Shown here piece after piece: positions 1 to 64,000 of a DNA stretch of 64,000 bases. Position 1 is the first letter of the stretch. Each line of letters starts with the position of its first letter. This stretch comes from Apostichopus japonicus (Eukaryota > Echinodermata > Holothuroidea > Aspidochirotida > Stichopodidae): positions 17,417,917-17,481,916 of the forward strand of contig NC_092571.1 of NCBI RefSeq assembly GCF_037975245.1, given 5' to 3'. The translations under genes and the position numbers were made by a program. The notes under the pieces were generated by a model, which was not told the origin of the DNA, searched no databases, and worked only from the letters and a program-made list of their open reading frames with translations.

Positions 1-1202
1 TGGATGGGAGAATGTGGGGGTGGGGAGATGTGGAATCCTTCTCATTCTAGACTCATAATAGACTAGTGGTAGCCTGGGGGGGGGGTGGTATGGGGAAGTA
101 TAGATTTCGAAACGTATAAAGAACATAACGAACGCTCATCATATTGAAACAAATCAACAAAGCGCGTAACTAGACCAGAATTACCGTATTATATATTGAT
201 CGGTTTGAATGCATATACTGATTACATCCCTGTTTTACAAATAGATGGAGTATTTTAAGACCATATTTCGAAATCATGGACGTGGATGGTGAAATGATTG
301 CGTCTGCCAAAGGTCCCGGATGTATCTGTCAGAACACACTTTGCTCCAGTCCAGTTGAATTTCAGGTAAGACCGTTGGGAATGTAAAACGCCTATGTAAT
401 TTATTGATATAGGTATAGCACATATTATACAGAAGAGGCAATTGTTACATAAAAAAATGAAAGAAGAAGATATATATTTCAGATATTTTGATTTGGTGGA
501 GGGAAAAGACTCGGAATTAGACGTGTGCTTACTGTATATAACGGAGTAGTAACGAGTCACTTTATGTGGAGGCCGAGTCGAGTCATTACCAATGACTTTT
601 CTCGAATCGACTCGAATCGAGTCATGGACTCGAGTCACTGTGTTATTTCTATGGGGCTAAAGTAAGCAAAATTATTCTAGTCGATTCAAGTTTGAAACTT
701 GGCGACACGAGTCTTGATGGGGGTGGGCGTGTAATGAAGAACGCATGGCCCAAATACTTGGGGGGGGGGAGGGGGGTCGTGGGGTGCTATATAGTCAGCT
801 ATACTGATATGAATTTCAAAGGCCAACATATTCCTTCCATGACAGGTTGGCGATTTGGTTCAGGGAACGGACATATTCAACAGTCTTGTACTCAGTTCTT
901 GGTGCGGTGGAGAGAAAGACCAGGAATATTGCAACCCATTCCCTTACCTTTTAACGACTTGCCTTTCGTTGAAAAGAAGCTTTTAACGATATAATATGGT
1001 GTCTTAAGTTGCTATTTTAATGGCAGACTTGTTACATTTTAATGTATACTGATTTCCGTAGGTCTCTCTACTATGACGCAGTTTCAATATCTTTTTCTAT
1101 TAATATAGATCTATTCTAAAGATGGTTCTTCGAAAATTGGCTCTATCAGCAAACTTTACAGTGGATTTGCTAAAGAACTTTACACGAAAGCAGACGACTT
1201 TG
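1..1202. other. No gene recognised; degenerate GACTCGAGTC-rich patch
   Basis: No exon-like open frame with splice signals was found. Around 548-640 short motifs of the type CGAGTC / GACTCGA recur on both strands, giving a locally self-complementary patch that resembles part of a foldback or transposon end. Runs of nine G occur near 78 and 762. The short open frames here have no recognisable protein similarity. Confidence 0.5.
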
Positions 1203-1545
1203 AATTAAACTGTGAGTTTATTGCTGGAGTATATATGTTGTAAACCGGGTATGCAGGGTGCATGTATGTATAACAGTGACATTCCATTCGAAATAAATAG
1301 TGAGTTTATTAATGATATATAGGCCTATCGGTAACCGGTATTAACGGTGTATGTATGTATTAACGTGACATTCCATTTGCCAACATATAATTAAACAGTG
1401 AGCTCATTGGTGATATATCGGTAATGCCGGTATACATGATGTATATCCTTATTAACATGACGTTCCTATTTGTCGACTTCTAATTAAACCGTATAAGGAC
1501 ATTGATGATATATCGGTAATACCGGTATACAGGGTATAAATATAT
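1203..1545. repeat. Degenerate tandem repeat, unit about 95-105 bp, about 3.5 copies
   Basis: The block AATTAAACAGTGAG - TTATTGATGATATATCGGTA - ACCGGTAT - GTGTATGTATTAACGTGACA recurs about every 100 bases with many substitutions. Copies are visible near 1205, 1300, 1395 and 1490. It is an old tandem array without coding potential. Confidence 0.65.
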
Positions 1546-3408
1546 TTGCGTAGAAATCATTTATTGAAGTATGTGTTCCCTTTGTCCATTTAGCATTAAA
1601 CCGATATATAACTCATATACCGGTGAACAGGGTATCTACACGTTGATTGTCAGGGATGTATTTGTGACAGAGGAAAGCGTTGGGGCTTCATGGAAGGTTT
1701 ATGACGTAATGATAGTGACGTCACGTCAAACCAGCTTCACGTTCCTTTGTTGATTTTTTTCTACTCACAGTTATCGAGAACACATCACTTGAAGTTAAAA
1801 TTCTCTGTATATGCCTCGTATTTCTGTTGGTAAGTGTTCTGTCAAAGCCTGATCGTGCACATTTTGATCCATGAATATAGGTCTACTTCCTTTCGTTAAT
1901 TAAAAATGCCCTTTTTGGTACTAAAATGCGTTTCCGTTTTCGCCCTTCAAAAGTGTTCCTCTTTACAAAAAAAAATGCCCGTTTTTTGCAAACTCATTCA
2001 AATCATGAAAGTTGTGGTAAGGAATGAAGAGAAGAGATATTTTGTCGGGAACTTTTGAGGTAACTTTATATTTTGCCCTCTGAAATCAAAATCACATGTC
2101 CCACTTCCCCACCCCCCTCCTCCAGATTGAACCCTCATCCGCCGCCGTATTTCGGTTAAAGGTCGTATCAAATGTGAGATAAAGAATACTGATAAAACAG
2201 GAGAAAATATCAAAGCTATGATTATTATGTTAAGTTTATTCCCCCACCCCCTTATACTTCAAATTAAGAGACGAAAACAATAGCTTGAACTTCCGCTACG
2301 ATTGAAGTTTGGCTATGGAAAACTAAATAGCTTTCATTAGGAATTAATCTAACTTCTTATCTTTTCCATTTTCTTCATCAGGATTTTATGTTTTTCGAAG
2401 ACGAAACCAGCTCACCAGATTCAAACTCACTCCAAGTTGGTAGATGACCAACGATCACAATAAACCCCAATCAAACGAATGATGTAAAAATATTATATAT
2501 ATACATGTTTTTCGACTCCACCTCGGATACTCGTGATAGGAAGCCCTGAGACGATGCGTTCACTTTTCAACTGGTTATTGTAAAATGAGTGTATTTTTGG
2601 CTTGGACACTAAATTTTTATACTGAATTCGACTTTAATAAAATCGCACATCTAGTACCACCTAGTATAACACCTGCAGGACCACTCCAATCCAAAATATG
2701 AAAATGAAAATGCTATAAGCTTCAGAGACGAAAGTAAGTTAATTTGAAAATCAAAACTGAAAAGCTTTTCACATCAATGTCGTTATAAATTATTTATTTC
2801 TTGATTTTTGTTTTCATAAGTTTTACAGAAGTATAATAATTTCTGTTGTTATGTATAAAGTGTACGTTAATTCATTGTGCTTAAGAAGTTGTTTCAAGAA
2901 AAAAGGTTTACTTTTCAATAGTTGACCTAATCTTCTTTCCATAACTATCTTACTCCATTTCTAACCTCCTTTAAAGAATAGTCCACAGTTTTGTTGTTTT
3001 GGTAATTTTGTATAAAATAATCCCCCAAGATGCAAAACAACACCAACTTTACCAAAGCATAAATTTTTACTTTTCGCGTTCCATATACATTCAATGACAT
3101 TTGAATATAACCCAAATCTCCCAAACCTTTCAAAAGTACGCACATGGTTTTGACGTCATAGATTCACTTTGCGCCCATATATCCAGTAAAGGCTGACCAC
3201 TGATCCCAAGGAACCCATGTACAAATGCCATTTACGTCAAGCGCAAGTAGGTGTTGAAATAAGATTTTAAAACACCCAACATAACAAAAGAAGATTTTTA
3301 CCATTGGAAATTCCTTACACTGATTAAAACTTGTAAATGTGGAAAGTTGACTTATTCAAGATAAAGAGTAAATAACTTAAAGTCTGATATTTTCATTTAG
3401 TAAAATAT
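1546..3408. other. Intergenic stretch, nothing recognised
   Basis: AT-rich sequence with only short open frames (up to 71 codons) lacking domain similarity, signal peptides or convincing paired splice sites. No RNA gene or repeat was identified. Confidence 0.5.
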
Positions 3409-3433
3409 ATAATATATATATATATATATATAT
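3409..3433. repeat. (TA)n microsatellite, left flank of a TIR element
   Basis: About 12 TA units directly abut the sequence CAGGCGCGTATCCAGG. A second, longer TA tract lies immediately after the inverted copy of that sequence at 6157-6172. Confidence 0.9.
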
Positions 3434-3476
3434 CAGGCGCGTATCCAGGATTTTCAAACCCGGGGGGCGCGAATTA

Positions 3477-3600
3477 CTATCTAAGCGGAGCGCCACCATC
3501 GGTTGGCGCGCAGCGTACAAGAAAATTTCTTGTTTTGAAACCCCCCAGATCACCGGAAACGGCACTTCTTGGGCTTGAAATGACCAACCAGATGTACACT
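3477..3600 (+). repeat. Dispersed module containing GGAGCGCCACC
   Basis: The module CTATCTAAGCGGAGCGCCAC, then GGTTGGCGCG and GCGTACAAGAAAATTT, recurs near 4720, 5444, 22783 and 23113 with small changes, each time inside a G-rich element. It is the internal core of a non-autonomous transposon family, not a gene. Confidence 0.75.
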
Positions 3601-4120
3601 TTTTGCCTGAGAACCAAGTATTTCCTAATAGTTTTTTTTTCCATCCATAACCTTTTTGAAGATTGTCAACCCGGCACACATCATGTTCGACCTGATCGCA
3701 TCTCCTGTGGGTCTTTGCTTTTGTAGGTAAATCTACGTCGCGGCCCACAATACCCGTCAGCCCCACTTTTCAAGGTTTTAAGCCCCATATTTGTTCAGAA
3801 TTTGAAAATTCACATTTCTCTTGAATAAACTCACTTCAAAACATACCCATAATCTTGTACAAAATTTCATCTATGGACAACCAATATAGAAAAAACTTCC
3901 TTCAACCCCTAACAGACCGGTCAAATTTAACGAGTAGAGGGAAGTGTGATGTAGAATGTTGGTCAGAAATTTTCGAAAATTCAGACACAGTTAATTTATT
4001 GGTGTACAAATATTAAAACCTGTTATAACGGCTATTATAAAAGTTGGTTGAAGGAAATGAAAAAATAGCAGATATTTCCGAAACCGAACACTACACACAT
4101 AGGCGTAGGAGGCGCGGCGG

Positions 4121-4649
4121 CCATAGGCGTAGGAGGCGGGGGGCTGGGGGGGCTGCAGCCCCCCCAACCAAAATTTTTGGTGAAAATTCGGGCAATATGG
4201 TGATATTTTTTCGGGCACCTACTGAAAGAAAAATAATTTGCAATGTGTTTTTCATTTTTTTTAGTGAAAATTCGGGCAATATGGTGATAATTTTTCGGGC
4301 ACCTACTGAAAGAAGAATAATTTGCAATGGTTAATTTGCAATGGTTTTTCAATGGTTAAACTGATATTATTATTATTATCGTAACGACTTCCCCAATAAT
4401 TATAACCAATATGAAAGGGTGATAACACGGAAAATAAAACCAAAATTTTCGCGCGCTTCGCGCGCATTCAACATCTTAGTGAGCTTATCATATAAGCATT
4501 CGTCGGGTAAAGGCATGTGATGTAATAACCGATGAATGCCTATATGATATGCACATTGAAATGTTGGACGAGCGCGAAAAATGTTTGCTATATTTTTCGG
4601 GCAAGTCGTTACAGCCCCCCCAAATCAAATTAGGCTCCTACGCCTATGG
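4121..4649. mobile_element. Small TIR element with CCATAGGCGTAGGAG ends
   Basis: The left end CCATAGGCGTAGGAGGC and the right end GGCTCCTACGCCTATGG (4633-4649) are inverted copies with one mismatch. A second copy of the left end lies at 4098. The flanks on both sides read CGGCGG. Inside, a block containing GAAAATTCGGGCAATATGGT and TTTTTCGGGCACCTACTGAA is directly repeated (about 4182-4240 and 4263-4320). No protein is encoded. Confidence 0.55.
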
Positions 4650-4655
4650 CGGCGG

Positions 4656-5036
4656 CAATGGCGGAGCTAGGGGTATTGGTCAGGAGTGGCGAGAATGGTC
4701 TGAAGGGGCGCTTTCGACACTATCTAAGCGGAGCGCCACCACTGGTTGGCGCGTAGCGTACAGAAAATTTTTGAGTAAAGATACTCCCTAGATCGCAGGA
4801 AATGACCCTTTCCGGGCCTGGCTAATTTGCAGATAAACGAAGAATAAGGTGTCATCGCCAAATTACACCAACAAAATGTGACAAATGTCAATAAGTAGAT
4901 GAGAGCGCAATAAAAAAGTCAATAATCTAGAATAATTAAAAAGTGGTTAAGAGCTGAAAAAGGCGCCAGCAGTCCATTTGAGTCCGTCGGGGGGGGGGGG
5001 CATCCGCCCCCTGACCATATGGACGCTCCGCCACTG
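4656..5036. mobile_element. hAT-like MITE, CAGTGGCGGAGC family
   Basis: The ends are CAATGGCGGAGC and GCTCCGCCACTG, with near-identical flanks GGCGGCGG and CGCGGCGG (7 of 8 bases). The interior matches the better-preserved copy at 23,052-23,450: the GGAGCGCCACC module, GTACAGAAAATTTTTGAGTA, a poly-G run, then CATCCGCCCCCTGAC. At 381 bp it has no coding capacity and needs a transposase supplied from elsewhere. Confidence 0.75.
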
Positions 5037-5443
5037 CGCGGCGGGGGTGCAGGCCCTAATTCGCCATTACTAATGTAAAAGAGAGTTTTGACATAATTGG
5101 ACCTCCATGCTTTTTATACATCTACATGAGACATGTCGTTGTTTACATTAGCATCCCGCGGTATACTGCGCAATTTGAACGGACCGTACGGTACATGATG
5201 GCATGCGATGTAATAACCGATGCTTGCTTATATGATATTGACATGAACACGTTGAACGCGCGCTTCGCGCAGCGAAAATTTTTGGTTATTTTTTCAGGCA
5301 AGTCGGACAGTTTTGAGGCTTTTCATCCTGGAACGCCATTTTCATGCTCACTGATATGATGTGATATCTGCTGTTTGCGTTACAAATTCGAACAGGCGCG
5401 TAGCGAGGAATTTGCCAAGGGAGGGGCGAAGCCTGTAGGCAAA

Positions 5444-5625
5444 TTATCTAAGCGTAGCGCCACCATAGGTTGGCGCGAAGCGTACAAGAAAATTTTGGCC
5501 GAAAATGCCTCCCAGATCGCTGGAAATGGCACTACCCAGGACCATTTGTTAGCGCGAAGCGTACAAGCAAATTTTTGCCGAAAATGTCTCCCAGATCGCT
5601 GGAAATGACACTTCCCAGGCCTTGT
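5444..5625 (+). repeat. Tandem pair of about 79-bp units
   Basis: A unit containing GCGCGAAGCGTACAAG, CGAAAATG and CTCCCAGATCGCTGGAAATG occurs twice in direct order (starting near 5471 and 5550). It derives from the GGAGCGCCACC module family. A CAGGCGCGTAGCGAGG end lies upstream at 5393. Confidence 0.65.
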
Positions 5626-5989
5626 AAGTTGCCCCTAAGCACTTTCTATTTTGAAATTACTTAGCGATATCATTTAAAAAATGCTGAATGGGGGGGGGCG
5701 GGCGGTCGCCCCCATCCCAAAATGCGTCATGTTCCCCGACGACATGGTCGAGTTCGAGACCAGCCACAGTTGGTTTCATAGCACAATTCTACACACGCGT
5801 TATGATAGACCATATATAGTATATATATAGATCATTAGTGAGAGAGGAAAATGGAAACGTCAAAAAATGGAGTTGTCGGTGTAAGGGGTAGGGTGAGTCA
5901 CACTTTTACGAAATCATTGATCCGTCACTGGCTACCCTTCAGCGCTGTAATGATGTCACTGTTCCTCTTTCTCTTCCCGGTGTCTTCGC

Positions 5990-6130
5990 GTTTTGCTTTT
6001 ACTCCCTCTTTTTCTCCTTTTTCTCTCTTTCTTCTTTTTCTTTTCCCTTCCTTCCTCTCCTTCTCCTCTTTTTTCCCCCTCTTTTTTCCTCTTTTTTCTT
6101 CTCTTTTTTCTCTTCTCTTTTTCTTACCCG
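5990..6130 (+). repeat. Polypyrimidine tract
   Basis: About 140 bases are almost entirely C and T. With the purine-rich stretch at 6360-6640 it produces long low-complexity open frames that are not genes. Confidence 0.8.
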
Positions 6131-6169
6131 GGGGGCGCGCGCCCCCAACGCCCCCCCCTGGATACGCAC

Positions 6170-6172
<3 letters not shown>

Positions 6173-6249
<77 letters not shown>
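6173..6249. repeat. (TA)n microsatellite
   Basis: 77 bases of uninterrupted TA directly follow the right terminal inverted repeat of the 3434-6172 element. The YIYIYI open frames over it are repeat artefacts. Confidence 0.95.
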
Positions 6250-6253
<4 letters not shown>

Positions 6254-6995
6254 CAAGTATAGGTGCTACCTTCATTTTTGTTTTTTTTTTACTTTCTAAA
6301 AGTTTTTCCGTGGTTATTAGTTTTTTCTTCTGCCTTTCCTTCTTCCTTGCGAAGATAAGATAAGAAAGAAAAAACCTTGGTGCTGGGAAGGAAGAAGAGA
6401 ATAGACGAGGGGTAAAGGGAACCACAGTGTGACTGTGGCAAGAGGAGGAGAAGCCTAAGGGGAGTGGGCGCAGGGAGAGGGAATGAGGAGGAGGGGGAAG
6501 AAGAAAGGAGGAAAGAAGAGGGTTAAGGAGAGAACGAGGGGCCATGTTTGTGACTGTATTTGGTGGGGAGGGAGTTGGATGTAGGGGAACAGGGTGGGGC
6601 GGAATGAAGGGAGGAAGGAAGAGGCCCAAGGTAAGTAGACTGTTTTATTGAAAGAATCCATCCGGACTCCATCCCACTATCTAAGACCAACAAAAGTTGG
6701 TCTCGAACTGCAACTCATCTGCAACTCCAACTGAAAGTCAATTTAATCTCTAAATCTTACTGAGACTAAAACAACTCTCTCTACCATACACAGGAAACAC
6801 CCCTATCATAGGAAATGCCCTCTACACGCAAATTCGTATTTCATGAGACTGGGTAGGCTATCAACATTTGTCCAAAAAGGAAAAAAAAAGACAAATCCTT
6901 ATGATTACCAACCTACAATGTTAAACCATAAAATTGAAGCGAACGGACAACAACATTACCGATAGCTATTACACCATCAAATATGTTTGCGTCAG
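6250..6995. other. Intergenic stretch with polypurine tract
   Basis: 6360-6640 is strongly purine-rich (G and A on the plus strand), complementary in composition to the pyrimidine tract at 5990-6130. The remainder shows no gene signals. Confidence 0.5.
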
Positions 6996-7068
6996 CTACA
7001 AGTGTTTGTTGGACTGTATTTGACCCTGGCATTAGCAATTTCAAAAGGACATGTTGAAAGCAAAACAA
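6996..7068 (+). CDS. Possible orphan signal-peptide exon (weak)
   Basis: The sequence between an AG acceptor at 6994-6995 and a GTAAGA donor at 7069 reads as a hydrophobic segment beginning LQVFVGLYLTLALAIS, followed by a polar part (KGHVESKT). This resembles the signal-peptide exons of the two TNFR-like genes downstream. However, entry at phase 0 gives exit at phase 1, unlike the phase-0 exit of those exons, and no matching ATG exon or cysteine-rich exon was found nearby. It could be a relic of a third paralogue, an exon of another gene, or chance. Confidence 0.2.
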
Positions 7069-7864
7069 GTAAGATTATAAGTTCCGTTACTACCAAATCT
7101 TTCATATTGAGCAAACTCAACAAAAATACAGTAAATGATGTCACTGTTTTTCCACGAATAGTAGATGGCACCGATTTGAGGGCGTTTTACACAGTATGTA
7201 TGCAGAGCCGTATATAGCGCTGTATGTGTGAATAATTATGTTTTAGAACACAACACTGCGTATGCATATATTGTTGATTAAAACCTACCCGTCTCTATCG
7301 AATTTGACCGTCTCTCCCCGCTCAAAGAAGGAATGAAAGAAGTATATTGTTTGAGTGAAAAATTATGTTATAGCATTTGCCATTAGTGTAACTATCGCCT
7401 TCTTTGCACATTTGAAATCTAGGCTACTACCAAAATCGTATAACTTGCGGTAAATATTGCGCAATAGTGAGTGAATCACAGACCTCGTCACATGTTTGTG
7501 TTATGACAAATTTACTGTTACTGTTACTGTTACTGTGTTAGTTAACAGCAACCAATGCGTTTGGGCTACATAAGCTAGTTAGACAATTCGAAAAGCATTT
7601 GGCCTCGGTAAGACCTCGGTAAGACATGCAGCTGAATTAGGCCCTAGGCTAGCCTAGTCTCCTTCTACTGCTACTAGCTTATAGGCCTAACTTTTGGCCT
7701 AGCCAAACTTCCCAAAGTTACACTGTACTGCTGGGTAGCGGTACCGATTTCATGAGTAACAAATCCTAACCGGTAAGTGGTAACTATATGCCCATTTTGA
7801 ATTGACTTTGCAAAGAATGTAAAGGTGGCTAGTTTGCCTGGCCTAACTTTAGAATCCGTACAAT
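7069..7864. other. Intergenic stretch, short TTACTG repeat
   Basis: A (TTACTG)n run of about four units lies at 7511-7533. The rest is AT-rich without gene signals. Confidence 0.5.
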
Positions 7865-7879
7865 ATGAATGGGAAAGCT

Positions 7880-7996
7880 TACTAGGAGCTAGGAAGGGTT
7901 AGGAAGTAGGGAATAGGGTTAGGGGTTAGGATGTAGGGTTAGGAAGTACTATAGGGAATAGGGTTAGGGGTTAGGAATTAGGGTTAGGGGTAAAGA
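7880..7996 (+). repeat. Interstitial telomere-like tract
   Basis: Variants of TTAGGG are clustered: GGGTTAGG, GGGGTTAGGA, AGGGTTAGGAAG and AATAGGGTTAGGGG recur about a dozen times with interruptions. Canonical animal telomere repeat is TTAGGG. This looks like a degenerate internal tract rather than a chromosome end, since unique sequence continues on both sides. Confidence 0.7.
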
Positions 7997-8051
7997 ATGG
8001 TACAGATTCTAAATTAGTACCGTTTGAACCAGCTATAGCTGTCTCCTTTCT

Positions 8052-8270
8052 GCTAGTCTTTTTAGTTCATTTTCTCGTTGTTTTTGTGTATTGTATACTG
8101 GAGTGCACATCTTCAAGCACCTGTCAGGTTTCTGTGCACTTCCTTTTAAATAAATAAAAAATAAATATTAAATACCTAGTTTTCTGCTAGTCTTTGTAGT
8201 TGTTCATTTTTTTGTATTGTATACAGAAGTGCACATCATCAAGCCTCTCTGCACTTCCTTTCACCTCATT
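8052..8270 (+). repeat. Two diverged direct copies, spacing about 127 bp
   Basis: The block TCTGCTAGTCTTT - GTTCATTTT - GTATTGTATAC - AGTGCACATC - TCAAGC - CTGCACTTCCTTT occurs near 8052-8145 and 8180-8262. No coding content. Confidence 0.65.
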
Positions 8271-8729
8271 TGCATATATAATTTCTGCAATAACAACTTA
8301 TGTTATGTTGAATCTGTTGTGTTTATACATGAAGTGAATAACCAAATAAACGAAACGAAACGAAAGCATAGCACAGCCCATTTTACAGGTTTCAAAGGTA
8401 AATAATGAAAGTGTGCACAGGTTGTAGTTAGCAAGGTCTGGGTGTACGGGATGTGAACCGGCAATAAGCAAAAATAGCTTCATAATAATTCTTCATTTCT
8501 CACATGCATTTTAGACATCTGAAAATGCTATGTACACATTCTAGTGGCTTTATCCCAGGACCACACAATTATTTCCATTGCAGTAACACAGCATAACCCC
8601 AATCAGAAATATCCTCCTAGGATGGTGTGGGTGCGCATGTGGGTGCATGTGTGTGACTCTAAGGCTTGTTAACACTTATCTAAAAAAACTAGCAAGTGGG
8701 TGAACTGAATATTGTCATTTAATTTGGTG

Positions 8730-9000
8730 GTAGTCAAAGGTCATTTGAGGCCAATAGCTAGAGGTGAAAGTCCGCAAACCTTGTAAACACAAAAACTCCC
8801 ACGGTGAAGTTTGGATAAAGTTGATAATAACTATGTTGATCCATCCTGGTGAGTACAAGAGACCTGTGGAAATTGGTAGAGGTCAAAGGTCAACAGAGGT
8901 CAAAGTCTTAGAACCTTGAAGGCACAATAACTCCAAAAACACCATATGTGGTATGGGGTCCATCTTATTGAGTACAAGGTCACAGAAAACATTGGATGAT
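8730..9000 (+). repeat. AGGTCA-rich dispersed repeat upstream of gene A
   Basis: This stretch contains TCAAAGGTCATTTGAGG, then AGAGGTCAAAGGTCAACAG with a direct repeat of AGGTCA spaced by one base (near 8879). AGGTCA DR1 is a known nuclear-receptor binding pattern (RXR, HNF4 type). Related sequence recurs near 18,385, 18,675, 28,999 and 38,793 together with 'CTTG(T/G)AAACACAA' text, so it is first of all a dispersed repeat family. Any regulatory role is inference. Confidence 0.5.
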
Positions 9001-9122
9001 CTTATCATGCATGCTGGTGTGTAACAAATATTTCAATAACCACAAAAACAAGAATGAAGTTTATGTTGTCTGCTTCATATTTGACAGGTTCCAGTTACAC
9101 GTCCTTTCCAATAAATAGCAAC

Positions 9123-9146
9123 ATGGCAAGGCGCAAAGTGAGTCAG
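9123..9146 (+). CDS. Gene A coding exon 1 (start codon)
   Basis: Encodes MARRKVSQ, followed by donor GTAAAT; phase 0. An acceptor-like TTTGACAG ends at 9087, so the exon may begin at 9088 with an untranslated leader, as in gene B. An alternative donor GTGAGT at 9138 would shorten it, but the end KVSQ matches KVSK of gene B. Confidence 0.7.
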
Positions 9147-12100
9147 GTAAATTTTGTATCTAATTATTATTCTGCACTAGTTTATTTATTCATAGATCTG
9201 TTAGTATTTTGGTTTTGGCCGGGAGAGGAGTTTGAAATTTATGACTCTCTTCTTGTTTCTTAGCTGTCCTTAAAACTAAGTTAGCATTGACTTTGCTACA
9301 ATCCTGCGGAATGATTCTCGACCCTTATAGGAAAAATGCAGTATCTGATTGTGGGATGTTACTGGTCAAGGCCTGTTTCAACTAGACCTAACTCTATGGA
9401 ATTACACAAAGTCACGGTAGTATTTCGCCCAGGATTGAACGAGAAGCGTGGATTTGGATATTCACTGCTAAATTTGGTTTATTGACAGGATACTTTTTCT
9501 GTGTTTGTACTTTTGGATATTAAAACGAGTAAGTAGGCCTACTATGTTCAGCTAAAGCTTAGTCATGTTTATGCTACCCTGGTCGATTCGGGCCAGCGTC
9601 TTCTCGTAGTTGTTCGATTATGTTTAGTGTTTTTTGGGGTAATTCGGTGACAGTAACGTAAACCATTTTCCTGTCACATATCACGCATGAGGCATCTTTT
9701 AGGTCTATTCTTCTGTTCAGTTTGCGGTATCTTGCGATCAAATTGTATTACGGAATCGGCAAGCTGCTTGCATGTTCTACAGTATATTTTACTGTATGTA
9801 CCTATTGACCCTCCGCTGTGTAAACGATGCCTCCATTTGAGTGGAAATTTTGCTAATAAAATAACCCATTTTACTCAATTGTCTGCTTAAAATTGTCTTA
9901 AATCTAGTTGTTTACCTTCATATGTTCTTGTTTTAAGGTAACAGCTTTTTAAACGCTCAAAATTGGAAGTCAAATACAGTACAATTGTTCGCTATCTGTG
10001 TATAAACAGTGCCTAGTTCAGTGTTTGATTTTTCGGGGTATACCAATTATGACGTCACACGGTGACCAGAGACTCCTTTGGGTCAATCTCTGTTTGCAGA
10101 CATTCCAGAGGGTCATGTCACGTGACTAGCCAAAATGTCCATTTTCGTGGTCGTTTTTTTATGGGTTATAGTAGGTTTTCGAAGATTATATTTTACACAT
10201 GTTGATTATGCGTATGTAAACTCCCAAATTAATGGTAAACCCCCCCAAAAAATTTGTCTCCATAGTTGGTCTTTAAAAATTTTGAGTCTATGATATGGAA
10301 ACTCTTCTTTAACACAGACCTAATGATCTATGTATGTTTGTGTGTATGTATGTATGTATGTATGTATTTTAGATCCTCCTGCAAGCAGGAACTTGCTAGG
10401 AAGTCATCATCGGCTTATCAAAGCCGCAAGCTGACCGAAGTCATTTTTTTTTCATTCATATTCAACATCCATGATGGCTTATGTACAGAATGATACTGTG
10501 CTTTAACTCAGTGCATATCCTAAACATTTTATAGTACATTTTGATCCAACATGTCATCCCTTTTTGACAAGATATGCCAAAAAAAATAAGCGTAAAAAAA
10601 CAGGAAAATGGATGAAAAGATGACGAACATTTGTGCATGTTTAATGGCCTGAATTTTGTTTATTCCATGTTCCCATGACAACATCAGGACTTAAATTAAT
10701 GATCAGGAGGAGCAAGAAAATCTATTTAGAGCAAGTCAGAAGTACTTTGGAGACTCATTAAAAAGGCTGGCTTTTCTTATTAACTTTGTTGGCTTCAAGG
10801 GTGAGAAGACATAAAGAAACATCTCATGCCGGTAATCTGACCTAGTTTCAAATGAGGTGTAACAGAAGTGTTAGACACCACCATCGATCCCAGAAAATAC
10901 ACACACAGCTTGCTACCGTTGGTAATTAGACACTAGTGTACAGTCAATACATACAGCTACGGTCAATACCCACAACACAGTGTACATAGCAGCGATGGAC
11001 ATCTCACGTCTAGATAAAAGATAACAAGGTATCACGTTTCATTACTGTCTGCATTTTGTAGCAACAAGAAGAAAACTTCACTTGCAAGCAACGGAAAGTT
11101 AACTTTTTCAGAGCCTGGCATGAGGTTTGGGGTGAGTCTTCAATGCCTTTAACATACCGTCTGCATTTAAAACTTGTCTCCCTTTAGATTCTTGGCTGTA
11201 TTGCATGCGTTGTATTGGTTGCGATTGCCTCTGGTCAAGAAGCAGAAGTCTTGTCAGGTCCTGTTGCCAACCAAGAAGATGTAAGTTTGTTTTGAAATTT
11301 CATTATCAGGCCTAGAATTTTACAATTTCATCCACAAGATTGCTAACAAATGCAATCGTTAAAAAATTCTAGTGGCTACTATCAAGTTCCCACTGCCATT
11401 GTACGGAATTACAGCACACAGCAGTTACATTACTGGGTTATGGGAGCAGCACAATATTATTTGCTGATAAATAAGCAGTGATACGCTGGTTGAAAATAGG
11501 TTGAAAATCCTCCTGATATTTTGACTATCTTTTTTTTTATTCTTAACTTCTACAGGCAGAAAATGCCAAATCCATTAGCATTCAGCCAGAATAAATAGCC
11601 ATAATTTTGAGAGTTGAACATATCTAGGCTAGGTAGGTTCAAAGCGCAACAACAAACGTTACAGATGTAACTACAGATGTTGATTTTGAGAGGGTAAACG
11701 TTTTAAAAAGAAGAAAAGAAAAGGAGTAGGGGAAAAGCTGACGTTTATGTGACAAAAGGAGAGAGAAAAGAATATTAAACTGGCAGTATTGCGATGGATT
11801 AGAGTTATAATCATTCTTGGCCTTAAACCACAAACAAAGTTCTGTGTAGCTATTGACTTTTCACCACCCAGAGTCATCAACTTTAATTTTAATAGATGGT
11901 ATTAATTTAGCCTCTGAGAATCAATTCATATATCATTGTTTTCATAAAACATATACTTTAATTCCATTTGCTTTCACCAGAACGAAGAATGCTTTGTTGA
12001 AGATGATCAAGCTGATTCTTGTAATAAAGGTTACCATAGAAACAGTGGCCATACGTGTGGCCGTACGTAAGTTGCACTTTATGATCTACCATGTACCATG

Positions 12101-15100
12101 GGAAATAACAAACAAGTTTCAAAGAGCAAAGAAGGTATTGATGAGAATGAAAATCATTGGCGTCTGGACTATATGTCAACTAGGAAGTTTTCTGGAAGAG
12201 TTTCGAATAGAGTTTTGAAAAGAGTTTTGTAATAAACTTGTGTAAATTCCAATTGAAAAAAAGAACAGAGATTTAAAAATATGAGATGTTTCTGATATTT
12301 TTTAGCTCTAAGTTGTGGATCATCGTCATCTTATTGCTATAGATGATAAGCATTTACTTTAACTACATTTTCAGAATTTTACCATCTCATCGATTTTCAG
12401 GATTCCATAGAGTGGACAGTGTGACAACAACACAGTTTTGTTAGGCTAACAAAGTTTTTTTTTTTCTCCCTCAATAATGGTAGGAGCTATAACCAACTAG
12501 GACTTGTTCAGGATGAAAATTATTTATCTAGTCATTTATCATGTAGAAATTTGTAATGATTTATTTCCATGGTAATAATGTAGTTCAAATATGATGTTGT
12601 GTACACTTTCTTACTTTTTTTGTTTGTTACTGCTTGCAATAATACTTCTACCTGTATGCAAGATTAAACTAAGCTGTTTACATATTGTGGTTCACAGCTT
12701 CTGTAAAGGTTCTTGTTTGTGTTTGTTGCTCGCAAGTGTATTTATGCTCGATCAGTTTGGAGCTGGTCATGTTAACAGCAGAGAGAGGCTTCCCCCTCCC
12801 CCCCTTCCCACTTCTTTTCCAGTTTCAAAACTAATCTGTCAATCTTTTGTAATTGGTATAAAATACTCAACAAGTAGAAGAAACAAAATGCCTAGAGGTA
12901 GATTTATAAAATATAAATGATTAAGAAGATTCCCAAGAAAGATGAAAGAAGGAACTTTTAGACTGAAATTCCAACAGACACATTAAATAAATGAAATTAA
13001 CATAACAAAAAAAGCAAGAAAGAGGAAAACTTAACTGAGAACAGATTTCAGAGCTAGATACAGATCATGAGAGAGAATTATGAATTAATGAAGAGCAGGG
13101 TAGATTTTATAACTGGACCTGAAATCCGCAAGTAAGACTAAGGTTTTTTTCAACTTACATTCTATATTTTTTCCAGATAGTTGGGCCAGGGAGAGTATTA
13201 AATTATTACTTCGCATAATAATAATAATAATTATATTAGGCATTTAGCTACGCTATTCATGGTAAACCATATCACAACGCTTACAAGTTATATTACCCCT
13301 GCTCAATGATAACCTGTCCCAGAGACAATCCCTCCAGGCGGCAGCAGTTATATACTGCGCCCAATGGCAAGTTACCTCACAGGTACCCATTTAACCCCTG
13401 GGTGGAGAGAGGCAAGTGAGATAAAGCATCTTTCCCAAGGACACAACATAATGAACTAGGCAGGAATCGAACCAGCAATCCTTGGATCATGAGTCTGATG
13501 CCTTAGCCAATTGGCCACCATGCTCTCCCATGCTTCCCATGATAGATGATTAGGATGTCGTGGAGGTAGCCCAGAGTGGTATAAAATACATCATAACGGT
13601 TGGAAGAGAGAAGTAGAGTACAGTGTTTAGTACGGTAATTTCAAAATCTCCTTCATAATTCCCATGGAAATGTTTGGAATGCTATTTTTAGACAAAATGT
13701 GAGTATCATTATATTGATTTAGCTCATCACAATATAAACCAACATAAACAGCTGTCAAGGAGCTACAAAAGTTCCTTTTCATTTATTCACTGGCTATAAT
13801 TCTCTTCCTTCGCAGACGGAACTGCTGCCCATGTCAAGAGTACACATACCAACCTGCTTTCAACACGTGCCAGAGCTGCATTCTCTGTACCAACTGCACT
13901 GCAATGGGGAAAATGGTTTGTACCATTTCACACCATACTATACGAAATGAAAACAATTACGGGGGGGGGGGGGGTTGAATTCATGTTTATAATATACAAA
14001 ATCTAAACAGCACATATGAATTTAGGACACTTAGAATCAAATTGGTTTAAAAATGAGAAACAAAACTTTGAAAAAGCTTAACAAAACTTGAACATTTTTA
14101 ATTGCTAGCTATATTCACTTACCATAACTCCTGACATCTTTAATATTCATGTGTAATATCCAGTTGTTGCATTGCATGGTTTACTTTTTTCCCTTCCTTT
14201 CTTTCATCTTTTGTAGGAAATTCATCCATGCAACAATTCTGTTAACGCTGTGTGCGGAAAGCGACTCAACAAGACTCATGGTAATGCAAAGTTAAACTTT
14301 AAGTTAACAAAAAAAGTGTTAGTCTGTGTGTTGTGTGAAAGTCACATACATTTATCTAAGTACTAAAGACCATTTTAAACATGGGGTGTCATAACCTTAC
14401 ATGATGGAGATTGTACTCTTCTGTTGAAAAGGTCACCTGATTGTTGTTGAGAGAATAAGATGGGTGAATAACTGTGTCGTCTCCATTTGTTTCCATTCAG
14501 CTTTGTTTTTTTTTTTGAGGAAACTAAAAGCTTGCATTCCCTTTTAACATCATAAAATGTTGGAAATTGCCTGTGAGAATGAAAACATTGATGGATTTAA
14601 TGTATCTTAACTATGTTTTTTGTCACTCTCAGTAGTTGAAACTTCCTGAATATCTCGTAAACATCGGGAGTATCAGATGGGCAGAATGTCACACTGGTAA
14701 CCTGTACAAGTTAAAGGAGGCGAGTTGCTTCTGCGCTGTCAGTGGAACGTATCCACATCATTTCATTGCAAGTTTGCAGATTTTATTATGATGTCGTTGA
14801 TAGGTGGTAGATATGCGAAACATTAACAGGAGTTCTGTATCATCGCTATAAAATGTGTAAACGGAATGGTTTTCGAAAAATTTGCGGCTAGCAACTAAAG
14901 AGCTGACTGTTAGATTTATGCAAATGCTACTGTAACTACTTACATGTCATACAGTAAGTGTAAGTAATTACCGTTGGTGGACTTATTAATATTCAGCCAC
15001 CTAAGAATGTTCTCTTGATATAGAGCATATTGTGTCAACTTTCTCTTACTGTTGTAGGCTGTATTTCTAGGTTGTCATTATAGTATTTTGTCCCCACTCC

Positions 15101-18100
15101 CTCTCCACTTGTTCCCTCCCCCATTTACTCCTCTTCTCATAGCTCTCTTCCACCCCCTTTTTTCTCCACACCTTTCTGTTTTGTCCTCCAGTTTTTTCCC
15201 TACCCCGTTCCTTTAATCCTCTCTTTGTCCCTCCACTGTTTATCTCCTACCTCTCCTCTTCCCCTGTTGCTTTCTTCTCTCCATCCCTTGTGTACTAATC
15301 CCCTTACATCTATCTCATTGTGTTCACTGTGCTCATTAACCTGTCTGTATTCTGTGCATGTTTTTGTCCCTTCTGTTACTGTTACTTGTCATTTAGCCTC
15401 TGAAGAAAATCCTGCTAGGATTGAAACGTCAGGTCAACTTACTTTTACACATAGTATTTAGGATGTGAGTGTTACACCAATATTGTTTCTTTTCTCCATT
15501 TTCTTTTTGATATCCAGAGACATTTACAAGTGCCACCACAAGACCCAATTTATCAACAACTCTCAATGGAACCACCACCCCTACTGGAACCACAACCCTG
15601 AGTACTCAAGAATGCAATTGCACGGTGCCTGAAAGCTCTCTTGAAACGGGTAAGTTGGTTTTTGGATTATATAGGAGCCAGAGGACACTCAGTTTCTCGG
15701 TTTTGGGGTTTCAATGATGACAGTTGTAACACTATGCAAGCATGCGGCATCTTAAGGTGTTATCCCAAATAACATGTGATCCCAAATAAGGTGTTATCTC
15801 AAATAAGGTATTATTTAAATATGTTCAACAGTAACAAATAAGGAACGAGTATTGGTGCTGATCAAATGTGGAAACCTTGTTAATGTGTCTTCAACCAGGT
15901 TCCAGTTAAAGAACAACATCCTCTCCCAGTGCAAATATTTCTCAGTATATGATATTGCATTTCTGAATCAGAACTGATTGTATTGTTGCAAATAAACTGT
16001 TTAATACTCTCTTCACTGGCACTCACCAGCATTTTTAGACACAAGGAAAAGGTCTTGTTTTTGGTAAGAAATCATCGTACAAATATCTCAAGTTAATCTG
16101 TTGAAAATGAAATGTTATATAAAAATGATACAGTACACCTTGTCACTCACATCTCACAGAACATATGAAAAGAGTATCATGATCATTGTGGTTCTTATTG
16201 ACCCATTTGGAATGATTTCCATGTTTTCTTGTTCATTCTGTTGTCTTTTATTTCACAGAAGATTGCTCTTGTATGCAAACAGGGTTGATTGTCTTCTTCG
16301 TAACTATGATTGGCACAGCGCTGGTAACAGTAGCATTTGTGCTATACATGAGCGAGCGGATAAAGGCCAAGCTGGAGACGTTTAAATGTAAGGAGCCAGT
16401 AGTTTTTCCAAGTATTAAAATGCTAAAAATGCTAATATTTATATCCAGATTTTGAGGATTGTTAATTGTGAAAATTATAATATTTCATGGGGGGGGGGGG
16501 TGGTGGAGGTAATGGTGATAGGGTACTGGAAGTGCTATGGTAGTCAAGTATTTAATAAAGTTCCTATAACTGTTGACCATTTATTTGGCTTTTTTTGGTT
16601 TGGTGTGTGCGTATTTTAGTTCCAAACTGATGTAGTTTCAGCTAACTGGTTTGCAAAAAGGTGTTTTCCCTTAAGTAGTAAGTTTATACTGGGTAAACAG
16701 TAACTAGTTAGTGTTAAAATGAAACATTGTTTTATGTTTATTTTACAATGAAATGTTTCATGGCCTTCCACTGAGCGGCTGTGACCTGTATAATAAGGTG
16801 ACCAGACGTCCCCGATTTTCGAGGACAGTCCCCGATTACAGTGTGCTGTCCCTGATGAACAAGTGTCCCCGAAAATGTCCCCGATTTGTCAAAATGTTCA
16901 GGAATTTCGAAAATATCCCACATTAGTAAAATAATTGTAAAAACAAAATTTAGTCAAGTGTGCAGTCACAGAACGGAACTTATAACCAGTATTTCAGGTG
17001 GGCTAGTGTAAAGTGGAAACACTGTTAAAAATATGTTAGATCGATCTAGCCTATAGCACTCTTTCGACCGTATAAATGGCAACTACGGCGACACAACGAC
17101 ACTTACAGTGTGAGCATGAGCAAATCACAAGCTCTCAAAGAACCACGTAAAGTAAGTGGATTTCATTTAAGAAAAAGCTACATTTTTGAAAATAAAATTG
17201 ATTTAAAAAGTGCTTCAAAGTATCACCATTTTATATCTAAGCACCTTAGGCACTTAAAAATTTTCCAAAGGGGAGGGGAACTGCCCCTTCCTTTAAACCC
17301 CTCCCCCATATCAGTCACGCAATATATGTCCCCAATTTCAGTCACGAAAATATGGTCACCTAACTGTATAATATTGAATCATCTTAACTTTAATAAACAT
17401 TCTTCAACTGTTGGGAATATTTCAGAGGGGTAACAGGTAAAGGAAAATAGCTTTTGTGCCTTTAACAATTTTTCTGAATCGGTCTATTTCAGTCACGAAA
17501 ATATGGTCACCTTACTGTATAATATTGAATCATCTTAACTTTAATAAACATTCTTCAACTGTTGGGAATATTTCAGAGGGGTAACAGGTAAAGGAAAATA
17601 GCTTTTGTGCCTTTAACAATTTTTCTGAATCGGTCTATATGGTAGAGAAGGGGGAGGGGGGGGGGAGACAGGAGGGGTTGAGGTGGTTCCATTCACTTGT
17701 TTAAATATTTTGGATGGAAATGTATTTTCATGATTAGCCAGGCTGCATGATCATTTGTGTTGTGTTTAGAGCTGCATTTTGCATTAAATTTGTGTCAGTT
17801 TTAGTGGTAAGATATTGTAGGTCTTAATGTGAAGTATTTCTGTGTAACACCATGAAAATGTGTCAGCCAATAGACAGTTTTATTACTTACACACTATCCT
17901 GTTTTCCCTCTGATTAATTACACATTATAAACATGAAGCTGAATTCTACTAAATTCTCACCATCATTTAATATATCATAAACTTAAGCTTCGTTTCTAGC
18001 TGTGTTTGCCTTAATAAATTCTGTATTTTTTCTTTCACTTGCCACTTTTGTTCCTATGTCCAGCCATATGTGGGATGAGACGTTATTCACCCACACCTCA

Positions 18101-18104
18101 ATAG
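9123..18104 (+). CDS. TNF receptor superfamily-like gene A (8 coding exons, about 222 aa)
   Basis: Predicted type I membrane receptor for a TNF-like ligand. Coding segments: 9123-9146, 11188-11280, 11981-12066, 13816-13915, 14217-14280, 15518-15649, 16259-16387, 18064-18104. All introns are GT/AG and the frame is continuous. Order: signal peptide (hydrophobic core ILGCIACVVLVAIA), about 60 residues with a TNFR cysteine-rich repeat (C-P-C, Y-x-x-x-F-N-x-C, C-x2-C-x2-C-x2-C, later C and C), a Thr/Ser-rich stalk with N-glycosylation sites, one transmembrane helix and a very short tail. The start was chosen because gene B has a matching start (KVS before the donor) and AACATGG context; another in-frame ATG lies at 9054. 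Typical TNFR family members carry three or four repeats; only about one and a half are seen. The tail ends at TAG 18102-18104, without an intact death domain or TRAF-binding motif. The exon model is by eye, without transcripts. Confidence 0.8.
10340..10366 (+). repeat. (TGTA)n microsatellite in gene A intron 1
   Basis: About six TGTA units in a row. Confidence 0.85.
10794..11152 (+). mobile_element. TTAA-type MITE, copy 1 (left end degraded), gene A intron 1
   Basis: Same family as 29,932-30,303 and 21,005-21,362. The right end GAGTCTTCAATGCCTTTAA is intact; the left end is diverged. The interior shares CACCATCGATCCCAGAAAA, GTAATTAGACACTAGTGTAC and AGATAAAAGATAACAAGGTA. It ends only 35 bases before the exon 2 border, so the exon 2 pyrimidine tract directly follows the element. 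Non-coding; TTAA borders suggest piggyBac-type mobilisation. Confidence 0.8.
11188..11280 (+). CDS. Gene A coding exon 2 (signal peptide)
   Basis: Acceptor CTCCCTTTAG, donor GTAAGT, 31 codons, phase 0 on both sides. Hydrophobic core ILGCIACVVLVAIA followed by SGQEAEV, a plausible signal-peptidase site after AIASG or nearby. Confidence 0.85.
11981..12066 (+). CDS. Gene A coding exon 3 (start of cysteine-rich region)
   Basis: Acceptor TTTCACCAG, donor GTAAGT after CCGTAC, phase 0 in and 2 out. Encodes NEECF...DSCNKGYHRNSGHTCGRT, homologous to gene B exon 3 (NKHCF...KSCTEGNYRREQC). C-x-x-G-x-Y is typical of the beginning of a TNFR repeat. Confidence 0.85.
13217..13528 (-). mobile_element. tRNA-derived SINE, minus strand, gene A intron 3
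   Basis: On the minus strand the head reads GGCTAAGGCATCAGACTC (box A-like) and GGTTCGATTCC (box B, 13463-13473), i.e. an RNA polymerase III internal promoter. It is followed by TGTGTCCTTGGGAAAG, CACCCAGGGGTTAAATGGG and a tail rich in ATT repeats. The body matches the SINE units at 48.6-51.4 kb, including GACAGGTTATC and CAGGGTAATAT text, so head-variant members of one family exist here. No tRNA cloverleaf of full quality is expected. Confidence 0.8.
13816..13915 (+). CDS. Gene A coding exon 4 (TNFR cysteine-rich repeat core)
   Basis: Acceptor CTTCGCAG, donor GTTTGT, phase 2 in and 0 out. Encodes RNCCPCQEYTYQPAFNTC, then QSCILCTNCTAMGKM. Cysteine spacing C-x-C-x11-C-x2-C-x2-C-x2-C and the Y-Q-P-x-F-N pattern are those of a TNFR repeat, and the exon aligns residue by residue with gene B exon 4. 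Confidence 0.92.
14217..14280 (+). CDS. Gene A coding exon 5 (end of cysteine-rich repeat)
   Basis: Acceptor TTTTGTAG, donor GTAATG, phase 0 in and 1 out. Encodes EIHPCNNSVNAVCGKRLNKT, supplying the last two cysteines of the repeat and two N-glycosylation sequons (NNS, NKT). Confidence 0.85.
15518..15649 (+). CDS. Gene A coding exon 6 (Thr/Ser stalk)
   Basis: Acceptor GATATCCAG, donor GTAAGT, phase 1 on both sides. About a third of residues are Thr (for example GTTTPTGTTTLSTQ), with NGT and NCT sequons and a C-N-C near the end. This is a likely O-glycosylated membrane-proximal stalk. Longer than the corresponding gene B exon (132 versus 72 bases). Confidence 0.85.
16259..16387 (+). CDS. Gene A coding exon 7 (transmembrane helix)
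   Basis: Acceptor TTATTTCACAG, donor GTAAGG, phase 1 on both sides. Hydrophobic segment LIVFFVTMIGTALVTVAFVL of about 22 residues is followed by basic YMSERIKAK, giving an outside-to-inside topology. Without splicing the frame would run about 20 codons further to a TGA. Confidence 0.85.
16794..17363. mobile_element. hAT-like MITE with TAAGGTGACC ends, gene A intron 7
   Basis: Left end TAAGGTGACCAGACGTCCCC; right end TATGGTCACCTAA (or CCTTA in the duplicated copy at about 17514). Eight-base direct flanks CTGTATAA occur at 16786-16793 and 17364-17371. The element contains several GTCCCCGA motifs. TIR with 8-bp duplication points to the hAT superfamily. No transposase. Confidence 0.75.
17336..17637 (+). 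repeat. 151-bp perfect-looking tandem duplication
   Basis: 17336-17486 and 17487-17637 are almost identical (noted difference CCTAACTG versus CCTTACTG). The duplicated unit contains the right end of the 16794 element plus about 120 bases of its flank, so the duplication happened after the insertion. A G-rich run follows at 17640-17672. Confidence 0.9.
18064..18104 (+). CDS. Gene A coding exon 8 (short tail, TAG stop)
   Basis: Acceptor CTATGTCCAG at 18063. In phase 1 it encodes SICGMRRYSPTPQ and then TAG at 18102-18104. The exon probably extends to a GTAAGT donor at 18129. At that donor the interrupted frame is in phase 0 and joins the next candidate exon at 18848 without a shift. Confidence 0.6.
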
Positions 18105-18369
18105 CCACAGGCAAGAACGACACAGTTGGTAAGTCCTGTGAGATACTGACAGAAAAAGTGATACTAACTATACAAATTATATACTTTTTCCCCCAAATTC
18201 ATTTTTTCTTTCATTTTTGATTCCTCACTAAAAAGTTATATTAACCATGGTGATGTTCATGTGTATGTGAGACACCATGACTTGTAAACACAATACCTCA
18301 CCTAAAATGAGCTTGAATGAATTTCATACTTGGTATGTATACAGACCTTTATGATTCCTCGGCTTTGTT

Positions 18370-18760
18370 TGTTATTGATTGCGGGGTCAGAGGTCATTTG
18401 AGGTCACCGGTGAAGACAACGTAGCATCACTGTAAACAGGTTTACTCAACAATGTGCAGTGGTGGTGTTATTTGGGTAGCAGGTGCTCCTTCATGTTTTA
18501 CTAGCTCTTTACTAGGTTTGGTGGAGATCAAAGAACATTCATTGAAGGTCAAGTATCGTTAAAATCTTGAAACCTCGTCAACAGGTTTAATTAATTATAT
18601 GATCAGTGTTGGTGAATCCCATACACAGAAAGTAGGTATACCCCTTAGGTAGTTCTTGGTTGCTATTAATTTCGGTTGAGGTCAAAGGTCATTTGAAGTT
18701 AAAATCTCAAATTTCATTACTTAAATAGCTCAAGTTTTCAATTCCAGCAGAATCTTCTTC
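18370..18760 (+). repeat. AGGTCA-type dispersed repeat in gene A intron 8
   Basis: Contains GGTCAGAGGTCATTTGAGGT (18386) and GAGGTCAAAGGTCATTTGAA (18677), similar to text near 8735, 8880, 28,999 and 38,793. Probably an old transposon family; AGGTCA half-sites come with it. Confidence 0.5.
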
Positions 18761-18847
18761 AGAGACAGAGTTCTTATTTGAGATCACTATGTCTTGTTGC
18801 CATATTGCAGTATAGACAAGCATCTTTTTCTCTCTCTGTTAACCAAG

Positions 18848-19018
18848 GTACTTAGAGATTGGTCAACAGCAGTTACCTTTTATGGCCTGTACCACAACTT
18901 GCTACTACCCAAAGAGAGCGAGGTTGGTGATAACTCCAACGTGAGGAATATTGCAGATTAGCTCGAAGAAAGAAAGGTTGCAGACACTCCGAAGAAAGTT
19001 CTGAAGTGGCTTACATGA
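18848..19018 (+). pseudogene. Candidate gene A exon 9: interrupted cytoplasmic-tail frame
   Basis: A strong acceptor (pyrimidine tract ending TTAACCAAG at 18847) precedes a frame that reads VLRDWSTAVTFYGLYHN, continues through an acidic segment to NVRNIAD, then TAG (18959-18961), then LEERKVADTPKKVLKWLT and TGA (19016-19018). It is in register with gene A across the exon 8 donor. The helical, charged character and the DW near the beginning are loosely reminiscent of a death domain, but I cannot confirm that. Alternatives: a 3' untranslated exon, a decayed signalling domain, or a readthrough extension. Confidence 0.35.
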
Positions 19019-19255
19019 TATTGCTGCTGCCTGCATGGATGTAAGTCAGCGAGGAATCTACTGGCAGACATGAAATACAGTGAAAAATACAGCCTTGAGT
19101 GGATCACACTGATATCAGCTGCCTAGGTATGGACAGACATGTTTGCTACCAGCCTGAAATGTACGTCTATCATGCAAATGAATTGCCTTTGAATGTATGG
19201 CCTTGGAATGTACATTTCAAGAAACGAATGGTTTTGCAATTTTCAACCCTGGATT

Positions 19256-19500
19256 TTAGAGACCTGGAAATATATAAAGTAGCACTGAAATAAGTTTTCT
19301 TTAATAGAGAGATAGATAGATAGATATTAGGTTATTTAAAAAAATCTGGAAATATATATAGCTCTGAAATAATTTTCTTTTAATATAGAGATAGAGAGAA
19401 ATAGATATTAGGTTATTTAAATAAAAAAATCTGGAAACATTTAGCTCTGAAAAAAAGTTTTCTTTTAATATAGAGAGAGAGATAGATATTACGTTATGTA
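19256..19500 (+). repeat. Three diverged tandem copies of a unit of about 85 bp
   Basis: CTGGAAATATATA - GCTCTGAAATAA - TTTTCTTTTAATA - GAGAGATAGATATTAGGTTATTTAA recurs starting near 19264, 19346 and 19430. It contains short GATA runs. Non-coding. Confidence 0.7.
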
Positions 19501-21004
19501 AGAAGAAAAAGCAGCACTTTTCTTGAAAAACTGATAAACAAAGACCCCAAATTAATAGTCTTTTACGAAGAAAAATAGTCAGTCAGATGAAATCAAGAAT
19601 CTTTTTCTACTTCCATTTAGCCTGAACACATCACATATTTGGTACCCTTGTATAAGTATAAGTTTTAAAGCAATGAGCTACCAAGTGAGTCAAGAACAAT
19701 ATTTTAATCATCAGGAGGGAAGAAAAACCATAAGTGTCTTACAAACAGAAAAAAAGGCAAAAAGTTATTGCTATGTTTCTGCAGTAAATCTTTCTACAAG
19801 GTACAATATTTATATTTTAGGTTTTTCTATAATATTATATTTTCAATCCATTTCATATCATTGCCATTACCCAGATTTATTCCACTCATTCTAAACGATT
19901 TTAGAAGCATTTTACAATCGACAATTTAAGTATTTTTATAAATGTGTGTGTTTAAAAATGATGTGTTACTTTTTACAGTACTTAATGCATGGCACCATCA
20001 AAGTAGTTAATCGGTTGAAATGTTTATTTATGATGTTGTATTGTTGTCCATAAACAAGGTTACAAATCGTGAATGTCTTATTAAAATATAAGTAAAATAT
20101 AAGTTTATGCAGTGTCATTTGTCTATATTCCAGATTCAAACTTTTATAAGGGGGAGGTGCGGGGGTGGGGGGTGGGGTTAAAAGTGTGTAATGAACCCCT
20201 CTGGAGGTGTTTCTTTGAAACTTTGATACTTATGAGACGGTGGAACGATATAGTGACTCAAATTACTGTTCAAGTAGGATAAGTTTATATTTACAAACAA
20301 TTAGATACATCATCAAATTGAATGCAAGATTGTAGCATTTCTTGTTCTGTTCTAATTTATGCCGGATCTTCCAGAGTATATTAAGAACCTAAGTCCTCAT
20401 ATCAGCAATGGTACAGAAAGCTTGAATCATCGGGTGTACATAGCCCAGTACCCTCCCTAGTGTGTTGGAGGCTAATAACCCTAGGTTCCTAGCTGGCTAA
20501 ACATTGCGTGCCTTTGACTTAGTCCCTCGTGGTCGTCCAAACCCCTAGCCGTGCATCCCTGGCAAATATGTGAGGTATCTTACGTCCTGCATGATATTGA
20601 TACCGTGAAGACCTAAACTGGTTCTCCTTGTTCTTCACTTTGAATATCCAAATGTCCTCCAGACAGTTTCTGAAATGTTTTGTTGAGCGTTATAGATTTT
20701 TCTTCAAGCGGAACCTCAAACCCCCCCCCCTCCCCACACCCTTCGTAGTATGTATATCATAACAGCCTGCTTGTACCCCGATTCCTTAGAGTTAAGGAAC
20801 TCCATGTTTGTTATTGAATATGTCTGTACAAGTAGACATGTTCCATCAACGTTATACTCTTCGCTTAGTCTGCTCGTCCGTCGGTGGTAGCTATAGTTAC
20901 CGGTTAGAATTTTCTTATTCGAATTGGCGGTACCCTCCATCTACATTCCCCGGGCACCCCCTCTCAGTCCTTGACTATCTATAAGTGTTGTGTAATGTTC
21001 TGTC
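19501..21004. other. Sequence downstream of gene A, nothing recognised
   Basis: AT-rich, with short open frames only. May contain the 3' untranslated region of gene A (ATTAAA occurs at about 20080), but no polyadenylation site can be assigned. C-rich and G-rich runs at 20160-20180 and 20707-20716. Confidence 0.4.
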
Positions 21005-21362
21005 ATTAAAGGCATTGAAGACTCGCCCCAAACCGTGTGCTGCCCTCAGAAAAAAGTTAACTTTCTTTTGCTTGCAAGTGAATGTTTTTTCTTGTCGCTA
21101 CAAAATGCAGACTAATAAAAACGTGATACCTTGTTATCTTTTATCTGGACCTAAGATGTCCATCGCTGCTATATGTACACTGTGTTGTGGGTATTGACCG
21201 TAGCTGCCTGTTTTGACTGTGCACTAGTGTCTAATTACCGACGGTAGCAATCGGTGTGTGTATTTCTGGGATCGATGGTGGTGTCTAACACTTCTGTTAC
21301 ACCTTATTCGAAACTAGGTCAGATAACCGGCATCTTTGTGCGCGAGTCTTCACTCCCTTTAA
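21005..21362 (-). mobile_element. TTAA-type MITE, copy 2, complete
   Basis: Begins TTAAAGGCATTGAAGACTCG and ends GAGTCTTCACTCCCTTTAA; both ends carry TTAA and are inverted copies. The interior is the reverse complement of copies 10,794-11,152 and 29,932-30,303. About 358 bp, no protein. Confidence 0.88.
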
Positions 21363-22188
21363 CTTATATATGTAGCGCCAGCGAGTTGAGAAATATATTA
21401 TTAAATGGAATAAGAAGGTTGAGAGCCGACGCCATTTTGTACCGGACATGACATATTGTACCCATGCGTGATATCTCTCAAAAGGATTAATACGCACGTC
21501 GCGACACAATTGCCGTACGTAGCCTATTTATGACATTTTAAATGTCGCTCTACGAGAGGACAGGAAATACATGAAAACGCGTAAACTTCCGAGACATTCA
21601 CCCCTGTATCCCAAGTGAACTTCCTCTGTCTGGTGTGTATTTTTGCGTTGCAAAATCGACATAGAAGGAGAACAAGAACTATCAACAGTGGTTTAGGTTT
21701 GGGGCCCATACACTCCAAGCTAATACAATGGTAATTATAATGTAAGTTGCTCAGCTAGTCACTGTAGCTACATCAGTCGGTTGAAAAAGGGCTAGTCCGG
21801 TTTCGAAGTCGATCTAAAATTGAACGATAAAGATGGATAAACGCCCCTCGTGGAGATATGACAAAGTTTTGTCACAACTATGATTGACATGCAAGTTTTA
21901 AATATTTAATAAATTACAATATGGTACATCGATGAAGCGTTGTAGGTGGGAGGTCGTTTCCCCTAGCCTCCGAAATTTGTCAGTGTTGTATACTTAAAAC
22001 AGGTGCCTTGTCAATACTAATTTGCCCCCCCCCCCCAGTGGTCTCAGTGCCATCATGCACTGGGAGTACTTCTTCAATTGACACTATTGTATAGGTATGT
22101 AATAGTACGTGACACTTATAAATTAAGAATATATCCTCCTCAGTTCATCAGTATTGAGATACTCTTTGAGTCCACAGAAACTAGCGGA
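21363..22188. other. Intergenic stretch
   Basis: No gene signal. A run of 13 C lies at about 22,025. Confidence 0.45.
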
Positions 22189-22380
22189 TTAAAGGAAGTG
22201 AAGACTCGCGCGCAAAGAAATAACGTCTGATGCCGGTAATATGACCTTGTTTCGAATGAGGTGTAACAGAAGTGTAAGACACCACCATCGATCCAAAAAA
22301 ATACACACACAGCTTCCACCGTCGGTAATTAGACACTAGTGTACAGTCAATACATGCAGCAACGGTCAATACCCACAAAT
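22189..22380 (+). mobile_element. TTAA-type MITE, copy 3, right half missing
   Basis: Starts TTAAAGGAAGTGAAGACTCG and follows the family through CACCATCGATCC, GTAATTAGACACTAGTGTAC and GGTCAATACCCACAA, then leaves it at about 22,380. The right terminal repeat is absent. Confidence 0.85.
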
Positions 22381-22730
22381 GTAATTCTCCATTTTCTGCC
22401 ATAAGTCAGATTTTTCGAAGTGTTGTTTGTATCTTTCGGGTTATTGATACGGAAAACTTCGGATATTGTTTTAAAGCAGAAATAGTGGTTTCACTTTATA
22501 AAGTATGAAAGTAACAGCGTTGTTATCAAAGAAATTTTCTTCTAGTTTTATTAAAGACAAAATGAAACCAAATAACGTGGAAGATTTAAATTAGCTGACT
22601 AATATATTTATTTCAAATAATTTCAAAACAATTTCAAAGTGTTCGTTATTGATTTGCATGTCATAGATGCCATTATGCATTGGAATTAAAGTGTCGGGCC
22701 TAATAGAATTTCGGTAGTTATAGTTCATAA

Positions 22731-22950
22731 CAGGCGCGGCGGAACGGAAAAATTATTGGGGGGGGGGGCTAATGTGTGGAGACTATCTAAGCGGAGCGCC
22801 ACCATCGGTTGGCGAGGAGCGTACAAGAAAATTTGGGGTTTTTTCAAACCCCCAGATGGCCGGAAACAGCACTTTCCGAGTGTTTTATGCTGCGAATACC
22901 TAGCCCTAAAATATGGGTCTCAAGCCTGCAATTTCTCAGATTACACGTAA
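22731..22950 (+). mobile_element. Fragment of CAGGCGCG / GGAGCGCCACC element
   Basis: Starts CAGGCGCGGCGGAACGG, then a G run, then the module with AAGCGGAGCGCCACCATCGG and CCCAGATGGCCGGAAA also seen at 3477. No right terminal repeat found, so it is truncated or diverged. Confidence 0.6.
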
Positions 22951-23051
22951 AAGTCTTTAAAAACATTGTAATTTGTATATTCGATGGTTTTTTAAGAGAG
23001 TAGCTATTACTCGTAGTGTACTCGCAAAGATGTTTTTGAGTGTAGTAAGGG

Positions 23052-23450
23052 CAGTGGCGGAGCTAGAGTATTGGTCAGGGAGGGCAAGAATGGTATGTAG
23101 GGGCGCTTTCGACAATATCTAAGCGGAGCGCCACCACAGGTTTGCGCGGAGCGTACAGAAAATTTTTGAGTAAAGATACTCCCTAGATTGCAGGAAATGA
23201 CCCTTTCCGGGGCCTTGCTAATTTGCAGATAAACGGAGAATAAATAGGTGTCGTCGCCATTTTGTCGGAAAATTACACCAACAGAATATGACAAATGTCA
23301 ATAGGTATATGAGAGCCCAATAAAATAGTCAAAAATCGCGAATAAGTAAAAAGTAGTGAAAAGCTGAAAAGGGCGCCAGCAGTCCAATTGAGTCCGTCAG
23401 GGGGGGGGGGCATCCGCCCCCTGACTGTATATATGGACGCTCCGCCACTA
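23052..23450. mobile_element. hAT-like MITE, CAGTGGCGGAGC family, complete
   Basis: Ends CAGTGGCGGAGC and GCTCCGCCACTA; exact 8-bp target duplication AGTAAGGG at 23044-23051 and 23451-23458. The interior holds the GGAGCGCCACC module, a G run and CATCCGCCCCCTGAC. Same family as 4656-5036. Eight-base duplication plus CAG ends is diagnostic of hAT-type integration; no transposase is encoded. Confidence 0.9.
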
Positions 23451-23819
23451 AGTAAGGGGGTGTTGGAGAACTGGCTGAAATGAGGCAAGTCATTGGCCTA
23501 AGACGAGTTGTGTTACGCTTACCGGTACTCACACTCACTGCTTCCACTTTTCACGGGGCGTGAAGACGCGGTTGGGGTGACAATGTGGTCTATAGCCAGG
23601 GGACGGGCCGAGGGTCCCCCAGCAATTACTAAAATTATTACACCTATAGAGTATACGTGTGCATCGGACAGATCGACAAGTATGCATTGAAAAATGGGCA
23701 GATGCACGTTTCGGAGCCTTGGTAAATATTGGGGGGGCTTTTCATGCATTTGCCCCCTCAACTTTTTTATTGGGGGGCTGAGCCCCCCCCCCCCCCCGCC
23801 GCCACTGGTTCATAATAAT

Positions 23820-23985
23820 ACTAATGATGATGATGATGATGATTATGATGATGATGATGATTATGATGGTGATGATGACGACGATGACGATGAAGTCGAA
23901 ATCTCGAAACGAAAAAGTCGAAATCTCTAAACGAAAAAGTCTCGAAATCTCGAAACGAAAAAGTCGAAATCTCGAAATGTCCCTT
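23820..23985 (+). repeat. (GAT)n tract followed by CGAAATCTCGAAACGAAAAAGT repeats
   Basis: 23,824-23,895 is GATGAT with interruptions; 23,895-23,985 repeats a unit of about 22-24 bases (AAATCTCGAAACGAAAAAGT). Low-complexity Asp-rich and Met-rich open frames over it are artefacts. Confidence 0.85.
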
Positions 23986-24757
23986 TACAGCCACGGTACC
24001 AAATAGTCAAATATGCCAATTGCCACCACTGTGTAGATCAGTGATTGCCACACCTGGGGAATTTTGTTGTATTGCGCAATCTTGGTTTGAAACTAGGCTT
24101 GACACTGACTTTGCAATCAAACGGAATTCACTTCTTTTAGAAGCACGCTCCCACTGACATCGAATGTTTAACTCTCACGATCAACCACCGGCAAAAGATT
24201 CACAGTTACAGGTAACGTCAGGCTTCCAGAACGTTGGGCTTGTCAGGTAAGGTGTTACTAGTTAGCCCTCGTTAGGCTGAAATAAGTGTTAGTACTGTTA
24301 TATGTTTTCCCTGTGTACTGTGATACGCAAGGAAAGCGCTTGGCCTGCATATTAGAACCTATGCATAGGCTAGATGTACACCGAATAGAAGGCATCTGTT
24401 TTAGTTAAACTTTGTGTGACCGTAGCCTAACATGATTAATACATGCGCTAGCCATCAATTATGCAGCATTGTTACGAACGCAGGGTTCAGCGGCTGGGTC
24501 GCAGTGTTTTACCCAAAGATGTAAAATCTTCAAATTGCTTAAACTTCAAGTAAAAGGTTTGCTGTATAGACCTATCAATCATGGAAACTTTCTTGAGATT
24601 ACAATATCGACTTACCTTGGTCGTAAAATAACCTCGCTTACCAATTAGTCTGCAAATATTTTTCCTTGTATGAGGGTCTTTGTGTGAATGCTGCATGATT
24701 AACTAAACTGAAGACATGAACTCATTTCTACGCAGTGTTAACACAATGAGCCTAATG

Positions 24758-25218
24758 CTTTCTGGTCACTTCGCCCAACAACCATTTCACCCAACCAGTC
24801 TGGTCATTTCGCCCAACCAGCCTGGTCATTTCGCCCAACTATCATGGTCATTTCGCCCAACCTTGTGTTGGTCATTTTGCCCAACCATTTTTTTACTCAT
24901 ATTCAGTCAGAATTATATTATTTTTTCTATTTCACTAGTTCAATTTGATTTATTTTGGGTTATATTACTTCGTGGTTGGTAAATAAAGTGAGGTCCGCTC
25001 GATATCGATCAGAGTCTGAGCAGTTATTTTGGGTATAATGGGAGGATTACACTACTTAAGGCGGTTACATATACAATGGAAGTTATTATACAAACAAAGG
25101 GGAAATCAATATTTAATCAAGGTTGGCTGAAATGACCAGGCTGGTTGGGCGAAATGGCAAGGTTGGGCAAAATGGCAGTTGGGCGAAATGGCAAGGTTGG
25201 GCGAAGTGACTAGCTTCC
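24758..25218. mobile_element. Foldback element made of TTCGCCCAAC repeats
   Basis: The left arm has tandem GGTCATTTCGCCCAACCA-like units (24,768-24,890); the right arm (25,125-25,210) has the inverted units GGTTGGGCGAAATGGC. Direct flanks AGCCTAATG occur at 24749-24757 and 25219-25227. Such arms can pair into a long hairpin. No protein; the mobilising enzyme is unknown, but an 8-9 bp duplication fits hAT or Mutator-like transposases. Confidence 0.8.
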
Positions 25219-25227
25219 AGCCTAATG

Positions 25228-28014
25228 GGTTTAAGAAAGCTATGCCGGATTGCCGGCTAATTTTGTACAGTCTGAGGACGATTTACGACCCTTGAGTTCG
25301 ACTACAATCACAAAACTTTCCTAGCTATAGAGTGCTATAATTGGAGCCAATAAAGCAGATCTCTAAGTGTTCAGGGCTGATGCAAACTTTTTGTTATTGA
25401 GAAATAAAACCCAAGTACACACACTCACAACTAAGCCTATGCAAAACATACTGTAACATATAAACACACTGTTGAATGAATGTATCTTTCTTTTCTTTTA
25501 AAAAAACAACACAACTTCTTCTCAAAAGAACCAACATTTCTTCCAATCATACGATGAATTGGTTTGAAGACAAATAATCCTAACAATCAACGGAAAGGTA
25601 CAGAGTTAACAAAAATTCCACTACGGAGATTTTCATGCTAAAAATAGTCATATGATGCTTAAAATTCCAAATTTCCCATGATCTGATTGGCAAATAGTCA
25701 CTAATTCGCATCATCTGGAAATATTCTTGCATCTGTAGCGCCCTTTATACTACACAAAAGCATGTTGTTTTTAATGAAGCGAACCGCGGAATGGTGGGGG
25801 AAATTACCGGATTTAGGGTCCTACGCTTCGAACTCATAAGTTGAGTGTTCTTGCGTTGAAACAACGGTTGACGATTTATTGCAAAACTCTACAAAATGAT
25901 AATATACATATGAACAAATGGCTTAATGAACTTAAATGGCTTAACAGACTCTTTACTATCCTATTAAAATCTATCCTAACTCGGGAAAAAACCTATACTC
26001 AATCCATGAAAATATGCACAGAACCTATGCTCAATCTATGAAATACTACAAAATATTCATACAACATGAATACAAATACAATTAAAGGATCAATACCTGC
26101 AATACGACATAGCACTCGTACAATAATAAAAATGTATGAAGTGTATAAAGAACAATGCAAAATGAACATTATGATATAATCTGCATATGAATAATACAAA
26201 ATGTTTGCCAACAGGCGAGGACTTTTAACACCTTCATAATGGTCAGGGCAACACATGCCAGCTGCAACACATTATAGGCCTTTTCACCGTACTGTTCCTA
26301 GACAGCAGGAATTTACACCTCCTGAACCCACAAACTCTCAAGAAACTTGTCACTCTATAGCTATCCAGAACGGCTAAGATTAAAGGACAAGCTCTGAGAC
26401 AACTCTATAGTAACAACAGTAACAAAAATGTTCAAGATACAAAATACAAATATGGTATAAGCTCTTTACACTGCGAGCAGTACAATACTGAAATACAGGT
26501 ACAATAATTAATACACTTCACTGTCAATACAATATATATACAATACACGTAACTGTGAATAACTTTCTGTAACTTAAACCCAACCTAACCGGTACTGTCA
26601 CTCTACAGTATAAAAGTACGCAATATTACACACGTGCTTAACAATAAACAAGACACGTTATAAACCCATAGAACCAAGGTCCAAAAATACAACCTAACAT
26701 ATGTACTCTGTACGGTAAAGTACAACCTAGCCAAACACTTAAAAACTGATTCTCTTAATTAACAATAAGGGTACGTACGGCATTAAACAATAATAATATT
26801 TACGACTTAAACTCTTACTATACTGAAGTCAACTCGCTCGCGATAAAGAAGAAGAAGAGGACTCTACGCTCGTGGTAAAGGAGATCGCGGACATCAAGAC
26901 TCCATCAACTCTAGCCAGCTCGCTATGGTATACAGTACATCCGCCATCTTGGAAAACAGTGGCTTCGAGCCAGAAGCCGAACCATCCAAAACCTGAGGCA
27001 TCCTGCCTCTTAAAAGGGGGACATCTCCTCACAGACTCCAGACAGTACAGATATATAGTAAATCTGGGCTATATTCGACCCAAGAATAATGAAATATGAC
27101 AAAACAATAAGGGGTTTACGAGGCGAACCCCGGAGCTCTGCAGGGACGATGTTCTCCATACAACAACGTATCCAGAACTAAAGAAATACACATGTGCAAA
27201 CAACTAACGCTACAATACAGTATATTACGTAATACATGTAAATATTCAAAAGGGTGCATACAACAAAATTTCACTTCACTACATTAACAACTAGTTGTAT
27301 CATTACTTTCCCCTTGTGTAGAGGTAGCGATGTTTGTGCTATATAGGCTTTATTATATGTGTGCACTCAAGTATCAAAACACATTTCGACAAAAAACGAT
27401 CATGGTACGAAGTTATAGTTGAATTTTTTCAAAGAATATATATCATGTAATGTTATGAGTAGTGAGTGTTGAGACAATGTATCAATTTTGTGGGAAAGTG
27501 ACATCTCTGATACTGAGAGTTCTCATCTCACAGTATGTTTGTTCTCTTCGCATTAAGTGTTGCAAAAGTAAAACATACCTTCAAGTTCATACCACAATAA
27601 TTTCTTCGTTGCAAACTTTTTCGTGGTTCAGTTAATTGTTTTGTGCAACGTTCATACATCGTCGTCAAAAGTAGCTATTGAAGCTTGAGTTTTGAATTGA
27701 CATTTTTAATTAGATGTTATTAACATACGTTCTGTAGTGGGAAAGGGGCCAAAACTGGCAGGGACTTGCTCAAAGTGATGTGAGAAAAGAGACTGAATAA
27801 TACATGGATAAAATTGCATTTGGGCCTAGCCTATAGCCTATTTTCCTTCTCCTTAGATGGAAATATTTCTGTGGCATACCCACTGTCATTAGTAGTTTTT
27901 TTCGTACTGTAAAATTTATAGGAGTAATTGATGAGCATTTACCATCATAAGTTAAAGAACTCATAAAGTTTTCATAATGCCTGTTTCATTTTCCCAGATT
28001 CATTTTCACCTCAG
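25228..28014. other. Intergenic stretch between genes A and B
   Basis: Plus strand is A-rich at 25,840-27,300, with many short ATACAA motifs. A less AT-rich patch at 26,820-27,150 (region containing GAAGAAGAAGAGGACTC) was inspected for LTR ends and for coding, without a firm result. No convincing exon. Confidence 0.4.
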
Positions 28015-28035
28015 TGTTAGACAAACTTTGAGAAA

Positions 28036-28062
28036 ATGGCAGGAAGTTACAAAGTTTCAAAG
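28036..28062 (+). CDS. Gene B coding exon 1 (start codon)
   Basis: Encodes MAGSYKVSK; donor GTAATC; phase 0. AAAATGG start context. An acceptor-like TTTTCACCTCAG ends at 28014, as in gene A, so an untranslated exon may lie upstream. Confidence 0.75.
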
Positions 28063-30450
28063 GTAATCTGAATGTTTTGTTTTCATTTGCATGCAAATTA
28101 TGCTTATGTATGTATTGCCTATTTTTTACCATAAAGGTTTTGTTTCAAGAGGTTCAGGTCCGAAATTTATGAGTTGGTTCACAAGTATATAACCCCCCAC
28201 CCCCCTCTCCCCCTCAAACATTGTTTAACGTATATAATTATATGTACATTGCTGCCACATTGCCACTATCTAGAACAATTTAGATAATAGTGTTAAAAAA
28301 GGCTCATGCTTTACTCTCCTTTTGATTCCAACTTCAATCTCAGTTCCTTAGCGATTTTTATCACCATTTGTAGTTATAACCTGAACGGTTTCTGTCATAT
28401 TGTTTTCTATGTAGTTCTTTCTTCCAATTATTACTTTTGCTTTGTAAAGAAGGAATTGCTCGTAAAAGCTTTGCTACTCCAGTCCTCATCCACATCCTTG
28501 TCCTTATGTCTTAATATTACCAGTTATAAATTTTTGGGGGAAAAAAATCAAAGTTATAATTGCTATCTTAGAATATATTTTCATCTCTGCTGTATGAATA
28601 AACTTACAATCATTTCTGATTTTATAATTGGTTATTAGTGGTCAATTATAGTTCTTGCTGTCAGTTGTTCTGATGTTTTAATAATTGCACTATCTTCCTC
28701 CTTTTGGGTGGTAAATTAACCGATACAAGTTTGATTGAAAATGTTATACGATTGATCAAAAAAGCACTCTGTGATAGGTTTGAGTATTAGTAAGCATCGC
28801 CCTACACATTAGTATTAACCACATCTGAATGAGTGGAAGATTTTAAATATTATTACTTTTATGTTATTGCTTCATGGAATTTGACAATAATCAAGCTATT
28901 GAACTATTAATGGTGGAATTTTAGTATTGAATAACATCAAAATATTTAAAAGAAAAAATGCTTCCAGGCTTTTGCAGGTGTGTGATGTGTCCTACAATTG
29001 ACCATGGTCAAAGGTCATTGGCGGTCAACATAGTTCAACTTTGAAAACCTTGGAACCACAAAGCAAAGCTTGGATAATCTTCATACTTGACATGTTGTTG
29101 CATGGTGTTGCTATCCACAATAGTTCAATACATAAATACATAAACATTTGTGTGCATTGTTACATTAAATGTTGTGTAGAATTCGTGAGTGGTTATGTTA
29201 TACCACTAACTATTTTCATACATTTTGTACTTGTTTTTTCTCCTCAGGACCTGAAATGTAGCTTGCTATGTTTATATTTAGTAGGCCTTTTTTTCTTTAC
29301 CATGGCCCAAGTGGTCGAAGATGAAGACCATGAAGCCCATTGTCCAGTTTGCAGCGTAGAAGAGGTTAGTGTGTTCTGTACTTACAATATATAGATATAT
29401 AGATCTTATAAAAACATGCTGTTCCATTGCATTGCAACTCATAGTTTCACGCACACATTTCCTTTCGGGGGTGTCAGGGGGCTTCTTTGAATGGTTACCA
29501 TGACAACATTAGGATACAACTTTGCCACGCTAGTTGAGGGCGTTGTAGCTTACATAATGGCGTCAATGATACCCCCCTTGAGAGTTGAGACAGCTGTATA
29601 TATCAGTCTGGCTAGTGGAAGCTCAAGACAAGGTACAACAACCACACCAAACCATTCGAGCTTTACCAAATAGAAACTGAGTTCTCAAACATATCTGGGA
29701 CTTAAAAAGTTTCTTGGGAAATCCTAAAGCACTCTGATACACATGTGCGCAACTCCGACCAGTGTAATCTCTGTGTGGAAGTAAAGTTCTTCATATTAAG
29801 AAATAGAGCTGAGAAAAGCTACAATACAATCAACAAGCATAGCAAAGTTGTATCCAAATGTTGTCTTGGCAACCGTTCAAAGAAACCCCCTGACAGCCCC
29901 GAAAGGAAAAAGTCTTCCTTGCAAGATTCGGTTAAAGGCATTGAAGACTCGCGCACAAAGAAACGTCTCATGCCCGTAATCTGACCTAGTTTCGATTCTT
30001 CAAATGAGGTGTAACAGAAGTGATAGACACCACCATCGATCCCAGAAAATACACACAGAGCTTGCTACCATCGGTAATTAGACACTAGTGCACAGTCATG
30101 ACACGCAGCTACGGTAATACCCACAACACAGTGTACATATAGCAGCGATGGACATCTCAGGTCTAGATAAAAGATAACAAGGTATCACTTTTCATTACTG
30201 TCTGCATTTTGTAGCGGCATGAAAAAACTCCATTTGCAAGCAACGGAATGTTAACTTTTTCAGATAGCGGCATGGGGTTTGGGGTGAGTCTTCAATGCCT
30301 TAAATTGATGGTCGCTGCAGTGAAAAGAACTCAATGTGTGCGTGAAACTCTGAGTTGCAACGCCATGGAATAGCGTGTTACATATATCTATACAGCTCTG
30401 CACCAGTTTTATTGAGCACTATACTGCTCTTACTGAACTTGATATACTAT

Positions 30451-30491
<41 letters not shown>

Positions 30492-33400
30492 TATATGTGT
30501 AATCCTCCCAAAGAGTTATTGCTATGGTTGTTATCTGTCTTTGCTATCACATACTGATATACTGTACATTTTTTGACTCCATTGATTTCCCCAGAATAAA
30601 CACTGCTTTACAAGTGACGTGGATAAATCTTGCACTGAAGGAAACTATAGAAGAGAACAGTGTGATAATTCGTAAGACACATTTTTTTTATTATACTTTT
30701 TTTAATTAAAATTTTTCTCAACTCATTTTCTGAAAATCTTGTATACTTAATGGCAGTTGCTCTGCTCTGCTATGTAACTTTTCCAGCTCTGTTAACAACT
30801 ACTGTGTACTTTGTCAATCACAGGCTGTTGTATGACTAGCTTCATGCTTTCTGACTGTTATGTCAGAAAGAAAATCAAAAGGAAAATATAGCAACGCAAA
30901 TCATTTCGCTGTTAGTGTGCAACTATGTATGACATCATAACTCTCTGCCTCTAGTTCAGGTACAGTACAAACCGTAAACAATTTCAATCATCAATATCAC
31001 AAGTTGTTAAAAGGATAGCCAGGTGAAAGTTCACTTTTGGCCGATGCGAGGAGCGTACTCCGAGCATCCTGGTGAAATTCCCGTTCAAATCCTGTGTGTT
31101 GTTTTGGAGATAACATTTGAAGTTGACATGTTTTTTGCCAAACGTGAACTTGAAGCAAACAGGTGTGATGTCATAGAATCACTCACTTTGACAGATTTGT
31201 TTATTGTTTTTTTCCCCCTTGGAAACATACATCCAAGTTTTATTCTCCAAAATTGCGATGCATTAACATATGAATACACTACAGTCATTTTGGTATTTAT
31301 TAATAACTTCACATCCCTTAACACAAAGTTGGAACCCTGTCCAATCCAAGGTAAAAATTATTACAAATATACAATTTTAATTGCATACAAATTTCACCGT
31401 GATGCTTTAACAGTGTATATATTGTTCTTTCATTAGCCATAAAGTAACATTTCCACTGGACTCTCCTTTTACAGCTTGAAATGTAGAAAGTAATCTCTCA
31501 GCCACTTTGATTTCTGGTCACAGATACCATACAGTTTTTGTTTCTTTTATTTTGTAGTGAAAGTTGCTGTGATTTTTGTGAAGAGAACACTTATCAGCCA
31601 AAATTCAACAACTGCAAATGTTGCATACTATGCACAAATTGCACTGAACTGGGAAGAGAGGTTCGTTTGCAGCATATATTTGCAAATTTTTTATGTATAT
31701 CTTGTTAATTGTAAATATACCAAATACTCTGTTTTGTATTACATTATTACATATTACAATATGATATCTCATAATTACGTCATGCTAAATACAATGCTAC
31801 TGTTAATATGTCAGTATCCTACAACAGCGCTTCCCGAGGCATGGGTCGCCAATCTCTAATGTTGGGTCAGATTAAATTTAACAGGATGGGTGAACATTAT
31901 TTCTGATGGAATCTGACAGTAAACATCCTTGCTCTCAAAGGGTGTCCCTAGGTTTTGATAAATGTGTGTGTTCTGTTTTTAATTTACTTTCAGTCTATGT
32001 GCAATCAATTGCAATCAAATCAGTCAATGTGCAATCAACTGCAGTCAAATCAGACACATGCAATCAACCCCAATCAAATCAGTAAATGTGCAATCAATTG
32101 CAGTCAAATAAGTCAATGTGCAATCAATAGCAGTCAAATCAGTCAAGGTGTAATCAATTGCAGTCAAATCAGTCGATGTGCAATTAATTGCAATCAAATC
32201 AGTCAACGTGCAATCAATTGCAATCAAATCAGTCAATGTGCAATCAATTGCAGTCAGATCAGTCAATGGGCAATTTTATCATCAATCACATGGAGGTATA
32301 TTATGGGGAAATATCAGGCTCTACTTATTTATGGGTTGCATCTTGCCAAGGAAAAAAGTTTGGAAAGCGAGATCATGTAATGCACTGTTACAAATTATTA
32401 TATACTCGTTATATGACTCTGCACTGGACGAGGATAGTAAGTGTTGGTCTAAGGCATGGGTGCAACATTTAATTCCCTGCTTATTGCATTCTCTGAATAT
32501 TAATTGAAAAGAGGAGAGTTGTTGAAACCTGTCCCTTTTCTGGGATGGTCATGCAGATTGGATTTCAAGTGATCTACTATACATGGTTTTCCACCTCTAA
32601 TGTTCACTAAAATGAGCCAAGGGCCTTCCTCACATTGAGAATGCAAGGGGGATCAGGACTTTATTTTCCCTGTGAGAGGTAAGAAAAGCTGACCTCCGAT
32701 GCGTCCACCCGGAGAGCGAGTGGTGAACCAGCGTCGAAATTCTAGAGCCTTAATACAATCTGACCGAGATGATCATGATGATTGTGTACAAATCAGCGAG
32801 CTAGTTATAGTAGTGCACGTTGTACCAGTCATTACACTGTGTTTGATGCGGAAGTGATGAGGGCAAGTAAAAGGATCTATCTCGGCCCGTACACCTTTGA
32901 ATGCCCTGGCCCAGTATGGATCCTCCCGGAAAGGGAAACCTCGATGGTCCTATGAACATTCAGACTAAGAAGTTGATGACAAGTGTGTTTGTTATTTGCC
33001 CTGTCCTGCATTCTCCAATGTGAACAAGGATTCATAGCTTCAATAGGGTGAGATAGTTAACGATCATACATGACATGACATGTGGTTGTGAAGTTATTTT
33101 TCAGTTTGAAAATTATCGTTTTAAACTTTTTCTCTACGCTCCACAGGAGTTGCAGTCCTGTAACATCACCCACGATGCTAAGTGTGGAAATACTTCTGCT
33201 TCTGTGGCACCAGTTGAAGAAGGTAATGCACAGTAAATCAGAATTTTGACATCGCTTGGATGAGATAAGTAATACAGTGTCTTGGAATAATTTAAAAAAC
33301 AATTTTTTGGGGGAAATTTGGAGAATGACTCTTTTGGCTCATACTTTAGTTTATTTCAGTATTTCCAGTTTCCATTTGTTTCAAAGGTAATTGATTTTAT

Positions 33401-36400
33401 AATGATGAGTGGAGAGAAATGACTTTTTTTGTACTTTCTGGCAAGAATAATATTGTTGAAGAGTGTATCTGTCTGATACAACATTTTCATTACTGCAAGA
33501 CCCTTTTCCTTCACCCTCCCCCTTCCTCTACTCTCACCCTCTCTTTTTTCTCACCAAAAAGATATAGTTGTAGTATTAAAACTCTTTTCTTCCATTTACA
33601 AGTAATATATAGTAGTGTGTCAAACTCATTAAGATTTGAAAGAGAAATATAAAGAAAACCCCTAGTTGTTGGCTGAAATACATCCTATATTTAACCTTTC
33701 TCTGACAAGTCATCACCTTGTAATATTTCAAAATAACTTTTGAATTAGCTTTTATTTCCTACTATTGTAAATGCGTGCATAAAAAATTGCCCAAATGTTT
33801 TCGTTCAGGTTGTGGGAAGTAAGTTTCATACCAAACTGTAGATAAAAAGCCACTCAAAGTTTTGTGTAATTTTACCTTACCTTAAGGAGCATTCTCCAGC
33901 ATTCAGTCCACTCAAAATTAGAAATCATTATGAGGAAGCCATTACTGATGCAAAGACACAGGTAATTTTGTACGCTTGTAGCCAGTATTTGGTTTAGCAC
34001 GGTCTGAAATTTGTATGGTTTTCACTTTTCAACACATTTTGATACCTTTTAAGCATGTGATGTACCCATAGATACTTTTGAACCCCTCTCTCTTTTGTGG
34101 AATATTCTGGTCCTTTTTCTTTTGGTAATGTATGCAAGGTTCCCTTTCTGCATCTTCTCTCTCCTCTATGTTTCTAATTTTTGCTAAATCTTAAGGTACA
34201 TTGCCTGTGTATGCTTCTGCATGGAGTCATGTCAGCATGATATTTTCTCGACAGACTAAATAAGCTGATTTCACCAATTTAAATAGTTATACCTATACAC
34301 CAAATATGTTGTCATTCTCTTGCCATCCCATCTGCACAAAATATCTACAAAATGCAGAGGTTGAGAGTGTTTTTACAACATTTTAGTGTTTAGTGATATC
34401 TCATAGAAACCCCATAAAGTTTATCTTGTCTGTTACATTACATTAATTATTAACATTGAGTGTCTGCTACATTTAATGTATCCTGTAAAGTGGTTATCTT
34501 GACATATTCTTCACGCATGGCACTGGGTCAGTATTGTTGTGCACGAGCCTCTGGTATTTTCATCTCATATGACATACCTCAAAGATATTATCTAGTGTCA
34601 GTTGCATAAATCAATTGTTATTCTTGAGTGACAGTACTACTGTAGGCACACAAGAGCAAACTTGTAGAAGGTTTGAAGTTGGCTACAGTTACATGATTCA
34701 ATATTTTAAACCTGCTGAGAGACATTAATATGGGACTTCAACGTCACTTCGGACACCCACATCAACAGGCACTCCTGAGCTCATGCTAACGTTGCATATC
34801 TATATATGGGTCTACATAACAAAGGCATCTCATACCATAGTATGTCATCAGCAATGTTCAGTGACTCGGTTTACCAGACCGTAGATGGTTAAAATCTGCA
34901 TGTCTAAATTGTCAAAGTTGAACATCACATCATAAAATATATTTGGTCAATCTTTGTTGATAGATGACGTTATGACAGTTTCAAGTATAAGATGGATTTC
35001 CTAGGTACAGTGGATGCGGCGTCTTGGTGTCGCCAAACGTCATAGGAGGGGGTTGGGGGGGGTGAGGTATCACACCTCTATTAACATCACAAATTTGAGT
35101 TTGTAGAGATCTGTTGTAGATAAATGGATGGAAAGAGATAATCCCCAATGAGATCGCTGACAGTTTCTGTCTACAGTTCTTTTTTTTCCAGCATGAGGTC
35201 TAGCATTTATAATTTGCAGAATTTCTAGAATGATAGGCAGTGGGGTAGCCAGCATTCTATCGTAGGGGGAAAGATTTTTCTTAAGGGGGACAACCCTGTG
35301 ATGGTTGATGGTAGGAATTACCAAGAAATATATGAGTGGCATCATTGGTCGCTGAAAATGCACATGGGTTGCTAGCGTTAGTTTGTAATGGTTATACAAC
35401 CAGCCAAATTATTGGCGCTTATTCTGTAGGACAATATTGATCAACGGTCTCCGTATGTGGGTATGATGAAGGCCCAAAATGTGTAATATCTCGGTCTGAT
35501 TACCAAGTTCTGACCTTATATGAAGTATGAACATGAGCCTTGAGGTATGAATACTTGTGATTAGAACTCGAAAAAAATGTAAAAAAGAAGAAATTTGAAT
35601 ACATAACTGGATTTCATTTGGGGGGGGGGGGGCAAGACTGTAGCACAAAGCATCTGGCTACGCCACTGATGATAGGAAGGCCAATATTCAAAAAGAAATA
35701 GGTCCAGTAATGAGTGTAACATCATCAAATTTTTCTGTGTATCCCGTTTCTTTCAAGGCATGCAACAACTTTGGGAACTTTCACTGAAGTTCGCAGTACG
35801 TACTCTGTCTGGGTGTTTTTATGGGAGTTCATATGTAGTGTGCCATCCCCTAAAGCTTGAATGTATTTGCCTGTAAACATGTTCCCATTCGACTTCACTT
35901 TTCACTGCAATGTCCGATCACCCAGTTTAATTGGTTTCTAACTTTCTTTATATTCCGGGCAAAATAACTTCACTGTCATACTGGCATTGTAAAATCCAGT
36001 TTGTGAATGTGAGACAGAGAACAACTTACAGAACTATGTAGCAAATAAAACAATGGTTTCCATGGTGACAGCATTGCAAGTTTAATTGATTTCTAACTTT
36101 CTTTATATTGCGGGCAAAATCACTTCACTGTCATACTGTATTATAAAATCCAGTGTGTAAGTGTGAGACAGAGAACAAGTTACAGAACTATGTAGCACAT
36201 AAAACAATGGTTTTCATGGTGACAGCATTGCCAGTTTAGTTGGTTTCTAACTTTCTTTATATTGCGGGCAAAATAACTTTACTGTCATACAAATTCCAGT
36301 GCGTAAGTGTGAGACAGAGAACAACTTACAGAACTATGTAGCAAATAAAACAATGGTTTCCATGGTGACAGCATTGCCAGTTTAATTGATTTCTAACTTT

Positions 36401-38395
36401 CTTTATATTGCGGGCAAAATAACTTCACTGTCATACTGTATTATAAAATCCAATGTGTAAGTATGAGACAGAGAATAACTTACAGAACTATGTAGCAAAT
36501 AAAACAATGGTTTCCATGGTGACAGCATTGCCAGTTTAATTGATTTCTAACTTTCTTTATATTGCGGGCAAAATCACTTCACTGTCATACTGTATTATAA
36601 AATCCAATGTGTAAGTGTGAGACAGAGAATAACTTACAGAACTATGTAGCTCAAATAAAACACTGGTTTCCATGGTGACAGCATTGCCTTGCAAGACACT
36701 GTTCAGGTTCAAAGCTTTCTGTCGTGCAGGAATATTTTCTTCATTGGCTTCATATTCTGGACATTCATAGTGGGACATGATATCTTTACTACAGTTTTCA
36801 CTCATTTTCACTGATCACTCTTTTCCTGCAAGGGCTACCTAAGTGAGCTATGAACCATTTAACACATGGAGCTACAGTGCATATATACAATGGACGACTA
36901 ATCTGTGTGATGCTAATGGTGCATGAACATGCTGAGATTCCTGCACCATTAGCGTGGAATACTGTATTAGATGGGTTTCATGTGCTTGTCAGTGTATTGA
37001 TTGACTTTACCAGTCCAAACAGGAAATTGTTACTCTGAAGCCGCTTTTACATTATGGATTAATGCTGCGCATTAAATTGGAGGGCTCCTCTGGAAAGCAG
37101 TGCTTCTGCACTGAACAGGACTACCCTCCTTAAAGATGACAATAATAAAAAAAAATAAAAAAAATAGGTTTTTAAAGCCCACCCATTGACAAAAGACTCT
37201 GTGCTAGATATCACGACCCCCCTCCTAACTCCCCCCTCCCGCTTCCCACTTGTGATCACTGAATAGGAAGTTTAGGTTTCTTAACTAGAAGCTGTGAAAC
37301 CTTAACTTACGTAATGTACAGAGCTGCTACGATTACAGTTGTGGCAATTTGCGCATAATAAAACAACAGTGGAAGCTTGGTCACCACTGTCAACCCCGGT
37401 CAACCCCGAGTTCCGGGTCAGCCCCGAGCTGCATCGACATTACAAATTTAAGACAGTGCGTCGGGTTCAACATTGCTCTAATGATCTGTTGTAAACCAGT
37501 TCTAATGTAAACAGGAAATGGAGGTACATATACAGCAAAGAAATAACATCCGATTCCAAACCAGTCCCACAGGTACATTGCACTGGATGGATATGTAAAC
37601 ACAGTATATAACCCATCAATTTCAGACTGGGAGGAGTTGTGTCTTGTGGTATGACCGCTGCACACAGGGATCTAGAGTGCCCGTTCATGTACAGTGTGTA
37701 TTAGTCAGGTATCATGCCACATCTTCAATAAGTTTACCCTTTTCATTTTTGTTTCACAAAGCTGAAGGAGTAACCACCGGTTCAGGCAAAGAGGATGCTT
37801 CTGACTTGCCTCCACAACATACTTGCCCTGAAAGTAAGGAGCATCTTTATGTTTGATTTCTATATATGGTACATTTCATTGTCATGTGCTAAGTATGATC
37901 TTTCTCATTATCCTTCATGGTTCCTCTGATCATGAGGGGAAAGGAACAATTTTGACTTTCAAGGGTTGACATCCTGGGAAAGACAGATGGAGGTGGTCGG
38001 AAAGGGATTGACACATTTAGGTAAATTCTGTTGACCAGGATTGAGTAAGGACTGAATAAGATACACAGATTCCATCCTCCCCCCCCCCCCCCTACCTAGT
38101 TCCTTCCTACCACCTCTGATTTGTTTTTTTTTAAATTGAGGCCAGGTGGCTGGCTGGCTGGTCCCTTTTGGAGGACCAATTATGTAAGTAGATGCCAGTT
38201 ATCATTTCATATATTTTCAGTATTGAACTAACATCATGATGCCATTTTGTTTCAGTCTCTTCTTTTGGAAGCTGTTACAATGTGGCACTGCTGGTCTTCT
38301 TGGCATCATTTACAATAGCATCTCTTTTCTGGATATGCCTGAGTAAATATGCACAGATCTGCCATGACTGGATCAAAAATAATTTGGGATGGTAA
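28036..38395 (+). CDS. TNF receptor superfamily-like gene B (7 coding exons, about 203 aa)
   Basis: Paralogue of gene A and predicted type I membrane receptor. Coding segments: 28036-28062, 29248-29364, 30595-30671, 31558-31660, 33147-33222, 37762-37833, 38256-38395. Order: signal peptide with core LLCLYLVGLFFFTMA, an acidic N-terminus with H-C-P-V-C, a TNFR cysteine-rich repeat (exons 3-5), a short acidic stalk, one transmembrane helix, and a tail of about 17 residues ending NNLGW. Intron phases equal those of gene A up to the transmembrane exon. The stop is TAA at 38393-38395 if unspliced; splicing at the strong donor 38392 to the acceptor at 39046 would create TGA. No death domain or TRAF motif. 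Intron 5 (4.5 kb) holds an hAT-like MITE and a satellite; a DIRS element lies 794 bases after the stop. Confidence 0.8.
28970..29060 (+). repeat. AGGTCA-type dispersed repeat, gene B intron 1
   Basis: ATGGTCAAAGGTCATTGGCGG followed by text on 'TTGAAAACCTTGGAACCACAA' resembles the repeats near 8735 and 18,677. Confidence 0.45.
29248..29364 (+). CDS. Gene B coding exon 2 (signal peptide)
   Basis: Acceptor TTTTTTCTCCTCAG, donor GTTAGT, 39 codons, phase 0 on both sides. Hydrophobic LLCLYLVGLFFFTMAQ, then VVEDEDHEAHCPVCSVEE. The extra C-P-V-C pair is absent from gene A. Confidence 0.87.
29422..30370. mobile_element. TIR element with 38-bp ends, split by a nested MITE, gene B intron 2
   Basis: TTGCAACTCATAGTTTCACG on the left (29,429-) and CGTGAAACTCTGAGTTGCAA on the right (to 30,360) lie inside inverted arms of about 38 bases (29,422-29,459 and 30,333-30,370). 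The TTAA MITE at 29,932-30,303 sits inside it, so this element is older. No target duplication was resolved. The open frame at 29,491-29,673 inside it has no recognised domain. Confidence 0.65.
29932..30303 (+). mobile_element. TTAA-type MITE, copy 4, complete
   Basis: TTAA-AGGCATTGAAGACTCGC at the left, GAGTCTTCAATGCC-TTAA at the right; 372 bp. Interior as in copies 10,794, 21,005 and 22,189. TTAA on both borders is the target preference of piggyBac-type transposases. Not coding. Confidence 0.9.
30453..30490. repeat. (TA)n microsatellite, gene B intron 2
   Basis: About 18 TA units, 105 bases before exon 3. Confidence 0.9.
30595..30671 (+). CDS. Gene B coding exon 3 (start of cysteine-rich region)
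   Basis: Acceptor GATTTCCCCAG, donor GTAAGA, phase 0 in and 2 out. Encodes NKHCFTSDVDKSCTEGNYRR then EQCDNS, aligned with gene A exon 3 (same cysteine order). Confidence 0.87.
31558..31660 (+). CDS. Gene B coding exon 4 (TNFR cysteine-rich repeat core)
   Basis: Acceptor TTATTTTGTAG, donor GTTCGT, phase 2 in and 0 out. Encodes ESCCDFCEENTYQPKFNNC, then KCCILCTNCTELGRE. It shares with gene A exon 4 the signatures TYQPxFNxC and CCxLCTNCT-like spacing; C-x2-C-x11-C arrangement is typical of the TNFR family. Confidence 0.92.
31995..32272 (+). repeat. 30-bp minisatellite, about 9 units, gene B intron 4
   Basis: Unit ATGTGCAATCAATTGCAGTC-AAATCAGTCA with substitutions. Since 30 is divisible by 3, each frame free of stops stays open, giving periodic ORFs on both strands (for example QCAINCSQIS on plus). 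No splice or signal evidence that it is translated. Confidence 0.9.
33147..33222 (+). CDS. Gene B coding exon 5 (end of cysteine-rich repeat)
   Basis: Acceptor CGCTCCACAG, donor GTAATG, phase 0 in and 1 out. Encodes ELQSCNITHDAKCGNTSASV, then APVEEG; last two cysteines of the repeat and NIT and NTS sequons, parallel to gene A exon 5. Confidence 0.87.
35238..35668. mobile_element. hAT-like MITE with CAGTGGGGTAGCCAG ends, gene B intron 5
   Basis: Left CAGTGGGGTAGCCAG, right CTGGCTACGCCACTG (one mismatch), with exact 8-bp flanks ATGATAGG at 35230-35237 and 35669-35676. Contains a run of 11-12 G near its right end. 431 bp, no transposase. The ends resemble, but are distinct from, the CAGTGGCGGAGC family. 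Confidence 0.9.
35925..36690 (+). repeat. Satellite-like array, unit about 153 bp, five copies, gene B intron 5
   Basis: Unit starts CCAGTTTAATTGATTTCTAA, continues through TTTATATTGCGGGCAAAATA and ACTTCACTGTCATACTGTAT, GAGACAGAGAACAACTTACA and ends ATGGTTTCCATGGTGACAGC. Starts near 35,925, 36,078, 36,230, 36,378 and 36,530. Copies are 90 percent or more alike, so the expansion is fairly recent. Confidence 0.92.
36912..36953. repeat. Perfect 12-bp inverted repeat
   Basis: GCTAATGGTGCA and TGCACCATTAGC separated by 18 bases. Too short a stem for a microRNA precursor. Confidence 0.7.
37762..37833 (+). CDS. Gene B coding exon 6 (stalk)
   Basis: Acceptor TTTCACAAAG, donor GTAAGG, phase 1 on both sides. 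Encodes AEGVTTGSGKEDASDLPPQH, then TCPE. Shorter and less Thr-rich than the gene A stalk. Confidence 0.75.
38256..38395 (+). CDS. Gene B coding exon 7 (transmembrane helix and stop)
   Basis: Acceptor TTTTGTTTCAG. Hydrophobic VALLVFFLASFTIASLFWIC followed by LSKYAQICHDWIKNNLGW and TAA. A donor GTAAGG at 38392 overlaps the stop; using it gives phase 2 rather than the phase 1 seen in gene A, and the next candidate exon begins with A, forming TGA. Confidence 0.8.
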
Positions 38396-38754
38396 GGATC
38401 TAAAAGCTAACTTTTATTAAAACAGAATTCTTTCAATAATTTGTTTTAACTGCAACGTTCTTCTTGCATCAATTCATAAACCTATGATGGTGATGTAAGT
38501 ATGTGCCTGTAAGGCTGTATTATGTAAACACTGTAATCAGTGGTGGCACCAGAAATTCCAAAGTGGATGGGGGGGGGGGGCAAGCAAACAGTTTAGGAGG
38601 GGCAGAAATTTTGGAAGCACCAAAATGCACAAAAAACCCATGCTTCATTGGTGAACCACATTTTTGGTTTCGATGAATATCGTAACCTTTGCATTCATGA
38701 TGGCGTATGTGTGTGTGTGTGTGGTTTGTGACGCCCAGCTTGTAAACACAATAT

Positions 38755-38830
38755 CTCATTAAGTACAAGAAGCCTAATGTTTTTGGTGTAGGTCAAAGGT
38801 TATTTGGGGACAACAGGTCAATGTTTAATG
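38755..38830 (+). repeat. AGGTCA-type dispersed repeat downstream of gene B stop
   Basis: TGTAGGTCAAAGGTTATTTGG and ACAGGTCAATG following CTTGTAAACACAATATCTCA, as near 18,290. Confidence 0.45.
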
Positions 38831-39046
38831 ACTATGTTTATATTTATACTGCACTCCATCTGCAGTATTAACTTCAGCCAGGGTTATCAGCTTGCAAACT
38901 ACTCTTGAGCTGCATATGTAATTTATTTAACTGCAAGTAACTCCTGGGAGGGGTTTCTGTCTGGTTTCTAAAGGTCTTTGTGACATTCAATTCTCAGTCT
39001 TTAATGAAATTTGTGCAATATTTTTCTCTATATTTGGCTTTTGTAG

Positions 39047-39101
39047 ATCATTGCAGAGGCTTAATTGGATATGGTGTTACAAGTCAAACAGAAACTAAAT
39101 G
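39047..39101 (+). other. Candidate 3' untranslated exon of gene B
   Basis: Acceptor GGCTTTTGTAG and donor GTAAGT delimit 55 bases. In the frame delivered by exon 7 it opens with a stop. In the phase used by gene A (phase 1) it would be open throughout (HCRGLIGYG...). The DIRS element starts 88 bases later, so the following part of the gene may have been displaced by 6.8 kb. Confidence 0.4.
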
Positions 39102-39188
39102 GTAAGTTTGTATTCATTTCAGGCACTATAACAAGCTCTGTGTTAAAGGCTGAAAAATTTGATATGAAGTTATTCCAACACTAACTAA

Positions 39189-39327
39189 TATTTACTTCGC
39201 TCCTCGCTTACCTGTCTCCCCACAACCTTAGCACCCTCATTCTACCGTGCCTAGAATGTCCTGGTAACCTTTAACACTGTGCACCCTCTGTGACCCGGCT
39301 TCACGGGTCACTGCCCATCCTTCTCAT
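39189..39327 (+). repeat. DIRS left inverted terminal repeat
   Basis: Starts TATTTACTTCGCTCCTC (left-specific), then GCTTACCTGTCTCCCCACAA and the block shared in inverted form with 45817-45939, including GTGACCCGGCTTCACGGGTC. This last piece is itself an imperfect palindrome. Confidence 0.88.
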
Positions 39328-39946
39328 TCTACCAACCAAAGAGTCTACATCGTATATTTTCGAGCGGATTTCTTTCCACCGAATTTCGTCCATTTTGGTT
39401 TCTAGGATCGGAAATTTTTTCCCATCCACTGTTATTGGAAGCTTTTGAAGCCTTTGCATCCCGATAAGTATCCTTTTCTTATTCTAAAAGAGGTTTTAGG
39501 GCTGTTTTCTTGGGAGCGGCGTTCGCTCCGTTTTTTCTGTGCAGAACACTAGCACTGGTAGCAGTTATGCGAATTGTTTACCGTAGTTACGCTAGTTCCC
39601 GCCTTTTTTGGCTACACACGCTATTACGTTAGTTTTTTCCCTCACCCGTTGTTTAGTTGTTAACTACTCTACTTCTCTTGCCTTTTCGTTTCCTTTATGT
39701 TTATTTACTTGTCCCTTCCGTATTCCAGGCTCGTTCCTGGTTTTTCCCCACCTTGTGGGCTGGCCTTAGGCCTATTCTGTTACCTTGTAAGCCGCGGGCC
39801 TCTAGCGAGGCACGGTGTTAAGGTAATTTCGCATTGACTTTATTCCACATGTATATTATTTATCTCTCCCTTGTTAGCTTCCCCCTCCTCCCCCTTCTCC
39901 TATCCTACATTTAGAATTAGTTCTCCTTAACCAGGGGTTTTCAGTC

Positions 39947-42017
39947 ATGTCTAGGAGCCAGCTGAAATGCGTCAATTGCTCTATGTTCCGGCCAGGGAGG
40001 GCCTGGGATGAGCACGATCTTTGCCCCAAGTGCCGTACGTGCACCCGGAGGGATCCTTGTCTGGTGTGCATTGAATTCACCCCCAGTCAATGGCTAGACA
40101 TCGACACCTGGCTAGCAGGTCAGAGAAGCACGCTACAGGATAAACTAGACTTACTCCCCAACCCCAGCGGCTCCCTAGGAGCGGGAGACCGAGCACAGAT
40201 AGGAGAGGAAGAGGAAGGAGAGGTGGTGGAGAAGGGCCCAGAGAGGGCCGAGGAGGAAGGAGAGAGAGAGATAGAGAGAGAGAGAGGTGGAGAAAGGGAT
40301 AGAGAAAGAGAAATAGAGAAAGAGAAAGTGCCTCCCACGGTCCCGGCGACGTCCGGATCAGTTATGACCAAGGGAAAAGGCAAAGACAAGGGCAAGGCTC
40401 CGGCCAAGAGAAAAGTGCCCAAGAAAAAGTCCGGCCTCGCCGGCCTCGAGAAGGCTTCCCAACCTGGGTCGCAAAGAATCAACCCGCCGGAGAGGCAGGT
40501 GTCACGGGCACCGACAAGCCCAATCCGAGCTCCTTCCGGGGCACATAGCAGAGAGCCAGCTACCGGAGGGTCGCTGTCCAACAGAACCGGTCCCGGAGCG
40601 GGGACCGAGAACCACAGCCATCACGAGCCCCGGCTGGGATCCCAGACCGAGACAGCAGAGGAAGGAATTCCTCGCCCAAGCCGGCTAGACAGGACCGCAC
40701 CAGATCACGGTCCCGATCTCCCAGACGAGGCACCAGGAGGGGATGGTCGCCAGCATCAGACCAGTCTTCCGACTCCTCCGACGATGGATATAGAAGGGCT
40801 AAGAGGAGGTATCGACCTCACAAACAACGTCACGAGGAAGAACCAGCGTGGCTAGCCCAACTGACAGGTCTCCTCAAGCCGCTCCTCGAGAGAGAGCAAC
40901 AGAGAGTCGAAGCGGAGACAGAAGCTGGGAGCCGGAAAGCGGCAACAACGACCACTGCGGTCCCGGAACCGCCCCAGGAACCGGAGGCAGTCGCCCTCGG
41001 AGAGGACACTCTGGACTGCAGAGCCTCCGTAAATCTTTCGGGTCTGGAGGACGATTCCGATGTCCCCCCGGAGTTCGACCCTCTGGAAGAGGAGTTCTCA
41101 GGCAACTTCGAGGAAGAGGAGACTCCTATGGCGGGAGGTACTTTACCCCCGGAACTAACTACGCGGGCGGCCGAAATCTTCCGGAAGCACCTTGGGTTCG
41201 AAGACGCTCCCGAAGTGACAGCTAAACCGACCCGAGTTTCTAAACTCACAGCTACAGGGGAGACCTCTACCCGACCGAGATCTACCATACCAGTCGACGC
41301 CTCCTGTTATGACAGGTTCGAGGCGATCGCGGACAAAAAGAGATGGACCGCGTTTCTGGCCAAAGCGGAACGAGCCATCAGGGTTCCAGACGAAGCATGG
41401 AAAACCCTCTTCAAATGCCCGACCATACCGCAGGAGGCTAGAGAAAAGCTGAGGTCCGAGCAAGGCTCCTCCTCCTCACACATCTTCAAAAACCCTAGCC
41501 AGAAGAAGCTAGAGGAGCTGCTAGTTGATGTTGACCTAGCTGCACGCTCCGGAATGAAGTTTACTTCCGTTCTTATGCTGACCACGGAGGTGCTTATGAG
41601 ATATCACCAACAACTTCCACAGGACGATAGCTATGTGTCCAGAAACGAGGCCGGCCAACTTTTACTACTCCTGGGACCGCTTGTGAGACTGGCGTTCGAC
41701 CAGTTCGCTCGAGTAGCACACGCTCAGTGAAGGCCAGAAGGGAAAACATCGTTTCCTCCATCCACTGGCCATCCGTGGAAGCTAAGGACAGGATGCTAGC
41801 CTTACCCTTCCTGGGAGATGATCTCTTCGCCGGCAGCTTCCAACAGAAACTGCAGGAAGAAGTTTCGCGCAGAGAAACTCTGGCCAAATCGGAATTCCGC
41901 TCCTCAGAAAGATTCAGGGCAAGACCACACCGCCCAAGAGAATCCAGGCCAACCAGAGGGGGCAGAGGAACGTCCCTCAGAACACCCACAAGAGGAGCCC
42001 CACGGGGCAGAGGATGA
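39947..42017 (+). pseudogene. DIRS gag-like ORF, two frame breaks
   Basis: Structural protein of the element, presumed nucleic-acid-binding particle protein. From ATG 39947: a cysteine-rich N-terminus (CVNCSMF, then LCPKCRTC and CLVC, a probable zinc-binding unit), an acidic region, a highly biased Glu/Arg repeat at 40,255-40,330, and a Lys/Pro-rich basic segment. The frame then changes (frame 2 to frame 1) somewhere between 40,550 and 40,850, where an Arg/Ser-rich tract continues as RRYRPHKQRHEEEPAWLAQL. Frame 1 runs to TGA at 41,728-41,730, and the sequence continues in frame 3 (ENIVSSIHWPS ... RG-rich tail) to 42,017. Two indels therefore interrupt it. Ends 151 bases before the RT open frame. 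Confidence 0.75.
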
Positions 42018-42168
42018 GGAACGACCAGTCGGCCACATCGACCGTGGGGAACAAGAGGCTCAGGCAGAGGCCTGACAACGACCCGACGGGACGGCGACCG
42101 CTCCTCCGCTAGACCGCCGTTCGCCGCCCGGCCCTAGGGGTGCCCACCTCACCGCGGCAATTCCGCAG

Positions 42169-44195
42169 GTGGGGGGGAGACTATCACTTTTCACCCAGCA
42201 ATGGGAAACTATGGGCGGGGACAAGTGGGTGTTGGAGACGATCTCACAAGGGTACAGAATAGAGTTCACCTCCAGTCCGCCCTTCGGGGATGGAGGAAGA
42301 CTAACTCCGACACCCACGGACCCCGTCCAAGAAGCAGCACTAGAGGGGGAAATTTCAGCCCTGCTGGCAAAGCGGGCAATTGCAGAGGTATCGGGAGAGG
42401 CGGGACCCCTCTTCCGGTCCTCTCTTTTCCTAACACAAAAACGGGACGGATCTTGGCGTCCCATCTTAAATCTAAAACCCCTCAACAAGAATTACGTAGA
42501 GCCAAAACGTTTCCGCATGGAGACACTAAATCTAATCTTACCCCTACTCAGAAAGGGCATGTGGGCGGCAAGTGTAGACTTACAGGACGCCTACTTACAC
42601 ATACCGATACATCGTCACCATCAACGGTACCTAGCCTTCCAATACGCCAGAAGAAAATTCACATTCAGGTCACTCCCGTTCGGCCTGTCTACGGCGCCAA
42701 GAGTCTTCACAAGAGTGGCGGGAACGGTAATCTCTCACCTCAGGAAAAGAGGAGTGACGTTATACGCCTACCTCGACGACTGGCTCATAGTAGGAGAGTC
42801 GAAGTCCAACACGTCAGACAACGTACAAAAGACGGTACGAACCCTTCAGGAACTGGGTTGGATAATCAACGAAACAAAATCACAGCTGACACCAACACAG
42901 ACGATCCAGTTCCTGGGGGCCATACCAGATTTTACCACAGGGATAGCCAGTCCCTCAGAACAAAGGATCGAGGCAGTCAAAACGACCACAGCCCAGATCA
43001 TATCATTACAAGAGTCACCCACAGGAACGTGGCTCCGAGCCCTGGGGCTAATGGCCAGTCTGGTCGACGTGGTGAGATTATGCAGACTACGCATGCGCCC
43101 GCTGTAACTCCACCTACAAAAGACGGCCAACCTACAAACCTTGGACAAGGCGGCGCCGATCCACCGGTCGGAAGAAATCACACCCCATCTGCAATGGTGG
43201 CACGACACAGAGAACTGGGACCAAGGGGTTCCCTTCATCACCAACCTGCCAATAACATCGGTCACGACGGACGCCTCACTGACAGGGTGGGGAGCCCACT
43301 GGAACAACCTAACAGCTTGGGGGACGTGGTCCCCAGTAGAAAGATCATGGCATATCAACTCACTAGAGATGTTGGCTGTCAAACGTGCCCTAGAGTCGTT
43401 CCACAGAAACCTGCAGAACACAGCGACCACCGTCTTTACGGACAATACCACCGTGGTAGCTTACATAAACAGGCAAGGGGGCACCCACTCCGAGAGACTA
43501 TGTCAGCTGGCCTGGGAAGTCGTAATGAGAGCCAGGGACTCCGGCATGACACTACGAGTATCCCACATAGCCGGCAAACTAAATGTGATGGCCGATGCCC
43601 TGTCCAGAGGACAGATGGACCCCAACGAGTGGGCACTGTCCCAAGAAACATGCAACAGGATCTTCAGAGTCCTCGGCAGACCGATGGTGGACCTGTTTGC
43701 AACGGCGGAGAACGCCAAACTTCAGATCTTCTGCTCCAGGCAATTCCACCCCAGGGCGCACCACATCGACGCCCTGTCCTTTCCATGGGACAATCTGGAA
43801 GCCTACGCCTGATCGGCCAGGTCCTGAGAAAGATCCGTCACTCCAGGGGGAGAGTCATACTGGTAGCCCCATTCTGGCCCCGCAGACCATGGTTCGGGGA
43901 AATCCTACAACTTCTAATGGACACCCCAGCGATCCTACCGGACACGCCCCACCTGCTGTCCCAGAGACGGGGGACCCTCAACCATCCAGACATCAAAGGG
44001 CTACAATTAGTTGCGTGGAAGTTGTCAGGACTTCCCTCCGACAGAGGGGCTTTTCGGAAGCAGCTGCCGCTGTGGCGGCTGACGCCAGGAGAACAACAAC
44101 CATGGCAACTTACGATTCCCAACTACGTAAGTTCGGGGAATGGTGCCACAACAGACAGGTACTGCCAGCCGAGACCTCTCTGGCACAAGTGGTAA
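42169..44195 (+). pseudogene. DIRS reverse transcriptase / RNase H / methyltransferase-like ORF with a nonsense codon and a frame break
   Basis: Copies the element RNA into DNA. RT: LTQKRDGSWRPILNLKPLN, SVDLQDAYLHIPI, LPFGLSTAPRVF, and the catalytic YLDDW at 42,769-42,783. TAA at 43,105-43,107 interrupts the frame. The same frame then continues with RNase H motifs TTDASLTGWGAHW (about 43,264), FTDNTTVVAYINRQGG (about 43,436) and DALSRG (about 43,594). A methyltransferase-like stretch (MVDLFATAENAKLQIF) follows; the frame ends at TGA 43,810-43,812, and homologous text (VILVAPFWPRRPWF) resumes in the third frame to 44,195. The break suggests a small deletion near 43,810. The third-frame extension overlaps the recombinase ORF, a usual arrangement in DIRS elements. 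Confidence 0.88.
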
Positions 44196-45088
44196 ACTTC
44201 CTCCACTCCCTTTTTGAGGAGGGCAAGCAAGTGTCGACCATCAAGAACTACAGGTCGGCAATTACCGCCATACACCGCGGCTTTGCAGATGGGTCCACCC
44301 CGGGCAACAACAGGGACATTGCCCAGCTCATCAGGGGGATGGCAAACAGGCGTCCTCGAATCAGACGACTCGCCCCCTCGTGGAGTCTATCAGCAGTGCT
44401 GCAGACACTCACCAAACCGCCATACGAACCCTTGGCCTCAGCCTCGCTAGCAGCCCTTACTAAGAAAACACTTTTCCTGATCGCCCTCGCGTCAGCAAGA
44501 AGAAGGAGCTGTCTCCATGCCCTGTCTACCAAACAGAACCATATCAGGTTCGAGAACCACGGGGTAAGAATGGTTCCCGACCCATCATTCTTAGCCAAGA
44601 ACCAAGTCTTATCCTTCCTGCCGGGGGACATCTTTATCCCCGAAATAAAGACTCTCTCCTCAATCGCAGAGGACAAACTGTGGTGCCCAGTCAGGGCTCT
44701 CAAATGGTACCTGAACAAGACCCAATACCTGAGAGGAACAACCACGACCCTGTTCATATTACCCAGAGCACCTTATTCAACGGCGTCTAAGGATACCATT
44801 TCTCGGTGGCTGACAGAGATCATCCGCCCCTTCGCAGTTGGCACAACTACACCGAGAGCCCATGACATCAGGGGAGTAGCGGCCTCGACAGCTCTCTTTG
44901 CAGGAGTCCCAGTTGAGGACATCCTTAAGGCAGCAGCTTGGCGAACACCAACGACATTTGTCACCTGTTACCTCTCAGACTCTTTACAGGCTGAGGCGGC
45001 ATTTTGTAGCGCGGTGATGCGAGGTCCGGCGGGTACTAGGTCCCACCCCTCGGGCCTCCCACCATCGGGCAGTGCCACTCGGTGCTAA
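43595..45088 (+). CDS. DIRS tyrosine recombinase (uninterrupted ORF)
   Basis: Integrates the circular DNA copy of the element in place of a DDE integrase. The recombinase part begins near SLRQRGFSEAAAAVAADARR (about 44,025) with an ATG at 44,102 (MATYDSQLRKFGEWC). The N-terminal SAM-like core-binding domain is followed by the catalytic domain: Arg I in ALASARRRSCLHAL (about 44,487), the H-x-x-R box as RAHDIRG (44,855-44,875), Trp in AAWRT, and the nucleophile Tyr in TCYLSDS (44,969-44,971). All catalytic positions visible are present. The portion upstream of about 44,000 overlaps RT/RNase H in another frame and is probably not translated as part of it. The stop codon (45,086-45,088) lies inside the ICR. 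Confidence 0.88.
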   Translation: MPCPEDRWTPTSGHCPKKHATGSSESSADRWWTCLQRRRTPNFRSSAPGNSTPGRTTSTPCPFHGTIWKPTPDRPGPEKDPSLQGESHTGSPILAPQTMVRGNPTTSNGHPSDPTGHAPPAVPETGDPQPSRHQRATISCVEVVRTSLRQRGFSEAAAAVAADARRTTTMATYDSQLRKFGEWCHNRQVLPAETSLAQVVNFLHSLFEEGKQVSTIKNYRSAITAIHRGFADGSTPGNNRDIAQLIRGMANRRPRIRRLAPSWSLSAVLQTLTKPPYEPLASASLAALTKKTLFLIALASARRRSCLHALSTKQNHIRFENHGVRMVPDPSFLAKNQVLSFLPGDIFIPEIKTLSSIAEDKLWCPVRALKWYLNKTQYLRGTTTTLFILPRAPYSTASKDTISRWLTEIIRPFAVGTTTPRAHDIRGVAASTALFAGVPVEDILKAAAWRTPTTFVTCYLSDSLQAEAAFCSAVMRGPAGTRSHPSGLPPSGSATRC

Positions 45089-45179
45089 GGTTGTGGGGAG
45101 ACAGGTAAGCGAGGAGCGAAGTAAATACTCCAAAACTTACTGGTTTGGATATTTACGAGTGACGAGCTTACCTGTCTCC
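45082..45179. repeat. DIRS internal complementary region
   Basis: 45,082-45,125 is the reverse complement of the left end; 45,125-45,179 is the reverse complement of the right end. They meet at AAGTAAATACTCCAAAAC. This circular-junction template defines the element termini to within one or two bases. Confidence 0.93.
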
Positions 45180-45365
45180 ATTCCCGCCTCCCTCCCCCCG
45201 AGGGGGGTGGAACGCAGCCGGACGGAGGAGCGGTCGCACTGACTTGACAAAACACCTTCCAGTACAGGCCAAGAGACCTGAGAAAAGGGGGTGCCTCTAC
45301 CGAACGAGTCCTCGTGCGACCACCTATTTTTATCGGTGAGTTCATGGTAAAGATTGTTTTATCTT

Positions 45366-45432
45366 GACCGGTAGTAACCGGTGGTAACTTGTAGTAACCG
45401 GTAGTAACTCGTAGTAACTTGTAGTAACTTAG
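45366..45432 (+). repeat. GTAGTAAC(C/T)(G/T)G short tandem repeats inside DIRS
   Basis: TAGTAACCGG and TAGTAACTTG units alternate about six times between the ICR and the right terminal repeat. Confidence 0.75.
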
Positions 45433-45816
45433 AGCCACTTTGAGTTACTAGGGTAATAGTGTCGTAAACCCTTTTTATCTATGTGAAGTAACGTTACATA
45501 TATCTCATTATTGGTTGTCACTATACTTACCTGTCTCCTCACCACAGCGACACTACGGTGTTCAGGGCGTTGGGTCTAACTTAAGAGTACTTCCTGCTAT
45601 TTTTAGGCCTCTTTGTTAGAGCTAAGGGGTACAGACGTGGACGGGGTCGTAGAGGGTAGTCTCCCTCCCTACTGGGCGGGAAGCACTCCCCCTCCCGTCG
45701 GAAGCGTCAGAAATTCGATGTTAGATTAGGAGTCGAGGGGGTAGCCTTCCCCTTCTGTCGGGGAGGACTACTGCTCGACCCCAAGGCAGAGACCACTTTG
45801 GAGGGGCTTTGGTCTC

Positions 45817-45978
45817 ATGAGAAGGATGGGCAGTGACCCGTGGAGCCGGGTCACAGAGGGTGCACAGTGTTAAAAGGTTACCAGGACATTCTAGGCGCGG
45901 TAGAATGAGGGTGCTAAGGTTGTGGGGAGACAGGTAAGCTCGTCACTCGTAAATATCCAAACCAGTAAGTTTTGGAGT
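45817..45978 (-). repeat. DIRS right inverted terminal repeat
   Basis: Inverted copy of 39,206-39,327 plus a right-specific end finishing AGTAAGTTTTGGAGT. The internal stretch 45,180-45,816 has no open frame of note. Confidence 0.88.
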
Positions 45979-48579
45979 GACTATAGGCAAATGGAGAATA
46001 GTTTGTACATAAACAAATAGCTTTGCAGACCTTGCACAGAATATTGCTCAAGTAGCTTCAGTGATGGTTATGAAAGAAAACACTAGTTTGTACAAAATGT
46101 TAAGGTAGCATACGCCCATTAAAAGCCCCAATGACTTACACACTAAATCACAAAAGTAATGTGGTGTCTAAGTCTAGATAGAAATTTTTACTAGCTAAAC
46201 GCTATCCATCACCGGATAGCTGACAAGTTTGCCTTTAATGGCACCATCAATTTTCTGTACCATGACCGTGCAGATTTTTGGCTATCCGAGCCGGAAGTTT
46301 CGTCACTTGTAAACAACCTTTTCACTCAGTAGTAAACAATTTTCATACGCTGCTCCTGGGAGGCCTAAAGGGGTCTAAAATTGCATCAATTGACCCTATT
46401 TTCTCACCACATGTACTTCCATTCATGCTCTTCAACGTGCAAGCCACAAAAAACTAGAATCATGATTGATAACAGGTCAAAAAAGATGTTCTCCTGCTGC
46501 TTTTTGGCACTTTTCCTGAAGGAGAACAATCGAGCGGATGGATATAGACTCTAATAGGAGTATGCCACCTTAAAAGAAAGATCAATGTTGATTGTTACAT
46601 ACCTCTCTTCACAAGTTCACACCCACTACTCCACCAAAGACTTGTTTAGAGCCATTCAGTTCTCTTTCAAAAGGACAAGAAATTTATTAAATGACTCCTG
46701 CAGGGAATAATCTAGTCTTCAAATTTTGTTTACCAGCTGTTTAATGCTCTGAATTTTGTCTCTTTGTTTATTTGTTTGTCTGTTTACTTATTTATTTTTT
46801 TTCACAACATATATACATCAATTGTAGCTAATACAGAGAGTTATGGAATGTGAAAGGATGTGTATAAAAAAACCCCTTGTGGGCTTATCTAGTGATACAC
46901 TCCCTGTACATAGAGTACACAAATAACTTACAAAAGAGAATAAAGAAAAGAACTACCAAAAAGAGAAGAAAAGGAAGAAAAAGCGGGAACTTCAATCTCA
47001 GTATAAGTTGAAGTAAAATCACTGTAATGTTTATTTAAACGAATTAGGGGAAGGTTGTGACCTGATATTTAAGCAGCAAAGAATTCCATGTGATGCTAGT
47101 ACTTTCTGGTTTCTGTGGAAAACAACAACCCTACTATACATCTTTGGACTTGTATAGCAGTTTTGACCAGTTTGTGTAGCATTTTGTGATGCTATACCAG
47201 ATCAATTATTTCCCTGCCCTGATTCTGATGATGTGGTCCAAAAGTTTACTAAATATCAGTGCACAATGAGATCTTTTTTTATAAATAGCTGGTTGCATGT
47301 AAACTCCATGTAAACTTGGTTGTTGATGTTATTTTTCTTCTTCAGTAAGGGCAATTAGCTGGTCACTATAGCGCCATTGAGTGTTTTAACAGTAATGTGC
47401 GCTTTAACAAGTGTTACCACCTTAACCTTATAAAGTCACTGTAAAGCAATATAAAGCAGTTAATAACAAGATAAACTTCAGCAGTGATTTAAAAAAATGC
47501 CAGGAATGTTACACTAGGATGTGTTTTGATATTTCGATTTGAGAAAGTGTCTGATTTTTTTACTTTTAAATTAGTACTTTTGGACCAAATTTGACTAACA
47601 TGTGGTTTGTGTTTGATTCTGAGAGGGAATGTAAATCACCTTAATGAACAACAACTTATCCCATACTCAACCTTACTCAGCTTAGTGGGGGAATATAACT
47701 GAAATCTTTTAGGATGCAGACATGTTTTCTTGCTTTGTTTCGGTGCTGAGGGATGAGAGGAATAATTCTTAGTATATTTCATAAACTAAAAAATGTGTCT
47801 GTGTTATTTTGTTTGTTTTTGTGTATGTGTGTTTGTGAAGAGGGGAGAAGTTGGGGGGGGGGGGGGTTATAGGATGATGTCTTCTTTTATCAAATGGTTT
47901 TAATAAATGACTATATCATAAAAAAACAGGCTCACAAATGGTTTTCTGTTATACTTTTCACTGATTTTCATTATATTTCAATAACTAATGTAGCAAGACT
48001 TTTTTTGGCACAGCAGTCAAGCTTAAAATGTCATCGCAGCTCGATTTGATTCTTACTGTGATTCTTTTAATCCAAATGAAACTTTGATATATTAAGAACA
48101 AGCAAAATGGAAATGAGCAATATGCACAACCGCTGATTTGTCAGCAATATGTGAACAGTACAAGATTTATATTGCTTTCCTTTTCCACAGAAATGTTTGG
48201 TGGCATGCAAGCAGCTCGATTTATATGAACAATATTTTCCCTTAACGTGAAGAGAGGTTCGAAGGTGACCCAGAAGAGAGAGAGTGTTATGCAAAGAGGT
48301 ATGGTGAAATGATACGCACAGTCCTGAAATCAACAGCACTGAAGTGGACAACCTGGAAGGGGGAGGGGGGGGGGTGGGGTGGGGGGCGGAGGAGAAAGAA
48401 GACAAGACACAATGATGATATGAGTCAGATAAATCCTACTGATTTCAAAACTGAATCTCTCACCCAATACTTTTATTGAACATATTTAATATACTGTTCT
48501 TTTATTCAAATGTTGCACTGCCCATCTTAGATAGCTTATGAAATAAGTCTGCAAATATGTAAATATGTAAATAGTTCAC
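45979..48579. other. Intergenic stretch after DIRS, nothing recognised
   Basis: AT-rich unique-looking sequence with short open frames only. May have been the 3' part of gene B before the insertion, but no exon homologous to gene A was found. G-rich runs at 47,857 and 48,360-48,390. Confidence 0.4.
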
Positions 48580-51390
48580 CTGTCTTCAGTTGGGCACTGT
48601 TTAGCTGCTGCCATGTTAAGTTTGACAGGTTATCGTTGACCAGGGTAATATTGTGATGCGCCTTGAGCACCGTTATCGGTGGATGTGTCTGCGCTTTATA
48701 AATCCTCAATATTACTATTATTATTACTTTGAGACAAAGTTCATTGTACTTATATTTTGTACACAACTCTATTTGCTCTCCAAAGTAAAATCATGATTGG
48801 TAGAATGAATACGTTTTACTGATAAACTGAAATATGGTATTATTCAAGTAAATGTGGGACAACTCTATACTTTGCAGTCAAGGCAATGGACTTGTGATCT
48901 AAAGCTTGCAGGTTTGAGTCCTGGCCATATCATTGCGCTGTGTCCTTGGGCAAGGCACTTTATCTCCATTTGCACTCGAAAGTGAAACCATTATTTGGTA
49001 GAATGAAGATGTTTTACTGATAAACTGAAATGGTATTATTCAATATAAATGTGGGACAACTCTATACTTTTGCAGTCAAGGCAATGGACTTGTGATCTAA
49101 AGCTTGCAGGTTTGAGTCCTGGCCAGATCATTGCGTTGTGTCCTTGGGCAAGGCATTTTATCCCCATTTGCCTCTCTTCACCCAGGTGTATAAATGGGGA
49201 CCTGTGAGATAATCTGTCGTCAGTTGGGCACTGTTTAGCTGCTGCCATGTTAAGTTTGACAGGTTATCAATGACCAGGGTAATATTGTGATGCGCCTTGA
49301 GCACCGTTATCGGTGGATGTGTCTGCGCTTTATAAATCCTCAATATTACTATTATTATTACTTTGAGACAAAGTTCATTGTACTTATATTTTGTACACAA
49401 ATCTATTTGCTCTCCAAAGTAAAATCATGATTGGTAGAATGAATATGTTTTACTGATAAACTGAAATGGTATTATTCAAAAAAAATTTGGGACAACTCTA
49501 TACTTTTGCAGTCAAGGCAATGGACTTGTGATCTAAAGCTTGCAGGTTTGAGTCCTGGCCAGATCATTGCGTTGTGTCCTTGAGCAAGGCACTTTATCTC
49601 CATTGCTTCTCTTCACCCAGGTGTATAAATGGGGACCTGTGAGATAATCTGTCGTCAGTTGGGCACTGTTTAGCTGCTGCCATGTTAAGTTTGACAGGTT
49701 ATCGATGACCAGGGCAATATTGTGATGTGCCTTGAGCACCGTTATCGGTGGATATGTCTGCAATTTATAAATCCTCAATATTATTATGATTATTACTTTG
49801 AGACAAAGAACATTGTACTTATATTTTGTACACAACTTTATATGCACTCAAAAGTGAAATCATTATTTGGTAGAATGAAGATGTTTTACTGATAAACTGA
49901 AATGGTATTATTCAAGTATACTTTTGCAGTCAAGGCAATGGAATTGTGATCTAAAGCTTGCAGGTTTGAGCCCTGGCCAGATCATTGCGCTGTGTCCTTG
50001 GGCAAGGCACTTTATCTCCATTTGCCTCTCTTTACCCAGGTGTATAAATGGGGACCTGTGAGATAATCTGTCGTCAGTTGGGCACTGTTTAGCTGCTGCC
50101 ATGTTAAGTTTGACAGGTTATCAATGACCAGGGTATTATTGTGATGCGCCTTGAGCACCGTTATCGGTGGATGTGTCTGCGCTTTATAAATCCTCAATAT
50201 TACTATTATTATTACTTTGAGACAAAGTTCATTGTACTTATATTTTGTACACAAATCTATTTGCTCTCCAAAGTAAAATCATGATTGGTAGAATGAATAT
50301 GTTTTACTGATAAACTGAAATGGTATTATTCAAAAAAAATTTGGGACAACTCTATACTTTTGCAGTCAAGGCAATGGACTTGTGATCTAAAGCTTGCAGG
50401 TTTGAGTCCTGGCCAGATCATTGCGTTGTGTCCTTGGGCAAGGCACTTTATCTCCATTTGCCTCTCTTTACCCAGGTGTATAAATGGGGACCTGTGAGAT
50501 AATCTGTCGTCAGTTGGGCACTGTTTAGCTGCTGCCATGTTAAGTTTGACAGGTTATCGATGACCAGGGCAATATTGTGATGTGCCTTGAGCACCGTTAT
50601 CGGTGGATATGTCTGCAATTTATAAATCCTCAATATTATTACTATTATTACTTTGAGACAAAGAACATTGTACTTATATTTTGTACACAACTTTATATGC
50701 ACTCAAAAGTGAAATCATTATTTGGTAGAATGAAGATGTTTTACTGATAAACTGAAATATGGTATTATTCAAGTAAATGTGGGACAACTCTATACTTTTG
50801 CAGTCAAGGCAGTGGAATTGTGATCTGAAGCTTGCAGGTTCGAGTCCTGACCAGATCATTGCGTTGTGTCCTTGGGCAAGGCACTTTATCTCCATTGCTT
50901 CTCTTCACCCAGGTGTTCTAAAGCTTGCAGGTTTGAGTCCTGGCCAGATCATTGCGTTGTGTCCTTGGGCAAGGCACTTTATCTCCATTGCCTCTCTTCA
51001 CCCAGGTGTATAAATGGGGACCTGTGAGATAATCTGTCGTCAGTTGGGCACTGTTTAGCTGCTGCCATGTTAAGTTTGACAGGTTATTGATGACCAGGGC
51101 AATATTGTGATGTGCCTTGAGCACCGTTATCGGTGGATATGTCTGCACTTTATAAATCCTCAATATTATTACTATTAGTACTTTGAGACAAAGAACAATG
51201 TACTTATTTTTTGTACACAAATCTATTTGATCTCCAATGTGAAATCATGATTGGTAGAATGAAGATGTTTTACTGATAAACTGAAATATATTACTGATAT
51301 TACTGATAAACTGATATTACTGATATTACTGATAAACTGAAATATGGTATTATTCAATATAAATGTGGGACAACTCTATACTTTTGCAGC
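48580..51390 (+). repeat. Tandem array of a tRNA-derived SINE, unit about 435 bp
   Basis: Each unit has a tRNA-like head (TTTTGCAGTCAAGGCAATGG, box B GGTTTGAGTCC, for example 49,109-49,119), a body with TGTCCTTGGGCAAGGCACTT, CACCCAGGTGTATAAATGGG and GACAGGTTATC, a tail of (ATT) repeats, and a linker of about 100 bases (GGTAGAATGAA..TTTTACTGATAAACTGAAA). Heads start near 48,867, 49,068, 49,502, 49,921, 50,356 and 50,797; spacing from the second on is 419-441. The first unit lacks its head, the second is truncated after about 110 bases, and the last is a fusion with an internal duplication at 50,921. The SINE is shared with 13,217-13,528. Overlapping 60-100 codon minus-strand ORFs are repeat artefacts. 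Confidence 0.9.
51290..51345 (+). repeat. Short ATTACTGAT(AAACTG) tandem repeat
   Basis: ATTACTGATATTACTGATAA text repeated at the end of the SINE array, derived from the linker. Confidence 0.8.
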
Positions 51391-54300
51391 TATTTCCAGT
51401 CACTTTGGACCAATGGAATTCTTAAACACAAAGTCTGAGCTTCCAAAAAGAAGTGTCTTTTGGACATTAGGTAACATTGTGTGTCAGTGGATACTAGTTC
51501 TCTTTATAATTACCAACCACAGAGACAGTTATTCATTTCGTGCCTGGAATTGACACGTAGGAGGGTGAGGAAGAGGGAGGGGGAGGGGGCAGGGTTAGAG
51601 AGGCTGTTTTGTATACATGTTCAAAATGTGTTGTTTGGATGTTAATTTCTGTTCTGTGACAGTTTTAACAAGGGATCCACACAGCTATAAGGGACATTTT
51701 GTTGTTGTTCAGATAAGGATTAGATCCGTCTCTGGACAAGTTTCTCCAAGTTGTTTGGTTTGGATCTTATCTTTTAGTATCGAAAACCAAAGTGTGCCAT
51801 TAATTTATTTTTATACGAACGAATGTATGATAAGAATCAAACCATTCCGTATGAAAGGCTTCCATGAAAATCAGGAATAAGTCACATCTAGTATTTGCCA
51901 ATAGGTATTTCAGCTGGGTTATTCTATGATAACAGGAAGGACATTTTGACTTCTGATACAGGACATATTTTAGCAAATTTTTATAAATGAAAGAAGATGA
52001 CATGTGACTCTTAAATAAGTCCATATTTTTTGTCTTCTTAAAGGTTGCTTTACATAACAACTTTCATAATATTTAAACTACATATTTTAGTAATAAATAA
52101 TAATAATTAAAAAAAAATCTTCTTTTTGGTAACAGAAGTTGAATTTTTATCAGCTGATTTATGATATGTTTATCACTGAAATGAGACAAAACATGCAAAA
52201 TGACAAAAAAAAAAAAAACTTTTATTCTTTATATATGAACATTTTCTGCATTTTTTATTTACCACCCTTCATTGCCATGTGTGTGTTCAATCAATTGTGC
52301 AACTTGCTCAGTACTGATGAGCAATATACATATGTGTAATGAGAACAAATCATCTGTTTATCATCAATTATGAAAGCCTTAAATATATGCGCAGTATACT
52401 CATAATGTCTATTCATGTACAGTTTTGAAATTGTATTCTTTATATTTTTTTAAGAGATCCCCCTCAGTCATATTTGCAGGGCATTCATTATTTGACATAC
52501 ACAGTGATGAGCCCTTCAATATGTAACGCCGGGGGAAAAGATGTTCGGTGGTGACATTCCTGGGGGGTGGGGTGATGGGAGCTCCGGGTCTCTGCCGATG
52601 ACGACAAGAATGGAATAGACGAATGGTTTTTGTTTTCTAGTCCATGTGTATTAAATCCACTAGCGTGTTCTCTGACACCGACTAGAGAGCTCACATAGAG
52701 ATATTAAAGAAACAACTTCAATTGTGCTGCAAAAGTTGACAAAACGTAAAAGTAACATAGTGTCTTAGAACAATGGATTTCAAGTCTACCCCACGCCCTG
52801 AAGGGTCTCCCAATCTGAACGGAAAGGTTTGACCAGTTCCGGTGTCCGAATTCTAAGGCAGGCCAGCTATACCAAAAGGGCATGGCTCTACAAATATATA
52901 CCAATCTTATGCAACATCCAATGGAAATCGAAGCATACAATTTCCCACAATGGACTTTGATTTGTACTTACAATATACAGAAGGTATGCACTAATTAAGC
53001 CATAATGAACCGTTTAAAATACCTTAGCCTTCCTTTCTGACTTCACTTTCTTCTCCTTTACATTGTTTTGACAGCTATGAGGGCATAATTGTGCATGACA
53101 ATCAGATGGGCATGTATGTGGGGGGTGGGATGAAGAATGGAGGGGGATGGGGGCGGTGGAGTTGCCACAAGGGGTAGGCCTATATTACTTCCAGCAATCG
53201 GCCTAAAAGTGCCAATTTTCATACATTAGAAGGTCAGAAAAAAGCAGTGCCATTAAACTCTCGGCAGCCATGATCGTAGTTCTGGTTGTTCCAATGTTTA
53301 AAGTTGAATGTCTCCCACACTTCCAGATTTACACATTAATTACCAGCACCATTAGTGTAAAACTTTATGAATTGGTCAATATATATAACTAACTTTGTGA
53401 TGATTGTTACAAAAGTTTACCATTAAATATTTAGTATTTGATATTTACCATTAGGTCCATTTACAATTGACAACCCCTTTAAAGGGAAGCCTCTAGCTGT
53501 TACATATAGCCCAGATAGCAAGCCACCAGTGGTCTGCCAGTGGCAATTGTCATTGGGCCTGGCAGAGGAAATTGTTGTATTATGACATATATTACCTTTG
53601 ATTATTATAAGTTGTTATTTAGGGTTGCTGCCCTCTATTCTTAAGAACAGTATGTATATTTGGGTGTGCTGTTAGTGACTGCTAACTTCTACCATATTAT
53701 ATTGATCGACATGACAACAACACGAGATAAAGCAGAATTACACATTGTATTAAACATCTTTTGTAAGAAGATAAAAAGATAATACTTCAGAAATCACAAG
53801 CAAGCCTATGTAGATTTATCCATCGACTCACTAGCAGACCGCCACTGGCCCCATCGGTGGGCCAAAGTCGGTTCCCGAGAACTTTCCTTGACGGGGTCCC
53901 CATAACAATCAGACAACTGAACTAGAAAGAAGAGAAATTGGCAACAACTATAGCGATCATTCCTTTAACTTGTGTTCCTTTAACAGCTGATTTAATTTGT
54001 CCTTGGTCAAGTTTACAATCATATAATAGTGCGCTCAATAGCACAATTAATTGGGATCGGATCGGTCCACCAAGTTGGTATAAATGTAGGCCTTTATTCT
54101 TTTATGTTATGTCATGCTTCAAAGCACTTTAAGGGACATCATGAGCAATATGAAAATCTCTTTTTTTTTTAAGTAGATGAAGGTCATCACTATATTGAAA
54201 GAAGGGGTACCATACAACTGGATTCCATCAAAAGTGTTGTGAAAATGTTGAGATGTTTAGGCATAGTTTGTACAAAATTGTAATGAATACAGTCGCTAAG

Positions 54301-56728
54301 TTTCTATGCGGTTTTTTGGCCATCTAGCTTCAACAATTAATTTGAGCACAGGAAGGCAATAGATATTGTCAGGGTCAAGTCTGGTACCACTTTTATGAAC
54401 TACTCTTCAAATCAATTTTTCTGCAAGGGGAGGGGCAACCTCTCACATTAGACCCCTGCACAAGTAGTGACAAGTTGACAACTTATCCTCATTTGTTCAG
54501 ATAAACAATGGCAACCCTAATTTGAGTATTTTCAGCCTGATTTCCGTCATCTGGGAATTGAAACTGACCTCCGTTTCCCGGATTGGAGGGTCAAACCATG
54601 GAGGTACTTACCGTGTTTAGGCAGAGCCTATATACGGCTCTGTGTTTAGGGGGTTTTCCCATATAGTCGGTCGCTGCATAGTAAAAAATTACGCGCCAAA
54701 CAGCTTACTTCATCGCTAGCCAATGGCTTGGCAGAATTTTAATGACATCATCATATGAGCCATAGAAACTGAGCAGTTGTTTGTAAGCAACCAGACAACC
54801 GCTTACCATGTTGGCTTGGTAACTGGAAAATCGCTTTACTGAGAACGAAAAATGGACTTGTAAATGAATTACAGGTAAGGTAAAATGCATAAATTATGTA
54901 ATTTGTGTGTTAGTACATAACGTTATCTAGTGCGAAAGTGAGTGACAAACTTTAAATCAACATTTTGTCACCGAAAGGCACTCATTTAGCAGCCCCTGCA
55001 CGAGTATGTGGTTCAGAGTACAGTTACAAATACACGTAGTGACGTAGGATAACTTACACTAGCGCTGACTTAACCTTACTAATCCTGTACTATATTACGG
55101 CTATATATTAATAGTTAGCTCTAACGTTAGACAGAGTAGGTTTGCGAAAATATAACCACTGTATGTATCATGCCCAGTACTAACGATAGCTTAAGTATCA
55201 CTACACTTAGTTTATTTACAATAACACTACAATTATGTAGGCCTAACAAATGTTATAGTAATAGGTTGAGTGTACAAGTAACACGTGTACTGTAGCGTAT
55301 ACGGCCTACCTATACATAATCCAGTAACAACATAGTCTCACTTAGCCAAGCAAACAGTAAGGAAAGCAACAAACTCCACCTGAAACGAGAATTATACTTG
55401 TGAAGGTTAGGAGTCACACTGCCCAAATGAAGGAAAATTTCCCCATACTTCAGGCATGCACTGTTCAAGTTTACAGCTTTCATTCACTGAACGGGTGGAA
55501 TAATCCATGGAAGTATTTCAAAGTACAAAATTATTGTTTCCATGTTTCACTGTGGCAATTTTGGCGAGTTCCTTTCATGCTATGAAGATTATAGTTGCGA
55601 TGGAAAAGGTGGTTACAATTTTGGCTTTCGAACACTGCAACTACAAAGTTTATCACAGTGCAACTACATTTACATGTATAACACAGTAAGCAAATTTAAG
55701 CCAGTTTAGGGGACACACTAACTTAACATTCACAACCATAACAATCAGCAAGTGTTGCAACAACTTAAGTATTAGCCAGGACTTATCATCTAGGCTACTC
55801 CTGGTACCAGATCCTACTTATCTAGGCCCAAGTAATATCACTTGCTATGGTCCATTGGCATTGACCCTGACACTGTCAAATAATTTGTTAGCAAGGATGA
55901 AAATAAGCAGGGGGCAAATTGCACCCATAATTTGACAAATGTCATGTTACATTTCCAGACACTTGAGAGTGGGGAAAGCAAAATGTGAGCAAATGTATGT
56001 GTGGGGGGAGGCACAGAATGAGGGTAATGCAAAATGGTATATACTGTAAGTAACAGCCCAAACTCAGATAGGAAGCCATGTTGGTATAGGGTCCAGGGCT
56101 CCCCACAAGATTTGCAGTTGTGGCTTCATGAACGGTTCTGTGCAGCAGGTTGTCCCAAAATGTCTTGTTGGTTGATATGCCAAACTATATTCCAGGTAAA
56201 GTTGCCAATGTTTTTGGCTGAATCTGGCAAATCAAGTATCTGCATGGCCATAGACATTTCAAATCCAGTCAATCCTTATTAATATATATTATTAATATAT
56301 AATGAATGCTAACCTTTCAGTTGGTCCACTATTATGTACTTGCATTATGCTGGGTGACCATAGAACTGCCCCACACTGAAGGTTTAAAGGCCATTGCCAA
56401 TATTTTTCCAAAATTGGTATCTCAAATTTAATATAAATGCTATCACAATATTTCCTGGATGCTATGAAAAAGCCAAATAGACAGTGAGGAGGGTTAAAGC
56501 ACATTAGACAAGTTTATGACATTAGTAGGACAGTAAGACATAAATGTGGCAATTAAATTAGCATAATGTGACCATGATTGACCATGCACTTTTTATCTTT
56601 CTACATATTTTGAGTGCGTACCTTATTGCAGTTAATGAATCCTTTATTAGTCAATGAGCCCATTTTAAATTATTGTGTATAGATAAACTACTGTAGTATC
56701 GTTTGTGTCTAAATTTCTCTGACCCACA
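51391..56728. other. Long stretch without recognised gene
   Basis: Both strands were read for splice-bounded frames with cysteine-rich, transmembrane or enzyme signatures. None convincing. A segment at 51,402-51,470 is flanked by CTATTTCCAG and GTAACA but its only open frame is not recognisable. Confidence 0.4.
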
Positions 56729-56736
56729 GTTATCTG

Positions 56737-58134
56737 CAGGCTTGGGGCGATTACATCTGAATGTAATCGATTACGATTACGATTACTTGAGAATATATGA
56801 TTATGATTACATACGATTACAGCCTAAAGTTGAAGTAATCGATTACGATTACGATTACATTGTAATGTAATCGTGATTACAATCACGATTACATTGTGGT
56901 TACTTGCACAATCCTCTGCCTATCTGTTTAATATAACTCTCTGCCGGAAAATAGGGCAATGAAATAGGGCAAAGGAAGGGCATTTACAGTATACAGACAA
57001 AATTGTGGAAGTATATCTACAATTCCTACCAGGCATTACACATTTATGCCTTAACACGTTTAAGATGTGTAACCCATAAGTCCAGTAAAAAATACAATTT
57101 AAACAGACAAAGAGTAAACAGACAAATACTAAAGTAAAACAAATGAAGATTTTCATGCAACACTATACTTTGTAAACTAATAATTTCTGCATAGCAGCAA
57201 AACTAAAAACTCTTTTACATTATAACACCAAAATAAAACTAAACAGCTTTGTACATGGGACATGGAAGGCCAAAGTAAAAGTAAATTATTTTTATCAAAA
57301 GGGGTCAACTCTGGTAAAGCAAATTCTGATCCACCAAGAGGATGGGTTATTGGACAATGGAATGTAGGCAAATTTCTGAATAACTTTTTTCCCCACAACA
57401 TGAGATGAGTACAATTAACGTTTTACTAATGGACATTGAAATGTCCCGTCCGTGATGTTTTCACAAGAATTTTTATGCTAGCTGCCAATGTGTTTTGCAG
57501 TATTTCTGTATTCAAATGAGAACAATAGACTGACATAAATAGCAATGTGCTTTCAATAGCTGCTACACCTGAGCCTTGTGGCCCACTGAACATGGCAAAT
57601 GGAATTATTTATCAAATTTACTTACTGAAATGAATTTAAAGGGTGTATTTTGTGAGCCTGACTGTTATTGTTTGTTAAGTATTTAATATAATAATGAAAT
57701 AATTTTCTATAATCAGCACACCATGTCAACTAATGTCAACCAGTTGTGTATGCAAAAGGATTGTGAAGGCTGAGAGGCAGCATTGAACAGAATAATTCAG
57801 GTGATAAAAAATCCTTGAATATGGCGATCAAATCCCCAGTACTTCTTAGTATAAGTTTATTGTGCTAGAGAATTCTAGAAGCAGGAACACTTCTTTGGTC
57901 ACACTAAAAGCCAATAGTAAGAATTAGTTTTAATCATTTCTACTAATTTTGCCCTTCTCATTCAAATTTCACTGTAATCATAAATGTAATACGATTACGA
58001 TTACTTTGCCCTCGTAATCGATTACGATTACGATTACTTGGTAATTTTCACAAATGTAATCGATTACGATTACTTCAAAAAATGTAATCGATTGTAATCG
58101 ATTACGATTACTGATTACGATTACCCCAAGCCTG
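56737..58134. mobile_element. hAT-type foldback element with GATTACGATTAC subterminal repeats
   Basis: Ends CAGGCTTGGGG and CCCCAAGCCTG are exact inverted copies. Exact 8-bp target duplication GTTATCTG at 56,729-56,736 and 58,135-58,142. About 150 bases at each end are arrays of TAATCGATTACGATTAC in opposite overall orientation. The central kilobase is AT-rich with no transposase motifs; two minus-strand frames at 56,920-57,156 and 57,177-57,401 are hydrophobic but unrecognised. Eight-base duplication with CAG ends identifies the hAT superfamily; the element is non-autonomous. Confidence 0.93.
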
Positions 58135-60423
58135 GTTATCTGTAAAGGTCGCCAGTATTGGTCCCAAATTTTAAGCATGCTAAAAATTGCTAGAAATTTT
58201 CAAAAGTATTTTCGTCAAGGCTCGTATCCTTGATATAATTTCCAGACACAGAGGAGGGCTCAATTTAATGGACACTTAAATGTCTAATTTAAGGAAAAAG
58301 ATGTGTGTTAAAATCTAGCTGAGTCACTGTGACCATATTTTAACTTTCTAGCTTGTATTGGAAGCAATATTGATGACCTCTTATTAGTCAAAGTGAGCAA
58401 ACTTTGTAAATATTGAATCACAAATCTTCCCTAGGCGATCCAAATTCAAGCAACTATTCTTGTTTTTGACAAAAATCAAGTGAAAACTTATACACAAAAT
58501 TGTGAATACTGGTACTGTACATTACATGTGTACACTCTTATTTTTCTCAAGTCTGTTTAATTAACAGATTACATGAACAGTAATGTAGTTAGGTATGGTA
58601 TACTATATGTGATAGCCTATAATGCTATGTAGCACAAATGTTTCAAATTGTATAAATGTAATAAATTTATGAGTGATATCAGTTTACAACACTTTTATGG
58701 GTTGTCAAATATTTGGTCATGAATTATGACTGGTTTGGTAGTTTAGAACTTAAAGGGTGGTCGCTAGCCTATTTCAAAGTTGTCCAACAAGAAAACTAGA
58801 GAGGATCATATATCAGTGGTTATTCTGTAGATGATTATTACTGTGCTGTAGGTTAGTGTTGACAGGTACTGCGTAGATTAGGGTCATTCAATCCACCACC
58901 CAAGCTTGTAAAAGTTGATAAATGACCACTGCCAAGCTGCTAAAGGTAAAAGCTGTGGTCAGCATTAGGTTGTCACTTTTGTATCATTCTGAACAAGCCT
59001 TGTAGTACTCACTCATTCTTAAATACAGTAACTGAGTACCTCTCCATCGACATATTAATTGTAAGTGACAGTGTACACATGAACAACCAATTAATAGGCT
59101 TGGAATCGATGAGATGTTAGCAATTTAATCAAATTTAAAATCATTTTCTCTTTTAAATATTTATTTATTTTATTTATTTATTTTTGGGGGTTTATAATAA
59201 TGTGAAGAACTTTGGTTTCCTCACAGTTAGAATAACAAACCATTGAAACTTTATGCTAAGTTGATTGTTCCTGCTTCCATATTAGTCAACTAAAACTGTA
59301 CAGTAGCTGATAATATATTCAGACAACTTATCCATCCTTTAGTGAACAGGCCAACTGTTATGAATACAGTGTCACCAGATGGTGAAAAATGCGATCTATG
59401 TATGATAATGCTACTTTGAGTGAGATTTTCTCTGGAAGTAAGGTATCCTTATTAATCACAGTGTACTTACATTTTGAACGGAGATTTGAGCACAAAATCT
59501 CTTATGAATCAAAAATTTACTTTAATGCTGATTGTCACAACTGTTACCTCAAACAATAAATTGCATCATAGATTAATTAATACCTGTGGGCTGCTTTAAA
59601 CATAACATGGCTTTATCGTGCAAGTCTTTCGCAGGAAATGAATTTTATCAGCTCTACCTAGTGTTATTAATTAATTACTCCAGTGAGAGTTCCTTTAATT
59701 TGTCATCCAGTTATTGGGCTAATGATGCATTGATTGAAGCTTTAAAGGGATATTCTAGTGGCAGGTAACATGACACTTATTTCAAAAGAGAATCATGTTC
59801 CACACTGTTTATTGAAACCTTATCTCAAAGAATAAAAACTTGTTGCTTATACTCAAGATACGGATGATTTTGAATAAATGCTATTTTTGGATCATACTGT
59901 ACATTGAAGTTTTCTTCAAAAGCTTTTCTTTTTTATTATTATCACCATCTTGTTTTTTGTCCTTGAAACCTGATACATTCGGAATGTACTCTTAGCTGGG
60001 AATGTTCTCTGTATGTGAAATTTCATCAAAATTCAATTAGACTTTTGATGCAGAAATATGCATTTCCTCTTTGAATAAATTAGATATTATAAAAAAAAAA
60101 AAAAAAAAAGCTGAATTGTTGTAATGACATCATTCACTCTGCTGTTAACAGTTGCATTCACACAATATCACAAAATTTGACAAAATTCATATCCTCGCAT
60201 GGATACAAAATGTTATGAGGATGTGGTATTTGACCAAAAGATGCAGTAAACTTCAAACGTTTCTTTATTAATAAATCTGCTTCAGCCATTGGAAATTATC
60301 ACTTTGAAGGACAAGAAAAGACACTAAATCACAGTGTTGATAATTGTTACCTCAAAGAAAAGACCATCAAATGAATCTTTTTAGATATTTACCATGAAGG
60401 ACCTTGTATCATTACAAATGCAA

Positions 60424-60441
60424 CTACTGTAGCTACAGTAG
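60424..60441. repeat. Perfect 18-bp palindrome
   Basis: CTACTGTAGCTACAGTAG has dyad symmetry. Could be a protein-binding site or chance. Confidence 0.7.
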
Positions 60442-62483
60442 CTGTTGACCACAAATGTATAGCAGCCTATGACAAGTTCTTTCACAATGTTACCAAAACT
60501 AACTTTAGCATTACAGGAAAGTGACTCACTGAATAAGGTTGCACTGCAAGTAAACCCCCTTCCCTTCCCCAACCCCTATAATTTTTGTTTTACGACATGC
60601 AGTTTACCAAACAAGAAATTAATTATTCCAGTCGGTTCTCAATATTTGGTCACTTAGACACAATAATTCATATACAGTATTTCAAGTATTAAAGACAGTT
60701 TGAAGACAGTTTCACTGCATGCAATCCAATTTTCTAATTTAAAAAAAAAAATTCACATCATTATTGTTATAAATTAAAAATTATATCAAACATAAGATTA
60801 CACTAGATGCTGCAAAATTATACTGCAGAAGTCCATTGCCTTTCCAAAGTTAATTTAGGTAATGTTTTGTAGTCATGGTCCTACATACAACTTATTTATT
60901 TGTTTCTTTTTGTTTTTTGTGACCACACAGAATGTTTTGCCTGCATGCTCTCCCATGGGAATTTCCCCATGGATGCAAAACATTCATGACCTGTTTATCC
61001 AGAGGCAAAGACCTTGCCTACTGGCAGTCACCAGGGAGCAATTAATTTTATTGTTTATTATAGTGATGAGTCATGTACAGTATGAAACGAACCAGTAGAA
61101 ATCGTGACTGTACAGCAGGGGTGAAATGCAACTACTGATATGGGCATAGCTCTGTTTTTTAGGGTACCCTGTGGCTTCTAAAAGTTGACAAGAGTTTAAT
61201 TTTCCCATCAGTTTTATACCTTTAGCCTTCTAACATTTAATACTCTGCAAGATTCTCTACCAGGTCAAGGAACTTGAAAAAAAAAATGGCAACCTTATTT
61301 TTTGCAACTTGGACATGTGTGGATGTCTCATATTTGGTCCTAGTTCAAATAAATTTGTAAGGTCAAATAAAGTACTTAAAAAAACCTCTCAAAAGGATAA
61401 TTTACTGACAGAACCAGTCGAAAGTTGATACAGTGGGGTGGCGATGGGGGCTATGGAGGTGGCTGCAGAGGGTAGAGTGAAGTGTGAGGGGGAGTTTTCA
61501 GAAACTTTTGTATTTTGAGTAAATTTTTCTCAATAAGAATGCTTGAATGATGCTCCCATGTTGTTTAAATAAAAACTAATGCAAAAGAATGAAATACTTT
61601 CAGATTGATGGAAAGAACAAGGGATTTAATCCTGATCACTAGTCTTGTAATAAAACAATTGTTGGGATGGGGGGGGGGGGGGTGGGGGAGTGATGAGAAA
61701 TGACAATTTTTCTCTAGTTCTCCAATGGAACAGAATTGTTAACGTATTCAATGTGACAATGTTTCCAAAAGGAAACGGGGGAAAAAACTGGGAGGTTAAA
61801 ATATTATGGAAGAAATACAATAGGTCAAATTGGATAAAATCAAAATAAGTCAAGATGGTGATATAAAAAGTAACATAGAAACGGTTTTTTGTTTTGTACG
61901 GTATTAAATCACCTCTGCAATAATGTTTATTAGGCTAGCGTTGCATTACACAACAACTGAGGCATTTTATACAAATATTTCCCTGAGAAAAATTAAAAGT
62001 AGATTTGTGGTTCCTAACACAGCGGTGCATTCTGCTGCAGATTGCTATTGAGAAAAGCAAATTAAAAAAAGATTTTGCTTGGAGATAACGACGTAAAATG
62101 GAGAGAGCAAGAGCGTTGACTTATAAAATTGGCAAGAATCGAGAAAGTTGACAGGTCTGCTAAAGGTTATAGTAGATGTTTGGCACCTTGCTTTTCATGT
62201 ACTTGTATGTACAGTCTTACAATCAGACAGTGATTGGTTTGGAAATTTGGGATATGGTTCTTTTCTAGTACCACAATGTTTCAGTGAAATAATTTTCAAG
62301 AAAAGTCACCAAAGACATAGCATGAGGAATAAAACCGAAAAAGCTTTATAAACTGATTGTCTCTCCTCAGTCCTCTTACATCCAGACTCTAACCATATAT
62401 GATGATCATAAAGATGTTTCTTGAGAACTGTTTATCACAAACTGTGAAATATTCTAAACCGCTCAAAGCTAGCTTCCTCCTAC

Positions 62484-62517
62484 CATGGAGGTAAAAACAG
62501 ACTGTTTTACCTCCATG
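62484..62517. repeat. Perfect 13-bp hairpin
   Basis: CATGGAGGTAAAA and TTTTACCTCCATG separated by eight bases. Not long enough for a microRNA precursor. Confidence 0.75.
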
Positions 62518-63914
62518 CTCCTACCTAACCTGTTGCAAATGGGAGGAAAATGTGACCTTTTTTAAGGGTTCCCTCTTTCACTCTGTGTTTGTCACTCTCT
62601 TTTCATAAATCTGTTACTTCCATCTTTCATCAAAGAGCTTCTGTAATCTTATCAACTCTCCAGTTCCACACTATTCAGTTTGTTCATCCATGCACAGATT
62701 TCACTCCTCCTCGAATCTGTATCCACAGCAGCATCATCAGTCTTTTACACACATCTGTGACTCTTCTCATTTTTTTTTACCTCATCAACTCAACAAGACA
62801 GAACAGAGGCTTTCCTTTCTCATCAAAACAAACTGCTTTTGTGGTTTTTCACTTCCACACAGCAGCTTGACTCAGCAACAACTCCTCCAGCCGAGCTGGG
62901 GAGATTATTACCAACAAGGACTGTTGATCCAAGCATCTACATACAAACCTACTGTCTGTGTAGTAGATGATATTAACTGTGCCAAGTACAACTGACATTT
63001 ATCCAACAGGTACATTATTTGACCAGTCGGCGTCATATTGTAACAGCTTTCGTATCTGTCCGATGGAAGCCAGCAGCTGAAGAAGAAAAATTCTAAACAC
63101 AATTTTGTAGAAGAAAACAAACCAGAGCTCCCCAGTCTCCTGTTCGATTTTGCAATCGGGTGTCGCCTTTTGGAGAATAAATTCGCCAATAGAATCTAAA
63201 TTGCTGTAGATCAAAGTTGTTTACGTTCGGCGTTCATATTTCATCTCAATGACAGGGAAAGCTGGCTGAGTTGCAGCTCTGTGGCTGGGTTGAGTCAAGT
63301 GGAGTTACAGTGCTGTAATGTACTGTTCTAATCTTGTATATAGTTAGGGAAGAAATATAGTAGTGTCTGGTTGTTAGACATTTTCTCTGGATGTTTTCAT
63401 TTTTTCATGTTTGTGTTTGAAAGTACTGTGGATCGGAAGGAATGTGGTGGAAAATTTCTTTTCTTTCTTGATTTCATGGAAAGTGATTGTTACATTTAAG
63501 TGACATTTAGACATCTTTCTTTAAAAAGAAAATTCTTGCTTTCTCAAATAATGTGAACCTCATTCTCATGAATGGTGTTGGATTTAACTGAATGTTTTCG
63601 AGAAAGGACTTCTTTTTTATCTTGAATCTGCGACCAGAGGACTATTAAAGTGGCAGTCAGGTAAAATAACTAATATAAGGAATTAAAATTTAAAAAATAA
63701 GTATTTCAGTTCTTCCTGTGATAATGAAGGAATCTTTTTTAATTTTCTTATGAAAAGAGGATTACAGACAGATTTATGAAATTTATGAAAGATGTCTAAA
63801 ATGCTTGGTATTATATTATAGGTTTGACATGTTGTTCTACAAGTTATGTGGCAAAAGACATTGCATTCAACATTGTATATATACGGTATGTTCTGCATAT
63901 GTGAAATAATAGTT

Positions 63915-64000
63915 GTAATAATAATAGTAAATAATATTAGTGGATTTATATAGCGCTGAATCAGAAACATGAAGTAGCTGCACTCTGGGCGCTTCACAGA
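63915..64000 (-). mobile_element. SINE 3' end, minus strand, cut by the window edge
   Basis: On the minus strand GCGCTATATAAATCCACTAA and an (ATT)-rich tail match the 3' part of the SINE units at 48.6-51.4 kb (GCGCTTTATAAATCCTCAAT). The head lies beyond the window. Confidence 0.65.

Follow-up and report, generated by a model that had tools for sequence, protein, structure and literature searches.

What do TNF receptors that lack a death domain do in invertebrates? The question is raised in a review (PMC4979521), and a compact tandem pair of small TNFR-like genes whose exons are defined offers a tractable case for addressing it in the farmed sea cucumber Apostichopus japonicus. According to an excerpt of PMC7905041, members of the TNF receptor superfamily (TNFRSF) carry one to six cysteine-rich domains (CRDs), and signaling-incompetent decoys exist besides the death-domain and TRAF groups. 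The pair is interesting mainly as possible decoys, in an animal group where such receptors have yet to be assigned a function; none of the papers listed by the literature searches deals with these two genes. The stretch of DNA analyzed (the window) is 64,000 nucleotides long (C11:17417917-17481916). Judged from their sequence, the two genes most likely encode ligand-binding, signaling-poor receptors, that is, decoys or partners of another receptor.

Two Same-Strand Genes with a Common Exon Layout

Spliced reading of the window DNA yielded two genes on the forward strand, gene 1 (9123-18104) and gene 2 (28036-38395), predicted from the DNA to encode 222 residues in eight exons and 203 residues in seven, respectively (Table 1). 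Neither contains a frame break, and all introns as read are of the GT-AG type. Intron phases 0,0,2,0,1,1 are common to both, with an extra phase 1 intron in gene 1. The first-pass annotation had called these matching phases strong evidence for duplication. The phases are indeed equal, but they are weaker proof than was claimed because the exons were picked with the match in view. The two motifs that it had singled out, KVS in exon 1 and TYQPxFNxC in exon 4, are present in both spliced readings. Its exons 1-7 can be read with GT-AG introns, with likely corrections at the 3′ ends: gene 1 probably runs on to 18104, and exon 7 of gene 2 may end at 38391.

Exon 1 was not chosen arbitrarily. In the 4 kb that precede exon 2, gene 1 has four candidate start exons with a donor score of at least 1.5 and gene 2 has two; among these 4 × 2 candidates the pair originally read scored 12, and the runner-up pair scored 0. 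Each spliced translation contains a hydrophobic leader and one membrane-like segment, candidates for a signal peptide and a membrane helix; 19-residue hydropathy values for genes 1 and 2 were 2.23 and 2.08 near the N terminus and 2.58 and 2.41 near the C terminus.

Repeats are frequent in the region. Introns of gene 2 contain tandem arrays of ∼30-base and 150-base units (31970-32304 and 35922-36744). A related interspersed repeat was recognized by eye, in both orientations, at ∼10795-11155, 21010-21350, 22190-22390, and 29930-30310; its copies in the window share words such as TAATTAGACACTAGTG, and a further copy lies in an intron of g3, a relative described below. Just 3′ of gene 2, at 39.9-45.1 kb of the window on the forward strand, is a retroelement with an RVT_1 match (E 1.7e-25), an RNase H-like match, and weak, sub-threshold integrase SAM-like matches, a combination suggestive of a DIRS-type element.

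Table 1. Exons of the tandem pair (window coordinates) and of two relatives (C11 coordinates)
Feature	Position	Strand or location	Phase, basis, or remark
Gene 1 exon 1 (MARRKVSQ)	9123..9146	+	Phase 0; spliced reading and start-exon scan
Gene 1 exon 2, signal peptide-like hydrophobic leader	11188..11280	+	Phase 0; spliced reading
Gene 1 exon 3, partial cysteine-rich repeat	11981..12066	+	Phase 2; spliced reading, four-gene alignment
Gene 1 exon 4, start of the full CRD (TYQPAFNTC)	13816..13915	+	Phase 0; Pfam, genome search
Gene 1 exon 5, CRD end	14217..14280	+	Phase 1; Pfam
Gene 1 exon 6, Thr-rich stalk	15518..15649	+	Phase 1; spliced reading
Gene 1 exon 7, membrane segment and tail start	16259..16387	+	Phase 1; spliced reading
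Gene 1 exon 8 (probable), final 13 residues and stop	18064..18104	+	Donor-like site downstream at 18129
Gene 2 exon 1 (MAGSYKVSK)	28036..28062	+	Phase 0; spliced reading and start-exon scan
Gene 2 exon 2, hydrophobic leader	29248..29364	+	Phase 0; spliced reading
Gene 2 exon 3, partial repeat	30595..30671	+	Phase 2; spliced reading, four-gene alignment
Gene 2 exon 4, CRD (TYQPKFNNC)	31558..31660	+	Phase 0; Pfam, genome search
Gene 2 exon 5, CRD end	33147..33222	+	Phase 1; Pfam
Gene 2 exon 6, stalk	37762..37833	+	Phase 1; spliced reading
Gene 2 exon 7, membrane segment followed by a short tail and the stop codon (38393-38395)	38256..38395	+	GT at 38392 overlaps stop; exon may end at 38391
g3 exons	26161260-26161345, 26161809-26161899, 26163155-26163215, 26163937-26164035, 26168212-26168380, 26169112-26169193	C11	Exon 4 by search, rest by eye
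g4 exons	26189532-26189465, 26188435-26188342, 26186455-26186395, 26185646-26185515, 26179924-26179788	C11, strand opposite g3	Exon 4 by search

Two Relatives on the Same Chromosome

A genome search with the CRD of exons 4 and 5 returned gene 1, gene 2, and a weak match at C11:26161813 (E 1.05). At this position lies an exon that resembles the query, splice-site phases included, and the corresponding gene was designated g3. When the g3 CRD exon was used as the query, a fourth gene, g4, was found on the opposite strand at C11:26188357 (E 0.013; reciprocal E 0.034). The two relatives lie ∼8.7 Mb from the pair in convergent orientation. Both can be read with phases 2,0,1,1 after exons 3-6, like genes 1 and 2, and with membrane segments in exon 7. 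Exon 4 is the only search-derived exon in either gene; the remaining exons were identified by eye, guided by the layout of the pair, and the g4 stalk exon and both membrane exons were chosen by phase or hydropathy scans, so the equal phases are supporting rather than fully independent evidence. A profile built from exons 3-5 of the four genes has 12 invariant columns.

No third copy was found near the pair. When both strands of the window and of 20 kb of flanking sequence at either end were searched, the best exon 4 match other than genes 1 and 2 themselves had an E of 0.17. A stalk/membrane match in the downstream flank (E 0.009) was rejected as such a copy, being weak and containing a stop. 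Elsewhere, a partial match of 16 residues was obtained at C19:23687033 (E 1.5 in the genome CRD search; E 0.012 against a small set), and the search for further copies also gave a match at E 5e-4 in repetitive sequence on C12.

Predicted Tails and Signaling Modules

Death receptors are marked by a death domain, and a genome-wide search (150 scored of 204 candidates) gave no match to this domain in the window. The same search detected a death domain ∼3 kb from CRDs on C23 and is therefore able to see a usual death receptor. None of four TRAF patterns occurs in the predicted tails of gene 1 (in either version) or gene 2, the ends of which are uncertain. As far as the genes have been read, then, the pair appears to differ from usual death-domain or TRAF-binding receptors, as had been proposed. 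Counted by eye, 79 of the 150 scored death-domain matches fall on C12, most of them at ∼19.4-34.2 Mb, a very large expansion.

In genes 1, 2, and g3, the end of exon 7 coincides with a donor-like site (scores 3.4, 5.2, and 6.1), which makes a further exon likely. In gene 1, the best next exon adds 13 residues, and weaker acceptors would give tails up to 55 residues longer, with six candidates of at least 20 residues. For gene 2, 14 of the 16 candidate acceptors at 38.4-39.9 kb add 0-14 residues, and the other two 17 and 36 residues. A single candidate on the far side of the retroelement sits inside a repeat. The likely tail exon of g3 has 82 bases, and its tail seems to be at least 51 residues long. 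Given the weaker acceptors and the g3 tail, a signaling exon could be missed. Comparison of the 3′ regions revealed no convincing shared coding exon among the best 12 matches listed per pair of genes; the strong matches were repeats or, for the convergent g3 and g4, one and the same stretch of DNA, and repeats took up the lists of gene 2 against g3 and g4, where a weaker match could be hidden. With no convincing shared coding exon from either the splice scans or this comparison, a longer tail for the pair was set aside. With the last coding exon uncertain, it is plausible that genes 1 and 2 encode almost no cytoplasmic tail.

These observations bear on the main rival explanation, namely that the pair are signaling receptors of the Fn14 kind, with one CRD and either a very short adaptor-recruiting tail or a tail extended by an unfound exon. 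Short tails can signal; an excerpt of PMC7905041 gives a mapped TRAF site for Fn14 (TNFRSF12A) at P113-E116. The donor-like sites that close exon 7 and the likely g3 tail exon fit this explanation, as does a candidate g3 exon 9 that would carry AIEE, matching the major TRAF2 pattern. Against it stand the predicted tails without a TRAF pattern, the small gain offered by most gene 2 acceptors, and the 3′ comparison. We regard signaling of this kind as possible rather than probable.

Assignment to the TNF Receptor Superfamily

A significant match to Pfam TNFR_c6 had been set beforehand as the test that could refute the annotation. Gene 1 was borderline (16.0 bits, E 0.016), and gene 2 (22.8 bits, E 1.3e-4) was significant by E-value but not by the curated cut-off of 29.4 bits; each matched in one stretch. 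Of the relatives, g4 clears this threshold (33.7 bits, E 4.8e-8), and g3 matches no Pfam family. When the proteins were compared with PDB, gene 1 matched RANK and OX40 (E 0.002-0.004) and gene 2 matched osteoprotegerin (E 0.014; no single stretch passes at the default of 0.001 or at 1). A profile made from the pair alone gave TNFRSF proteins in 22 of 23 matches (best 2.2e-4). With the four-gene profile (exons 3-5), 48 of the 51 matches at E ≤ 1 were TNFRSF (best 1.1e-12, TNFRSF11B), the remainder being ELR1, UL144, and one Eph receptor. The two profiles decide the sub-threshold or borderline Pfam scores in favor of TNFR. They and the g4 Pfam match point to at least one TNFR cysteine-rich domain, the feature that defines membership, and the assignment of the predicted proteins to TNFRSF is well supported.

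Single-gene scores below the Pfam threshold, and the chance matches that arise with small cysteine-rich modules, would also fit membrane proteins with a TNFR-like cysteine pattern and an unrelated function, which are not ligand receptors. In a shuffle control against canonical CRDs found elsewhere in the genome, the real score of 4.0 was reached in 70 cysteine-fixed shuffles and 52 full shuffles, of 100 each. The pair profile fails to detect these canonical CRDs, and the result is uninformative and does not favor that profile. We nevertheless consider an unrelated function unlikely, since both profiles rank TNFRSF first and g4 exceeds the curated cut-off. An exon-level TNFR_c6 scan of the genome listed 45 matches at E ≤ 10, and none of these corresponds to any of the four genes. 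Such a scan can miss genes because an intron splits the CRD, and TNFR counts based on exon-level scans can therefore run low.

An Old Duplication with a Constrained CRD

The gene 1 and gene 2 proteins are 37% identical, rising to 54% in the 49-column CRD core, and their CRDs retrieve each other genome-wide (E 2.8e-5 and 3.1e-6). Over the 74 codons of the CRD, pS is 0.80 (saturated) and pN is 0.32; over 193 codons, the values are 0.76 and 0.47. Saturated synonymous change combined with restrained replacement change indicates an old duplication with a constrained CRD, and by this measure genes 1 and 2 are old, constrained duplicates. The tandem duplication of small TNFR-like receptors that had been proposed is supported by sequence, exon order, phase, and the two additional genes found through the CRD. 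Global alignment of exons (identity 0.59-0.67) and flanks (0.47-0.68) showed little contrast, with exon 1 not above both of its flanks, and this comparison favors neither side. Decay or lack of expression of the duplicates, which the repeat-rich region might suggest, is very improbable given two genes without a frame break, GT-AG splice sites, and restrained replacement change in the CRD.

A Probable Ligand Sink or Receptor Partner

We lean toward the explanation that the pair are type I TNFRSF proteins, old tandem duplicates whose CRD is under purifying selection, that act as ligand sinks or receptor partners. An old tandem duplication would have given rise to both genes, and purifying selection on the CRD would keep them. 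Each predicted product begins with a leader, followed by a partial CRD and a full one, then a stalk, a single membrane helix, and a tail ∼19-27 residues long. The receptors would be displayed at the cell surface, where their ectodomains may bind a TNF-family ligand. A role as sinks for that ligand, or as partners of another receptor, is suggested because the predicted tails have no recognized signaling module. The search for the TNF-ligand domain gave a single match in the genome (C2:10751237-10751560), a lower bound, and so low a count weighs against this explanation.

More speculatively, and with considerable doubt, the pair may belong to a sea cucumber (or echinoderm) TNFR subfamily with one and a half CRDs and at least four members, arranged as two clusters on a single chromosome. 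Within a genome that yielded few TNF ligands and a great many matches to the death domain, two members of this subfamily would have been reduced to almost no tail and would now restrain TNF-type death signaling.

Comparison with Known Receptors

Mouse Tnfrsf22 and Tnfrsf23 are decoy TRAIL receptors that are clustered and small and have short tails. They are mammalian, unlike the sea cucumber pair; identity with the mouse Tnfrsf22/23/26 cluster was dropped, the genome being that of a sea cucumber. RANK, osteoprotegerin (TNFRSF11A/11B), and OX40 (TNFRSF4), the best CRD matches in PDB, have at least three CRDs; the tails of RANK and OX40 bind TRAF, and osteoprotegerin is soluble. Fn14 has a single CRD and a short tail. 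Its tail differs in having a mapped TRAF site, whereas the predicted tails of the pair showed none.

A further likeness, by description, is to the TNFRSF members without a death domain in the sea urchin Strongylocentrotus purpuratus, which like the pair are echinoderm receptors. Two papers give different counts for this species, 13 TNFRs, three with a death domain (PMC4979521), and seven, three with a death domain (PMC6394757). Most are without the domain, and such receptors are therefore ordinary in that echinoderm. A. japonicus itself is represented by a Tnfr16 named in a tree legend of PMC6394757. Echinoderm receptors that lack a death domain were already known, and the pair adds members to this known kind of TNFR.
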